Origin: Sinohyriopsis cumingii
Taxonomy: Eukaryota > Mollusca > Bivalvia > Unionida > Unionidae
Direction of reading: 5' to 3'
DNA length: 64,000 bases
Assembly: GCA_028554795.2 (NCBI GenBank)
Contig: CM068827.1
Span: 72,699,809-72,763,808 of the forward strand
Made by a program: the position numbers and the translations under genes. The notes below the pieces were generated by a model. It was not told where the DNA came from, searched no databases, and saw only the letters and a program-made list of their open reading frames with translations. Positions 1 to 64,000 of the stretch are shown here, one piece after another; position 1 is the stretch's first letter; every line of letters starts with the position of its first letter.

Positions 1-392
1 TGAATTTGAATTAATTTTAATTGTATTTGATTCATATGCGAAAAAGTGATCGAGATATACATTTAGCAATAAGCAACCTTTATGTGCGTTCAACAGACAC
101 ACTTTATTTTCAACAAATTATATGTAGTACTTTTATGTCAATAAAATTTATGAAACCAGTTTTAATGAAAGGTAAAGTGTAGAAATCATTGCAAACCATT
201 TTGATCAGCGTATATCAACCTCTAACCTAGATTATCAGAAGCTGGTCTGTAATTTACTGCTCCATTTGATGCACAGTGGTAACTTCGAATATTTTCATTC
301 GCATGCTCAAAGCGAACAGTTATTATGATGAAGCTCTGTTTAATTTTCTCATCCTCTAAATCTGATACAAAGCAGGGCCTGCAAAAACAACA
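1..392. other. AT-rich flank, nothing recognised
   Basis: AT-rich sequence with short open frames only. I see no coding, RNA or repeat signal that I can name. Confidence 0.5.
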
Positions 393-400
393 CCCACAAA

Positions 401-580
401 CAGGGCTGTAGAGAACGATCACGGGCCCTGTGTAAGAAACACACAGGCCTATCCAAGTTCTTGTTCAAACAAAATGTTTCTTTTATAAAATTAAAAAGTG
501 TTGTTCGGCACGGGCCCCCCTTACTGGCCCGGGCCCCAGGGATATATCCCCGGTTGCCCCACCCCCATTTGTCGGCCATG
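401..580 (-). mobile_element. hAT-type MITE, family 1, copy 1
   Basis: The copy runs from CAGGGCTGTAGAGAACGATC to GTCGGCCATG and is flanked by a perfect 8-bp duplication CCCACAAA (393-400 and 581-588). The ends are versions of CAGGGCCG, as in copies at 35499-35650 and 51896-52023, where the sequence lies on the opposite strand. No protein is encoded. Eight-base target duplications with CAG...CTG ends are typical of the hAT superfamily. Confidence 0.75.
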
Positions 581-678
581 CCCACAAAAGACAGTACCCT
601 CCGACGCCCCAAAAGGCATTAAACTTACTTATGAATAAATGAATTCATGAACAGCATTCTAGTTATATAGAATGAACA

Positions 679-829
<151 letters not shown>

Positions 830-1213
830 GTCAACGAAATTCGAACCGCCTCTTTTGTATGACAGGCGTAAGTATTCTCCACAATTTTGTGATTGATGGG
901 AGAATCAAAAGGTCACTCAAAGGGTCACAAGATGTGTCTTTCAGGACACTACTTGTGTTTTTTTTTTTTTAAGTTGGCAATGTAGTTAACCTCGGACAAC
1001 AGACCACAAATATTGGTCTTAAATATATGTACAAATATTCATTACAATGTATCAGTTTTCATTTAACAACAAGGAAATGCAGTTTCGTAAAGTTTCATGT
1101 CTACCTTTCACAATTATTACAATAAGTAACTGTGTCACATAAGTCAGTGGCAAGAGATCATGCAAACAAGAACATTTCTTTGGAATAACTTTCTGTTTTT
1201 TGGTCAACCTCAA

Positions 1214-1304
1214 ATGTGTGTGTGTGTGTCTATGTGTGTGTTTGTGTGTGTTTGTGTGTGTGTGTTTGTATCTGTGTGTGTATGTGTATCTCTGTGTGTG
1301 TGTA
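1214..1304. repeat. (GT)n microsatellite, interrupted
   Basis: GT-rich repeat broken by TT, TA and TC. It is the source of spurious Cys/Val- and Thr/His-rich frames. Confidence 0.9.
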
Positions 1305-2370
1305 ATTGTGGTCTGAAAGGTTTGGAATGCATTTTGATGTTTTTAGACATTTTACTTACAAGTAATATTGCGGCAAATAAACAACAAAGCTCGGACTGTC
1401 GAGCTACACAACGGAAGTGCGGGACCTTTACAGTACATGATTGGTCACAAAAGAACAGTTTGAAACCACTTATGTGACATCCTGTGTCACAGGACGTTTC
1501 CACTGGACCCCACGAAAGTTTGGTACGTGGGATGACTTGGGAGGATGGAGGGTATATACAAGTTTTTGGCCATCATTGTAGCATAATATCAACTAACACC
1601 AACAAACCAATTAAATACTAGGTGTTTCTGTGGGATACAGTCTGTAGACATTATCCGACGATGAACAAACATATGTACATGGTTGCGGGGGGGGGGGCAG
1701 ACATAACAGTTTGGACTAAAATACTGAGCACATATTGCGCTGTACAAGCCAGTCGACATAGTGACGGGATAAGACTATTGACCTACTGTGGAGCAGGCAC
1801 AATCGCCACTCCGCATATGCAACCGCGGTGTAGATGACCATCAGGCCGACAAACTGCGACGCGCAGCACTAAGGACCAGACGACAGTTTGTGAGGATACA
1901 TTATAATAACTGTAGCAAAGCCCGCCGCCGACTATGACCTCACTATCCACCCGCTTGTTTGACTGCCTGTGGAGCCAACGTAGTTAGAAAACAATAAGTC
2001 ACACTTGCAACTTTATAAAAATATGTAAATTGCCAAGACTCGGGAAGGGTCCCCAAGGACGGCGACAGCAGAGTTGATCCCTGGGTATGACTTGGTAAAT
2101 CTGCCGGAGTCACTAAAGCACAGTATACAGTACAGATAAGTTGATTGATTGTAGGTACTTCACTGATAAAACATCAGACTCCTTTAGTAGCAACTATAAC
2201 AAATATAATATATTGAATATAAATAACGTTGCTACCGCTACCAGTAACCAGCTCAATTTGTTTCTATTATTACTGCTACAATACAGTACCAAACTTGCTT
2301 GATACATTTGGATAGGAAATTAATCTAGTAGTTAAATAGATTATTACAAATTTTTACAGCTGTCTTTTAA
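1305..2370. other. Host flank left of the element
   Basis: Unique-looking AT-rich DNA with an 11-13 base G run near 1687. No gene is supported. It ends at the target duplication of the Polinton element. Confidence 0.5.
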
Positions 2371-2376
2371 GATGTA
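2371..2376 (+). repeat. Target site duplication, left (GATGTA)
   Basis: GATGTA directly precedes the left terminal repeat and recurs at 22922-22927 directly after the right one. Six-base duplications are characteristic of Polinton/Maverick integration. Confidence 0.93.
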
Positions 2377-2771
2377 AGTAGTGAAGGGGGATATTATAGC
2401 GTCAATGGGACTCATCATTAAAAATACCCTTGGGAACATATAGCGTCAAGGGAAATTTAACATGGAGAAAAATCGTGGGAACATATAGCGTCAAGGGAAA
2501 TTAACATGGAGAAAAATCGTGGGAACATATAGCGTCAAGGGAAATTAACATGGAGAAAAATCGTGGGACTGTTGAGCGTCAAGGGGATTTGAACATGGGA
2601 ATAGGGGACTGTATAGAGTCAAAGGAATTTAAACAGGGTGGGACTGTATAGCGTCAAGGGAAATGGAACATGGGATTTTTTTTTTAAAAAAAATATAAGA
2701 AAGGGGTAGGCAATTCAAAGGTTATCTCTTTTCGAGAAATATGGCTGGCCCTGAAAAGGGCCTTTGGGTTT
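2377..2771 (+). repeat. Left terminal inverted repeat
   Basis: 395 bp matching the inverse of 22567-22921 almost base for base, out to ...CCTTTGGGTTT where identity stops. It contains seven units of about 36-45 bp around TATAGCGTCAAGGGAAAT (near 2399, 2442, 2486, 2531, 2574, 2613, 2649) against six in the right repeat; the extra unit explains the 40-bp length difference. Next comes a T10A8 tract (~2677-2694) and then a conserved inner block that carries a histone-type hairpin on the minus strand (2747-2762). Confidence 0.95.
2747..2762 (-). terminator. Histone-type 3' stem-loop in left TIR
   Basis: Read on the minus strand: CCCAAA, then GGCCCTTTTCAGGGCC (6-bp stem, 4-nt TTTC loop), then AGCCA, then CTCGAAAAGAGATAACC about 10 bases on. 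This matches the architecture of replication-dependent histone mRNA 3' ends: stem-loop plus purine-rich downstream element. It lies 63 bases beyond the stop of the 2826-3164 gene. Function is inferred from the match. Confidence 0.7.
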
Positions 2772-2825
2772 TCTTCTTCTGCTTCTAATTTCTTCTTTTC
2801 CTCCACCAACTTCTTATTTTCTCAC

Positions 2826-3164
2826 CTACACTCTTTTTCTTCTTTTTTTCTCCTCCTCTTCTTTCTTCTCTTCCTCCTCTTCTTCTTTCTTCCTCTTCTC
2901 ATTTTCTTCTTCTTTTTCAATTTTTTCGTTCCATGTTCTTATTCTTATCTTTTCCTCTTCATCCTCCTTCTCCTCCTTTATTTCCTTCATCACACCACTA
3001 ATCTTGTCCTTTGCTTTTCTTAAATTGTTAATTTCCATCTTTACACGATGGGGACTATAGGAATAATGGTCTTCAACGAGTCTTATTAGCATCTGTTCCG
3101 TTATTCCTAAGTTGTCTAAAACGTCTTGTAAGGTTTGTATTTTGTCCATTTGGTTTGACGCCAT
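2826..3164 (-). CDS. Left-end charged coiled-coil protein A
   Basis: 112 residues from an ATG at 3164. The first ~60 residues are a helical region with regular hydrophobic spacing (LQDVLDNLGITEQMLIRLVE); the rest is almost pure Glu/Lys/Arg, so a long charged helix is likely. No enzyme motif is visible and I do not recognise the family. It is the outermost gene on the left and shares promoter layout and 3' hairpin with the next two genes, which look like diverged tandem duplicates. TATA-like CTATAAG is at 3214-3220, with two copies of the shared upstream element beyond it. The low-complexity C-terminus makes the coding call less certain, but the flanking signals support it. Confidence 0.65.
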   Translation of the reverse strand: MASNQMDKIQTLQDVLDNLGITEQMLIRLVEDHYSYSPHRVKMEINNLRKAKDKISGVMKEIKEEKEDEEEKIRIRTWNEKIEKEEENEKRKKEEEEEEKKEEEEKKRRKRV

Positions 3165-3213
3165 CTTCTTTTTATTCTTTGCAGAATGGTTTGAACAACT
3201 AACACTGTGGGTT

Positions 3214-3322
3214 CTTATAGTGAAAGCGCGAACGTGAAGGAAAACATCCCCCTAAAAAACATAAAATGGATCTTACCTAGATCATGACCCAACAACGCGC
3301 GGACGTGAAGGAAAACATCCCC
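3214..3322 (-). promoter_or_regulatory. Promoter of left-end gene A: TATA plus two upstream elements
   Basis: On the minus strand, CTATAAG (3214-3220) is preceded by two copies of a 26-27 base element. The first lies at 3226-3252 (GGGGGATGTTTTCCTTCACG then TTCGCGC) and the second at 3296-3322 (GGGGATGTTTTCCTTCACG then TCCGCGC). Between them lies a block with TCATGATCTAGGTAAGATC that is also found before gene B (4006-4024). I cannot match the element to a named factor. Confidence 0.6.
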
Positions 3323-3416
3323 ACTTTCTCATTTCATATAATAAAACCCTAACTATACTCTTCACATACGCTAAGAAACCCATAATCTACTATTCACACA
3401 AATATACCTTTACTCT

Positions 3417-3562
3417 TACAAACACAAACACACAAACACATACCCTCACATTTTTTAAGAAAGAGTTAGTGTTTATTTTCACACTACTCTACCTACACAC
3501 ATTGGCAAATTAATAGTTATTTCTTTTCTAGAGTATTGGGTAGCCCTGAAAAGGGCTGTTTT
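3417..3562 (-). repeat. Duplicated 3'-flank block, copy 1
   Basis: About 145 bp nearly identical to 4228-4369. It holds, in minus-strand order, the 3' hairpin, a GAAAAGAAATAAC purine element, a TTTGCCAAT motif and an AATAAA (3472-3477). It marks the end of a duplicated gene unit. Confidence 0.85.
3542..3557 (-). terminator. Histone-type 3' stem-loop after gene B
   Basis: Minus strand: AGCCCTTTTCAGGGCT, then ACCCA, then CTAGAAAAGAAATAAC. The stop codon of 3584-3892 is 26 bases before it. An AATAAA follows ~65 bases later (3472-3477), a back-up arrangement also seen in metazoan histone genes. Confidence 0.75.
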
Positions 3563-3583
3563 TTGAACTCCTGATGCACCTAT

Positions 3584-3892
3584 CTAATGGTTGCACCTTC
3601 CTGGCCTGGTGCCGCACACGCATCTTCTTCCCCAGTCTTCTTTCACCTTTCTTTTGGGGAGCGCAGAGGGAGGATGATTCGCTTCAACACCCCAATCCTC
3701 TGTCTCGGGAATATTGAACGACATCCTCTCTTCTCTTTTCTTTTCCTCTTCTTCCCTCTCTCTTCTCTCCTCCTCTTCCTTCTTTACTCTTGCTTCTTCT
3801 ACTATAGCCTCCGCTGATAGTTCGTTTACTATGCGCCTGGCATATTCCAGGTGCATCTGGAGTTCTAACAGTTTCACTATTCTGCTATTCAT
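3584..3892 (-). CDS. Left-end charged coiled-coil protein B
   Basis: 102 residues from the ATG at 3892 (the open frame continues upstream only to non-ATG codons). The N-terminal helix (IVKLLELQMHLEYARRIVNEL) runs into a Glu/Arg/Lys segment (EEEERREREEEEKKREER), then a short tail with CVCGTRPGRCNH. Layout and flanks match its neighbours A and C: TATA-like box at 3949-3955, shared upstream element at 3962-3989, histone-type hairpin at the 3' side. Function unknown; a regulatory or DNA-associated role would be a guess. Confidence 0.7.
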   Translation of the reverse strand: MNSRIVKLLELQMHLEYARRIVNELSAEAIVEEARVKKEEEERREREEEEKKREERMSFNIPETEDWGVEANHPPSALPKRKVKEDWGRRCVCGTRPGRCNH

Positions 3893-3948
3893 TCTTCTGG
3901 CTGTGTTAATCAATCAACAAGGGTAGCTGGACTGCCCAGCGAGTTTCA

Positions 3949-4060
3949 ATTTATACTGAAGGCGCGGACGTGATGGAAAACATCCCCCTCAAAACATAAA
4001 ATTCATCTTACCTAGATCATGACCAAAAAACAACAACGCGCGGACCTAAAAGAAACACTC
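3949..4060 (-). promoter_or_regulatory. Promoter of left-end gene B
   Basis: GTATAAAT (about 3949-3956, minus strand) lies ~57 bases before the ATG. One good copy of the shared element is at 3962-3989 (GGGGGATGTTTTCCATCACG, then TCCGCGCC) and a decayed copy at about 4036-4060. The TCATGATCTAGGTAAGAT block lies between them, as in front of gene A. Confidence 0.6.
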
Positions 4061-4227
4061 ACTCACTTTTTATGCTACCCATCACTATTTTAAAATTTTT
4101 TATAAATCACTTCAATAGACTATGCACATACGCAAAGCAATCCAATCTAACCCCAAATATACACCTCAAACAGCCCAAAAAACAAACATCATTTTAATCT
4201 ACTATTCACATCAACCTACTTTATCAC

Positions 4228-4369
4228 TTACAAACACAAACACATACCCTCACATTTTTTAAGAAAGAGTTAGTGTTTATTTTCACACTACTCTACCTAC
4301 ACACATTGGCAAATCGATCGTTATTTCTTTTCTAGAGTATTGGGTAGCCCTGAAAAGGGCTGTTTTTTT
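4228..4369 (-). repeat. Duplicated 3'-flank block, copy 2
   Basis: Near-identical to 3417-3562, including the hairpin and the AATAAA (4276-4281). With the matching promoters this shows that genes B and C arose by tandem duplication of a whole transcription unit. Confidence 0.85.
4347..4362 (-). terminator. Histone-type 3' stem-loop after gene C
   Basis: Minus strand: AGCCCTTTTCAGGGCT, then ACCCA, then CTAGAAAAGAAATAAC, identical in the core to the hairpin after gene B. The stop codon of 4392-4751 lies 29 bases upstream. Confidence 0.75.
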
Positions 4370-4391
4370 TGTTTTGCTATGGCATTCTTTT

Positions 4392-4751
4392 TTAGTTTCT
4401 AAGAATGCGATGTCCTCTGAGGATAGACTTTCTGGCGATAGGTCTGCTTCTTCGGAAAGAGAAGAAGAACTCTTTGGTGTCGATACGGCAATCGACAAAG
4501 CCTCTGTCAGCTTCAGGTTGCTGCTGTTGTTGCTGCTGTTGCTGCTGTTGCTGCTGTCTCTGAAGTCTGTACTTCTCTGTCCATTCTTCTTTCTCCCTGT
4601 TCATTTCTTCTCTGAAGAGCTCTTCTATCAGGTCTTCAATGATTTTTAACATTCTCACATTCTCTATTTCTTCTGGCTTTGGTATCAGACTGTGTCTGAC
4701 CCTATGCAAATTCACGTAGGCTTCGTTGAGCTTAGCTAGTTTGGAGCACAT
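4392..4751 (-). CDS. Left-end coiled-coil protein C with polyGln
   Basis: 119 residues from the ATG at 4751 (MCSKLAKLNEAYVNLHRVRH...). An N-terminal helical region containing IIEDLIEELFREEMNREKEE is followed by a run of about 14 Gln encoded by CAG/CAA, then a Ser/Arg-rich tail. Helical heptads and gene layout resemble A and B, although sequence identity is low. TTTAAG at 4804-4811 may stand in for TATA, and one shared promoter element is at 4817-4843. Function unknown. The Gln run may vary between copies. Confidence 0.7.
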   Translation of the reverse strand: MCSKLAKLNEAYVNLHRVRHSLIPKPEEIENVRMLKIIEDLIEELFREEMNREKEEWTEKYRLQRQQQQQQQQQQQQQPEADRGFVDCRIDTKEFFFSFRRSRPIARKSILRGHRILRN

Positions 4752-4803
4752 CTTCGTAGGAGGATGAGTCGACAATGGATGGTTAGACTGGGAACAAACC
4801 GGT

Positions 4804-4843
4804 TCTTAAAGTTAAAGCGCGGACGTGAAGGAAAACATCCCCC
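4804..4843 (-). promoter_or_regulatory. Promoter of left-end gene C
   Basis: TTTAAGAACC near 4804 is preceded on the minus strand by GGGGGATGTTTTCCTTCACG then TCCGCGC (4817-4843), the same element as before genes A and B. Confidence 0.6.
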
Positions 4844-5084
4844 ACACGGTTTTCGAGCCGCAACGTTTAGTGAGTGTCATGAGAGGGATAGTAAGAAATG
4901 AAAGAGCATCAATCCAACATTCTTATAGCTAAACAAACCACAAAGTAATTTTTTTTTCAAAACACAACATTTTTATTCAAAAATCACTTAACACTAAACA
5001 ACAACATTTTTAACAATAATATAACACTATAACATCAAACAATTTTTTTTTCAAATACCAAACATTTTTTTCTCAATGGACAAT
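4844..5084 (-). other. AT-rich intergenic with polyA signal
   Basis: Separates the left-end unit from the virion genes. On the minus strand an AATAAA (4972-4977) follows the protease stop by ~110 bases and probably ends the virion-gene transcript. Runs of A and T surround it. Confidence 0.5.
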
Positions 5085-5645
5085 CTACTTTAAACAGGGC
5101 TGACAACGTTGTGAATGAAATTGTGATTTCCACTGTTGGAAATCATTAGGCCATTGATGGACACTACGTTTCCTAGCTTGAGACAAAAGATAAGCATAAT
5201 GGTCACAAAACCATCGATCTACTTTCACATCGTTTCTAGCAGAAGAACGAGGATCGAAATGAGTCACTAAATGTTCTAAGGAATAGCCCAGGCTGCGATG
5301 ATGCAGAAAATACACACAGTACTGTCCACACACCAAGGAATCTGTGCCTTGTAATTTCACATTATTGAATCGGGTGGTTTGAGCATTTCTTCTCATAAAG
5401 CCGATGATATCGTCTTCCAAAGGGGGCAATCCGTACGAATCGAAATATTCCACACATCCTTCTTGAGGAAAGTAGACGGCTACCCAGTGGGTTCCTGGGA
5501 GATGACTGTCGTCCGTGTTGATTACGTAAGCTTGATGGTCTTTAGGTTTGCGATGAGGGAGTTCATCTTTAGCACAGACGACGGGATTCCAAGAAGCCGT
5601 ATACGAACTGTGGTTCAAAAGGTAATAAAGTTCCCAGGTATCCAT
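5085..5645 (-). CDS. Adenain-like cysteine protease
   Basis: 186 residues from an ATG at 5645. The papain-fold adenain/Ulp1-type catalytic set is visible in order: His53 in GTHWVAVY, Asp69 in YFDSYGLPP, Gln108 and Cys110 in CGQYCVYFL. Polinton and adenovirus proteases of this type cleave capsid and core precursors during virion maturation. Length is usual for the family (~180-210). It starts 18 bases after the stop of the C-x-x-C gene (5664-6149), so the two are probably cotranscribed. The frame is intact and all catalytic residues are present. Confidence 0.93.
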   Translation of the reverse strand: MDTWELYYLLNHSSYTASWNPVVCAKDELPHRKPKDHQAYVINTDDSHLPGTHWVAVYFPQEGCVEYFDSYGLPPLEDDIIGFMRRNAQTTRFNNVKLQGTDSLVCGQYCVYFLHHRSLGYSLEHLVTHFDPRSSARNDVKVDRWFCDHYAYLLSQARKRSVHQWPNDFQQWKSQFHSQRCQPCLK

Positions 5646-5663
5646 TGTTTTGTGTTTTCTTCT

Positions 5664-6149
5664 TCACAGGTAATAATAAGTCGTCAATTCGATCCTGACT
5701 TTTTGCTTGAAAATGTCTGACGAATAAACGGTTATTCGTTCTGTTTCCTCACTCTGATTCAGGAGAGCTTCGATACGATGGATCTCTTGAGTGGTTAATG
5801 GTGGACAAGAATGTTCACGCAAGTCTTTATACCACTGGTGCAACACGTCTTTGTTCGAGATGAGACTCCAAGCTTCGTCCAGATACTCGTCCAATTTTTC
5901 TTCTTGACTTAACATTAGGCATTTATCGTGTTGAATTTGACTGGGATGATCGTTTTGACATCCATAGCAATTTTTCTTGATCAATTCCGTCATTTTATCG
6001 ACCAAGTGTTTGGCCAAACAGGAGACTAAATGGGCTTCTTGTTCTGGCCATCTCGACTTCATTATGATCACTTCTTCTTCTTCCACAGTCTCCTCACATT
6101 TCATGTCCAAAGTTTCTCCACTAGGTAAAGAGGGATAACAGTCTTCCAT
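5664..6149 (-). CDS. Conserved Polinton C-x-x-C / DHPSQ protein
   Basis: 161 residues, ATG at 6149. The central motif KKNCYGCQNDHPSQIQHDKC combines CxxC, DHPSQ and HxxxC and could bind zinc. The rest is helical and acidic. A small protein with this C-x-x-C...PSQ...H...C signature is something I associate with invertebrate Polintons next to the capsid gene, but its role is unknown to me. It begins 5 bases after the capsid stop (6155). The end (ELTTYYYL) is close to the protease start. Confidence 0.8.
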   Translation of the reverse strand: MEDCYPSLPSGETLDMKCEETVEEEEVIIMKSRWPEQEAHLVSCLAKHLVDKMTELIKKNCYGCQNDHPSQIQHDKCLMLSQEEKLDEYLDEAWSLISNKDVLHQWYKDLREHSCPPLTTQEIHRIEALLNQSEETERITVYSSDIFKQKVRIELTTYYYL

Positions 6150-6154
6150 GACTT

Positions 6155-7475
6155 CTAGTAATCTAGAATGACTTCTCTCAAACTGTTGATTTCTATGGTA
6201 TTGTCAAATTCTGCATACAGGATGACGTTCACTGTGTGATCTGGAGGTGGATGTGCAAACTGAAGTTCCACACGAATCTGGCCTGATTTTATAGGGTGAA
6301 AATGTCCCTCGTCGCTGCCTTGGTCTGGAGTGAAATCGAAAGCCCACAAAGCGTAGCCTCCTGCATAATCGTCGTACGTAATACCGTGACTGGTGTTGGT
6401 TCCTAACTGTCCGGTAGCTTCGTACAGGGACAAGTACGACCTCAAATAATTCCCGTCACCAAAGTTAGGTTCTAAAGGCCGGGTACACAAGGTCTTGCCG
6501 TCGTGACTGACTTCAATCTTGGACACATTGTAATGATGAAAGTTGAAAGGATTTTCGTTGTAGGCTCCGTTGAAGGCTGAATTCTTGACGATACCAACAA
6601 TCAAACGTTTGGGTAACTGTCCTTGGAACAGATGATCTTGGATCATGGATCGATGTCCAGCAGGAATGGTGAACGTTTTCACTTCCACACGTCGGATCGG
6701 ATACTTGGTGGTCGTTCTGCTCAATGTTTGACTGATGTCGTTACCTACTTTAGGTAACACTTCCACACGACGCACGTAGAGTCTGGCTTCTAGGATTTTG
6801 GTTTTGTAAGTGGCATCATGAGCAGCCATCAAATGGAAAGCGGCACTGCTGCGATTCAGTCTCAAGCGGATATCCACCCCGTTCAGCAAATACTTTTCTT
6901 GCAACCACATGTCCAAATGCAAGCGATCCATCAGTTCTAAACTACGACTTAGTGCAATTTTCGCTCGTCGGTCTACAAATCCCTTTGAATGTGCAGCATC
7001 CGCAGCAAGTACAATAGCGTTGAACTTAGTTGCTGGGTCAGGTTTCCATACCACGCAAGCATCTAGATGAGTATTCTTGGCGTTTATTCCATACGTCAAG
7101 AGATTTTCCAGGTACGCTCGATAAGGGTAAGTATCCATGCTGCTGCTGACCAGTTTGTTATTCAAGTACAAGTCCACTTCGTTGAACAAGGAATGCATGA
7201 AATTGTTGACGGGAGCTACTGCATCAGTATTGTCTATGGCATCGTTGTTCGCTTCGGTTACTTTGACTTTCAAGTACAGGTAACTGCTATTTAGATCGAT
7301 GTAATCTTCGGGTTGTCCTTTGATTTCGAACTCGATGGGAGCAGAATCGGTCAAAGAGGAGATAGGAATAAATTCCACCCATTGGGATTCTTGCATCGTC
7401 ATCATGGTGGGGGGGGGGCATGGCAAACAGATCCAGTTCCGTCTTGGAACAAGCACAAGACTCTCGGTGCATCAT
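6155..7475 (-). CDS. Major capsid protein (double jelly-roll, F54H12.2-like), N-terminus frame-broken
   Basis: The long frame is open from 7456 to 6155; its first ATG is at 7405 (416 residues). The start (SQWVEFIPISSLTDSAPIEF, then EDYIDLNSSYLYLKVKV and VNNFMHSLFNEVDLYLNNKL) is the signature of the hexon-like capsid proteins of Polintons, known in databases as F54H12.2-like. The natural N-terminus (CSKTELDLFAMPPP) is in another frame, beginning with an ATG at 7475, 13 bases after the previous stop. The frames meet at a run of ten C (7409-7418, minus strand). This is either a real indel, an assembly error, or initiation moved to the ATGATG at 7400-7405 just after the run, which sits in a good ACC context. 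Confidence 0.92.
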
Positions 7476-7487
7476 TTTTTCTGTGTT

Positions 7488-7907
7488 TCAATAATCGAAA
7501 ACGTCTAAGTCTCGAACGGTTCTTCTTTTCTTGGCCTTTCTCGCTTGAAGTCTGGTGAAAGGGTGTTTTCTTCTTCGTCGTCTCTTTCTGCCTTGTCCTT
7601 GCTGAATGCTTGACTCGGTAGCGTGCAGGGCATTTATAGGTGTGTCTCGTCGGCCTAAAATGTCTTTGCCTGTTTGCAGCAAGACATTTTTGCCTGCCCT
7701 CATGAAGGCTTCTTTAGGGTTTTGTTTGTCGATGATGACATTTTGGAGAAATTCTTTGCCTTGCGTCAGTGCCGCATCTTTCAAGGCGTGCAATCCTCGT
7801 GTCACCATCGGTTTCAAGACTGGAGCCACCGAACGAAAGGCCGATTTTAACATGTCTCCTAAACCGTGTCCTCGCTGTCGAGCAACCCCTCGGTACACTG
7901 GATACAT
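7488..7907 (-). CDS. Basic virion core / minor capsid-type protein
   Basis: 139 residues, ATG at 7907. The N-terminus YRGVARQRGHGLGDMLKSAF followed by a proline-broken amphipathic helix region, and the very basic C-terminus (GRKRRRRRKHPFTRLQARKAKKRR), resemble the pX/core-type proteins next to the capsid gene in Polintons and adintoviruses. The RGHGLG stretch could be a protease processing site. It probably packages DNA or lines the capsid. It lies between the capsid and penton genes, with stops and starts 11-13 bases apart. Confidence 0.82.
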   Translation of the reverse strand: MYPVYRGVARQRGHGLGDMLKSAFRSVAPVLKPMVTRGLHALKDAALTQGKEFLQNVIIDKQNPKEAFMRAGKNVLLQTGKDILGRRDTPINALHATESSIQQGQGRKRRRRRKHPFTRLQARKAKKRRTVRDLDVFDY

Positions 7908-7918
7908 GACTTACTTAC

Positions 7919-8866
7919 TTACGAGTCGTGAGAGAACCGTTTTCGAAAATGGAGTTTCACCGTGACTTTTCCTTTGGTGAATGGAATATTTTGTCCCAAA
8001 TCTCCTTTTATAGCAATGTTGACCGTGTCCAAATACGACTTGCTGACCGGCAAATAGTGAGGATGGACAAATTCGCGGTGGACGTGGTAAGTGTTTCCAC
8101 CTTCCTCGTCAGCGATTGTGGCAGAATCCACTTTGAAAGGAATGACACGCAGTAACGGCACGGAGGTGTGTCCCACCACGTTGTATTCCACCACATCGGA
8201 ATACACAAAGATCAAATTCAGTCCTTGGTTCAGTTCTACCGGGGTACGAAAATACTGGCCAAAAGACTCGTTGCTGTAAATGACGGTTTTTTCTTTTAGT
8301 GTATTTTCTACTTTCTTCCTCATCTTTATGTCACCACCCAACATGTCAAACAATTCATCATTAAAATAGAAACCCATGATTTTTTCCCCCTCAGGAAATT
8401 TCATCAGGAAGCGACGAGCTGTTTTGTGGTATTCCAGGGTGACAGCTTTGGACTTGAAAGTCTTAAAAGCTTCCCCAAACACTCCATTAAACTTGGAGGC
8501 TATGGCGCTGACCAAATGTTGACCACTAAAATAATAGCCTGAGGGGATGAACAACTCATAGTCGGTCCACTTTGGATTGACTTTGTTTTGTTTTTTATGG
8601 GGATATTTGTTATAGTTATTGTCATTCATCCACTTTTGCAATGGTTCGTCATAAACTTCCACCGTAAATATACTTTGATCGTCAATGACATTGAGGACTT
8701 GGGTCGGGTGAATCATTTCTACCAAAGCCACTTCCCAATGGGCTTCGTGATCTAAGGGGATGGCCTGAGGTAATTTGGCTGTGTAACAGCACAACGTGTT
8801 GTGGGGAAACACCTCCATGGAACTGTCACTGGGTAAGGTTAAGTAAAATTGGTTTTGGTGACTCAT
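7919..8866 (-). CDS. Penton-like minor capsid protein (single jelly-roll)
   Basis: 315 residues, ATG at 8866. It opens QFYLTLPSDSSMEVFPHNTL and continues with HWEVALVEMIHPTQVLNV, the pattern of the Polinton penton-type protein that precedes the capsid genes. It is predicted to be mainly beta strand and would form the fivefold vertex. Its ATG overlaps the stop of the membrane-protein gene (ATGA overlap). The frame is intact over the full usual length. Confidence 0.85.
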   Translation of the reverse strand: MSHQNQFYLTLPSDSSMEVFPHNTLCCYTAKLPQAIPLDHEAHWEVALVEMIHPTQVLNVIDDQSIFTVEVYDEPLQKWMNDNNYNKYPHKKQNKVNPKWTDYELFIPSGYYFSGQHLVSAIASKFNGVFGEAFKTFKSKAVTLEYHKTARRFLMKFPEGEKIMGFYFNDELFDMLGGDIKMRKKVENTLKEKTVIYSNESFGQYFRTPVELNQGLNLIFVYSDVVEYNVVGHTSVPLLRVIPFKVDSATIADEEGGNTYHVHREFVHPHYLPVSKSYLDTVNIAIKGDLGQNIPFTKGKVTVKLHFRKRFSHDS

Positions 8867-9273
8867 AATTCCAGAGTTCTGTGGCTGTCCGAGGGGTTAG
8901 TGGATGTCAGAGGCGTGTCTCCGCCCAAAATGGGGTTCTGGTTGTGGTTGTTGGAGTGGTGACTGGCACTGGCACTGGACACAACGTTCCCGTTCGAGGA
9001 GAATTTCAGGGAGGGATTGGGAAGCAGGTAACCGATGCAACTGCTCAATAAAATGGTCCACAATTGTTTGTCTCCTTGTTGCAAACTCAAATTGGCAATG
9101 GCTGCCCCGATGACACAATACACCACGAAGATTTGGCAGAAAAAGACGATTTGCGTTTTAGGCACACGTTCTCCACACCACACCCACAAGGGTTGTTTTT
9201 GTAAATCTTGCACAGAAGAACTAGGGGAAGAAGGACTGGTCGACGTAGCTGCGTCTGATGTGTGAAAGGGCAT
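8863..9273 (-). CDS. Small two-helix membrane protein
   Basis: 136 residues from the ATG at 9273 (an upstream GTG at 9282 is less likely). Two hydrophobic segments stand out: IVFFCQIFVVYCVIGAAIANL and LWTILLSSCIGYLLPNPSL, preceded by WVWCGERVPK. Small proteins of this type (VPK, then helix, then LSSxxGYLLPxP) recur in Polintons between integrase and penton. A membrane or virion-membrane role is inferred. It overlaps the penton start by 3 bases and its own start lies just after the integrase stop. Confidence 0.78.
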   Translation of the reverse strand: MPFHTSDAATSTSPSSPSSSVQDLQKQPLWVWCGERVPKTQIVFFCQIFVVYCVIGAAIANLSLQQGDKQLWTILLSSCIGYLLPNPSLKFSSNGNVVSSASASHHSNNHNQNPILGGDTPLTSTNPSDSHRTLEL

Positions 9274-9278
9274 GATGG

Positions 9279-10391
9279 TCACTTCTTCTTTTTATAGTCG
9301 ATGACTTGCGAAGCGTCGATCCAAGAATCGAAACTGGGTGGATATCCTTTCCAACGTACTTTGACTTCTTTGACACGTCGTTTGCCCACTTTACGGTTTC
9401 TGCGTTCGAGAATGCTTTCGATGTCGTACACGTCGTCTTCTTTTTTGGTGACACGTTGTAACTCGGGCAAATAAAACGTTCCTTTGAGTACTTCTCCGTT
9501 CATGTCTTCCAATTTATAGACGGCAGGATGACGGCCATGTACTCGTCCAGTGACGCGAAACAATTCGGTCGTCCAGTTAGGTAAGTAACCTTTGTCGATA
9601 GTGCGTTTGGTTTTGCCAATGCGCACCCAATCTCCTATGGTCAACTCTCCACTTTTCTTGGGGACAGCCCTCGTCGGGGACGTACCGAACAGGCGCTCGA
9701 ACACCAGCACTTCGTTGTCGGGAGTCACGTCTTGCCGGGCACGTCCGATGCTGCGATGGTAAGATTGGTTGTACGCTTGCACCAGGTGCGGTAAGATGTC
9801 GATGTACTTCAGAGTGTGGTGATGCGTAAAATATTTCCACATGCGTTCTTTCAAAGTGCGTTGAAAACGTTCCACGATGCTGGCTTTGGTTTCGGGATTC
9901 TCGGTGGTAAAAAAATGAATGTCACGTTTCTTTAATTCTTTTTGGAAAGCTTGGTTCAGAAATTCGGTGCCTTTGTCCATTTGCCATCGAAGAGGGCGAC
10001 GACCGCTTTGTTTCAACACCCGTTGCAGGGCTCGCACTAACTCGCTGCTGGATTTGGAAGTCAAGGGCACGACCCAGGCAAATTTGGAAAAGACGTCGAT
10101 GACACAAAACAAATATTTGTAGCCACGATTGTAGCTGGCCAAATGAGAGACATCGGCTAAATCGGCTTGCCATTGATGATCGATGCCTTCCACTCGGGTG
10201 CGACTTCTGGCAAACTTGCGTCGAATGGGTTTGTGTAAAGTGTAGGTAGCTTGTTCTTGTAACCATCGTTGCACTTGAGGTAAACGGAGACTTTTCAGTC
10301 GCGTTTTGGCAGCACGATACAATTTTTGAACTCCTGCGTAACCTGCAGGATGGGAGGGATCGTAGTAAATGCTGGCTAAGACTTTTTCCAT
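9279..10391 (-). CDS. int: DD35E integrase with C-terminal chromodomain
   Basis: 370 residues from the ATG at 10391. The rve core has Asp77 (WQADLAD), Asp139 (WQMDKGTEF) and Glu174 (SIVERFQRTL), exactly 35 residues between the last two. The N-terminal IYYDPSHPAGYAGVQKLYRA is typical of Polinton integrases. Near the end, YDIESILERR through VRWKGYPPSFDSWIDAS is a chromodomain that may guide insertion to chromatin marks. The frame is open 108 bases upstream of the ATG. It overlaps, in another frame, the 3' half of the 9922-11031 frame. Its last codons (DYKKKK) are written over a CTATAAAAAG motif (9288-9297). Catalytic residues are intact. Confidence 0.95.
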   Translation of the reverse strand: MEKVLASIYYDPSHPAGYAGVQKLYRAAKTRLKSLRLPQVQRWLQEQATYTLHKPIRRKFARSRTRVEGIDHQWQADLADVSHLASYNRGYKYLFCVIDVFSKFAWVVPLTSKSSSELVRALQRVLKQSGRRPLRWQMDKGTEFLNQAFQKELKKRDIHFFTTENPETKASIVERFQRTLKERMWKYFTHHHTLKYIDILPHLVQAYNQSYHRSIGRARQDVTPDNEVLVFERLFGTSPTRAVPKKSGELTIGDWVRIGKTKRTIDKGYLPNWTTELFRVTGRVHGRHPAVYKLEDMNGEVLKGTFYLPELQRVTKKEDDVYDIESILERRNRKVGKRRVKEVKVRWKGYPPSFDSWIDASQVIDYKKKK

Positions 10392-11031
10392 TTTTGTGTT
10401 GATTGGTGTGTAAATAAGGCACCCACTCTTGGAAGAGGCTACTCTTTTTCTCTTGGGGTATTTTCTTGGATTGCAAGGCTTTGCGTGTGCGACCGGCAAT
10501 AGGTGTCGAAGAGGAGGAGGATGTCTGAGCGGGGGATATCGGTTCTTGTTTCACTTCTGTCTTCACTTTCTTTTTCTCTTGTGAGGAAGAAGGGGTGGCC
10601 ATCATCTTTTTAATCCATCCAATTCTGGAGGTAGGTGGTGTTGTTAACTTGCGTACTTTTTCTGGTGGAGTTTGAAACCCTTCCTCTTCTTCTCCTTTTT
10701 CTGTCTTGGTCACGGGTACTGGTGGTACTGGTACTGGTGATGGTGCTGGACTTTTCATCAAGGTCTTAAAATCTTTTAGAGTGGGTAAAGCTGTTTCGTC
10801 TAAAGCTTTCTGGTGAAAGAGTTGCAATCGTTGCAAGAGTTGACCGTACTTTTGCGATTTTTCTGTTTCGGACAAATCTTGGCGATCCATCAAGGATTGC
10901 AATTCGTGTTGTAACTGGGACATCTCGCTCAAATTGGGATTGGGAGGTAAATGCGGGGTGCGTTGTTCTTGCCACCGATGGTATTCCATCCATCGTTTGT
11001 AAGGCACTAAAGCTAGTTTTCGTCCTTCCAT
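9922..11031 (-). CDS. LVP-type Polinton protein; 3' part overlaps integrase
   Basis: ATG at 11031; the frame stays open for 369 codons. Residues 1-~215 look real: MEGRKLALVPYKRWMEYHRW, a helical region, then a Pro/Ser/Lys-rich linker (SPAPSPVPVPPVPVTKTEKG). Small Polinton proteins with a lysine-LVP-aromatic start are familiar to me but have no known function. From about residue 214 onward the frame runs antiphase through the integrase gene and is Ser/Arg-rich with no motif, so that part may be an overprint shadow. Either the gene truly overlaps, or a base has been lost and the original stop or junction lies near 10,390. TATA-type AGATAAAAAGG lies at 11076-11086. Confidence 0.65.
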   Translation of the reverse strand: MEGRKLALVPYKRWMEYHRWQEQRTPHLPPNPNLSEMSQLQHELQSLMDRQDLSETEKSQKYGQLLQRLQLFHQKALDETALPTLKDFKTLMKSPAPSPVPVPPVPVTKTEKGEEEEGFQTPPEKVRKLTTPPTSRIGWIKKMMATPSSSQEKKKVKTEVKQEPISPAQTSSSSSTPIAGRTRKALQSKKIPQEKKSSLFQEWVPYLHTNQHKNGKSLSQHLLRSLPSCRLRRSSKIVSCCQNATEKSPFTSSATMVTRTSYLHFTQTHSTQVCQKSHPSGRHRSSMASRFSRCLSFGQLQSWLQIFVLCHRRLFQICLGRALDFQIQQRVSASPATGVETKRSSPSSMANGQRHRISEPSFPKRIKET

Positions 11032-11075
11032 GGGGTTGTCAGGGGTGAATTCTGAGATCTTGGGACTTCCGAAGG

Positions 11076-11086
11076 CCTTTTTATCT
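11076..11086 (-). promoter_or_regulatory. TATA box containing upstream stop codon
   Basis: AGATAAAAAGG on the minus strand, 45 bases before the ATG at 11031. The TAA (11081-11083) is also the stop of the 11081-11491 gene. Confidence 0.65.
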
Positions 11087-11491
11087 TGCTCCCACCAGTC
11101 CTCCCAACATGGTTCCCAAGACTCCTTTCAGTATGGGGCCTAACAAGAGAGGTAAAATGCCTCCACGTTGGACCAACATCTTCTTTTTCTGACGAATGGG
11201 AACTTTCTTTTGAACCATTTTCCGAAGAACTTGACGATGTTTGCCTAAGCATTGTTTCTGGTGTTTGGACAAAGGGATCGTGCCTTTCAAAACGTTCAAA
11301 CAACATTCGCACACGGTATCGATGACCTCTTTGGAGGCCGTTTGAATGAGTTTTTTTCGTAGGGGTGAAGAAGCTTTGGACAGGACAGATAACATGTCCC
11401 CATGTTTAGCTAAACGTGGTGGCAGTCCTTTCCTTTTCTTTCCTTGGGGTTTTCTGGAGGGTGACATTTTTGCTTGTGGGTTCCGGGACAT
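11081..11491 (-). CDS. Conserved basic Polinton protein with C-terminal GG-LLPLL segment
   Basis: 136 residues, ATG at 11491 (a second ATG at 11467 is possible). A very basic start is followed by CLNVLKGTIPLSKHQKQCLG, a helix with VLRKMVQKKV, then MLVQRGGILPLLLGPILKGV and a Gly/Leu-rich hydrophobic end. Small proteins with this NVLKG...QK...RGG...LLPLL order are widespread in Polintons. RGG could be a maturation-protease site and the C-terminus a membrane-active helix, as in adenovirus pVI; that parallel is inference. TATA AGATAAAAGG is at 11531-11540. Confidence 0.8.
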   Translation of the reverse strand: MSRNPQAKMSPSRKPQGKKRKGLPPRLAKHGDMLSVLSKASSPLRKKLIQTASKEVIDTVCECCLNVLKGTIPLSKHQKQCLGKHRQVLRKMVQKKVPIRQKKKMLVQRGGILPLLLGPILKGVLGTMLGGLVGAR

Positions 11492-11530
11492 TCACCGAAC
11501 AGACACTAACGTCGATGACTTAACGCACAC

Positions 11531-11540
11531 CCTTTTATCT
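11531..11540 (-). promoter_or_regulatory. TATA box
   Basis: AGATAAAAGG on the minus strand, 40 bases before the ATG at 11491. Confidence 0.6.
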
Positions 11541-11552
11541 TTTTTTTTGGGA

Positions 11553-11741
11553 CTATCGCTTTGTCATAAAGGTGACAATGTTTTTCCCAAAATCGCCAAG
11601 GAATCCTCCCCTTTGTTGACGCCTCTTTTTCTTGGAACGACTGTGTCTTTTCTTAGGGTAATGTCGATGCTTGGCTAAGCGCTTTGTCGGATGACGCGTC
11701 TGCCTTTGTCTCTTTCTTTTGTGGCTTCTTGGAGGTGACAT
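11553..11741 (-). CDS. Tiny arginine/lysine-rich core-type protein
   Basis: 62 residues, ATG at 11741. More than a third is Arg/Lys with His (KRKRQRQTRHPTKRLAKHRH), then RRQQRGGFLGDFGKNIVTF. RGGFLG resembles an adenain-type cleavage context, so the protein may be a processed mu/pX-like DNA condensing peptide. A GTATAAAAAG box lies 41 bases upstream. Small size limits certainty. Confidence 0.7.
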   Translation of the reverse strand: MSPPRSHKRKRQRQTRHPTKRLAKHRHYPKKRHSRSKKKRRQQRGGFLGDFGKNIVTFMTKR

Positions 11742-11781
11742 CTTTTACAAGTTCACTGATACCCCGACTTGGTCACAGGCT

Positions 11782-11791
11782 CTTTTTATAC
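11782..11791 (-). promoter_or_regulatory. TATA box containing upstream stop codon
   Basis: GTATAAAAAG on the minus strand; its TAA (11786-11788) ends the SPKK gene. The next ATG is at 11741. Confidence 0.7.
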
Positions 11792-12740
11792 TGGAACGCG
11801 TCGCCACTGATTGTCTTTACGTTTTATCAGTTTGAGGACAGGCATGACACGTCGTGCAGGGGTACGCAACGGACTAAATCGAGCCAGTTCTTGCTTGGAC
11901 AAATCCAGTAAACTTTGTAACATGCCCGATCTTTCTTGGACTTTGATTTTGGGAGAAGGTACTTTGTGAGCAGCAGCCACTGCCACTAAATTGGAGGGTC
12001 CTGCCACTGGGGAAGTTCTTTTGGGGGTCATCAACGGAGATGTTCTTGGTGTGATCAACGTCTCCAAGTACTCTTCAGTTCTGGGTGTCATCAACGGAGA
12101 AGTGGATGAACGTGAGGATGCCGGAGACGCAGTCACTGCCGTGGCAGGTCGTGGTTTGCGAGTGTAAGGTTGCGTCCTGGCCGAAGTGCCTCTCTTGCGA
12201 CTAGTTTTCTTCTGTGGACTTTTCTTTTTCTGGGGACTTTTTCTCTGTTTCTTTTTCTGGGGGCTTCTTTTCTTTTTCCGGGGTGGTGGTGTCTGGTAAG
12301 AGGAGGGTCCTGCCACTGGAGAAGTTATTCTTCTTGGGGACCTGGTCTTTTTCTTTTTCTTCTTGGGGCTTCGTTGGACTTTTGTCTTGGGGATAACTTT
12401 GGGGGCATTAGGATCCCATCTTAAGAGTGAGCGAATGATGACCCCTCCTAGAGTACCGCTCCCTCCAGGTTTCAAAATGATTTGTTTTTTGGTTTGAGTG
12501 TCGATGCGGGGATCGGCCAGTTGGACCAAAGCGACTTTGTTTCGATCGAAAAAGTTGGGTTTGATGAGGAATCTGAATGATTCCTTGGAGTAATTGACGT
12601 GCCGTCACCGTGAACCATCGTAAGACTTCTTTGAGACTAGCTTCTAAGACACGGGCTCGTGTTTGTGGATTTTTTTCTCGACTGATGCCATACAAGGCAC
12701 GAATCAATTTGACGGGAAGATGCGACTGAAGGGACGTCAT
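11786..12740 (-). CDS. SPKK-rich basic protein, frame-broken near 12.6 kb
   Basis: The likely start is the ATG at 12740 (MTSLQSHLPVKLIRALYGIS...), 40 bases after a TATA box. That frame stays open to 12408 but loses sense around 12,600. A second frame, from there to 11786, carries VALVQLADPRIDTQTKKQII and a GGSGTLGG segment, which loosely resembles the QKK...RGG...LL order of the 11081-11491 protein. The tail has repeated S-P-(K/R/Q)-K motifs (RSPKKKKKKTRSPRR, SPQKKK twice) and TSPLMTP repeats. SPKK motifs bind the minor groove of AT-rich DNA and are CDK sites in histone H1-type proteins, so DNA packaging is the best guess. One frame change separates the halves. Confidence 0.72.
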
Positions 12741-12777
12741 GTTCACACTGTGTGAGACAGACGAAAAAGGGTCTGAG

Positions 12778-12787
12778 GTTTTTATAG
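12778..12787 (-). promoter_or_regulatory. TATA box containing upstream stop codon
   Basis: CTATAAAAAC on the minus strand. The TAA at 12782-12784 is the stop in the frame that carries the ATPase C-terminal region. The next ATG is at 12740. Confidence 0.65.
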
Positions 12788-13521
12788 ATTTTTTGATGGG
12801 GAGTGAAATGAAGTCGAGGACGGAGACGTGTACAGGACAGGCCCTCCGTCTTGGCACCAGTGGTGAAACAAGTGGGTACGAAATCGCAAATCCTCGGGGG
12901 TCGTAGGTTTCAAATCGACGAGTAAATAGGCGTGTGGCGTTTGAGTGGCATCGTCGTACGCGTTCCTAACTGTTTGGCTAAGACTTGCACTTGCGATTTA
13001 TCTCGAGGGCTTTTAAACAAGACCACGTAATGCGCATTGAGACTGATGGTGCGATGGGCTTTACTTTGTTGAAACAAATTTTGGGTGATGTAAACGACAC
13101 TGGCATTACGGTGATGCCCTTTACGCGTGAACCACAATTTAATTTCTTCTTCGTCTTCTCCTAACATGTCGTCGAAAATGACCAAATGGGTTTGACGGGA
13201 GTCAGAGACGATGCCGTCGTCTTCTTTAGGAATGCCTTCCACAAACACGATGGAATCGCCTTGACTTTCTCGCAAGAGGCTGTACGCCGATTGCCACTCT
13301 TTGTAACACCACACGATCCGTTGAGGGGGCCGATCGATCAAATGATGTTTATGTTCAATCAAACGTTTGACGAATTCGGTTTTGCCTGAACCGCTAGGTC
13401 CAGCAATGAGCATGTTAAAGGGATGGCGAAGATACAAAGCCTCCCAACTGGCACGATCTAAGTGTTCGTCGATGACTTTGACAGTAGAGGAAGAGGGAGC
13501 AGAGACAGTAGAGGTAGCCAT
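12782..13521 (-). CDS. A32/FtsK-type packaging ATPase, C-terminus frame-shifted
   Basis: The ATG at 13521 fits the TATA box at 13563-13572; the frame's upstream extension uses no ATG. Walker A GPSGSGKT (residues 41-48), Walker B LVIFDD (113-118) and VVYITQN as the sensor-like strand are all present. Polinton ATPases of this kind pump DNA into the capsid. The frame stops at 12910 after an alien tail (GTRTTMPLKRHTPIYSSI). From about 12,970 the expected C-terminal sense continues in another frame down to a TAA at 12782-12784. Total length (~245 codons) is then usual for the family, so one base is probably lost or gained near 12,970. Confidence 0.92.
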
Positions 13522-13562
13522 GGTGTGAGAAATGTCACTTGTGACACGAAAAACAAACAAGA

Positions 13563-13572
13563 GTTTATATAC
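13563..13572 (-). promoter_or_regulatory. TATA box of the ATPase gene
   Basis: GTATATAAAC on the minus strand, 42 bases before the ATG at 13521. Confidence 0.65.
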
Positions 13573-13587
13573 TTTTTTCAGAACACG

Positions 13588-13593
13588 TTTATT
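13588..13593 (-). terminator. PolyA signal AATAAA
   Basis: ATTCAATAAACG on the minus strand, 13 bases past the stop of the 13606-14116 gene, just before the ATPase promoter. Confidence 0.6.
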
Positions 13594-13605
13594 GAATGTT
13601 TTTTT

Positions 13606-14116
13606 TCAAACATGAATACGAAAGACAAAAATACATAAAAGCCAAAGGCTTAAGTACAAGGATAAAAGGCACATGATAACGATGAACGTGGAATAAACAC
13701 AAGTGTCTGTACAACAACCACATCTTTTGGGTAATGTTCTAACCAGTTCAACAGGGGGTAAGGTCACACAAGTGTCCTCCCGAAAGGGTCTTTCAGGTCT
13801 GTCCACGACAGTCCTGTCCTGGGTGACGGGTTCTTCTGGCACCGTCACTAACACGGGTTGAAAAGTAACTTTTTTCCTTGAACAACTCTCGTGCATACTG
13901 GGCCACTTCTTGGGTCCAAGCCTCAAAATCCCATTCTTTCCAGGCACGGACATCTGTCCAATGGGGATGTAAGTCACAAGCTACATACACATCGTCATAC
14001 ACGTCTTGGGTAGCTAAAAGTTGACGAATCTTTTTTTCCCGTAGAGGTCGAGAAGTATCCAGATGAAAACGCAAGGCTTTGAGCAAAAGAAGTTTTTCGT
14101 GACCATTTAAGGCCAT
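13606..14116 (-). CDS. Helical protein with C-terminal membrane anchor, frame-broken
   Basis: The likely start is the ATG at 14116, overlapping the stop of the 14107-14331 gene by 10 bases. The first part (EKLLLLKALRFHLDTSRPLR ... DLHPHWTDVRAWKEW) reads to about 13,870, where an A6 tract changes the sense frame. The second part ends at 13606 with a Cys-rich RCGCCTDTCVYS and a strong membrane segment (FIVIMCLLSLYLSLWLLCIF). A single-pass membrane protein is likely; family unknown to me. Both halves look coding, so the break is probably a single-base indel. Confidence 0.7.
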
Positions 14117-14331
14117 GGAGGTGGTAAGTACTGATCGTAAAGAGTCCACAAAGAATCGGCTGGTAAACGAAATCCCAGAAAACAAGTCACTAAAACACAC
14201 ACCACTTGTCGTCCCAAATTGAATGGATACAGTTCTTGTAATAATCGATGGTAATGATCCACGGTTTGAATATGGTCATTGAGTTCCTTCCACGGAATCT
14301 GTTGGATGACATGTGACATAAGTCGTGGCAT
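14107..14331 (-). CDS. Small protein with hydrophobic middle
   Basis: 74 residues, ATG at 14331. The segment VVCVLVTCFLGFRL could be a membrane helix or a buried strand. It overlaps the end of the 14276-14794 frame by 56 bases and the next ATG by 10 bases. A CTATAAAAA motif lies only about 10 bases upstream (14341-14349), too close for a usual TATA-to-ATG distance, so this may not be its promoter. No family recognised. Confidence 0.55.
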   Translation of the reverse strand: MPRLMSHVIQQIPWKELNDHIQTVDHYHRLLQELYPFNLGRQVVCVLVTCFLGFRLPADSLWTLYDQYLPPPWP

Positions 14332-14794
14332 GGCAGCCTGTTTTTATAGTCTCTTTGTTTCGGAAACAATACACGTACTTTCTAGCCAGAGATCTTCGTT
14401 CTCCAGTAGGGAATCTAAATCTTGCATACTGTAACCGAAACTTCAGAGTTCGTTTAGAAGTTTCCTCTTCCTCTAAGTAGATTCCACGTAAAATATGTTG
14501 ATAATCCTTTAACTTGTCTTCCTCAATGTATTGCTGTAGGTGAATCTCGAAGTAACCAAAATAATGAACATTTCGATCATTCACTAACTCAAAGTGTTGA
14601 ACAAGGTCTGACCACTGAAACAATTTCTGACGAATCAGTTCTCTTATACCATTCAGGTACCAGTGGTTAAAGATCTGGTGACGTAACGGATGCAATTGTT
14701 CTTTACGTTTCACTTGTATTTTCACCAGCTCTCGGTAAATCCTTTCTCTCAACTCCACAGGCAAAGCACGAATGTTCTCTAGCAAAGTATCCAT
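14276..14794 (-). CDS. F-box-like paralog 2
   Basis: 172 residues, ATG at 14794. The first ~39 residues are nearly identical to those of the 14807-15262 protein, including IRALPVELRERIYRELVKIQ. The L-P-x-E-L-x-x-x-I-x-x-x-L spacing is that of an F-box helix start. The rest shares HWYL, YQH and EEETS(K/E)R segments with its paralog. If a true F-box, it would link viral targets to host SCF ubiquitin ligase; I infer this from the motif alone. The last ~20 residues run into the next gene's start and may be an extension after loss of the original stop. GTATAACC at 14801-14808 may be its TATA. Confidence 0.75.
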   Translation of the reverse strand: MDTLLENIRALPVELRERIYRELVKIQVKRKEQLHPLRHQIFNHWYLNGIRELIRQKLFQWSDLVQHFELVNDRNVHYFGYFEIHLQQYIEEDKLKDYQHILRGIYLEEEETSKRTLKFRLQYARFRFPTGERRSLARKYVYCFRNKETIKTGCHATTYVTCHPTDSVEGTQ

Positions 14795-14806
14795 GAATAG
14801 GTTATA

Positions 14807-15262
14807 CTAAATCCTCTTTGGTCTGACACAAGAAATGTACTGTTTGCACAAACATGGTTTTACTTCAGTGTCGAATTTAAATCGTTGAGTCACTAATCTA
14901 CACATTACAATTCGTTCAGAAGTTTCCTCTTTCACCAAGTTGACATTGTGTTCAAGATGTTGGTAATTCGTTAACTCTTCCTCTGGAATTCGATGCAGTA
15001 CGTTTACAATGATGTAGGTAGAATCGTCCATACCAAACCAATCCTTTTTAAAACTAGAGGATCGTTCATCAATGTCTGTCCGATGAAACACTTTCAATTG
15101 AATCAATCCTTGTATAGCCTTCAGGTACCAGTGGTTCAAACACCGGTGACGTAACGGATGCAATTGTTCTTTACGTTTCACTTGTATTTTGACCAGTTCT
15201 CGATAAATGCGTTCTCTCAACTCCACAGGCAAAGCACGAATGTTCTCTTGTAAAGTATCCAT
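14807..15262 (-). CDS. F-box-like paralog 1
   Basis: 151 residues, ATG at 15262, tandem duplicate of the next gene downstream. The N-terminus MDTLQENIRALPVELRERIY has the F-box-like spacing. A variable middle (SSSFKKDWFGMDDSTYIIVN) follows, and a C-terminal part with EETSERIVMCRLVTQRFKF. Strong N-terminal conservation with divergent bodies suggests a common adapter and different targets. It follows the BIR gene by 28 bases. Confidence 0.75.
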   Translation of the reverse strand: MDTLQENIRALPVELRERIYRELVKIQVKRKEQLHPLRHRCLNHWYLKAIQGLIQLKVFHRTDIDERSSSFKKDWFGMDDSTYIIVNVLHRIPEEELTNYQHLEHNVNLVKEETSERIVMCRLVTQRFKFDTEVKPCLCKQYISCVRPKRI

Positions 15263-15290
15263 GAACAGATTATTATGGTAAGAAGTTACT

Positions 15291-16028
15291 TCAATGTCTC
15301 GGTCCCACTAAAGGTAAGTAATGACAATTCGGTGACCATCGAGCATGTTCAACGTAGGCCGAATCTTGCGGTTCCCAGTGGTGAAGTGACACACTGCAAC
15401 TGAAGCACTTGACTTTATCTCCTTCGCCCAAGTAGAAAAATCCGGCTCTGGCTAATTCTTCGGGGGTCGGTCCTCCCAGATACTTTGGCCATTTTCCTTT
15501 GAACGATTGAAGACGATTTTCAAAGTCGCAGTATTCCGACAAACGCACAGGGAACGAATATTCGTTTTTCACAGGTTCGTTTCGATGAGGGTTGGGTGAC
15601 ATGAACAGGAGTTTGCTCAGGGCTGGATGACATCCGTAGGGAGGTAAACGTGAAGGTCGACATTCCCCTTTAAACCCGGTAAAATGTCTAAGAGGACGAG
15701 CGGCATCGCTTTCGCATCCCTCAGGTTTGACACGCACAGCATCACTTTCCATGATAGGGGCAGTGAGAACAAAGTTCCCATGATGCTTTACGGCATCGCT
15801 CAGGTCACAAGGTACAGCATCGTACACATCGCAAGGCTCACAATCGCACTCGTCTGCAAACTCCGTTACGCAATTACAATGGTAACCACATGGACAATCG
15901 CAGTTTCCTTCCGGACATTTTCCGTCGCAATGCCTGGGTCTTATCCATCCAGTATTAGTCACACTAGAGGAAGATACAACTTTTTTACAATCCCCAAACT
16001 GGAACGATGTCTCTTTCAAAGTATTCAT
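15291..16028 (-). CDS. BIR-domain (IAP-like) protein with Cys-rich N-terminus
   Basis: 245 residues from the ATG at 16028 (the open frame begins at a GTG three codons upstream). The N-terminal third is a Cys cluster (CDGKCPEGNCDCPCGYHCNC, then CDCEPCDVYDAVPCD). The C-terminus is one BIR: RLQSF...WP, ELARAGFFYLGEGDKVKCFSC, then EHARWSPNCHYL, giving the CxxC...H...C zinc site. BIR proteins block caspases or bind their adapters. No RING is visible after the BIR. The TATA box GTATAAAAAGG is at 16083-16093. The upstream neighbour is a second BIR gene. BIR genes are known accessory genes of some animal DNA viruses. Confidence 0.88.
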   Translation of the reverse strand: MNTLKETSFQFGDCKKVVSSSSVTNTGWIRPRHCDGKCPEGNCDCPCGYHCNCVTEFADECDCEPCDVYDAVPCDLSDAVKHHGNFVLTAPIMESDAVRVKPEGCESDAARPLRHFTGFKGECRPSRLPPYGCHPALSKLLFMSPNPHRNEPVKNEYSFPVRLSEYCDFENRLQSFKGKWPKYLGGPTPEELARAGFFYLGEGDKVKCFSCSVSLHHWEPQDSAYVEHARWSPNCHYLPLVGPRH

Positions 16029-16082
16029 CTTGTTCACTCGGTCTTGGTAGTCACAATGAACTATCGATCTTGACCATAGCCC

Positions 16083-16093
16083 CCTTTTTATAC
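16083..16093 (-). promoter_or_regulatory. TATA box containing upstream stop codon
   Basis: GTATAAAAAGG on the minus strand; the TAA (16088-16090) ends the 16088-16546 gene. The next ATG is at 16028. Confidence 0.7.
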
Positions 16094-16546
16094 TAGTCGC
16101 AATGCAGTCTCCAGCTTGTACATCTTTCCTTTTTTACGTTTTTTATGTCTTGTTTCGGAAGGTACCGTCTCTAAGGTACCGTCAACATTGTACCGTAGTG
16201 TGATGGGTGGAAAGGCCATAGAAAGGTAAGGGCAGTGCGGAGACCATCGAGTATGTTCCAGAATAGCTGAATCTTTATAGATACATAGATCCATTCGTAA
16301 CTTCAGTCCGCAAGCGAAACACTGTACCTCGTATCCCAATCCTGACTCAGGTCCCAAGTAGACAAATCCTGTTCTAGCTAAAACATGCGAAGAAGGTAAT
16401 CCTTCCCTATCCGTAGGCCATTTCTGAAACGTGTCCAATCGACGGGCACAATCACAATAGTCAGGTAAGAAGACTGGAAAATGGTAGGGTTTGAACTTGG
16501 AGCTCTTTTCGGGTTTCTCACTCGATTCTTGCTGTGGCGAAGTCAT
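16088..16546 (-). CDS. BIR-domain (IAP-like) protein, short form
   Basis: 152 residues, ATG at 16546. One BIR fills residues ~28-108: DYCDCARRLDTFQKWP, HVLARTGFVYLGPES, VQCFACGLKLRMD, LEHTRWSPHCPYL, with all four zinc ligands. A basic tail (RHKKRKKGKMYK) follows, with no RING. It resembles the neighbouring BIR protein most in the zinc core, consistent with duplication and divergence. The TATA motif (GGTATAAAAC, 16581-16590) is written over the last codons of the polymerase gene. Confidence 0.88.
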   Translation of the reverse strand: MTSPQQESSEKPEKSSKFKPYHFPVFLPDYCDCARRLDTFQKWPTDREGLPSSHVLARTGFVYLGPESGLGYEVQCFACGLKLRMDLCIYKDSAILEHTRWSPHCPYLSMAFPPITLRYNVDGTLETVPSETRHKKRKKGKMYKLETALRLV

Positions 16547-16569
16547 CTTTCTTGTGGGTGGCTATCCTC

Positions 16570-18117
16570 TTACAACCAATGTTTTATACCAACGTGTCCA
16601 TACGGTAAGGTGAAATGATTGGGAAGTCGAACTCGTTTCTGGTACACGATTTGATAGACTTTTTCCAGGGGTCGACTGACGATGTGATGAGTGGGTAAAC
16701 GTACAATCTTGTTCGGTTGGTGAGTGGTCACTTTAAAGTTTCCATCCTCTCCCGATTGCAAGGCTTCTTTCAATACCCCAAAGTTGACCACTCGACTGGT
16801 ACGATAATTCAGAGTCAGTCCTTTCACTTTGCACGTCGTGTGCACTTCTCCTTGTTTGTCCCGGTATTCGTAGCCGTAATTTTTGGGACCGCCACTGACG
16901 AAACTTAGAATCTTGTCGTCGGGATGCTCGTCTGTCCAGGCTCCTAAACGGTCTCCTTCGATGTTAGGGTGATGTTGAATCGGGTGATGGATGTAAATGC
17001 AACTGTCCGTGTCAAAGTACAGGACGCGTTCTTCTAACAGTTCTAAAGCTTCGTACAATTTTAAGCGAGCATGGGCTGTCACGTAAGCCGCAATGATGAC
17101 ATTTCCAAAAGGGTCGTCTTGTACAAAGTCCAGATCTTCTTCGTAATTGACCAAGATCAAATTCTCTCGAACGACGTCCACGTGTTTCATGTATTTGGTT
17201 TTGTCGTGAATCATCTGGAAGTAGCGGGAAGGTTCTGTCAAATATTCCGTCTTGGGTAAACACGGTCGTTGTGCCATTTTACCCCACAAGCAATTTAACA
17301 TCACTTTGGCAAACGATCGCCTGCCTTCGTTTTTCTCGATGTGGTCTAAAGTGATGCCTTCTTGTTCGTAGTATTTCTCTTTGAATTGTATTTGGTCTTC
17401 GGGAGTGTGACACCAGGAAGGATAGCCGCTGGCTTCTTGCTTCAGTTTCAAAAAGGCATCCACGTAGTCTGCGAAAATGCCTTTCTGCGTGGGGTCACCC
17501 TTGCGGTATTGTTGTGTCTTGGGAAAGTGACAAATTTCGTACACTTCTAACAGTTGGTATCCCATGTCCAGAGCTTTGAACAATTCCACGCTGACCCAGG
17601 TTCCCGTCAAGGCACGTTCTTCCTGGCTGTGATGGCAAGGTTGGTCTTGGTTGCACGTTTCGGCACAAGTACGGCACAAGGGAAACATCAGTTTGCCTTG
17701 ACAATGGTGAGGTAAGACGGGATGGTATAGGTTCGTGGGAGGCAAAACTTTACACTTGATCAAGCCTTCGTATTGTCGAATGTTTTTCAGGTCGATGTGT
17801 TCCGTCAGCAATTGTGGGTGCCCTACAGGAAAGCGACAATATTTGCACACGTAGGGATACAGCGAACACACGTCCAAGTATTTGATTTCTTCTCCTATCT
17901 CTTCGTCGGCTTGGTACAGCAAACAGGTGGCATTGGTCCTTCCTCCGTACAAACTATCCCTCGGGTTCAGCGGGTCCATGAACTGGTAACTTTCCACGAG
18001 GCGTTTAAACTCGGGATCGGTTTTCATACGGTAATCGTACTCGTGTTCCCACATTTCCACCACTTGGTATCCTTGCTGTTCTAACTTTAGGCATCGCTGA
18101 CAAGTGTCCTGGTACAA
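16570..18117 (-). pseudogene. polB: Protein-primed PolB, C-terminal (palm) piece
   Basis: The frame is open for 515 codons. It holds the polymerase palm: motif A DVCSLYP (residues 82-88), motif B with KVMLNCLWGK, motif C YFDTDSCIYI, and a downstream FVSGGPKNYGYEY then CKVKGLTLN typical of Polinton PolB. It continues the gene begun at 20609 but is one frame off from the 18087-20201 piece, with a 31-base overlap. No independent promoter is visible before it, so it is the 3' part of a broken gene rather than a second gene. The palm acidic residues are intact. Confidence 0.92.
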
Positions 18118-20201
18118 GTCTTCATGGTTCGTTGCAAAAACTGATTTTTAGTGTCACGGTCAGGGTAACAGACGGGACATCCGTGAAATAAGCAACCGTT
18201 AAACTCGTACACGATCTTGGGGTTTTCTAAGTCCCAGCCATCGACCGAATACGTTCCGATGGTCTTTTCGCCCCCTCCGTTGCGGGCATGCTGAATCCAC
18301 TTGTCTTCCTTGTCGCACAAGTAATGTAACCAGCGCAGGGCTTTGACCGAGTATTGACGTTTGACAAAGTGGGTCGTTTGAGGGCTGATGACAGCCACGG
18401 TGTTTTCAGGCATGAATCGTTGTCGATACACTAAGGAACACGCTTTGGCAATGGTGCAAGCTTCTTTCAAAGGATCGACCCCTCCGTGTTCCATGAACAG
18501 TTCTCGAAATTTTCCACAGCAACGTCGTAAAATGTCCACGTCGGAACGACAATACTTTAACATTTCTTCCTGAAAGTCGAAAGGGTCCGAGGCGTGAATC
18601 TGGTACCAAGCGTAGAAAGCTTCTCGTTGTTCGGTACGCATGTTGTCGGGGTCGTAATAGTGAGCCTCAGGTAAATGGGGTAGAACGGCATGTTGATTGG
18701 CTTCCGTATTGAAAAAGTGTGGAAAGTACCCTTTAGCCATTTCTGTCATTCCAAACGTTTTAGGCATTCGACTCAAAGGCATGGCCAAGTAACTCATCGA
18801 ATCTTTAAACTGTACTTGTCCCACTTGCATGAAAATGATTTTGGCTCCGTTCAAAGTCACTTTAGGACGCTCGGTGCCTTGTTCCGTATAGTACCTCAAA
18901 AGAAACTGTCCATCGTATCCGGAGAAATTGTGAGCCATCACCGTGGCATGACGATGACAATCTCCGTAACGTTCGATGTCCTCTTGGCTCCACGTCTTGT
19001 CGACGGGGTCTAAGACCCATTGGGCAAAATCGGCTAGCGTGTTCTGTCCCCGAAAGATTTTTTCACGCCCTCCGGGAATCTTGCTGCAGTGAGGGCAATG
19101 ACTGAAGATAGGTTCTTGAATGCACTTCTCGCACGCTCGATGAGCCACGCAGAAATTAGGAATGTGAATGCCGGTTTCTTGCATGCATTCGAAATCGAAA
19201 AAGATGAAATTGCCTTTCTTCTTGTGACCGTCCTCTTTCTCTGGTGGGGGTTGGTATTTTTGCACGTAACATTGGTGTTCCAAGTCCACGATGTGGTGAC
19301 AAATGTGACATTTTTTCTTTCCTGAACATACGTGTGCCTTGGTATTATTGGTACGTATGACTTGTTCACACGTAGAGCACAATCTCAGCAGTTGACAAGC
19401 GCATTTCTTCTGTGAACCTTGCGTTTTCAGATGTTGTTGGTAACAGGTAGGGCTGACAAACGTGCGCAGACAAGTTGAACAAGGCACTGGTTCTTCGCTC
19501 AGACAGGGTGAAGAGGCCAAACATCCTGAGCATTTCGATCCACAATGCTTGTGTTGCTCTCGATTATTATAACCATGGTCACATTTCTCACAGTAATAAC
19601 CGTATCCCAGGAATCCGGTGATACTGGTAATGGTATCGAAATGGTCATCGTGATGATAAACGTGAATGTATTTTCCGTCCTTAAAATCTTGCCCTCGAAA
19701 CAACATAGGCCCTCGCACTTCTTGAGGGTGCACTTTCAAGGTGTATCGTGGAGCTAGGGCATCTTGCAATTTTTGCATCTCAGGAATGCCACAGGGTGTG
19801 TCTTTGGACAGGCCAGCTTGTTGCAACAGGAGTTCTGCTTCGTTTCGTTGTTTGGCTCGGTCGGATTGTTGAATAGTTTTCCAGGTTCTTTTCCATTCTA
19901 CCGTGTCGTTCTTGTTGGCATAGGTTCGTCCCACCACGATGGTACGGGCTAAACACATCTGGTCATGAGGATTGTGAATTTGGACAAGGCTACGCTTAAT
20001 GCTGCGAAGGTCGTTCACCAATAACATCTTTTTGCGTCCGGTCCCTTGAGGAGGAGAGACGTGGGTCATGTCCAATGTGGCTTTTCCATCGGTGATGTCA
20101 AACTGGTCATTAGATTGTTGCACGTGTTGAATCTTGTCCATGACTTTGGAAGCGGTCAATTCTGCAGGGGTGCTAAACTCGATCCAAACAGGGGATTTCA
20201 A
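18087..20201 (-). pseudogene. polB: Protein-primed PolB, exonuclease piece
   Basis: An open stretch of ~700 codons between an in-frame TAA (20211-20213) and a frame change near 18,100. Contents in order: several CxxC zinc-finger-like pairs (~204-311), Exo I FFDFEC (~334-339), Exo II AHNFSGYD (~423-430), Exo III YCRSDVD (~550-556), then FNGCLFHGCPVCY near the end. This is the proofreading domain and the start of the polymerase domain of a family B enzyme. Its first codon in the open frame is not ATG, which supports it being an internal part of one gene spanning 16570-20609. Confidence 0.92.
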
Positions 20202-20210
20202 ACCGTCGTG

Positions 20211-20609
20211 TTATATGGAAAGTCTCAAGCGATCGCCTTCTTTGGGTTGACATTGTTGCTTGAGTGAAGTGAGCAAAGAATCCCACACCCCAGTGATAAA
20301 CACTTCTGCTTTCTCTAACGGCACTTCAGCCTTGAAATCTTTAAACTTCACTGTGTATTTGTAAGCCGTAGTTCTAAATTTTCTAGAGGAGCGCTTTTCC
20401 GTCTCTCGAATGGAATAGTATTTTTCAGGGTTGACTAAGGGTGGTGAACTTGGTTTAGAGGGTTCTGATTCTGGTTCACTCATGTCCTCTTCAAAATCAC
20501 TGGCATGAATTTGTGCCAAGATTTCAGCCCTGGTACGAGGCGATAGATCACGTTTCTGCCTCTTACTTTCTTCTTCTTCTTTCTTCTCGAATGAATTAGA
20601 TCGTTTCAT
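20211..20609 (-). pseudogene. polB: Protein-primed PolB, N-terminal piece
   Basis: 132 codons from a proper ATG at 20609, 48 bases after a TATA box. A basic, nuclear-signal-like start (KRSNSFEKKEEEESKRQKRD) is followed by an acidic linker and YKYTVKFKDFKAEVPLEKAE. It stops at TAA 20211-20213, but sense continues in the same frame directly after it, into the exonuclease piece. The TAA is therefore a premature stop within the polymerase gene. With the frame change near 18,100 the polymerase carries two lesions. Confidence 0.8.
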
Positions 20610-20656
20610 CTTGAAAGCAAAAAGTCAAATGTCTCAAGTTCAAACACCATGAGCTA

Positions 20657-20689
20657 CTTTATAGTCATAGCAGACCAGCGTATATAAAA
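20657..20689. promoter_or_regulatory. Divergent core promoter: two opposed TATA boxes
   Basis: CTATAAAG on the minus strand (20657-20664) faces the polymerase ATG at 20609. TATATAAAAG on the plus strand (20681-20690) faces the zinc-knuckle ATG at 20744. The two boxes are only ~16 bases apart, so both genes share one short control region. Confidence 0.7.
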
Positions 20690-20743
20690 GGGTGTGTGTC
20701 TTGTCCTTTCACTATTCATTTCACTCTCAAGCCGAGCACAACG

Positions 20744-21216
20744 ATGGAAGAGACTACCCAGATGGAACGTTTCGTCAGAGCTTTGCGAGGGGTCATTAGA
20801 AAATTCTCTTCAGACCAGCCTACGGACTACTCTCCTTCCTTTCGAGATAAAAGTCAAGATACTTGCTATATCTGTCAGAAGAAAGGGCATTGGTCTTCAG
20901 AGTGTCCAGACCGTGAAAAAAGAACAAAAACAGGGACTAAAAAGACAAAAGTCAAGATACCTGTTATTATTGTAAAGAAAAAGGACATTGGTCTCCAGAT
21001 TGCCCAAAAAAGAAACAAGAGGAGTCAGAAGAAAAGAGGGATTCTTCAGAAGAAGAGAGGGATTCTTCGGAAGAAAAGAGGGATTCTTCAGAAGAAGAAG
21101 AGGAAGAAAAAAGACAATTCTATTTACAAGAGGCAAAGAAACAGGAGAAGAAGAAAAGAAGAAGGGAAGAAAATGAGGAAAAGACGGTGAAGAAATTTAA
21201 AAAACAGAGAGACTAA
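20744..21216 (+). CDS. Zinc-knuckle (CCHC) protein, frame-broken
   Basis: The ATG at 20744 follows a strong TATA box; an earlier in-frame ATG at 20696 would precede the expected cap site. The first frame gives a helical start (MEETTQMERFVRALRGVIRK) and one zinc knuckle CYICQKKGHWSSEC. A duplicated ~60-bp segment then encodes a second knuckle (CYYCKEKGHWSPDC), but in another frame, followed by RDSSEE repeats, a charged helix and a stop at 21214-21216. The first frame runs on to 21190 as Lys/Arg-rich sequence. A frame change between the knuckles (~20,900-20,950, in A runs) is likely. CCHC knuckles bind single-stranded nucleic acid. AATAAA is at 21306-21311. Confidence 0.75.
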
Positions 21217-21305
21217 AGAAGGAGAAAGAAGAAGAAGTCAATGAACTTTTAATTAAAGTGTTGTGCTGTGAATTGTGAATTGGATTGTAAAAAAATGGAG
21301 AAAAG

Positions 21306-21311
21306 AATAAA
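21306..21311 (+). terminator. PolyA signal AATAAA
   Basis: AGAATAAATG, 90 bases after the zinc-knuckle gene stop. This gene uses an ordinary polyA signal, unlike the neighbouring right-end genes. Confidence 0.6.
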
Positions 21312-21475
21312 TGAATGATATAAGGTAAGAGTCTTTGAGTTTTGATTTTAAAATAAGAACGTACACTCACGCACTCATACACAGACACGTACTATAAAGG
21401 TAAAATGGGTGGGTTTTTTTATTTTTTTGAGTTATTGGCAAATTGAAATTGTATTTCTTTTCGAGAAATGTGGGT

Positions 21476-21491
21476 GGCCCTGAAAAGGGCC
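21476..21491 (-). terminator. Histone-type 3' stem-loop after right-end minus gene
   Basis: Minus strand: AAAAA, then GGCCCTTTTCAGGGCC, then ACCCACA, then CTCGAAAAGAAATAC. It is the closest of the five to the histone arrangement, including the ACCCA flank. The stop codon of 21520-22098 is 28 bases upstream. An AATAAA (21418-21423) follows further on. Confidence 0.8.
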
Positions 21492-21519
21492 TTTTTCTCT
21501 TTATGGTGTAGGGGTGAGT

Positions 21520-22098
21520 TTAAGCAATCAACTTTAACTGCCTTATGCCTTTGCCACGGCCAAGGCCTACTTCTGAACTGCGTAATGTTGATGATGATTG
21601 GGTTGAAATCACTAAGTGTGGTACGGTAGGCTTAGTCACAGGGTTGACGTGTTTAGCTCGGGAAGGTCGTATTCTCTTCGGTCGTGATAAAGAAGTCTGA
21701 TACATTTGTTTCAGACTTCTTAACTCCGCTAAAATGTCCAACAGTACCGTGACCGTTTGATTTTCACCCTCTTGTTTCTTTGCTGCTACTACTTCTTCTT
21801 GCTGTTGCTGCTGTTGTTTTTTTCTTACCTCTTCTTCTTGCTGATGTTGCTGTAGGAGAAAAACTTGTTCCGCTTCCTTTTGTCGTTGTATAAATTTCTC
21901 CAATTCTTCTTTCTGTCTCTGTCTAAAATTCTCCACTTGCGGTAATGAAGAAGGTAACGAAGGTTCCGGAACAAATTCTTGCGAGGAGAGAAAATCCACA
22001 AAATCCCAATTCACCTCTTCTGAAAGTAAGTCCGAGTTCCCTTGGGCGGTCTCCGCTGCTGGTGCACCCCATTGGATCGTTTTCTGAGTTTCCGTCAT
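21520..22098 (-). CDS. Right-end Gln-rich coiled-coil protein
   Basis: 192 residues, ATG at 22098. An acidic N-terminus (SEEVNWDFVDFLSSQEFVPE) could be an activation-type segment. It is followed by a long Gln/Glu/Lys coiled coil (FRQRQKEELEKFIQRQKEAE ... QQHQQEEEVRKKQQQQQQEE), a second helix (VLLDILAELRSLKQMY) and a basic Ser/Thr tail ending GLGRGKGIRQLKLIA. A bZIP-like or DNA-binding regulator would fit acidic-coil-basic order, but no bZIP consensus is present. It ends with a histone-type hairpin and is divergent from the 22318-22554 gene across a CRE-containing region. Confidence 0.75.
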   Translation of the reverse strand: MTETQKTIQWGAPAAETAQGNSDLLSEEVNWDFVDFLSSQEFVPEPSLPSSLPQVENFRQRQKEELEKFIQRQKEAEQVFLLQQHQQEEEVRKKQQQQQQEEVVAAKKQEGENQTVTVLLDILAELRSLKQMYQTSLSRPKRIRPSRAKHVNPVTKPTVPHLVISTQSSSTLRSSEVGLGRGKGIRQLKLIA

Positions 22099-22317
22099 GT
22101 TGAATCACTGTCGCATAGATTGACTGCACACAAGCGCTAGCAGATCTATATTGACTACGTGACGTCACAGACTGCTCTCTTCGGATTGGATGAGGGCTGA
22201 CTGAATTTTGTAACGCGTGTTCGGATTGGTGAATGAACTCAATCCGTTTCAATCCTTCCTGTACCTATAAATAAGCGCCGTTCAATGCATTGATTCACCT
22301 GTTCTCGTCGCTTCAAG
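22099..22317. promoter_or_regulatory. Divergent control region with CRE and CCAAT boxes
   Basis: Lies between the two right-end genes. It has a perfect CRE palindrome TGACGTCA (22160-22167), two TTCGGATTGG repeats (22180-22189 and 22220-22229; CCAAT boxes on the minus strand), CTATAAATA (22265-22273) for the plus gene and ATATAGATC on the minus side. CCAAT and CRE sites are known cell-cycle and histone-gene promoter elements; the link is inference. Confidence 0.6.
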
Positions 22318-22554
22318 ATGTGGACCACAGTTGAGTCATCCACCCTTGTGTCTTCCATGATGTTTCGGACAGACTTGCTCATGTATGTCCGATCCAAGTG
22401 GACCGTTGTCCACAGGACAAACACCAGCCTGTGGATACGTAGGATCTACGTTGAAAGACAAGGATGCCTGAAAAGAGTGCTGGTTTACGGGCCAACAGTG
22501 AGACGCAGCCTAAGGACAAGAAGAAGACCAATACGGTGCCCTTTATGTTTATGA
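22318..22554 (+). CDS. Right-end small basic protein
   Basis: 78 residues, ATG at 22318, about 45 bases after a TATA box. Rich in Arg, Val, Ser and Thr (SKWTVVHRTNTSLWIRRIYV, RRSLRTRRRPIRCPLCL), with a terminal CPLC. No family recognised. It is the only outward-facing gene at the right end, and its stop lies 21 bases before the hairpin inside the right terminal repeat. This mirrors gene A at the left end. The promoter and 3' signal are the main support for it being real. Confidence 0.62.
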   Translation: MWTTVESSTLVSSMMFRTDLLMYVRSKWTVVHRTNTSLWIRRIYVERQGCLKRVLVYGPTVRRSLRTRRRPIRCPLCL

Positions 22555-22566
22555 ATACATTAACAT

Positions 22567-22921
22567 AAACCCAAAGGCCCTTTTCAGGGCCAGCCATATT
22601 TCTCGAAAAGAGATAGCCTTTGAATTGCCTACCCCTTTCTTATATTTTTTTTTTAAAAAAAATCCCATGTTCCATTTCCCTTGACGCTATACAATCCCAC
22701 CCTGTTTAAATTCCTTTGACGCTATACAGTCCCACGATTTTTCTCCATGTTAATTTCCCTTGACGCTATATGTTCCCACGATTTTTCTCCATGTTAATTT
22801 CCCTTGACGCTATATGTTCCCACGATTTTTCTCCATGTTAAATTTCCCTTGACGCTATATGTTCCCAAGGGTATTTTTAATGATAAGTCCCATTGACGCT
22901 ATAATATTCCCCTTCACTACT
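22567..22921 (-). repeat. Right terminal inverted repeat
   Basis: 355 bp, inverse of 2377-2771. It has six ~40-bp TATAGCGTCAAGGGAAAT units (on the minus strand) instead of seven. Apart from the missing unit and small changes in the T/A tract the two repeats are almost identical, which suggests recent insertion or ongoing gene conversion. Confidence 0.95.
22576..22591 (+). terminator. Histone-type 3' stem-loop in right TIR
   Basis: Plus strand: CCCAAA, GGCCCTTTTCAGGGCC, AGCCA, then CTCGAAAAGAGATAGCC. It is 21 bases after the stop of the 22318-22554 gene. Confidence 0.72.
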
Positions 22922-22927
22922 GATGTA
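22922..22927 (+). repeat. Target site duplication, right (GATGTA)
   Basis: Perfect copy of 2371-2376, directly after the last base of the right terminal repeat. Confidence 0.93.
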
Positions 22928-23871
22928 ATTGTTTTCTGTTAGAAGAATTTACACACACACATAATTAAAAAAATTCTAAATGATATTTCGGCTACTCACA
23001 GCTCAGATTGTTGTCGCATCCATCCCCCTGCATAAACATCTTCACTTGTTTGTGACTTTATCATTATTTTATCCTGTTTAAAATATTAGTTAATATTGCC
23101 ATGACACTAAAAATATCAGCACAATACAAAAATGCAAAAAAGCAAAACAAACATAAATAAAACGTATATACAGTCCTATGTTTAACTTCCACAGGAAATA
23201 TAAGAGAAAAATAAATATTTCATGTAAACCGACATTTATAAAAACAATATTTTTAGATGAATTAGCCTAAAAGAAAATTATCATACAGTTAGGCATTTAT
23301 AAGGAACAAATACCTGGATTGTCTCGTTACATTGTTCTTATAGATTTATTTGCCAATCCCTTTTGTTTTTCACTTTCACATGAATAAAACATGAATAAAA
23401 ACAAGCGTTTCACACAATTTGGCTTTTGGATTGGACATACGCTCATAATTGCAAATTCTGAGGAATTAAAACTAAATTCTGGATTGGCCGAGGTAGCTTT
23501 ATTTATACCACATACAAGTGTAAATTATGCCTCAAGAACAGTCTGCTTATATTCCCTAGTGACTGTTTAAAGAATTACCCCTCAAAAACATTCCATGACT
23601 AGATCTATATTCAATATATACACTGTACAAAAATGCTCACCTTTTGGTAAATTGTTTTTGCAGGCAATACAATAAGTTGTTTGAACAAAAACCATGAAAA
23701 GGATTATATTTGTTTTTGCTTATTTGTTATTTCTGATGGTTTGACCTTAACAAAACTTGCATATTTATGAATTGAGATGAAATTTTAAATTTTGCCTGTT
23801 ATTCCTAATATATGTGCCTTGGAACCATGTGTAAGGTAACTTCCATAATTTAAATGACTTAATCACTCAGC

Positions 23872-23905
<34 letters not shown>

Positions 23906-24180
23906 GGAGAGAGAGAAGTTAGTTTCATCACAGAATAACAGAAACCACTAGCCAAGTTTTGACTGCAGTCGTAAGATATCTGAGCAGAAAGTAACAGCTA
24001 CTTTATAAGTATGCAAGTCATTTTAATGTGAGGTATAGGCCCCCAAGTATTATTCCTCAGAGAAGACACTAGACTGGGTTTCAGAAATTGAAGCCACACA
24101 AGTACCAGTTTGTTACTTTGTGAAAAATGGGATTATTATGAGAAAATGGAGACCACCTGATGTACCTGGTGGTGATGAGG
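22928..24180. other. AT-rich host DNA
   Basis: No coding signal. A (GA)n run lies at 23873-23916. Confidence 0.5.
23873..23916. repeat. (GA)n microsatellite
   Basis: GA repeat with a few A and G interruptions. Confidence 0.9.
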
Positions 24181-24184
24181 TTCA

Positions 24185-24760
24185 GTGAGCAATCAAAGTG
24201 TTGTTCCTAAGTCATATAGACAGGAAATTAATAGTCTAGCCCATGAAACTCTTTATGCTGGTCATTTAGGTGTCCATAAGGCTTATCACAAGATCTTGAA
24301 TCATTGTATTGGCCAAAAATGAAAAGTAATGTTTATAAGTACTGTAGATCTTGTCACACTTGTCAATTGGTAGGAAATCCCAATCAGACGATACCTAAGG
24401 CACATCTTCAACCTATTCCTGCATTTGACCATTTGACGAACCATTTAGCAGAAAAATGTTTAACTGTCGGTTCCTTACATAATACCAAGTCAATCAACCA
24501 GTACTTATTGACTATAATGTGTGCTTCCACAAGATTTCCATAGGCTGTTCCTTTTTAGAATATTAAAGCAAAAACTGTTATAACATTTTTTGGATTTTTT
24601 TAAAACATTTTGTATGCCTCCCCAGATCAGCCCAATCTGATCAGTTCAAATTTTATGTTTGATTATTTCCAACAACTTATGCATGAATTAGACATCTAAC
24701 AGTTTAATTGTTCTGCCTATCACCCTGAAAGTCACGGAGCTACCACAAGACTGTACGATA
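24185..24760 (+). pseudogene. Ty3/gypsy-type integrase remnant
   Basis: Broken frames read as the zinc-binding head and core of an LTR-retroelement integrase: YWPKMKSNVYKYCRSCHTCQ (the CxxC of the HHCC finger), then NQYLLTIMCASTRFP (start of the rve core) and, after several stops, SAYHPESHGA. Stops and deletions show it is an old fossil. No LTRs were recognised nearby. Confidence 0.75.
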
Positions 24761-24779
24761 ACACTCTCACCTAACCAGG

Positions 24780-26130
24780 ATGCATGTATACAATTATATT
24801 GAATCAAACCTAAAGAAAGACAGTGATCAGTGAAATTCTGCATTGTATAATTATCGAGTAAGATCAGGAGAGTTTTTTTCCCCCATGTTGGTAATTATCA
24901 ACAAATAAAGGACCCCATGACTACCCTAAAACAGCAAAAGACTGTCCCAAAACACTGTCAACTATCCAGGAAACATGTAGGCTATTAAATAAAATCAAAC
25001 CAAACAAAAAGACAGTGATCAGTAAAATTATACACTGTATAATTATCGAGTAAGATCAGTATAGCTTGTCCCTTGTTGATACTTGCTGAAGGAAAGATCT
25101 TAAGACTGTCCCAAAACACGCTCATCGACCCAGGATACATGTATAAAATTACAAGAACTTAATGAAACATGCAAGTGTTGGTACACACACACACACACAC
25201 ACACACTCTCTCTCTCTCTCTCTCTCTTTGATCATAGATAATTCTAACTATACTGGTTTTATATGACAAAGATTGGCACACTTATTAAGTCGGAATCATG
25301 AGTCACTACATTAATATTTCAAAAATTCTTTTAAAGTTGTTTTTATAAATCTTTAATGTTACAAAGTGCAGATGATAAATTATAACCTATGGGTGTCATA
25401 TATATATTTTTAAAATTCTTGAACCAATTTATTATTTTAAATTGGTTTGACAATGGTAAGAATTACAATAAATAAAAGTAAAATCTCCTGTAACATTATG
25501 TCTTTTTTCTCTGATTATTTTCACTTTTAGAGACAAAAGTCTAAAAGGATGCAAACCAGTTTTAAGTTTTTAAAAAAACAACATACATTGAAAGGTTGAG
25601 GTTCTTAACATTAACAGTGCAAATTAAGTATTGGAAAACAATCGTACACTAATCATAAGTAAACATTTTTATCATGATACGAACATGATCTTCCACAATT
25701 TGATTATTTCAGCTTTAGTAACAAAATATGTTCCAACGAAGATAATAATAAATCTTAGGAATTTGGTAGTGTTATTTTACCTATAAACTTTTTTTTTTAT
25801 GTGCTGTTGATGTTGCTCTGAAATATATTATATTTCGCCGTAGCTTATGTACATTAGTATCACAGGAAAAGATAGACGTCTGTGAGGTGCGTCAAAATAG
25901 GTGACGTACAATACGATCCTTACAACCAGCGGTCGTATGATGAAAGCTCGTTAAGAAGAGTATGAGGGAATACATCATTGTCATTTTGATCCGCACTTTG
26001 CTAAAATAACTAATGTTTCCAAAGTATTGAGAGATTACTAAGAAGTAGATTTCTTAAAAGGAGAAAGTAAATACTTAAGTGCATAAAAACGGGGGTTGAA
26101 GAAAATGGACCACACTGCTGTAGTGCGTTT
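24780..26130. other. AT-rich host DNA with short internal repeats
   Basis: Contains a diverged ~180-bp direct repeat around 24,770-25,140 (CAGTGATCAGT...AAAT and TATAATTATCGAGTAAGATCAG occur twice) and a (CA)n(CT)n run at 25184-25227. No gene seen. Confidence 0.5.
25184..25227. repeat. (CA)n(CT)n microsatellite
   Basis: CA run passing directly into a CT run. Confidence 0.9.
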
Positions 26131-26143
26131 TTGTTTTCGTAAG

Positions 26144-26305
26144 CAGTGCCGGATTATCCAAATAGCAAAAGTAGCAAATGCTACGGGCCCCGCACTTTTA
26201 TGTGTTTTAATATTTATAAGTTTTTTTATATAAAAATTTTAGGGCCCCTTTATAACATATACTACACTGCATGATACAGGCCCCGCACTAGCTTAATCCG
26301 ATACT
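26144..26305 (+). mobile_element. hAT-type MITE, single copy
   Basis: Begins CAGTGCCGGATTATCC and ends TTAATCCGATACT, imperfect inverted ends. It is flanked by a perfect 8-bp duplication TTCGTAAG (26136-26143 and 26306-26313). GGCCCCGCACT occurs near both ends in direct orientation. No coding capacity. Confidence 0.72.
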
Positions 26306-26313
26306 TTCGTAAG

Positions 26314-27390
26314 GTGCGATAAATCAATGAGATCTTCGAGAAAGCATGTGGTTTCAGAGAACGATTGAAAACATCGTCGCTAACATACACTTTAAAAAAA
26401 AGAATTGAAAGAGTTACAATGTTTATTCGACATGTAGATCTAGTAAGTTAATTATATGCTGCTTGCCACACAAATTGAATGCCATAAAGTAATCTAAATT
26501 CCCGTGGGGAACATTTATTATTTTTGGTAAAGGAAAACTTTAGAAATTTAGAGCGCCGTCTGTTGTCATAATGCAATGCTAATAATCTAGTATCCCATTA
26601 TGATAACAGATGGCGACACGGGTTGGGCGATAATGATAAAACTTAGTATTTACATTGTTGCATGGCCAAATGTGTATGAAAACAGCAATTGGAATGATGT
26701 AATTGTAATGTCGCAAGTTTATAAATAGAAGAAAAAAAACTTGTAATAACTGACACAGCACTTGCCATACGACAAACTACAGAATCAGTTTGCATCAAGG
26801 AAGAATATAATATACATGGATAGAATTATGAAAGTAGCACGTGCAAGAAGCCATTTACAATAATACATCAAGGAAGAATAGAAAATGCATGCATATAATT
26901 ATGGCGGCGTTACACCACCATACACTCATGCTAGCTAATAACACACTAATTATACATGTGAGTTTAGGGCTATCTACCATCCCTCGCAAAATTCATTGAA
27001 ATCGCACACAAAGGCAAAATTATTCGTGAAAAATTTAACTTTTATAAGACGTTAATTGATTATAATTGGGTTGCTAAAGAGCTCAATCAGCATAAAACAA
27101 TATATATCACTTTGATTCTCCCCCTGTACCTAAGGATCAAAAGTAATTTGGACAGTCTGAAAGATGTTAATTGATTATGGTTGTATTACTCAAGAATTCA
27201 AGCGGCATAAAACTGGAGCAGTTTGACTTCGATGTTTGTCGAGATAACTTAGCGTGCCTGTGTCAAAACACCAACATCCAAACAGACGAAACTCAATGAC
27301 GGTTACAAATGGGAATTCCAGTGTTTTCAATCGAGTCCAAAGAATGGCATCGTGCATCACGCAGAAACCCCATCCTACTAGTTACAACTT
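26314..27390. other. AT-rich host DNA
   Basis: No gene or named repeat seen. Confidence 0.4.
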
Positions 27391-27399
27391 AACAAAAAC

Positions 27400-28353
27400 G
27401 AACAAGGCAATGTGAACCTTAATATGACCTCTCATGATAAAATTCTTGGTGCATTCGTAGATAACAATCTTACTTTGTCTATTAACATTAAACATGTTTC
27501 AAAGGTTATTTCTTATCTCTGGCAACTGAGGAAAATCAAAATATACATTCCTCTTCAGTATAGGGTCATCTTTAATAAAAGTTATATTCAGCCATATATG
27601 GACTATTGTAATGTAATTTGGGTTAATACATCTAATTCAAACATAACAACAGTTTTAAGATTTCAAAAGAGGGCTTGTCATTTAATTCTAGATCAATGTA
27701 TAGACAATTTCCAGGATACAATAATAATAAAAAGATTTTAACAATGCATGAAAGAACATATCTTAGAAAGGCCACATTGATGTATAAATTATCCAGAAAA
27801 GCCATTTTTGCCTATCTAAGCAATATCTTTCACCAAAGAGATGCTGATGGTACTCCAAATTTAAGGTCCATAAGAAGTAAAAATTACATTATACCAAGGC
27901 CAAAGAAGGAATTATTTAAAAATGTTTTCAATATACTAGTCCACTGGTATGGAACAACATTCCCAGTGACATAAGGTAGACTCCTAGCATTTCTTTTCAT
28001 AATCAATGTCTCAACTGGATGAAATCTTTAGACAATTGAACAGTTGTAGTAAAATAAATACCGCCTGCTTTTCTGTAATTTTGCATCATTTTCGCAGTTG
28101 AATTTTTCAATGCAGGATGATATTTTATATGTTTATGTGTTCACAGATGCCTGCGCATATGTTCCAGACTTGATACTTTGATTTTTTTTAAAATTTAATT
28201 ATTTAGTGTCAAGCCAGATTCTTCACATCATGTTGTATATACTGTATAGATTGTACATAACAGATAGAAGGCCTCAAGGTAGATTAGTTCTTTAAGTTAT
28301 TGAGTTACCTTCTCTAAATAAAGTCTTTATTATTATTATTATTATTATTATCA
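27400..28353 (+). pseudogene. Non-LTR retrotransposon 3' end (reverse-transcriptase thumb)
   Basis: Two adjacent frames give ILGAFVDNNLTLSINIKHVS, YLWQLRKIKIYIPLQYRVIF, PYMDYCNVIWVN and, after a frame change, the final region before a (TTA)n tail (28326-28353). This is the C-terminal part of a LINE reverse transcriptase of the jockey/CR1 type. It is 5'-truncated and frameshifted. Confidence 0.75.
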
Positions 28354-28833
28354 TTATCTCATAAAAGCATATTAACCGCAACAATAAATATGCCATCACT
28401 GCATCAAACATGGATAAAGTTGCAAGTGCCGAGACACTATTTGCCAACTTCACAGCCGAACATAACTTCGCGTTTCTGTGATAACAGATTATATTTAGGT
28501 AGAGCAAACATTTGTTCTGGAACTCTGTAGTCGAACAAACGTTCGCATGCATGACTATTTTATTGTTCTTAAGAAATCAAAATCTTGTATTATGTATAAG
28601 AGGATTTTGTGTGAAGGTACACCAATGTCGAGTTTCAAGGGTCTCCAAAAAATCGTTTTCCACTCTGACTGGGCACTAAACCATGCGAGGTCAGAGGGAT
28701 TTTATGATACTCTTGTTAAGTCCGTTTGCACATCCGTCTGTCTGTAACTCTATCTTCTTTTATGTCCATATAGTACTATATGTAAGAGAGGTATAGTTTC
28801 TTAGCTTCGTCCTATAATTCTTGCAAGAAGATG

Positions 28834-28920
<87 letters not shown>

Positions 28921-29640
28921 GGATCAATTTCTAGGAGTGGGGTGAGTGACAGGAGTGGAGTAATGGAAGCTGGGTATGCAGTAGAAAGTATGGCAATCTT
29001 CGATGGCAACACAAAGAAATAGTTCTAGTTGAGGATTTATTTTCAATACAAGCTGTGCATGTTGGTAAAACTAAGATACCTCAATTCGTTGCTCAAATTC
29101 GAGTCTCAACAGGGGACTAATTTGAACTCTCTAGTCTATTCGATAACATAGTTTCACGATGCATAGATAGATATGGGAATGTATATACAGAGAGATAGGG
29201 ATATCGATATTGATACAAAAATAAATATGTACACATGTAAAGCTGAGAGTACACTTTTTTTTACACACACATTATCTACACACACACACACGAACTCACA
29301 TACATCTTAAATATAATTTACCAGGTTTCTCTTAAAATGATTGTATTTATGCTTTAATGCATTTGATATATATTCCTACTGTCCCCCACCCCCTTATTGC
29401 GGTATGAAATATCTATCTGTCAGTGGTATCGTTATCGGAATACACTATCTATGATGCAATGATAAATCAATGTTTCCAATAGTCAACAACAAGATGATTT
29501 AGTCGTAAGGAGCAGCTAACATTTTATCTTCAATCAGCATCTTTAATTGCTTTGTCCTGATTTCAGGAAGTAAATGTCGGCAGTAAATGTCGGTCAGAAA
29601 TCCGCTTCTAACAGGATAAATAATCGGGCAGTGCTATTTA
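28354..29640. other. Host DNA with (TA)n run
   Basis: Contains a (TA)n run at 28838-28917. No gene recognised. Confidence 0.4.
28838..28917. repeat. (TA)n microsatellite
   Basis: About 80 bp of TA. Confidence 0.95.
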
Positions 29641-29929
29641 TATCATCGGTTAGTCTCGTGTAAGTGGACTCTCGCACTGAAACAGCAGAAACTGATAAAT
29701 CAAGGTGAAATGACCTATTTCTGTTATAAGTTCCACATAACAAGACCATTCTCAAGGCGGTAAGCATTGGTATATTGAATGCCGAATATACATTACAATC
29801 ACTAATCGCAGAGGGGTAGGAGCCCCAGGTTTCCTAGTGGTCTCGTTGGAATCAGTAAACATCCGCAGCATACAGTTATTCCAGAAACTGGCAAAACATT
29901 CTGAAATTCACTGCTATGAAACGAAAAAG

Positions 29930-30490
29930 AAAAGTCCCGTACATCATTTACTCGAACTTCGAATGCTTAAACTTTCCGCTTTCCGACACCACTCTCAACG
30001 TTCAGTCAAATCTGACCAAGTCCAAAGTGGATTTTGTTATAATGAGTCAGATGCGACAGAGGGATTTTGCCACCGATGTGGCACTTTATATATAAAGCAT
30101 GAAAATTTTTCGATGGTTTATCCCCAGAATAGTGAATATTACGATCCGGTTAATAAAAATGTCATTGGAAAGTCTAAAGATGAGGCTTCGTCCGTACCCG
30201 TCGCGGAATTAGTCGGACTACGTCGCAAAATATACTCCGTCAAACTAGCTGATGGGAGCATTAAAAAAAAAAGGGAATAAAACAATATCGTCAAGAAGCG
30301 ATGATGATTTCTTAATAGCGTTACAGGATGTTATACATAGAACCCCAACGAGCACTATAAGATCAATAAAGCACACAGTGTACAGGTGTGAACTCAACAA
30401 AATGGGTTGAGTTGTTATGACGATAAACGTTACGTGCTAGATGACGAAATTACTACACTAGCGCATGGATACGTTGATGTTGTCGGACAG
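29930..30490 (+). pseudogene. Second virus-like locus: PolB fragments (plus strand)
   Basis: Near 29,938 one frame reads VPYIIYSNFECLN, an Exo I-like motif with Asp changed to Asn. Further on come NSEYYDPVNKNVIGKSKDEA, ELVGLRRKIYSV (30100-30260) and, in another frame, STIRSIKHTVYRCELNKMG then SCYDDKRYVLDDEITTLAHG. These are the ends of a family B polymerase of a lineage different from the intact element. The central part is missing here but is present in inverted orientation at 32.1-33.0 kb. Confidence 0.65.
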
Positions 30491-30514
30491 AAAGTAATAT
30501 CTATTTTTATTAAC

Positions 30515-30690
30515 CGCTCCGGTGGCCTAAGTGGTTACAGCATCCGCCTCAAATGCGGGAGGTCGTGGGTTCGAGACCTGGCCGAGTCATACCAAAGACT
30601 TCTAAAATAGTAATAGTAACTGCCTCGCTTGGCTCTCGGCAGTAAGAGGTTAGTGTAAGGTCTAATAAAATGTCGTCTGCGGTTATATCT
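30515..30690 (+). repeat. tRNA-derived SINE, type 2
   Basis: A tRNA-like head has a TGGCCTAAGTGGTT A-box and a GGGTTCGAGACC B-box, with an anticodon-arm-like CCGCCTCAAATGCGGG. An unrelated body follows. It sits at the end of the decayed PolB region. Confidence 0.65.
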
Positions 30691-30774
30691 TTGCTTAGTT
30701 AACAAAGATAACTGACACCATTGAGCAAATATCCTGGTGGAAAGAACGTTAGCTCCCTCCGGGATCCAGATACA

Positions 30775-31015
30775 GTAACTGTGGACGTGGGACACGGCTG
30801 TTTATTCGATTGGACTATATCAATCGACCAAAACCTGGAGAAGAACCTGTAAACCGCGTCGATGCTGCATTTTACAGACACGATCTCACTTACAAAGCAT
30901 CCAGTGATACTTGGGCATATCACAGCTGCCTGTGAAAAGTTGATGAGCGCAGCAAACGTCATCCACTGGATTGTTTGACTATTGTTGATGTTCAAGCAGA
31001 ACCATTCACGTCCAA
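30775..31015 (+). pseudogene. Parvovirus-type phospholipase A2 domain, decayed
   Basis: One frame reads NCGRGTRLFIRLDYINRPKP then EEPVNRVDAAFYRHDLTYKA. The first part corresponds to the calcium-binding loop (Cys-Gly-x-Gly) and the HD in RHDLTY to the catalytic helix of viral/parvoviral PLA2 domains. Frames are broken on both sides. Such domains occur in capsid proteins of parvoviruses and in some Polinton-like elements. Confidence 0.62.
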
Positions 31016-31049
31016 AATTTTAGTCAGTGTCGCAAACGTACTTAAACGT

Positions 31050-31660
31050 TCATCGATAACATGGCCACAGCTGTGGACCCGGGCAAAGAATTTCTAGGAG
31101 CCATTGCTGCTTTGCTGGCAAATAAATGGGTGCTAGTTCGTATTGTTCATCTTGTTAAAATACATCGCGACCAGGCCATCGCGGAACGATTTAACTGTAC
31201 ACTGCGGAACGATTATTCGAGCATCAGAATGAATCGAAACCGGATTGCATGCACTCTACGGTGATGTCGCGATTGGGTGGGCACGGCTTCGCTGGATCAT
31301 AACATCGCTGAACAATGAAACAACAGGGACGATTGTGTTGAAACTATCTGGGGAAATTCGACAGAAGAATGTCACCGTGCCCACAGAACGATTTTTTTCA
31401 ACAACTTCCACCAACCTCACTTGGAAACAATTTAACTCTGTATCTGCAAGCACCGATGGAGATAGAAAGCGAACGTCATATCCCTGACTCGGTATGGTCA
31501 TCGATGCATTTGAAATGTTGGACCGGATTGACAATTCGGGGAAACCAACATGATATCATTTGGCATTAACTGGTGAACGAGAAATAGTGCCACGAAGCAG
31601 AGTATTTATGCGAAAGGAACTGAAAGTCATTCAGGGGATCTGTAACTACCACGGAGGTAT
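31050..31660 (+). pseudogene. Integrase remnant in second locus
   Basis: VDPGKEFLGAIAALLANKWV matches the second Asp region (D-x-G-x-E-F) of an rve integrase. HRDQAIAERFNCTLRND carries the catalytic Glu context, and further frames give TSLNNETTG and RSRVFMRKELKVIQ-like sense with breaks. With PolB and PLA2 fragments around it, it belongs to a Polinton-like fossil. Confidence 0.65.
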
Positions 31661-32040
31661 CTTGTTGCCCGAATGAATGGTGCCTGTTTGGGTAAGGAGT
31701 AGCAACAACAGGAAAAATCAATCGCTTGGTATCCACCAGGGACACACTTATCTTGGTGTAACGATTCACGCTCTTGCCTTGTTTAAGGAACCAGAGCAGA
31801 TTGGTCCCGGGTGGGAATTCACGCAGTTGGCAATGAGATTCAGCACACATATTTTGCAGGAGATCCTTCGCAACAAAAACTCTGGGAACTCCATTTGCCT
31901 GGTTTAAAAATGATCGAATACAAGCTGGGGCGCAATCTCGCCTATTCCTCGATTCACTTGCCCGTACATTCGTCCTTGAATTTCCCCAATGCCTTTTTGT
32001 TAACATCACTAAATAACTGGTGGTCTCGTTAATACACGCT
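31661..32040. other. Unresolved part of second virus-like locus
   Basis: Open frames occur on both strands (178 codons minus, ~70 plus). Only NIDNMQADMAEP on the minus strand near 32,080 fits PolB downstream of the palm. The rest I cannot assign. Confidence 0.4.
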
Positions 32041-32049
32041 GACATCAAA

Positions 32050-33000
32050 CTGATTTTTAGACATGGTTCAGCCATGTCTGCTTGCATGTTATCTATATTC
32101 ATATGTTATCACCATACTTCGGCTTGATCAAGTCATAAAATAACTTGCACATCAAAAGCTTGGAAAGATTCAGCACTGAAGCTTCAACATAAATAGGCTT
32201 TGTGGGTTTCAGTTTTGGTATTTTACTGAGAACATCAATGAGTCGCGTCATCAAATAGCTCACTTGACTCGAAAGAGAGCTCAGCAATAAGCCTCCCAAC
32301 TTTATCTTGCTCGCTGTCACTAACAAGATCAACGCGGATGAGCAACCGCAATTTTTCCATTGTTTTCTTTAAACACAGTGTTGTCCATGAGTTTGAAGAA
32401 ATCCTTTTCAAATTATTTCGCGGCTACCGTTCTCGTGTTGGTTATCATTTGGATGTATACAGCCAGCAATACTTTCTAAGTAAACCGTAAAATCCGGTGG
32501 AATCGCAGCACATGCAATCGCATCCGCGGATACAATTGCAGGTTTCATACGTGTATTACGTAGTTTCGCATAGCACATTCAACAAACTTACATCTACTAG
32601 TGAACATTAGTATGGCGACTGTCACTCCCTAGAATTCGGCACCGCTTTAAGGGTCAGCGGATAGACCGCGGTAAAGGTCATCTGGGTACTACAAATCAAC
32701 TTCAAAGAAGAACCCGATGTGGCTGTAGTATGTATCCATGTCTACGCACGCGGAATCGGCCCACTGCAACTTGCCTACATACATTGGTTGCATCATTGCT
32801 CTCCATACAGGTTGCTGACATAAATATACATGATGTAACTGTTTTGGACATTGTGTCATATCCGTCTATGAGCTGACTATTCTCATCCCAGGTCATTCCA
32901 GTGACGATTAGTAGCGCGGAGTAAAGCTTGTAAACGCGCATGGCTGTGTCACGGAAAGTCTGCGACGCATCCACGAGCAGAATCACATCTGTTTTCAAAT
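32050..33000 (-). pseudogene. Second virus-like locus: inverted PolB core fragments
   Basis: Minus strand. KTDVILLVDASQTFRDTAMR and GMTWDE (32998-32850) read as the Exo III region and the start of the polymerase domain. KPTKPIYVEASVLNLSKLLM then FYDLIKPKYGDNI (32240-32100) reads as the palm just before motif C. Many stops separate them. These are the parts missing from the plus-strand fragments at 29.9-30.5 kb, so an internal inversion is the simplest explanation. Confidence 0.6.
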
Positions 33001-33009
33001 ACAGATCGT

Positions 33010-34120
33010 TATTGTTTGGGCAATGAGATTCTCGTATTAGATACTTTCATAAATCCTTTCTAAATGCTAGACTCGTTAACCGACGAAGTTGTCTCCATTA
33101 TTATATATACCGCGGTAATAATCTAATATAAAACATATTCACAATAAGCAAACAATATCTGTAAAATATAGTATAGCCAGTATAGACGCAAACAATATAA
33201 AATATTCGCACACAAACGAAATCACCACAGAATAAATTCGCGATCAATAATCCTACAGTTGTAGTAGTGTTTTTTTTTGTGTGTCAATATAATGTATTCT
33301 AACAAAGAAGAATATCCGCAGAACAGAGTATGGTCGTGATCAATAGCCGTGATACTGTAGCTGTAGTAGTTATGTATTAGGGCACCTTATGTGAAATTAA
33401 TCACGATTAGTATGATAATAGATGTTTGTCTGGTTACAGACCTTGATCAAATCCTTCTACCCCAATGACTTTCCTCTCGAATCGCGTTGAATCGGCGCGT
33501 CTCGTTGGTAGCTCTGCTTGTAGAGCTCGCGCGTGTGTTACAGTCGCGTGTGATGTGACGAAACAGTCATGGAGTGTAGAAGACTTTTACACAGAAGCGA
33601 AATCTCAAATCTCTATTATCATACTACTAATCATAATACCAGGCTGAGGTGTCCCCATGTGATTCAAAGCCATTTTACTAAAACTAAATTAACGATTTTC
33701 TTATATGATAAATATTCTATTATACTGGTACCTATTTGAAATAAAATTTATTAAAGATGAAGAATTCGAATTATTCAAATATTTCCATAAATTTCAATTT
33801 CAGCGGACATTATCTAAAATCCTCAGTTTGGATACTGGTGATCTATTGTATTAGGTCGACATAACTCATTTCGGTTATCTCGATTTTGTATTGACTAAAT
33901 AAAGAGCTTGTTTACACGACCTTGCGAGTTGACTTTCTCGCAATGGCTTGTCAATATAGACCCTCAAAATAACCCGTTTCAGTGTCACCGAGTCCAAATT
34001 ATGTTGCTGTGATCATTTTGGAACGGAACCAATTTTTTCAAGGACTGTGTTTTTTTTATTAACGTATTGAACTCGTGGGTTATTTTTATCCATGAACGCA
34101 AGTCGAAGTATTAGTAATCG
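33010..34120. other. AT-rich host DNA
   Basis: No gene recognised. One short frame (33465-33647) has no motif. Confidence 0.4.
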
Positions 34121-34154
34121 CGTTGGGCAAAAGAAACAACAACAATACTAAAAC

Positions 34155-34155
<1 letters not shown>

Positions 34156-34200
<45 letters not shown>
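34156..34200. repeat. (AAT)n microsatellite
   Basis: About 15 units, giving a spurious poly-Asn frame. Confidence 0.95.
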
Positions 34201-34970
<770 letters not shown>

Positions 34971-35109
34971 ATAGATACATACATACATATATTTGATTGA
35001 GGAATCAGGAATGCCTGTGTATTTAGAGGAGTGTTTATTACTTGACAGCCAAGTGACTGTGTCTTCTAGGAATTTTCATCTGCTCAGTGCCCTTAGTCGA
35101 AAGACTACG

Positions 35110-35235
35110 GGGACTGGTGCACCATGGCATGGCGACTGGTGTCATAACTCGAGGACCTCGGTTCCAATCCTAGTAGGAGTCGAAAAATAACTCTTACTTG
35201 TATGATAATATTCGTTTCGCAAGTAAATTCTCCTC
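35110..35235 (+). repeat. Possible tRNA-derived SINE
   Basis: GGTTCCAATCC fits a B-box and GCATGGCGACTGGTG could be a degenerate A-box ~35 bases upstream. No second copy seen in the window, so this is weak. Confidence 0.35.
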
Positions 35236-35498
35236 ATATTATTGCGCTTTTACCCGTAGGATAGTACTTTCCGCTGTACTTATACTGTTAGAGAAGCCAT
35301 GATTGACTGATTTTAGAGAATAAGGAATAACCGGGTCGCCAAGCGAGCATGTCTTCTACGTACGATTGACGGTATTCACTTTGGTATGTGCCCTTAGTTA
35401 AATAGGAATAAGGGTTAGTGTTTGCATTCAACGCAATGGGTACCATAACTCCATGTAGGAGACGAATGAACTCCAACTTTTATATTTTTGTCTCCATT

Positions 35499-35650
35499 CA
35501 GGGCCGACAAGAGGGGTTGGGGGGCAACCGGAGATATATTCCCGAACAACACTTTTTGACTTTATAAAAGAAAAATTTTGTATGAAAAAGAACTAGGAGA
35601 GGCCTGGGTGTTTCTTACCCCAGGGCCCGTGATCGCTGTCTACGGCCCTG
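35499..35650 (+). mobile_element. hAT-type MITE, family 1, copy 2
   Basis: CAGGGCCGACAAG to TCTACGGCCCTG, with inverted ends CAGGGCCG. Flanks TCTCCATT (35491-35498) and TCTCCATC (35651-35658) are a 7/8 target duplication. Same family as 401-580 and 51896-52023. Confidence 0.75.
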
Positions 35651-35732
35651 TCTCCATCTCTCTATCTCCCTCACTCCCTCCCACCCTCTCTATCTCTTTA
35701 CTTACCTACCTACCTACCTGTCTAGTTATCTA

Positions 35733-35766
<34 letters not shown>

Positions 35767-35787
35767 CACCCCTCTCTCTCTCTCTCT

Positions 35788-35822
<35 letters not shown>
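35651..35822. repeat. Pyrimidine-rich and (CA)n microsatellites
   Basis: CT/CCTA/CTAT/CTGT tetranucleotide runs followed by CA. Confidence 0.9.
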
Positions 35823-35825
<3 letters not shown>

Positions 35826-36771
35826 CAACTGGTAGTTAGAAGCAGACCAATGATAGGTAAAAAGACGATGTCACAAAATTTAGCTACCTGTGAGTGTTTT
35901 GTGTAGGATGAATAAAACTGAATAAAGCTGAATAGATCTACAATTTTATGTATTTATGAAGTAACTACTTATCAGAAGTTTTTAAAAAGTTGAAATGATT
36001 TATATTCAAATGTACATTTTAAAAAAATCTAGCTGGTTCAATTAATACCAGCAACAGAAGCGTCATCTTTTTTCTTTCCCTTCTTTATGTTCTTAATTAT
36101 TCTCTCCCCTCCATCTCATACCTCCTACAGCACTAACCCTCCGCCCATATGAGCTTGTTTGAGATTCTGCGACCAGTGTTAATATTCCATTGCATTTGGT
36201 TATTCACGGATAAATACCGTAGACAGAATTTAATGTTCAACATACGAATGAATTTTATCTAACACTACAGGTACTTCCAGTTATCATATAGACTGGTATA
36301 GATGTTTATCTGCAAAATCCTATCAAACAGAATATTGTTCCTTCTGTCTAAAAAACCGCGATGCCCCCACCCCTTTTGATTACTATCTATAATGATTAGT
36401 GCTCTTCAATGACATAAATTATTTGCTAGAATGGCTGTCCATACCAAATGAACCCCACCCCCACCTCTTATCCAGGGTGACCATAAGCTTTCACGATAAG
36501 GCCGCAAAGTTACGTAAATAGCCTCCAACCCTATACTTGTCTAGACCTTAGATGCGAGCGAAATTAATTGTTTTCCTTTTAAAAACAGGAGCATAATATA
36601 GTTTGTATTCTCGATGAACATTTTACTTTTAATGCAGCTACAGGAACTTGATACAATTCATAGCAAACCAAAATCTTAAATGTTCGTGATTATTGGTTAA
36701 ATTGCTTAGACAATTTCGCCGAAATTTAAAAAGTTTCAAAATCATTAGAAAAAACCTCCACAGATTTGATG

Positions 36772-36821
<50 letters not shown>

Positions 36822-38767
36822 ATTTTCTTTGGGCGGGATTTTATTTTATCTTATCTTCTGTCTTGTTAGAACTGTAAATTGGCACTATATGGCCGGTAAT
36901 GTATTTACCTGCCTTTAAACCCTCTACATGCATACTGTAGCGGTTACTACTGGTGGTGTGGTATTATGAGGCTGTACGTTCTTAGAAGGTGTCCGCTTTA
37001 TTCGGCTATCGCTATCTAGAGGGTGATCGCCCTCGGTATTGTTGTTGTCCGGATCGAGTAAATATTAAAATAAAATGTGAAACTTACAGATCGAATAAAC
37101 AGAGATCTGAATTTATATACATATAGAACAGAATCGCACGAGCCACCTTTCATGAAAAACAAAAATTTAATAAATTACAAAAACAACTGGGATAATACAT
37201 TATATTAGGAAGATACACTTCTTTTTTTAAATAAATCTTTCACTGAATTTCAAACACAAATATATTTGTATAAATAGCCGATTTGTTTTAAATGATAGAA
37301 TTAGTTCATTATATAATCGAGTGAACGATCGAAGTCATTGCCTTGTACAACTTCATAACCTGCTTATTCCAGTATTCTCTGACTTCACTATGGTGGTTCC
37401 TCTAGGTCCTTTTGCTTTTTCCCTTTTCCAACCTCCCTACTGTCTCGCCTCTTTTCGGCTCTCAAACTTTGTGTGGGTGGGTGGATACGTAAGTGCGTAG
37501 ATACTTGGATAAGTAGGTACGTGGATACGTCCGTGGATACTTCAGTGGATTCGTCCGTACATACGTCCGTGGAGCTATTTCCCATTTCAAACTAAACAGA
37601 AGAAACCTAAATATTCTGTCAGTTATCCTACTGGGAACAGATCATTACTCCCCTCTCGTTATGTCAGATATCGTTCTATCGGAATTCGAACAGACCAAAC
37701 GCTATCTGGTCAAGCTAAACATGGCAGACATTAAACAATCCTAGTTTCACAAGATTAATGTACGTCCTAATGGCTATTTCATTACTGATTCCCATTAGCA
37801 TCACACGATACATAACAGTTCCGTTCTCGTCTCAATTGCACAAATGAATGCATGAAATTACTTAAATAGCTTAACTACGTTATTCTCAGCAAATACACAC
37901 TTTCAAGTCTTTAGCATAAATGAACTCATCTAAGATAGGTGAATTCAAACGGATTCTCGTAACTCATATCAACTAAAGTAATGCATGAAATTCTTAGATT
38001 CCTATAGCAATCAAGACGACAAATTCAAACAATTCGTCAAACTTATATAAAGAAGATCATTGTACGAATTAAGATAAATTAACTCAAACACAGTTACAAT
38101 CATTTTAAGAGAACTGGTCTACGGATTTAAACAAATAAATTCATGCAAATATAAACAATTAAATTCAAGTAAATCATTATATTGGTATCAACGAATTACA
38201 TGAAACTGATGCAAATACCTTGTGCTTTCAAGCTTTGTTCGTTCGCTTCTGCCGCCGAAATTGTGTCCGTTGACTTTCCAGACATCCGGTCCCTTTGACC
38301 AATATTTTACAAGAGAATTTCTTCCAAATTCAGTCTCGCCCTTATTTTTTCACTCTTGCAGAAAAATTGCAGAATGACTATATGAGGGCAATTTAACTCC
38401 CAAGAATTTTTCGTGTGGGAACCACGCTCCTTATTTAGCGTAACCAATCAGGATTAAATATATTTACCGCCTTTCATAACAAGTTGCCAAAATTGTGGTC
38501 AGCATGACCTATAGAATTCCAGACAACAGATCTGGAAAATTTCAAATCTGACAGTTCCGATATAAAATAGAAGGTATCCTTCCCTTTTCAAGTCGTCTAA
38601 CGGTTAAGTAAACGAAGGCTTAATTAAGAATCACTTCCTCTTCTGACAAAGACATCATAAATTGTTGCAGTTTAGCGATTTAACAAGCACCTGTCCCCAT
38701 AAATCTAATTAATTGTTCTCTGGCCCCAAATTAATGTGTTCTTTATAGATCGACAGATTTACATCCT
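35823..38767. other. Host DNA, no gene recognised
   Basis: AT-rich. A (CT)n run is at 36775-36817. A GGATA/GTACG-rich degenerate repeat around 37,480-37,570 gives a Thr/Ser-Val-Asp frame on the minus strand. Confidence 0.4.
36775..36817. repeat. (CT)n microsatellite
   Basis: Uninterrupted TC run. Confidence 0.95.
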
Positions 38768-38769
38768 TA

Positions 38770-38866
38770 CACATACATACATACATACATACATACATAC
38801 ATACATACATACATACATACATACATACATACATAAATACATACATACATACATACATACATACAT
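38770..38866. repeat. (CATA)n microsatellite
   Basis: About 24 units, one changed to AAATA. Confidence 0.95.
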
Positions 38867-40496
38867 GCCATACAGACATGCATGTTATACTGATATTCTT
38901 TTTTAATTTTAGCATCTTATTTTGTAAGAACATTTCCTAATACTTTTGCTGGCTGTTTGTTATGCATGTTTATTATGAAAATATTATCATTATGTATTTC
39001 TATATTAAACAATAAAATTATCATTGAACTTAATACATTCCCTGTCATCTTTCATTGGCTTTGATTGGCTATATGTTAGTGAAAGCATTTTAGTAAATTC
39101 TTTTCTTCTCCGATTTTTCTCTGCAAATTCTTTGTCCGTCCTAAAACAAATTAGAATTGTTTATGTTTTAATTTTTTAATCCGAGTCATGTGAACTAAGC
39201 TTGGTACCTAAGAGGGACAGGGTGCCAGTCTATGATTGGGGAGAGGGGATCGGGGCCACATATCTAAGCGATTGGGAGTTTACACTCTAGTCCATAAAAA
39301 CGAACAGAAAACGGATGCAGCAAATGTAAAGGAACGATTACAACGCCTATAAACAGGAAAATACATAGCGGTGCCCATGCATAACCCAAACATTCTCTCA
39401 AATACAATGGTTTAAATTATTCTGCATCAAATCTTTTGGAGCATGGAACACCCTAGTCAACTAATTTCGAGAGACAATCTAATTTAACTCAGACACCTAA
39501 AAGAAGTCATGCTCCTAACCCTGTTATTCGTCAAGCTTCCAACGTTTTTTAAAAAAGTGATACATGCCATTCGGGACATATCGTTATAAACGGAAACACT
39601 ACCTAACAAGATATGTAACGCTTTGTCTGATGGGCTACCGACAATACGAGGACAGGGAGTTCCAATGATGTCTGTGAGATCTCAACGTATGATTGTTTAG
39701 ATCTGATTTTAATCAGTTACGAGAGATATACTAAAAGATATACTTCATGGCGCCGTAATTTATTTTCCTGTTTTATAAACTAGGTAAGCCTTGTTTTAAA
39801 TATGTTGTGTCCGTTTTACATTCGCTTGTACTATAAACGATGTAAGCGTTGTGTTTTGTATGTATTTATCCGTTTTACATTCTCTTTTACAAACCATCTT
39901 GGTTCACCTGAACGAGTAATATCGTTCTGTCTTTGGAACCGCTGTATTGATCACGTGTCATTTTGTAACCGTATTTGGAAACTCAACAAACGACGGCTCC
40001 ACGTGGCCACATGCCTTGGTAACCAACTTTCGCTCCCCATTCTATTCAGGGACAAATCTTCCACCTTACCATACCTACGTGTTTCCTATAGCCTTGAACT
40101 CAACCATTAAGTATGTAGGTGTGATACATCTATTCCATCGAATGATAAGGTGTTTAAACTAACGCCATGCTCACACAGCTTCACGTCTATTATACTTGCG
40201 CATTCATGCACGCACGTATATACGTAAACATACGCTGATGCATACTTATATAAATGTATGTACACATACAAAAATACATACAACATGAAGTTGTCATAGA
40301 TGCTGTCTATTATACGTACGTACGCATGCACAAAGAAATAAGCATAAATACTCGAATAAACACAAGCGAGGGGGAGCTGACATATATTGTGTTCTACGAC
40401 CATAGGTATGTTGTGACAGACATAAAATTGCACTCAGTGCCTGTCTGGCATTCACCTGCAATAATGTCGGTTTCCATTTTACCACATCACAGTTGT

Positions 40497-40534
<38 letters not shown>

Positions 40535-40708
40535 TATCTCTCTCTGACACACACATACGCAAGCAAACAAACTCCCGAAAACAGGCTGACATTATTTTGT
40601 TTTTGACCCTTCAATATTCATAAAATAACATCAATATCATGGGTTCCACGGAAATCTATTGTCTAAATAAGTGCTATTATCATTCATAGAATTACAGTAA
40701 TTGTTGCA

Positions 40709-40740
<32 letters not shown>

Positions 40741-41034
40741 CGATTCCAAACTGTAACTTGAAATATTTTTCCAACTTTATCTGGCATCATAAAGCCACTG
40801 TATACATGCATTGCTAGTTAGGGAGTGGCAGTCTATGGGAAACCATCTGGGCCATTACGTGTTAACATGCCGTGTTACGCTTGCGCTATCTAAAGACTCG
40901 ATTATGGTATCTATTTTAGTAGAGTCCATCAGAGGATCACTTAAATATGCGCAATCAAGGCTGTCTTTACACGTATTTGGGACTTTCATTATACTAACAC
41001 CCGTGTGTGGAGATCTATGTGGAATATAATGTGC
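38867..41034. other. Host DNA with small repeats
   Basis: Short duplicated segment near 39,800-39,890 (ATCCGTTTTACATTC-like motifs twice), (CA)n at 40500-40531, (TTA)n at 40710-40739. No gene supported. Confidence 0.4.
40500..40531. repeat. (CA)n microsatellite
   Basis: CA run. Confidence 0.9.
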
Positions 41035-41145
41035 TCTAACAGAACCAGTCCGAAGACAAAACAAAACACCTTTGAAATTATTGATCAATGTTTTAGTGAT
41101 CAATTTATTAAAACGGTGTTTTGTTTTCGGACTGGTACTGTTAGA
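41035..41145. repeat. Long inverted repeat (MITE-like)
   Basis: TCTAACAGAACCAGTCCGAA and about ten further bases pair with the inverse of GGACTGGTACTGTTAGA at the right end; arms ~30 bases, ~45-base centre. No clear target duplication seen. Confidence 0.65.
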
Positions 41146-41156
41146 CATGGTGTAAT

Positions 41157-41213
41157 CAAGAAATATGAACCTCAATTACGACTCTTTTAGTCCTAACTGA
41201 GGTTCATATTCCT
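41157..41213. repeat. Short hairpin
   Basis: AAGAAATATGAACCTCAATTA pairs with the inverse of TAACTGAGGTTCATATTCCTT (about 19 of 21), with a 15-base loop. It is adjacent to the larger inverted repeat. Confidence 0.6.
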
Positions 41214-42044
41214 TGTAAATCACTTTAGTTAGGTGTTATCGAACTGCCATTACAAGCCACCAGCGGTCATGTTACAACAAGATCAAGCGTTGAAGAGGTG
41301 TGGATGCGTGCTTTGCAGCCTCGAACACAGTTCATAAAAGTCCATGGAAAATTCATTTCAATTTCTTGATCTTTCTTTCAGTAGCGTATTCGATACAACA
41401 GTGATACGCCAGTTCAGAGAAATGTAATAAAAAAATAGCTTCTGAGATCACGAAACGGCTAATTAAAGTGACACATACAAACATATTTATAGTGATTAAG
41501 CAATTTAATAAAGGTGAAAACTACATGTAATTCATATCGTCTAAAATTTTGTCATAGGACAAAGTTTTACAAGTAGCTCCGGTTTTATTCAGCCGTGCTA
41601 GTTGTTTGTACAATATGTCAGTAGTTCAGTCAGTCTAAAGAATGGTGCACACTATTATGAAAAGACCACAGTTTCCAGGGCATCCCAACATCAACAGAAC
41701 ACTTTTCCTCTTTCCGAATAAATATACGTTTGGCAATGAAATATGAAAGGTCATTTAAATACAATATCTTTGTAATGCGCAGCACTCACTTCTATGTTTT
41801 AGAATGCCCCGTCCGTGTTTATGTCCCCGCTTCTACGCACAACTCCATCACAGTTCAACATCCCCCGCCCATTATATTTTGATTTAATTGTATTTTATAA
41901 TCATATACCAGACATTGTCGCAAGTGACTTACGTAAATCCATCACGCGTTCGTTGTGATAATAAAGAGGATGGTTGCGCGTGGCTTGTGACGATGACTTT
42001 ACTACAGAGAAGTGACGTTAAAAAATGAACGAACGAACAAACCA
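41214..42044. other. Host DNA, nothing recognised
   Basis: No coding or repeat signal that I can name. Confidence 0.4.
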
Positions 42045-42302
42045 ATGAAAGAATGAATGAATGAATGAATGAATGAATGAATGAATGAATGAATGAGTGT
42101 AACCGAATAAATGAATCTATCTATCTATCCATCTATCTATCCATCCATCCATCTATCTATCTGCCCGCCAGCCCGCCCGCCCGCCCGTCCGTCCGTCCAT
42201 CTATCCATCCATCCATCCATCCATCGGTCTATCTATCTATCCGCCCGCCCGCCCACCCGTCCGCCCGTCCGTCCATCCATCCATCCATCCATCCATTCAT
42301 CT
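42045..42302. repeat. (GAAT)n then CTAT/CCAT/CCGC tetranucleotide array
   Basis: Compound simple repeat. The Pro/Ser/Ile-rich frames across it are not genes. Confidence 0.92.
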
Positions 42303-42476
42303 ACTGGAAAATGAAGTCGTGGATCAGAGTTCCTCGCCATTGACTCAGCTAGAAATGGATGACAGTATCTACTAGCCTTCTGTGAACTGGCATCACATCC
42401 AGTGGTAGTTGTGTTCTCTAAAGTAGATTCATGCAATGACAATCTATAGTCTATGGCCAGGTCTTCCATGTATACA

Positions 42477-42729
42477 GGGGCCCCGAGTGGCCGAGTGGTC
42501 TACAGCGCTCTCCGTTACGGATCACTGCCATCTCACCTCTGTCTGCGTGGGTTCGAGTCTCGGATTCAGCCAATGTGGGTATGTGAGAAAGCTTGCCAGT
42601 GGCTTCTCGTGGGTCGGTGGTTCTTTCCGGGGTTTTCCCGGGTTCTTCCTCCACCATTAATATTGGCCGCCATGTATAGCCTATCGTGTGCTGAAAAATG
42701 GCGTTAAACCATACAACAACAACAACAAA
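42477..42729 (+). repeat. tRNA-derived SINE, type 1, copy 1
   Basis: tRNA-like head with A-box TGGCCGAGTGGTCT and B-box GGTTCGAGTCTCGG. The central region has AATGTGGGTATGTGAGAAAG. The tail is TGGCGTTAAACCATACAAC with CAA repeats. It matches 52551-52771 along most of its length. Confidence 0.85.
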
Positions 42730-45700
42730 TCCACGTATACATTCTGGAACACTCTAACCTTCAAAGTACATCCTGATAATATGGTTCAAAATAGAATACC
42801 TGGTTGTGTATTATTTTTTAAAAACCAGTTAAATAATTAACCAGTCAACCAGTTAGGTATATCTTTATATAAGTTTTTATGTAAACGTTTGCAATGTGGC
42901 ACCCGGTGCATGCTTTTTATGTTCGTGTGCTGCGTCTTTCGACGGGAGTAACATTTCGTATTGATATGGGAAACATGAACCTTTGAAGGTATTACTATTT
43001 TTTTCTTCAGTAAGTGTACTTTCAGACGATTTTAATCTTCAGCGGTCATAAATTTACTTGTGCAGAGGTTCTTTATAAGTCACGCAAAATTCTCCGCTTT
43101 GAACAAGTCATGCAAAAAATCAGCACATACATTACGACAACAGACGTTAACAAAAAGTCTTTTTCCTTCTTTGTGATGCATCTTTTATTATACTGTAATA
43201 AACGTAGAGTATGCTATTTTGTATTTACGTTTTCATTTATTCCTTTGCTAGATTTGGTGATTATTTGTTTGATTCTTGGGAGACGGTGTAGGAAGATATT
43301 TAACAATCCGAGTAATTAGACAATTACTAGGAGCTGATGTCATAATGTACAGTATTCACGAGGTTCCGTATAGCATGCATTAGCCTCTTAAAAAACATCC
43401 ATCTCGAATTTCGGAACATAAGGAATTTTTTGGATATTTTAGGTATGTGTTTAGTTATATGAGATAGGAATAAAAATTTTTTTATATTATGTGTTTGGGT
43501 AGTGTTTTGTATTGCATGGCGTGAAATATTTGGCTTGAAAAAGCTTACTGTTGAATCATATATGGACAGGAGAAATCATGCATGATTGAAATTAGAGTTT
43601 TGTGATGTGTGGTCATTAGGTGTGGAAATTTATCGGTAGTTTCCACGCGTTTGACAACCTTTCACTTGACAAGGACTGGCGTGTTGAGGTCCTTGGAAAT
43701 AAGAGAAGCAATAGACTTCAAGCCGAACTCAGGCAGGTGATTGATTCACTCGTTGGAGGGACCTCTTGCATGTAACAAGAAAGATTTTCTGGTGGCAGCT
43801 GTCAGATTTCAGCACTTTTGTCATATATATTTTTTCGGTTATATTCTTTTTTCAGGCTATTCGACCAAGCAACTGGTAGAAAAACGCTTCCTCTGTGAAT
43901 TTAAAAGCTTCCTTGTATGCTGGTTTCGTATCTAGCAACATTCATTGCATGAGAGAAGACATATTTCTTTTGTTTTAATTTCCACTCTAATGTGAACGAG
44001 CAGTCTGTCCTTTGTGAGCCGGTGAGGTTACCTGTAGGATGTAATTTTGCGGTGGATCAAAGTATAGAGCATAGTTATGTATGGATGGTGCTAGAGATAA
44101 CCTTAATATAGGTCTGTGGGAAACGTTTTCTCCTCTGGACCACACACGAGGTCAGCTCAACTACATTTTCAGTTAGGACAAATGTGATTGAAATCTCATA
44201 TACTCTCATGGATGAATTTCAATGACCGTTCCCCATTTAGGATTCCTGTTTCCAACTGATAAAAGAAGACACCCCCATTCACACCCCCCCCCCCCCACGT
44301 AAACAAGCATTTCCCCTCACTAGTTTTCACTCGGAAAAGAGGGTGGGCAACGTCTTTCCCCATGACTGTTTTGAATGGTTGGGTTACGAACGTAGGTGTC
44401 AAACGAGTTGAAACAGACAAAGCTGCACTGTTGACGAAGATAGCTACGTGCTCCACGGTTATGTACATGATAATTATAATTTATATTCTAATATTCGTAT
44501 GTTAAGGCAGACACATATTTTGTTTATGGTAAACTTATTAATCATGTGCAGTATTAACTTTCAGAATCATTGAATACAAGTCGCATTTTTGCGTCTTTGA
44601 GCAATATACATGCACAATAGAATTGGTTTGTGTACAGAGCAGTCCTAAATAACGCCTTTGGAATCATTCGCACAGCGTTGTTTTGGCGCAGAATTCTGAA
44701 TTTAGAGACAACTGTAAGTGTACTGTGTGACATTTAAAGCTGCGATTGTTTAGATGTTAGTGAACTGTTTTCTATGGCTGTGTGACTTGTATATTAGTGG
44801 TGATGTAGATGCGAGGATTCAATATCAACTAGAATGGTCTGGTGGCGAAGATAGGTTTTGTGCCGTTTTGCATCAGCGTTGGGTTCCTGGTCGACTTGTG
44901 TGGTTTTTGATAGAGAAACGGTGTCCTGTATGAAGCACAATCTCTGTATTAGAGGTTTCATCGTTGCCAACAAGGTGAGGCAGGAGCCTGCGTTGTTGAT
45001 TATACATTGAAAGATGTTGGGCACTAGCAACAATATCGGTAAAAAAATCTACTATGGCTTTTAAGATATAAAGACAGAAGACTCGGCTTGTAAAGATCAA
45101 GTTTATTTGATTCCTCCGGTAGAGACCTGTACATAACATGCGGGATTTTCTGATGACAGCGGTGGAGTTTTGGATAGCTTGTGGTATATATTTTTCAATT
45201 TTGTCTTGTTTTCTAAAAACAAACAAATATACAAACAAAGTAAAGTCAGGCTATTTGACTTGGCAACATGCAGAAGAATCAGTTTGCAAAGATCAGGTTT
45301 ATTTAAATAATCTTTGATAGACTGCTCAAAGCAAACGAAAATCAGTAGCATTGATAGATGGACCATCACAATGTCATATTTAAGCCTGGTTAGTTTGTGC
45401 TAAGGGAGAAGCGGTACTGTATATCGTTTAATATTTGTAATGATCTATTCAATATCATTCGGACTGTACTTTCAGGGGTAAGGTGTCTTGGTTCGGCCCC
45501 AGAATGACCAAATTCTTCGGCTTGGAGACACCTTCAGGATTAACATAATGGCTATTCATCTTGTGGATGCTGATGGAAGCTTTCCCAGGAAGCTTCTTAG
45601 CTTTGACAATAGCGTGAATTTATACACGCATGCAGCAGTGTAACCCGATATAGTCTGAAGCTGACGGAGTGTTTTTGGTTGCTGAGTAGTTTGTCTTCAG

Positions 45701-48680
45701 TGTCGCCGTGTTGAAGCGATTTGAGGCTGGTAGAGAGGATGTGATGTCTAAGGCTTGACAATAGTAGGAAAGTTCACATCGCGTGACGGCTGATGTGGAA
45801 CAGTGATGGGCAGCCAATAAGAATCAATACCCCTCTACGAAAAGTATCGTTTGTCGTGTTAGCAAGAGGTGCCTGCGTATTTGGCCAGCTGTTGCTGGCC
45901 TGTTGATTGGACGGGACATATTCATTGGAACAGTAGGGAGACGCTAGCTATCGTCTTTTTCTTTTTAATCAGCTCGCTTGAAAATAGCCTGATTTGTTTG
46001 AAAGGAATTGTAGCCTGCATTTGATTTACGAGAGTTTGCGGCCTTGATACCCCAGTCAAAGCCGTTTTTGTTCGTTATTTATATGTAATTTATTTTTAGC
46101 TGATGCGTGATTATGCGTGTTATTTAGTTTCATGGGAAGTGGCAGATTTAGAGGTAGGTTCAGATCTTTTGATTCTGTGTTAGATCTGTAATCATCTTTG
46201 GGAATCACTAAACAGGCTGATAGTTGATTCTAGGGGAGTAATCATTTGTGATACATGATCATAATTATGACGTTTCTGTTTGCAGTTCTGTTCGATTTAA
46301 AGCACCACTGTCACATTTGCGTGCAAAAAGTCGCGAAGGACATAAATCCGCTGCATAATACTAAATCTTGAAAGATATTGGTCCTAAACATAGTTGTGTA
46401 CCTCTAAAAATAAATGGATGATTGATCACATTGTGGACTCAGTTCACAACTATTACTTCCGTTTCAGTGTCGACGAATGTAGTCACAGTCGGATGTGATG
46501 CAAGAGATAGATTTAGTCATTCTTCGTAATGATTTTAAATGTAATTGTTTATTCTTTAGAATTTTAGCATAAGGGTGTGAATGTCTGCATTACAGTGATA
46601 GTGCACAGTGAATAATGAGGCCTTACGTGACGTCTGTGACACATTGCACGGTGCTTTATTTATAGTCCAGCCTCTTTAAAAAAAAAGCAGGATAACCTAT
46701 AACAAGAACTTCACAGTGAGTTCATCTTTGAAGGTATTTTGATTCACTTATGATCTATTAGGATTCTGCCAGATGTATGTGATGTAGAACTAACATTATT
46801 GCGAAGAAACAATCTGTATTCTTACAGTCACTGTGGCCTTGAACATTGACTTTTCGACTCTAATATCAATATGATTCTTCTTTACCTCAAATGCAAGCAA
46901 TCCACAGTGTGACAGAGAATTCGCATTATTGTGTAAAAGTCATATTTTTCTTTTCAATATTAACCTTGGCCTTTAACCTTGTGAGACTACAATGTATATG
47001 ATCATTTTTTTTTATCCAGTTGCAAGCCTTCCACAGAGTTGGGTAACTCAAGATTGTGCAGTTCTCGAGTTATTGTGCAGAAATCGATTTTGGCTAATGA
47101 TCATAGACCAGAAGAAATTATGTGATGATCTGGTTTTTCGTTGTTCATCCATTAATTAACATAAATATTTCGTTAATAAATACTCTGCTCGGATCTCCAT
47201 TATGTCCACTACAGTGACCATCTTCAAACGCGCGCGGCCATTTTTCACATGAGAATCTGTCCGATTTTGATCGGCGACATCGATGGGTCAACCGATTTCA
47301 TTCGAAAGCAGGAAAGGAAGAAAACATCACGCTATGTCGGATACGGTTTGTGATCCTTTTGTGACATTATTCTTGACCAGTTTGTTCCAGTTATAAATAA
47401 ATTGCATACAGACTGAAGGAAGGACAAGCATATGTTTATGGCATGTGTACAAAACTTATTTAATTAATTACAAAACTTTAATTATTTAATTTAAAGTGGT
47501 CCCACATCTTTTCCTTCTCTCTCGAATCATTTTGTCCACTGATTGCGAGTTCAGATGTTATTAGAATTTGTCTATTGCATGACGCAACTACTTTTGGAAC
47601 ACTGCGGAAAACGAACGGGATTACGAGCAACTTCAGCGACTGAATTAATAGGTGGCACCTCTTAATTTAAACTGAATATTTAAACGTCGTTTAAACCTAA
47701 CATCTTGAGTATTTCAAAGAACGATTAATGTCAGATATTTTTTTAAAACATAATTTCCTTCCTTCCAAACTTTAGTAATGTTCGAAGAATGGCGACATTT
47801 ATGCAAAATGGCGGCATTGGGGCTGTAAGTGATTATTTGTGGAATCACGGGGTGTCGGTGTTAGGAAGGTATTTCTCAATGACCAGTTTCTAGGAGCAGA
47901 TGTCATAATGTACAGTATTCATGTCACGTCATGATAGCATGGGTTAGTTTCGTAAAATGCCCCCCCCCCCTTCTTAACATAGGGACTTGTCCTGTCCATG
48001 AAAATAGGGAAATACCATGGTTTTCAAGCCACGTTCACGTGCGTGTTTGAATCCCTTCGTATGAGACCCCTGCGCGTAACGATATTTTCTAGATAGAGAA
48101 TTAATTTCAAGTATCATACACCATACCAGCATAGTCAATTGTAAAATCGTTCAGTGGATCTTTTGATGCATCTATCATCTTAAAATGACTTAGATAACAC
48201 GTAATGTGAAGGTTTCTGTATCAGTATATCTACACTGCACGAAGTAATATTTCGTACTTCACGTTCCAAAGGGTAAATATAGTGGCCCGCTGTTTACTTA
48301 AATTATCACTTGATCCAAATGCACTAGTCATATTCAAGTTAAACTTCGATCTCATCGTCCTTACTGCGAAATAGGATGGGCCTGTGTTCGGATAATAAAC
48401 AGAGATCGTAGAATACCCTGAGAAACCTTCATACATGCTCATGCATGCACCAATTAAACACAGACTTCAAAGTCGCGTGACATTCCAAGAAGGAAATTTT
48501 ATTGGGGTGGAGGTGGGGAGTGCATAGTATACCTTCTGTTCATATTAGGGGTAGGCTTTCAGTTCCCCTTGCCTTATGTGTTTTTCTTTAAATTCAAATA
48601 TTAATGCTGGATGAACGGATGAATTAAATTCAAGCACGGAGACAAATTATGCGGTGAATTGAATAAGAGAATAAGGATAA
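42730..48680. other. Host DNA with diverged internal duplications
   Basis: No gene supported. A segment near 43,275-43,400 recurs near 47,850-47,960 (GATGTCATAATGTACAGTAT in both). A segment near 43,745-43,870 is weakly repeated near 45,110-45,210. These look like old copies of an unnamed dispersed repeat. Confidence 0.45.
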
Positions 48681-48683
48681 ATA

Positions 48684-48744
48684 CACACACACACACACAC
48701 ACACATACACACACACACACACACATACATACATACATACATAC
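48684..48744. repeat. (CA)n and (CATA)n microsatellite
   Basis: CA run passing into CATA. Confidence 0.92.
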
Positions 48745-50021
48745 TGTGAAGTCGAATTTCGAATTGCAGTGAACTTTAAAGTTGAATGCATTGAACATTA
48801 AAATGGTATCGCATTTAAGCCAGAAAAGTCTTTGTAATGGGTCACTTCGACCTTTCTTCGTTCATCTCCTCCCCCCATGTCAGTGTAAACTTCAAAAGGG
48901 GCAGCATTAAAACTCAGTGAAATTGCCCGGGGTATCTTAACACGGTCCTTAGAAAGTAAACATTTGAGCTACCAACCCTAACCGCTTGGTAGGAACCTAT
49001 GTCCACTTATCATTTTTCCACATGGAAATTGTTACTCACCGTCGTACACAGATTCTGAGCTGTCTAAACATGATGAAAGGAATTATTTCTTTGGGAAAAA
49101 TTAGGGACCGCTGCCTACGATTGGGCAGAATAACTAAAGGCGTACACTTTAGAAGCAATCAGACTTTAAAGTGACGACCTTAGTCGAAATTCTTTTGTCT
49201 GAAAATTTCCTGGAAGAGGAAAAGTAGTCTATTTGTGGAAGCCTAAAGAGGATGGTGCATTCCTCGTTAAACAAGAAAGGGACAGGTTGGCCGTCTGGTA
49301 AAACGAAAGACAGGTTTTAGTGCTAGGGTGCACAAGTTCTGAAAGAGAACATCAATAAGGTACGCAATTTTAGTTTCACGTAATATTCTATTATTTGATT
49401 GTTTGTTTTATGCAAATGTGTTTTCTATGGCTAGGTTTCCATATGATGTATCGTTTATTCAGTTTCATGGAAAGTGTTGATGCTAGAGTCGCTATGCAGT
49501 TTATTTGATTCAATTTCATGGAAAGTGTTGATGTTAGAATTGTTATGCAATTTACCTTTTAATTTAGCAGTTATTAGTTTATTGGTAGAATTGATTGCAT
49601 GCGATCCAGATATTCATATGTGTAGGACTTCATAGGGTTATATGAAATAACTTCCTTTGTTTGTTAGGACGATACAGACTATCATGAGTTAACGATAATT
49701 ACCTAATTATATCTGATTTTGTAATGTGTGAATAATCTTGTAGGTTAAGGATTGCTGTGAGTTACAATTTGTGAATTTCATGCAATAGTAATCGAACATG
49801 TAGTAGCATATGTAAAAGAATGCGGTAATATTTGATGGACGCTCACGTGATAATTTAAGACTTGCCGCTGGAAGCGAGGTCAATGTCATACCGTACTAAG
49901 TCAGAATTGACGCAATGTGTGAATAGCCAACATACTCTGAGTAACGTGAGTGAATTTTATGTACGTCTTAGAGAGTGGTGTAAACAGAAATTTAGGGGTA
50001 ATTTTGTCCTTTAAGGAACAG

Positions 50022-50029
<8 letters not shown>
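48745..50029. other. Host DNA with a two-copy ~60-bp repeat
   Basis: Near 49,460-49,555 a unit with TTTCATGGAAAGTGTTGATG occurs twice. Nothing else recognised. Confidence 0.4.

Positions 50030-50108
<79 letters not shown>
50030..50108. repeat. (TG)n(AG)n microsatellite
   Basis: TG run directly followed by AG run. Confidence 0.95.
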
Positions 50109-50111
<3 letters not shown>

Positions 50112-50574
50112 ACAGTCTGAAGACAGAAGTCCGAGGAAAAAGAAGGACGAGGTCAGAATAAAGGGACCAGGAAGTCAATGAAGGGGTAAAGTACAGAGCT
50201 TAGGAAGAATGAAGTAGGAGACGGTGATATACGGTCAAGAGAGGAAGGTGATGCAAAACAATAGTGGACATTGCGCTCTTTTCACCTCTCATTAAGATGA
50301 TGAAATAAATCCAAATTGGACACCCCTGTTAAATTCTACTGATATAATCTAACTTGAATTGGAATTGCCGTTATTAATTTGTTCTGGTTAAATTTGTTAT
50401 TTTCTTGTCAAAGGGGGCTCGTATTGCTTTATTTCTTCCCAGTATTCTCGCTCAGTTCTCTGTTGAAATTCAATTCTTCTTTCACTCCCGCCGGGCTATA
50501 ATATCGAGGAAGGTCATCCTCTAGAAAACGCCAGCAAAATCCAATTAACCACCCCTCTTACTAAGAGGGCGACG

Positions 50575-50615
<41 letters not shown>

Positions 50616-51887
50616 TACATACATTTGCGAGATATATGCAGGATAGCTGAGTTCGTATCCAAGCAGCGTCTTCGGTAGTAGAAATATTACGGTAAAATTT
50701 AAAAATTAACATTCAGTCACAAAAGTAAAACACTGACCAAGTGGTGCTGGTGGATGGGCATTGTATTTTGTTTTCCAAGCAAAGGGGAGACTGGATTTCA
50801 AAAGGAATCCCATCTTACCTCATCCGCCTAATAAAACGAAATTTCATTATTGAAACGTATATCGTCTAAATTTCGAGATTATCTAATTATTTATTATTGT
50901 GTCTGATAAATTAATGCTAAAACGACAAATCTATCGATCACCCATTATTACAGTCATCCAGTTTAGGACTCGGCTATTTTTAATTATAATGAGCTGCGTG
51001 TCTATCTTTTGAAGCAAACAGAGAACATGCATTTATATTTTCATCCACCTACCCATTCCCCTCTATCTACCTACCTACTTACTTGCCCACATGTACATAT
51101 TATGACTACGTAATATGAACCATACCATTTTGGGCACATGACTTGCACTTTCCCAATTTTTTTCATTCTAATAAAGTTCAAGGTCGAATAAACAACCTAT
51201 GACTGACTGAAACAAGTGTTTGGGCTCGGTAATACAGTATTTTTGTACCGTTCAGCGGCTTACGCGGATGACAACGAGGATATTTCATACCCAATGTTTT
51301 TCATCGTCTCCCAGCTAGATATTACTTGGATTATAACATTGCTGGTTATGACTTTATGAATCAATATTCGCTGTCTGTGCTATTGTCCAATAAAACAAAT
51401 TTGGTATCGAATGGTTTCGTGGAAAACTCTCTGGCTTAAGTGTTTATGTAGAAAATGCATTACCATTATGTCGATCGACGAACAGCAAGTCACTCCTATC
51501 GATTGTGACCGAGTTTCAATCAACAGACAAACAACTATCTTTAAAGCCTGGTACAACATAGGATGGCCTTGAGAGCTGACCATATGAACTCACATATAAG
51601 CCGAGCCTAACTGCAAACTGCACGGATTGAGATCTGCCGTTCCATAATGCACGAGAAGATCTGAATCTGTGAAGTTTGTTAGGAGCAATCACACTAGAAC
51701 AAACAAACATAGATTCTGATCAGCTTGTGCATGATGTGACGGTAGATCATGGTCATTGCTCTTGCAGTTAGATTGTACTTTAAAGTGAGTACAGACGGCA
51801 TTTTGTCATTAGCACTTGAAGGAAGTATGTACACAGGACAGATAGATATATCAATGTACGCCAGTCTTCTTACTCGATGACCAACCT
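50109..51887. other. Host DNA, no gene recognised
   Basis: A (CA)n run lies at 50577-50611. Nothing else that I can name. Confidence 0.4.
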
Positions 51888-51895
51888 GCCTACAC

Positions 51896-52023
51896 CAGGA
51901 CTGACAAAGGGGAGGGAGGCAACGCTTTTTAATTTTATAAAAGAAAATTTTTCTTTGAACAAGAACTAGGAGAGGCCCAAGTGTTTCTTACCCCAGGGCA
52001 CGTGATCGCTCTCTACGGCCCTG
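51896..52023 (+). mobile_element. hAT-type MITE, family 1, copy 3
   Basis: CAGGACTGACAAAG to TCTACGGCCCTG. Flanks GCCTACAC and ACCTACAC form a 7/8 eight-base duplication. Slightly shortened inside. Confidence 0.72.
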
Positions 52024-52049
52024 ACCTACACAATACACAAGCAACCTCA

Positions 52050-52050
<1 letters not shown>

Positions 52051-52086
<36 letters not shown>
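52051..52086. repeat. (CA)n microsatellite
   Basis: CA run. Confidence 0.9.
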
Positions 52087-52088
<2 letters not shown>

Positions 52089-52181
52089 GTTGAACAAAGT
52101 ATATTTAATTTTAATGGCATATAGAACCAAAGGTATCCAACAAACTAAAAAGTCAAAACAGAAGAAATTAACAAACTTACC

Positions 52182-52288
52182 AGGCCCGGCCCTATGATGT
52201 GCGGGACCCAAGGCAGCATGCGGGGCCCAGAACAGCAAGCGATGAGCGCGGGACCCCAAGCAGACAAAATTGCATTGCCTGAAAATCA
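52182..52288 (+). mobile_element. MITE family 2, partial copy
   Basis: Starts CAGGCCCGGCCCTATGATG and shares GGGACCCAAGGCAGC and ATTGCATTGC with the copies at 52928-53093 and 58207-58345. It is truncated at the 3' side. Confidence 0.65.
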
Positions 52289-52550
52289 AATAGATGTCGC
52301 TAGGACAAAGCACCAATATGTTGTGTCCAGGTTAGCAACAAAGCATTTAGAAGCTTTTAAGATATATTCTAACATTTTTTATTTTTCATGTTACGTGTCT
52401 GGCTGATTGTTTTTCTATTCCATCAGAATTTTTCAGTGAATTGCCTGTTACATACGTTTAATATCGAGCTAAATTTACATAATAAGATCAGCCATATTCG
52501 GAATGACAGGAGGGTTTCTAAAACGAGTTTACTTCAAGAGTAAACAAGAT

Positions 52551-52771
52551 GGCGACCGGGTGGCCGAGTGGTCTAAAGCAATAGCCTTTACTGATCACTG
52601 CCATCATATCACTGTCCACGTAGGTTCGAATTTCAGGCTCAAACAATGTGGGTGTGTGAGAAAGGTTGTGGATCTATGGTTAATACTGGGATTTTCCCGG
52701 GTTCCTCCTCAGCCATATATGTCGGTCGTTATGAATAGCCTATCATGCGCTGAGAAAATAGCGTTAAACGG
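52551..52771 (+). repeat. tRNA-derived SINE, type 1, copy 2
   Basis: A-box TGGCCGAGTGGTCT, B-box-like GGTTCGAATTTCAGG, then AATGTGGGTGTGTGAGAAAG and the tail TAGCGTTAAACGGAACC. Same family as 42477-42729, shorter in the middle. Confidence 0.82.
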
Positions 52772-52927
52772 AACCCCGCCCCCCCCCAAACCCCCCCCCC
52801 CCTCCAAACAAAACAACAACCCAGTTCACGGACCATTTAAGAAAAACGGACTCTTTTACAAGTAATGCTGGTGAACTTTAAGGCTGCAGTTTGAATGTAC
52901 AAACATATCATATAGCTACCACATTTT

Positions 52928-53093
52928 GCAAGTCCGACCTTAGAATGTGTGGGCGCAAGGCAGCATGCGGGGCCCAAGGCAGCAAAAGCAATGAGCGGGG
53001 CCCCAAGCAAACAAATTGCATTGCGGAATTGTTTCTCTGAAAGCGCAGGGCCCAAGGCGGTTGCCTCGTTCGCCTTGCCCTAGGGCCGGGCCT
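52928..53093 (+). mobile_element. MITE family 2, near-complete copy
   Basis: Ends TTGCCCTAGGGCCGGGCCTG, inverse of the CAGGCCCGGCCCTA start seen at 52182. The internal GGGGCCCAAGGC motif occurs more than once. Confidence 0.68.
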
Positions 53094-53926
53094 GAAATTT
53101 GGTACACTTTCAGTAGGCTCAGATGCATGATCAAGTGATTACGGTGTACGATGTGCCATTGACCTGTGGTGTATATCACTTTTCTTTGGTCGACAAATCC
53201 TTGTATTGAATAAAAAATTAGTTATTTGTTTTATTATATGAGTTTTTCTTTAACTTGTTTAATAGGTCAGAACTCTGTGAAATTTAAACTGCATACAAAT
53301 ACACGACACTGTGGGTTTTTTAAAAGGACGTTTAGTTATTAATTTAAAGATAAATGAAAATAATCCTAAAAGAAGAAATCAACAAGAATTAACGGCAAAT
53401 GCTTTTGACACATTTTCTTTTCTTTTGCTAAATTTAAAATAAAATAAAATACAAAGACTCTTTTATTTGAAAAGAGATTAAACGTAAAGACATCCCGTCA
53501 CGGATTCATGACATGTAAATTCATACTCAAGCTTAACTGTACGCTGTAAATAAGCACGCTGTAGATTACTAAACTGGCAAACCGTTTGAATCTTTTATCA
53601 CACTTCGCGCTCTTCACCTGTTATACTCTTTAAGAATATATCTTTGCTGAAAAGTTGTTTTGATCTCAGCGTCATCTCAACTCTAGTGCATCATCTTTAT
53701 GCATTAATAAACAAATTTGTCGACTGTATCCTGTCTTTTTATCTATTATCGCAGATTGAAATCTAATGAAAAAATAACGTATAAACAACTCAAACAATTT
53801 AAGTCGGTTCAGATGAGCTTCACTGTGACATCCCCGGTGTATTGTTAAGTCTGCCGCGTGTTTTCCTTGTAGTTATCGGGCCACTAATTATTTTACAGCC
53901 ATAGAACCAATCTAATTATGGGGCCT

Positions 53927-53964
<38 letters not shown>

Positions 53965-56861
53965 TTTGGATTTTTAACGTAGCTTTAACAATTTTTCAGT
54001 CATATCGCTACGATGTCTGCACTGTGACAGTTTATAGTGATGTCTAGTATTGGGGCATCTTGACGCAGACATGTAGCATGATGTCCCACCCAGTCACATT
54101 ATCCTGACACCAGACCGTCCAGTCCTCGCCAGTTGTTTGATCTAATAAAGAATTTCTGATATTTTCTTCTACGTCTTAAGTAGAATCTTTAAATCCTGTT
54201 CCAAAGTATTTGTTAATAAAAGATTGAAGAAAATGCAATATGAATTAATTCTTATCAAAATGAACGTTTTCTTCAGATATCACTTTAGTAGCAAATTTAC
54301 ATCGCTCTGGTAATGGTAGCAATCCTTGCAACGGGAGATAACCCACTGTTAGAAGTACGATCAAACTTGAGTGCGCTCGTGAACGCCAGAAGAACTGATT
54401 CAGTTCAGAAACGTTCATTCATCTATTTGTGTACGTTGGGATGAAATGTACACGCGCACAGAACAGCATATGATGAAGTGTCTTGGCCAATAGGAGAAAG
54501 GAGAAATTTTTGTCCGAAAATAATTAAGGATGTGTGGTGCTCAGGTAACACTACAAAACTTTTTCGTTTGTACATCTTACTTGGGAGTGAAGATCGGATG
54601 TCAGCCGTGTCTTGTATGCACTGTGGTGAATTGCGTTCTTCTAATGGAAATGATCAATGATGGTTCATTACTGATTTGTTAAAACAAATAACAGTATACA
54701 TTAGCAAATTATCATTTTACACATATTTTATTCACAGGAAAATATAGAGATCGCACTGGAAGCGTATTTAATTATTTTTCAGCTTGGTAAACCCATAAAA
54801 ATGGTGGATCCAGGAATGTCATTTGAGTGAAGGGGTGGGGCATAATAACGGGGATCCTAAAAAGGCAGGCGATGGGTCTGTGGGACAGAGCTCCGTGTGT
54901 GTGTGTGTGCGCGTGTGTGTGTGTTGGGGTGGGGGCTATGGGTAAACCCCTTAAAGTTCGTGCATTTTAAGCATTTCCATGACATATACTCTTAAATATT
55001 TAACTTGGAAGAAAATTTTACTTTACAAAACGTACCAGTTGATCTTGTTGTTTATGGGGGTGGGGGTGGGTGGTTGGGGGTCCTTGTCTTCGCCCCTGTA
55101 TTCCAAGATAATTTCATCTCTGCAAACTGTTTTACAGCAGTCTCTTTTTTTGTTTTTAAATTTCGGGCGTGACTATTTCTAAAACTTCAGGTGGATTTTG
55201 ATACCCCATTTGAAAATGAGTTGGTTACACAGCCGTCTGTATATTCAATAAAAATTAAAGCAAATTAACCAAACCATCATCAACAAGGATATACTTTTAT
55301 ATAGTCAGAATACGTTACTGTACGTATATAGCTATATCAAAGCCTTTATTTCGATGCTAATCCAAAGAAAGAAAGAAAGAGAGAAACGCTACAAATTCTT
55401 GCTTTGGGTCTTAGATATGTCGACAAATATAATGATTGGGCGGATTGCGCGCGCTTTTTTCACTCGATACTGTGAAACGCATAAGCAGACAATAGGAACA
55501 AACTATTCTTTTGTTTAATTTTTTCGTGTGCAGAAAATGACAATCTGAAAAAAAATCAAGACATAACCAAGATCCGACCGTTTTGTTGACCTTTGGAAAT
55601 CCCTGTCCATACATTTTAAAGTTATCTATCACCTAAAGCGTTGCATTTCGTGTTATGGATAGTTATCGTTACCAACTTTATATTTCGAATGATGTTTCTA
55701 CTCTCAGCAGTATGAAAGCTGTAATTTGATTGGTGAAGAAAGAGGTTAACATAACAATACATCGTATCGTTGCCTGTCGGATCTACTTGTTGTTAAGTAG
55801 GTCTGTTTTAAGCAGACTGAGAAATTGTGGGATACTATAACAAAAATTCTCTCCAAAACCTACAAAAATCAACATCACAAAACTCAGCTCCAAACCCCCA
55901 TTACCTCGGTCGGTGCCTTACATCCTAATGATTGTATAGTGTTATGTATATTTGATTTAATTTATATTTGATTTAATTTAATTGATTGTAAGTTTTAAAA
56001 TCTTTTTAATTTTCATTTCATTATATGTCAAAATAATGTAATTTTGTTTACTAGGAATTTGATAGTTTACATAAATTAGTTTGACCTAAGAGTTAGTTCT
56101 TGGTTTTGATTGAGGGTCAAGTAAACAACTTTTTTAAAAATTCATTTTTAATGTGTGAATGATAATCGTGGAATCGAGGCTGTACTGGTTTATGTGCCAT
56201 TAGACTTATAGATTCCTTCCAAGCCTTTCTAGAATGTGATCACGTGACCCTCATCCTGGAATCTGTTTTACGTCTCAAGTTACTGTATAACCTTTGTTTA
56301 TAGAGATATTTGTCAGTTGGGCTTCTAAACACTGTGACGTAAAGATGTTCGTTTTGTTGTGACAGTTTGGAGTTATAATTTTTACTCAAATTGTTTTGGA
56401 TTCTAAAAGATTAAATCTTTTTCCTGGAAATATTTGATTGCTCATACAAAATTCTTGGACAAAGACATTTATTTAAATTTTATTCGGAAATTCAAACACC
56501 GGAATAGTATTGACTGTGAAACAACAAAGAAATGTAGACATGACAGCACAATACTAGCTACCATATAGGTCATCGCCTTCCATTTTGGAATTTTCGTCCG
56601 GACTCGAACTTGAATTCATTAGAACTTTTCATCACTACGATTTCTAAAATTTATTTCGTGGATTATTCTTGGATTAATTTTGGATTTGATTCTTAAAACC
56701 GTAAGGGTTTTTTTTTCTTCAATTTTTACAGTTTTTTTCCCAGGGAAATAAATCATTTGTTAATTTTTTTAACGCTTGTTTTCAATCTTTCTTCTGTTAT
56801 TGTTCGTTAGAGCCTAAACAAGTAACATAGGAATAGGGAATATTGAAATATATTATTCCAG

Positions 56862-56863
<2 letters not shown>
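53094..56863. other. AT-rich host DNA, no gene recognised
   Basis: Simple repeats (GT)n at 53931-53963 and 54891-54924; G-rich stretches around 54,920 and 55,055. No coding signal. Confidence 0.4.

Positions 56864-56929
<66 letters not shown>
56864..56929. repeat. (TA)n microsatellite
   Basis: About 66 bp of TA. Confidence 0.95.
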
Positions 56930-56931
<2 letters not shown>

Positions 56932-57370
56932 GTTAGTTGGTGACTCATTTCTAATTTTGATCTGAAAAATGGGAGCGGTCTTAAAATCAAAGTTGCATTT
57001 TCAACATTGTTTGAAATTGATCTTTAGCTGTCCTACCAGTGCATTACCAGGAAGAAGGATGTTTGTTTTGTCAACTCCTCTTGAGATGTTAGTCACTAAT
57101 TTTTGACCACGAAAATTGAGATAAAGGTTCCATAGAAGGATCTCTGTGCTGATATAGGTATGTGTAGAACAGGTTTTAGACTTAAAGCTTGAGGTCATGT
57201 TTATCGCATGCACAGGCACGCATTTATGTGGGAGGCAGTTAGATTGTCACGTCAAAGGTTTTGATATTCAAAGATGTTCGAACGGTAAAGTCTGTTTCGA
57301 AATCACACAGAAGGAAAATTACTGCAAATGGTATTCGTAAAATGTGTGTCCATCATGCATGACCCTAGGG

Positions 57371-58206
57371 CAGTGGTTCCCAAGCTTTTCAAGTAGAGGG
57401 CCATATCTACTATTTTCGGTAACTAAGCGGGCCACAACGTTATAAAATTATAAATGTTTATCAATGTTTATAAAATTATAAAAGTCGTGTAATATCATTC
57501 TTAAATATATTAACTTTCAGCAACCATATTCTAAAACTTTAAAAGCAGTCAGTGTCAGTCCTGCACTACAGTCATTTTCGGTTTTAAATCAAATCCGCAG
57601 ATTAAGCAAACCGGTTTACCACTACGACTAGGCACAAACATAAATTTCTCCGTCCAGTCTGCGTTGAATTCACGACAAGCAACGTTCTCACGTTTTCGCT
57701 TATTAGCATTGTTTGATTCTACGTTATCCACGTTCATGCTTATCGGCTTTAACGGTAAATTTGTATCTGAAAAATCTAATTTCAACACGAAACTGCAGAC
57801 TGCTAAACAGTTGTAACAGATGACATCATGGCGTCTTGCGCACTCTGATTGGTCGACAAGGCTGGGAAAAGGGTATTTCCAAACGTTTCGTTCGCTAACT
57901 CAACGGGCGCATTCGATAATTATATCCGAGGACAACAAAATAGCGCAGAGTTAATTATCGAACGCCGACGGAGCTCCGAGTGCTCGACCAAAATGACAGA
58001 CTTCTTAGAAATAACATTTTAGACTCTAGAATACTGTAGATCGCGCATTATTGCAACTTTCGTCTAGTTATTATTTATTTATTTGAACGTCAATAAATTG
58101 TTGAAATTATTAAAATACGTTATAGTAAATATAGAGGCATCGCGGGCCACTTTATGAGAGCTGACGGGCCACAAGTTGCCCGCGGGCCGTGGTTTGGGAA
58201 CCTCTG
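57371..58206 (-). mobile_element. Internally deleted hAT DNA transposon
   Basis: 836 bp from CAGTGGTTCCCAAGC to GGTTTGGGAACCTCTG, imperfect inverted ends of hAT type. Flanks CCCTAGGG (57363-57370) and CCCTAGGA (58207-58214) are a 7/8 eight-base duplication. It contains one transposase fragment. The insertion lies inside a family 2 MITE. Confidence 0.85.
57555..57788 (-). pseudogene. hAT transposase N-terminal fragment with zinc finger
   Basis: 77 codons. REFNADWTEKFMFVP then GKPVCLICGFDLKP is the N-terminal CxxC zinc-finger region of hAT transposases related to GTF2IRD2/SPIN-DOC-like proteins. The second half of the finger and the catalytic domain are missing, consistent with an internal deletion. 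Confidence 0.72.
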
Positions 58207-58345
58207 CCCTAGGATGTGCGGGGCTCAAGGCAGCAAGCGATGAGCGGGGCCCCAAGCAAAAAAATTGCATTGCGGAGCTGATTAACTGAAAGCGCGGGGC
58301 CCAAGGCGGTTGCCTCGTTCGCCTTGCCTTAAGACCGGGCATGCT
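58207..58345 (+). mobile_element. MITE family 2, copy interrupted by hAT
   Basis: GGATGTGCGGGGCTCAAGGC onward matches 52928-53093. The first bases of the copy (~57356-57370) are on the far side of the hAT insertion. Confidence 0.68.
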
Positions 58346-58439
58346 GCCAATGTCAATATACTTTGATCGTTTACTGCATTGTTCGTTCACTGTAATGAAA
58401 CTTCGGCTTGTTTGATCTTCGGTCTAACCGTCGTTTCTG

Positions 58440-58525
58440 AAGTCGGGTGGGCCTCTCCATGCAACAGATGCAAAGAGCGGGATATATTTTCCCGGTTGCT
58501 TCCCCCACCCCCGTCGGCCCTGAGT
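58440..58525 (-). mobile_element. MITE family 1, partial copy
   Basis: GATATATTTTCCCGGTTGCT then CCCCGTCGGCCCTGAG matches the right part of 401-580 in the same orientation; the other end is lost. Confidence 0.5.
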
Positions 58526-58704
58526 ATATGTTGTTTAATGTTATAACCGAAATATGGTATTTTTTGACTGAGTGTTAAGATAAACATTGCAAAAGCAGTA
58601 TGCTACTACATTCTTCCACTGCTGCCACCCTCTAAGAACACATTTAATAGCTTGTGCAAGCTAATCAGGGTCTGGGCCAGAAAATTATGTTTATAGTGTT
58701 TTAA

Positions 58705-58905
58705 TGGGTTTTAACGATATGCTTAAATAACTTCTCAAATGATTTATTTATTGGGTTTTAACGATATGCTTAAATACCTTCTCGAATGATTTGTTTGTTG
58801 GGTTTTAACGATATGCTCAAATAACCTCTCGAATGATTTGTTTATAGTGCTTCCAATGGGTTTTAACGATATGCTGAAAGAGCCTCTCCGATGATATGTT
58901 TAAAA
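58705..58905. repeat. ~47-55 bp tandem repeat, four units
   Basis: Four units beginning TGGGTTTTAACGATATGCT, each followed by a diverged CTCGAATGATTTGTTT-like end. Confidence 0.9.
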
Positions 58906-59280
58906 CAACGAGTGCTAAAAAAGAAAATAAATGAATATATTGAAAACGTTTTAGAAAACTGTTTTGTAAAATGGATAATCTAAGAACCACAATAACAATA
59001 TCATAACAATTTGTTGTCACGTTTGAAGAAATGTACAAAATATATGATAAAAACATGGTTCTAAGGTAGTTTAAGTCAATCATGTGATTTAACAAAGAAT
59101 ATCATAGTGAAATTATCATGCTGATATATTTTTATACATTGTGATCAGATTACTATTAATACTATCCTACGTTTATTGAGATAAAATAATTTAGAAATGA
59201 AATTCTTTAAAAAGGCTTAAGGAAAATAAAACTATAATAATATAGAAATGGAAAATATTTTTAACAAAATGGTTTAAAGA

Positions 59281-59311
<31 letters not shown>

Positions 59312-60117
59312 TAAAATGGACAACAATGTTAAACATGACTGAAAGAAAAACTAATAGTAATAATAGAGAAACGAAAATTAATTTTTAAAAATGGTTTAAA
59401 GAGAAATAACAATAATATAAAACTGGACAATAATGTTAAAATTTCTGAAAGAAAATTAATGGTAATAGTAGATATGGATAGTAATTTCTAATAGGGTTTA
59501 GATAAAGAATATATAGGACAGAACGTTGTATGTCCTGAGGTAGAACGTAATTAAATTCGTTTAAAATTATCAAAGATTGATTTTAATAATCTTATTAAAA
59601 GTTACAGGTGATGACACAAAACCAATTTACAGAACATATACCATATTCTTTTGGCCATACATTAGTTGGAAGTGATGTGTTGAAGTAATGAAAACATGCC
59701 AACTAACAATATTAAGTAATATTTGCCTTTTTCTGTTGAGCGATTTGAATTCATTGCTAGTTTTCAATTCATTCAGGGCTTGATAATACAGGTAAAGCTA
59801 TGAAGTAAGACGAGTTTAAGAAGACCATTTTTTTGCAATAAAAAACTCGAACTTCTATTCATTATGAATGAAGGGTGTTTACTCATATGTTTGTAGGAAT
59901 AGCGTTTCAAGATTCCAAGGTGAAACATTACCCGAAAAACATGAAAAACATATTATTTTTTTTTAAATCCCAGTCTTAGAAATGAAAATATGTGATTATG
60001 CTCAGAGCAGATTGGTTTAGAATATAACTCAGGATGCAAACATTTAGGTTTTTCCGTGATCATTTAAAAAAAATATTTATGTATTGATTCTTGCTGAGAC
60101 AGGTGACAGTGAAGCAC
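58906..60117. other. AT-rich host DNA
   Basis: (AAT)n at 59280-59309. The stretch 59,515-59,622 recurs, diverged, at 60,522-60,630 (CAGAACGTTGTATGTCCTGA against CAGAAGGTTGTATGTGCTGA), so a ~1-kb segment was duplicated. No gene. Confidence 0.45.
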
Positions 60118-61235
60118 TATAAGTTAGACTGGTGTTATTATACAAGCAGTGTTAAGTTAAACGCATGCTATTATGTAGGAAGTGTAAGTTAGACCCGTGT
60201 TATTATATAAGCAGTGTAAGTTGGATCAGTGTTATTATGTAAGCTAGACCCATAATATTGTGTAAGCAGTGCACGTTAGACCCATATTATTATACAAGCA
60301 GGGCACGTTAGACGCATATTATTATACAAGAAGGGCACGTTAGACCCATATTATTATACAAGCAGTGCACGTTAGACCCATATTATTATACAAGAAGGGC
60401 ACGTTAGACCCATATTATTATACAAGCAGGGCACGTTAGACCCATATTATTATACAAGCAGTGCACGTTAGACCCATATTATTATACAAGCAGTGCACGT
60501 TAGACCCATATTATTATACAAGCAGGACAGAAGGTTGTATGTGCTGAGGAAAAACATTAATTTACTTCGTTTTAAAAATTATCAAAAACTGATTTCAGTA
60601 CTCTTAGAAAATGATATAGGTGATAAAACAAAAACGTTATGCTATTTTGTAAGCAGTGCGAGTTAGACCAATCTTATTTTATAAGCAGTATAATTTAAAT
60701 CCATTTTATTATGTAAGTAATGAAAGTTAGACCCATGTTATTATGTAAGCAGTGTAAGTTAGAACAATGTTTTTATGTAAGCAGTGTAAGTTAGAACAAT
60801 GTTTTCATGTAAGCAGTGTAAGTTAGAACCATGTTTTTATATAAGCAGTGTAAGTTAGAACCATGTTTTCATGTAAGCAGTGTAAGTTAGAACCATGTTT
60901 TTATGTAAGCAGTGTAAGTTAGAACCATGTTTTCATGTAAGCAGTGTAAGTTAGAACCATGTTTTTATGTAAGCAGTGTAAGTTAGAACCATGTTTTTAT
61001 GTAAGCATTGTAAGTTAGAACAATGTTTTTATGTAAGCAGTGTAAGTTAGAACCATGTTTTCATGTAAGCAGTGTAAGCTAGACCAATGTTATTATACAA
61101 GCAATGTAAGCTATACCCATGTTATTATACAAGCAATGTAAGCTAGACCTATGCTATTATGTAACCAGTGTAAGATAGACCCATGTTATTATACAAGCAG
61201 TGTAAATAAAACCCATGTTAGTAAGTAAGCAGCCA
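60118..61235. repeat. ~33-bp minisatellite
   Basis: More than 25 units of about 30-33 bp built on GTAAGCAGTGTAAGTTAGA and CCATGTTATTATG. Two sub-families occur: CACGTTAGACCCATATTATT left of 60,520 and AAGTTAGAACCATGTTTTTA right of 60,720. A ~110-bp unrelated segment interrupts the array. Confidence 0.92.
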
Positions 61236-63959
61236 ATCACTAAATTTTGATTGCTTATTGAAATATAATGCTGGGTTAAACAAGAGTTTCTTACTCATGT
61301 TATACAACGTTTATGTACTGAAAATTGAGTTAGGGGTGGTATATTAATTTTGAAGTGAAATTTGTTTAAAGGCAGATAATAAATAAATGACAGATAATCA
61401 GAACACAAAAACATCATCTTATGTTTTATATTTTGACACATATGCAGTGCATTCCTGGGCTATGACGCAATCCCTTGCAAGAAGATAATTCATATCGATT
61501 GTCCCACCATAAATAAGAACTGAAAAAATATTAAGCATTCCAGATAATGATCGTACTGGTTACGTTCCTGAGGTTGACTTAGATTGCCAAGAAGATTTAC
61601 ACGATGCCCACAGCGATTAACCCAAGAATTCTTTTAAGTCTAATATGATTAAGTATCAGACTATCACACGAATTGTTTTGGAAAAGATAAGAAAAACATG
61701 GCAAAAGTGAACAAATGAGTAACTTATTAAAAAAGAGAAATATATTGTACATTAAAGTATAGACAAACTATATGTTAAAATAACCTTGAAAATGTCACGC
61801 GTTAATAAGATATTAAAAATGAATCAACAAGCATGAATAAAATCCTTTTTACTCAAAACGTACAACTGAGAAGCCAGGCAAAACAATAAATTTGTGATTG
61901 TGAATAAAATTGTTATAAGCCGATGAATAACACTGTTTATTGGGGAAACGATTGAAAATGCCAGAAATCATGTAGATGTACATATATGTCATTCTGAAGA
62001 AAACGATGGAAAAAAAGTTATTTGCTGAACTATCATTTAACACAAGAAGATATTTAATGAAGGAGTGATTGATATTAAAATGAAAAATTAAATATAACAC
62101 CCAGTGTACACATTTTCACAGGGAATGCAGTTCTGGAGTTTCAAACTTGCTGATGCATGGTTTTATTATAATCATTTAAAGAAATATATGATGATATGAT
62201 GAATTTGATATTTACATATGCAGAGTTTCTAATTATAGAGGTATTTACTGAAACTGTGTACAAAGATAGGAAAGAAATATTGATGTGTATGATACAGCAG
62301 GATATCTAAATTACCATTTAATGAGGAGTGTATAAAACTCAATGTATATGGTAATTTCAAAGATGGAGCTAACTGGGAAATTATCAATTCTTTTGATGGT
62401 ATGAAAGCAAATATGTATTCATTAATGTTTTTAAATAATGCTAGAAGTGTCACTAGTCACATTATCAGAAACAGTTAACAATCTATAGAAAAACATTTTG
62501 TTTTAAGAAAAATAAATGAGAAATAAAACGAATAAGGGGAAAAAATAAAAAACATCATGAGGATGTATGAAATAAATAAAAACCATATGAGTGCATTAGA
62601 GTATTCAAAGTATAATATTGGTTAATAGCATCAATGTTAATATAAACATTATAAAATGGAAGAATAATTAAATAGCTAAATCTTGTACATCTTTAAAGGG
62701 TGTTCATGAATTGAATCGTTAGACATGCCGTTTCCATGTAACAAATGCTTGTTTCTTTTTATAATTCCGTTTTAATATTTTTAAAACTGTAAAACTTTCT
62801 TCTTTTGCTTTATATTAGGGCTCCTTGACTGTTTCATCAATTTTTCACCATTTAAATCCTTTGTTTGAAAAATATTTGGATTTGTATGCATATTTTTGAA
62901 TTCTGATTTATTTTTCTGTCCAGTTTGGTGTATAACCCTTTCTGAACTTCCCAGTTTTCTTTTCTTACCAAATCACCTAGTTTGTATTTGGAAAATTTAC
63001 TTTAAAATTATAATCAACATATAGATTCATGTAACAAGTTTCTCATTTGCATGTATATTGGCCTCTACAAGTGAAGTTTTAATACTATTCTACCTTTTAT
63101 AATTATATTTATCGATCGATGGTAAAAATTCTAAATATATTTTGCTTTGTTTACTGGGAAAGACTTACACTTCATGCTTTTATTACTGATGTGTTAAACA
63201 ACTATAGTCTTTCCTTCATCAACGTATGATATTACATGTATTATCATCGCAAAGTCATTTCTTAAACGTTTATCATATAATTCTATTCTTGATCACCCCC
63301 AAAATTGTCTGTTTTTTTTATATAATTTCTTTAAATCAATTTTTAAAATAAAATTAGTTTCAATTTTGTTCGCGAGTCACATTTTCCATGCGTATTTGCT
63401 AAATATATCAAGAACAGTTAGTAAATATTTTTTTTTATGCTTACAAGGTACACAATTGCACAAAGTTAACCAAATAGACCATTTAGAGACTAATTTATCA
63501 ATTAGTTGACTGAACGTCTGTTATTATGGGATTATATAACTCTTTTGCTAATTATGTTGTCCACTTCCTCATCGCGTTTTTTATTGACCGTGACCCTATC
63601 GTAAGCATGTGTTTTATAGATGGTTTAACAATTAATTCTTTCTGTTTGGTATTATAGAACCAACATGACATCTAATGCATTCAGCATTTTTTCATCGCAG
63701 TGTGATTTAAGAGTACTGGAACTATACCAGTAGGAGTACTGGAACTATACCAGTAATCATGTTTTTCACATGCATATCAGTTAATTACGATTGAGGGGTA
63801 CATTACGTAACGGGTTTCCGTGTCCGCGATATCAGTAGCCTGGAAATGTTAAACCTTGTTTTTGGTAACAAAGGTTAATGTTTTTATGTATACCTATTTA
63901 CACACTAGATTTGTTTGGCATTGTATCATTTCGTTTACTTCCACTTCAAACAATATAGC

Positions 63960-63960
<1 letters not shown>
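61236..63960. other. AT-rich host DNA, no gene recognised
   Basis: Short frames only. Near 63,712-63,757 a 23-bp segment with GAGTACTGGAACTATACCAG occurs twice in tandem. Confidence 0.4.

Positions 63961-63962
<2 letters not shown>

Positions 63963-64000
<38 letters not shown>
63963..64000. repeat. (TA)n microsatellite at window end
   Basis: TA run continuing out of the window. Confidence 0.9.

Follow-up and report, generated by a model that had tools for sequence, protein, structure and literature searches.

Histone-type 3′ ends are usually seen as a property of replication-dependent histone genes. A stretch of 64,000 nucleotides from the bivalve Sinohyriopsis cumingii (the window) raises the question of why such ends follow the small terminal genes of a virus-like transposon, and whether they work there as at histone genes. 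A literature search returned no report of histone-type 3′ ends or promoter modules on Polinton terminal genes. Judging from sequence, we consider it probable that a Polinton lineage has come to control its small terminal genes in the manner of histone genes, and the five genes described here are most likely transcribed and 3′-processed like replication-dependent histone genes.

A Polinton element with five small terminal genes

The window contains an element with both marks of a Polinton, a 6-bp TSD and long TIRs, and with the PolB, rve integrase, ATPase, protease-like and capsid-like genes of Polinton/Maverick (adintovirus-like) elements. What sets it apart from that group is that its small terminal genes bear histone-type 3′ ends and promoter modules. 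The element is present in thousands of copies in the S. cumingii genome.

2377..22921, no strand: Polinton/Maverick element, 20.5 kb; TSD GATGTA at 2371-2376 and 22922-22927
2377..2771, no strand: left TIR, 395 bp, with tandem repeats and a hairpin at its inner edge
2826..3164, minus strand: gA_left, 112 aa, Glu/Lys-rich; nothing over cut-off in Pfam
3584..3892, minus strand: gB1, 102 aa
4392..4751, minus strand: gB2, 119 aa, with a Gln run
5085..5645, minus strand: C5-type protease candidate (PF00770, E 0.0068, below the Pfam cut-off)
6155..7405, minus strand: probable major capsid protein (528 homologues, without a Pfam match)
9279..10391, minus strand: integrase, rve core (5.8e-14) plus chromodomain (Pfam)
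12910..13521, minus strand: packaging ATPase of Pox_A32/FtsK type (Pox_A32 3.5e-8, above its cut-off)
16570..20141, minus strand: PolB gene (Pfam), split here into ORFs 18087-20141 and 16570-18054
21520..22098, minus strand: gC, 192 aa
22318..22554, plus strand: gA_right, 78 aa, small, Arg-rich, with a conserved C-terminal Cys
22567..22921, no strand: right TIR, 355 bp

Read directly, the termini of the element are AGTAGTGAAG.. and ..CTTCACTACT. The TIR arms at 2605-2771 and 22567-22733 are 97% identical, and matched arms are 96-97% identical overall. Both PolB ORFs match DNA_pol_B_2 in Pfam (7.8e-16 and 6.2e-26), as expected of a type B DNA polymerase, here putatively protein-primed. The label of major capsid protein for the ORF at 6155..7405 is one that we take from Polinton gene order; among the best 120 of its 528 homologues, 13 of the 14 with a named organism are bivalve F54H12.2-like proteins.

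No histone domain was found at E<=0.01 (Pfam) in the proteins of the five hairpin genes. These genes are under purifying selection where copies were compared: median dN/dS is 0.10 for gA_left, 0.20 for gB1 and 0.12 for gA_right, at median dS of 0.94, 0.85 and 1.0, respectively (pairs with dS<=0.05 were left out of the medians, which are approximate for short genes with dS close to 1).

Histone-type 3′ ends matching those of the host

Five hairpins of the replication-dependent histone type lie in the element, each followed by an HDE.

2747..2762, minus strand: hairpin GGCCCTTTTCAGGGCC, 63 nt past the gA_left stop; HDE GAAAAGA at 2727-2733; RF00032 35.2 bits
3542..3557, minus strand: hairpin AGCCCTTTTCAGGGCT, 26 nt past the gB1 stop; HDE at 3522-3528; AATAAA farther downstream
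4346..4361, minus strand: hairpin AGCCCTTTTCAGGGCT, 30 nt past the gB2 stop; HDE at 4326-4332; AATAAA farther downstream
21476..21491, minus strand: hairpin GGCCCTTTTCAGGGCC, 28 nt past the gC stop; HDE at 21456-21462; RF00032 41.2 bits; AATAAA farther downstream
22576..22591, plus strand: hairpin GGCCCTTTTCAGGGCC, 21 nt past the gA_right stop; HDE at 22605-22611; RF00032 35.6 bits

All five hairpins of the sequence-only reading are present and stand, as it held, on the coding strand just past stop codons; one, given there as 4347-4362, is off by one. The short distances that it described are likewise found, measuring 21-63 nt rather than 19-63, and its GAAAAGA element follows every hairpin at a spacing of exactly 13 nt rather than 9-15. 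The two stem versions, GGCCCTTTTCAGGGCC in three hairpins and AGCCCTTTTCAGGGCT in two, differ by a two-sided (compensatory) change at the closing pair. Three of the five reach the gathering score of the Rfam model RF00032 (Histone3; cut-off 34), and the two AGCCC..GGGCT copies fall below it. The window holds five matches to a loose hairpin motif versus four summed over 200 Markov-1 shuffles. Since the outer two hairpins are TIR copies and those at 3542 and 4346 sit within a 135-bp duplication (98% identical), the window offers about three independent hairpin sites.

Comparison with the host's own histone genes, a check that the same reading had proposed, showed agreement in hairpin, spacer and HDE, and in addition a common promoter element, which that reading had not noticed. 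Host H2B has a hairpin identical to that of the element, the same 13-nt spacer and the same GAAAAGA; host H3 has a TTTT loop in its hairpin, with the spacer (13 nt) and GAAAAGA as in the element. Host H2A, read from one piece of the histone repeat, carries GGCCCTTTTAAGGGCC with GAAAAGG after 14 nt, and its CAATTTTGCCA motif resembles CAATTTGCCA of the element. The proposed likeness to replication-dependent histone 3′ ends is thus borne out by the host genes. With such genes (RF00032, SLBP/U7 pathway) the element has in common the 6-bp stem, 4-nt loop and ACCCA-type flank, the purine-rich HDE at host spacing, short single-exon ORFs and, at its left genes, the H2A/H2B promoter module. Unlike them, its five ORFs are without a histone domain and belong to a virus-like mobile element, and an AATAAA lies downstream of three of them.

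This AATAAA lies 52-64 nt past the hairpin in gB1, gB2 and gC, so polyadenylated forms of these mRNAs are possible. H1 ‘orphon’ genes of Mytilus galloprovincialis reportedly bear a hairpin and a poly(A) signal together. A poly(A) signal is described at these histone-type genes (PMC6210712), as in three genes of the element, with the difference that the Mytilus genes encode histones and those of the element do not. The protease gene (5085..5645), which ends the long left-directed array, has an AATAAA and lacks the hairpin.

A histone promoter module before the left genes

The left three hairpin genes are preceded by a 23-nt module.

3226..3248, minus strand: proximal promoter module before gA_left, 2 mismatches; adjoins CTATAAG
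3297..3319, minus strand: distal promoter module before gA_left, 1 mismatch
3962..3984, minus strand: promoter module GATGTTTTCCATCACGTCCGCGC before gB1, with the same 23 nt as in the host H2B promoter
4817..4839, minus strand: promoter module before gB2, 1 mismatch

These are the four module sites of the window, all before hairpin genes, and shuffles (n=100) gave 0 sites at <=5 mismatches. The host H2B promoter contains a perfect copy of the 23-mer, and an inverted copy with 4 mismatches lies upstream of host H2A. The module is absent from gC, gA_right and host H3, which we count against the main reading. The PolB, integrase, capsid and ATPase genes of the element have neither histone-type hairpin nor promoter module.

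Conservation among genomic copies

Exact matches in the genome come to 56,197 for the hairpin and 30,227 for the module, with 0 of either in backwards controls; together with the window shuffles, these controls rule out a chance origin. The hairpins number about 85 times the 662 histone candidates of a first look, itself a lower bound. Among the first 100 hairpin places there are 19 (-,+) pairs spaced 1.07-1.10 kb and 0 (+,-) pairs, and 99 have another hairpin within 22 kb.

All six Watson-Crick pairs are intact in 49 of the 62 hairpins that had not been used to pick their locus (TIR type 14/15, gB type 22/28, gC type 13/19; each context counted once, after exclusion of 44, 2 and 12 anchor rows). 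Column conservation in the hairpin is 0.94, 0.98 and 0.975 versus 0.77, 0.76 and 0.90 in the 26 upstream columns. Over the next 45 columns of the 3′ flank it is 0.88-0.99, nearly hairpin level and partly so because rows were anchored on that flank; the hairpin is therefore not distinct on its 3′ side, and this we count against the main reading.

The hairpin also keeps its place behind the genes. When hairpins that were the reason for picking a locus are omitted, one lies <=130 nt past the stop in 19/22 distinct ORFs of other copies for gB1, 2/2 for gB2, 12/17 for gC and 11/11 for gA_right, and in 0/4 for a control gene. For gA_left the same unbiased test gives 0/2, again counted against the main reading; its 17 hairpin-bearing ORFs are all in loci picked by that hairpin or the TIR, and the two without were not. 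Including hairpin-picked loci, the counts for the five genes are 17/19, 20/23, 3/3, 18/23 and 33/33. The figure of 57/74 from the module recount still includes loci picked by their own hairpin.

Proposed mechanism and alternatives

These features suggest that part of the element's gene expression is coupled to the phase in which the host replicates its DNA. Transcription of the left three genes would start from promoters with the host H2A/H2B module, and all five pre-mRNAs would end in a stem-loop and HDE at the host H2B/H3 spacing, where host SLBP and U7 snRNP would recognise them and cut past the hairpin. The products would be non-polyadenylated mRNAs accumulating mainly in S phase, and the AATAAA past three hairpins could yield a polyadenylated form when the histone pathway is off. 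The benefit to the element would be expression at a time when nucleotides and replication factors are available from the host.

The signals could instead be relics: after a single capture of a histone promoter and 3′ end from the host, the spreading element would have carried both along to no present function, with mRNAs ending at ordinary poly(A) sites. The AATAAA downstream of three hairpins fits this, and the H2B match is close enough for capture; the 13 of 62 hairpins that lost a pair are what decaying copies predict under either view. Against it, the other 49 retain six pairs while the upstream flanks and the synonymous sites of three genes diverge (median dS 0.85-1.0), and the likeness between element and H2B promoter is confined to the 23-nt core, with differing flanks. 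We regard a relic as improbable, though the least so of the alternatives.

Less credible still are two further roles, to which we give equally little weight. That the hairpins act as DNA, as replication, packaging or recombination sites such as cruciforms at the TIRs, accords with the two at the TIR inner edges; with three internal and all five on the coding strand just past stops, we rejected a TIR-only or cruciform function as their main role. Their letters, the 13-nt spacer and GAAAAGA moreover match host histone genes, none of which a cruciform needs. Alternatively, abundant short hairpin transcripts might titrate host SLBP or U7, disturbing histone supply in favour of element DNA. The genomic number of hairpins suits such a sponge, whereas a single element has only five, and since they follow conserved ORFs of low dN/dS they serve mRNAs first.

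We retain histone-type expression as our reading and, with somewhat less assurance than for histone-gene control itself, favour its broader form: a virus-like transposon lineage that runs an ‘honorary histone’ regulon, with an H2A/H2B promoter element and histone 3′ signals on non-histone genes, terminal-gene expression bound to S phase of the host, and a copy number of the order of ten thousand. If true, this would give DNA viruses or transposons a novel means of sensing the host cell cycle. Because such transcripts would be undercounted in poly(A)-selected RNA-seq, Polintons that look silent may in fact be expressed. In S. cumingii, the 23-mer common to element and host can also be put forward as a well-defined candidate element of histone H2A/H2B promoters.

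Processing factors and related elements

The host search for U7 snRNA gave no convincing gene: its one RF00066 match (L078; 29.3 bits, cut-off 34; genome E 0.27), from a search that also gave sub-cut-off matches in 6 of 14 control genomes, has a 5′ end that fits the HDE poorly and was not accepted as U7. None of the 14 candidates scored in an exon-wise search for SLBP reached E<=0.001, and the search gave no match in any control genome either.

Viral contigs yielded 0 related loci by capsid protein and 0 by the exact hairpin+ACCCA or promoter pattern. A hairpin in an IMG/VR contig (L009) was taken as a chance match, the contig carrying bacterial/phage-type ORFs. Three genome contigs filed as bacterial MAGs (L010-L012; 35-43% MCP identity) are partial Polintons with no histone hairpin, which counts against the main reading; in L010 and L011 the sequence breaks off no more than about 1.5 kb from the capsid/protease genes.

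Among protein sequences, a 133-aa homologue of gA_right (P0141, 82% identical) continues as ..KPFSGP.., which is compatible with codons for the hairpin letters, a degenerate match that lends thin cross-source support. For gC, public protein sets hold 20 homologues, one 94% identical and the other 19 at 57-69%.

Polinton terminal genes end in histone-type hairpins

Both ends of the Polinton lie inside the window (2377-22921), with a 6-bp target-site duplication (GATGTA) and terminal inverted repeats (TIRs) of 395 and 355 bp whose matched arms are 96–97% identical. The TIRs consist largely of tandem repeats at 35–45-bp spacing with the core TAGCGTCAAGGGAAAT (window 2388-2673 and 22665-22903). 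For a probable capsid protein, public protein sets contain 528 homologues; of the best 120, an organism is named for 14, and 13 of those are bivalves. The further gene content is as follows.

Hairpin genes: gA_left (2826-3164, minus), gB1 (3584-3892, minus), gB2 (4392-4751, minus), gC (21520-22098, minus), gA_right (22318-22554, plus)
Type B DNA polymerase, split over two ORFs
rve integrase with chromodomain
A32-type ATPase
C5-type protease, weak match
15291-16546: two adjacent BIR-domain proteins (inhibitor-of-apoptosis, IAP-like)
20744-21190, plus: CCHC zinc-knuckle gene with Lys-rich repeats and an AATAAA of its own; convergent with gC

All five histone-type hairpins claimed in the sequence-only reading are present, one of them a single base away from its claimed coordinate. 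On the coding strand they lie 63, 26, 30, 28 and 21 nt past the stop codons of the five small ORFs, and GAAAAGA, the histone downstream element, follows each after exactly 13 nt. Three reach the curated score of the Rfam Histone3 model, and the two whose closing pair is A-U fall below it. A loose hairpin motif occurs five times in the window versus four times in total over 200 shuffles, although the hairpins are not five independent events, since two are TIR copies and two stem from a 98% duplication.

The signals match those of host histone genes

Scanning the 2.9-Gb host genome with Pfam Histone revealed histone genes in a tandem array that repeats every ~8.3 kb, and 3′ signals were read from small pieces of it on contig C14 carrying H2B, H3 and H2A. 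Host H2B ends in GGCCCTTTTCAGGGCC, a 13-nt spacer and GAAAAGA, and host H3 in GGCCCTTTTTAGGGCC with the same spacer and GAAAAGA; in host H2A, GGCCCTTTTAAGGGCC is followed after 14 nt by GAAAAGG and then by CAATTTTGCCA, which is similar to the CAATTTGCCA of the Polinton at a comparable distance. This comparison, proposed beforehand as a check, thus recovered the same code in H2B, and the three 3′ ends as read identify the Polinton signals, at the level of sequence, as the histone code of its own host, beyond a mere general consensus.

The likeness extends upstream. We read 371 nt before host H3 and before host H2B. All 23 nt of GATGTTTTCCATCACGTCCGCGC, a module in front of gB1, recur exactly before H2B; the flanks differ, so the module is shared as an element, not as part of an inserted fragment. 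The module has one or two mismatches before gB2 and gA_left, the latter with two copies, and is absent before gC and gA_right on the right; the stretch before H3 holds no site with up to seven mismatches. Shuffled windows (100 shuffles) gave no site with up to five mismatches. An inverted module with four mismatches lies upstream of host H2A, so that its orientation relative to the gene is opposite in the H2A and H2B promoter pieces (L080, L081). Fetched copies provided 80 distinct module contexts (≤4 mismatches), 74 of them followed within 200 nt by an ORF ≥50 aa long; a hairpin follows ≤130 nt past the stop in 57 of these 74, many of the loci having been chosen by their hairpins. We regard the 23-mer as a candidate promoter element of histones H2A and H2B in this host.

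Hairpins and genes are conserved among copies

Hairpins that had chosen a locus were excluded from the counts, and each context was counted once. All six Watson-Crick pairs are kept in 49 of 62 contexts (TIR-type 14/15, gB-type 22/28, gC-type 13/19). Column conservation is 0.94, 0.98 and 0.975 in the hairpin versus 0.77, 0.76 and 0.90 in the 26 columns upstream; the 45 columns downstream reach 0.88–0.99, nearly hairpin level, partly because rows were anchored there. With the same exclusion, a hairpin lies ≤130 nt past the stop in 19/22 (gB1), 2/2 (gB2), 12/17 (gC) and 11/11 (gA_right) distinct ORFs of other copies, and in 0/2 for gA_left, whose 17 positives are all in chosen loci. A control gene had a hairpin within 130 nt of its stop in 0/4.

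Median dN/dS is 0.10 for gA_left (median dS 0.94), 0.20 for gB1 (0.85) and 0.12 for gA_right (1.0); for gC it is 0.43 at dS 0.09. By these estimates, purifying selection acts on the hairpin genes. On alignment, the right end (window 21300-22660) is a mosaic, with ends that would be older or recombined. Across 33 right ends including that of the window, gA_right and the TIR edge (22300-22659) are 77–90% identical, and gC and its surroundings (21500-22299) 89–97%.

Expression route and alternative

In histone mRNA metabolism, such signals recruit SLBP and the U7 snRNP, cleavage falls a few bases past the hairpin, and mRNA levels follow DNA replication. The terminal genes of the Polinton would be expressed by this histone mRNA route. 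Histone-gene control of the terminal genes, with processing and S-phase timing, is the probable explanation; the histone-type 3′-end reading holds at sequence level and is strengthened by the identity with the host code and by the shared module. The alternative, that histone signals were captured once and now lack function, appears unlikely; it gained slightly, and histone-gene control lost slightly, because the bias-free hairpin counts are somewhat lower and gA_left lacks bias-free support. A search for the host U7 gene returned one sub-threshold match, and an exon-wise search for SLBP in the host, run without a positive control, was empty.

Three of the five hairpins are followed by a poly(A) signal 52–64 nt downstream. 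A passage of one source mentions poly(A) signals for mussel H1 orphon genes and, for the clam Lucina pectinata, stem-loops in histone mRNAs (PMC6210712). Given the signals after three hairpins and the mussel orphon genes, the Polinton's hairpin genes may also yield polyadenylated mRNA outside S phase.

Distribution and copy number

The hairpin is absent from three partial Polintons of other sources (L010-L012), and the gA_right homologue P0141 continues into residues that would fit the hairpin letters, so the feature may be limited to one Polinton lineage. L010-L012 carry Polinton capsid genes in bacterial-MAG records (endosymbiont of Escarpia laminata; Breoghania sp.), where animal contamination is the most likely source. 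Among the openly licensed titles listed (for one query 25 of 642), none joins histone stem-loops with Polintons or transposable elements.

The host genome holds 56,197 exact hairpins (R..Y closing pair) and 30,227 exact modules, with 0 for the backwards controls of both. At about five hairpins per element, we estimate on the order of ten thousand copies of the lineage, some possibly incomplete. Positions come from the first 100 places of each pattern, which all fall at the beginning of contig C1. Within those 100 hairpins, 19 (-,+) pairs lie 1.07–1.10 kb apart in the gC/gA_right arrangement, no (+,-) pair falls within 1.3 kb, and 99 have a neighbour within 22 kb. An RF00032 search gave 75 scored matches, with a below-cut-off match in one of 14 control genomes too; all 50 loci fetched align over at least 815 nt with the Polinton interior, so the hairpins there belong to the Polinton. 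On contig C16, seven TIR matches that share score and strand recur at ~80–160-kb spacings (30.19–30.81 Mb), which suggests a segmental duplication array carrying Polintons.
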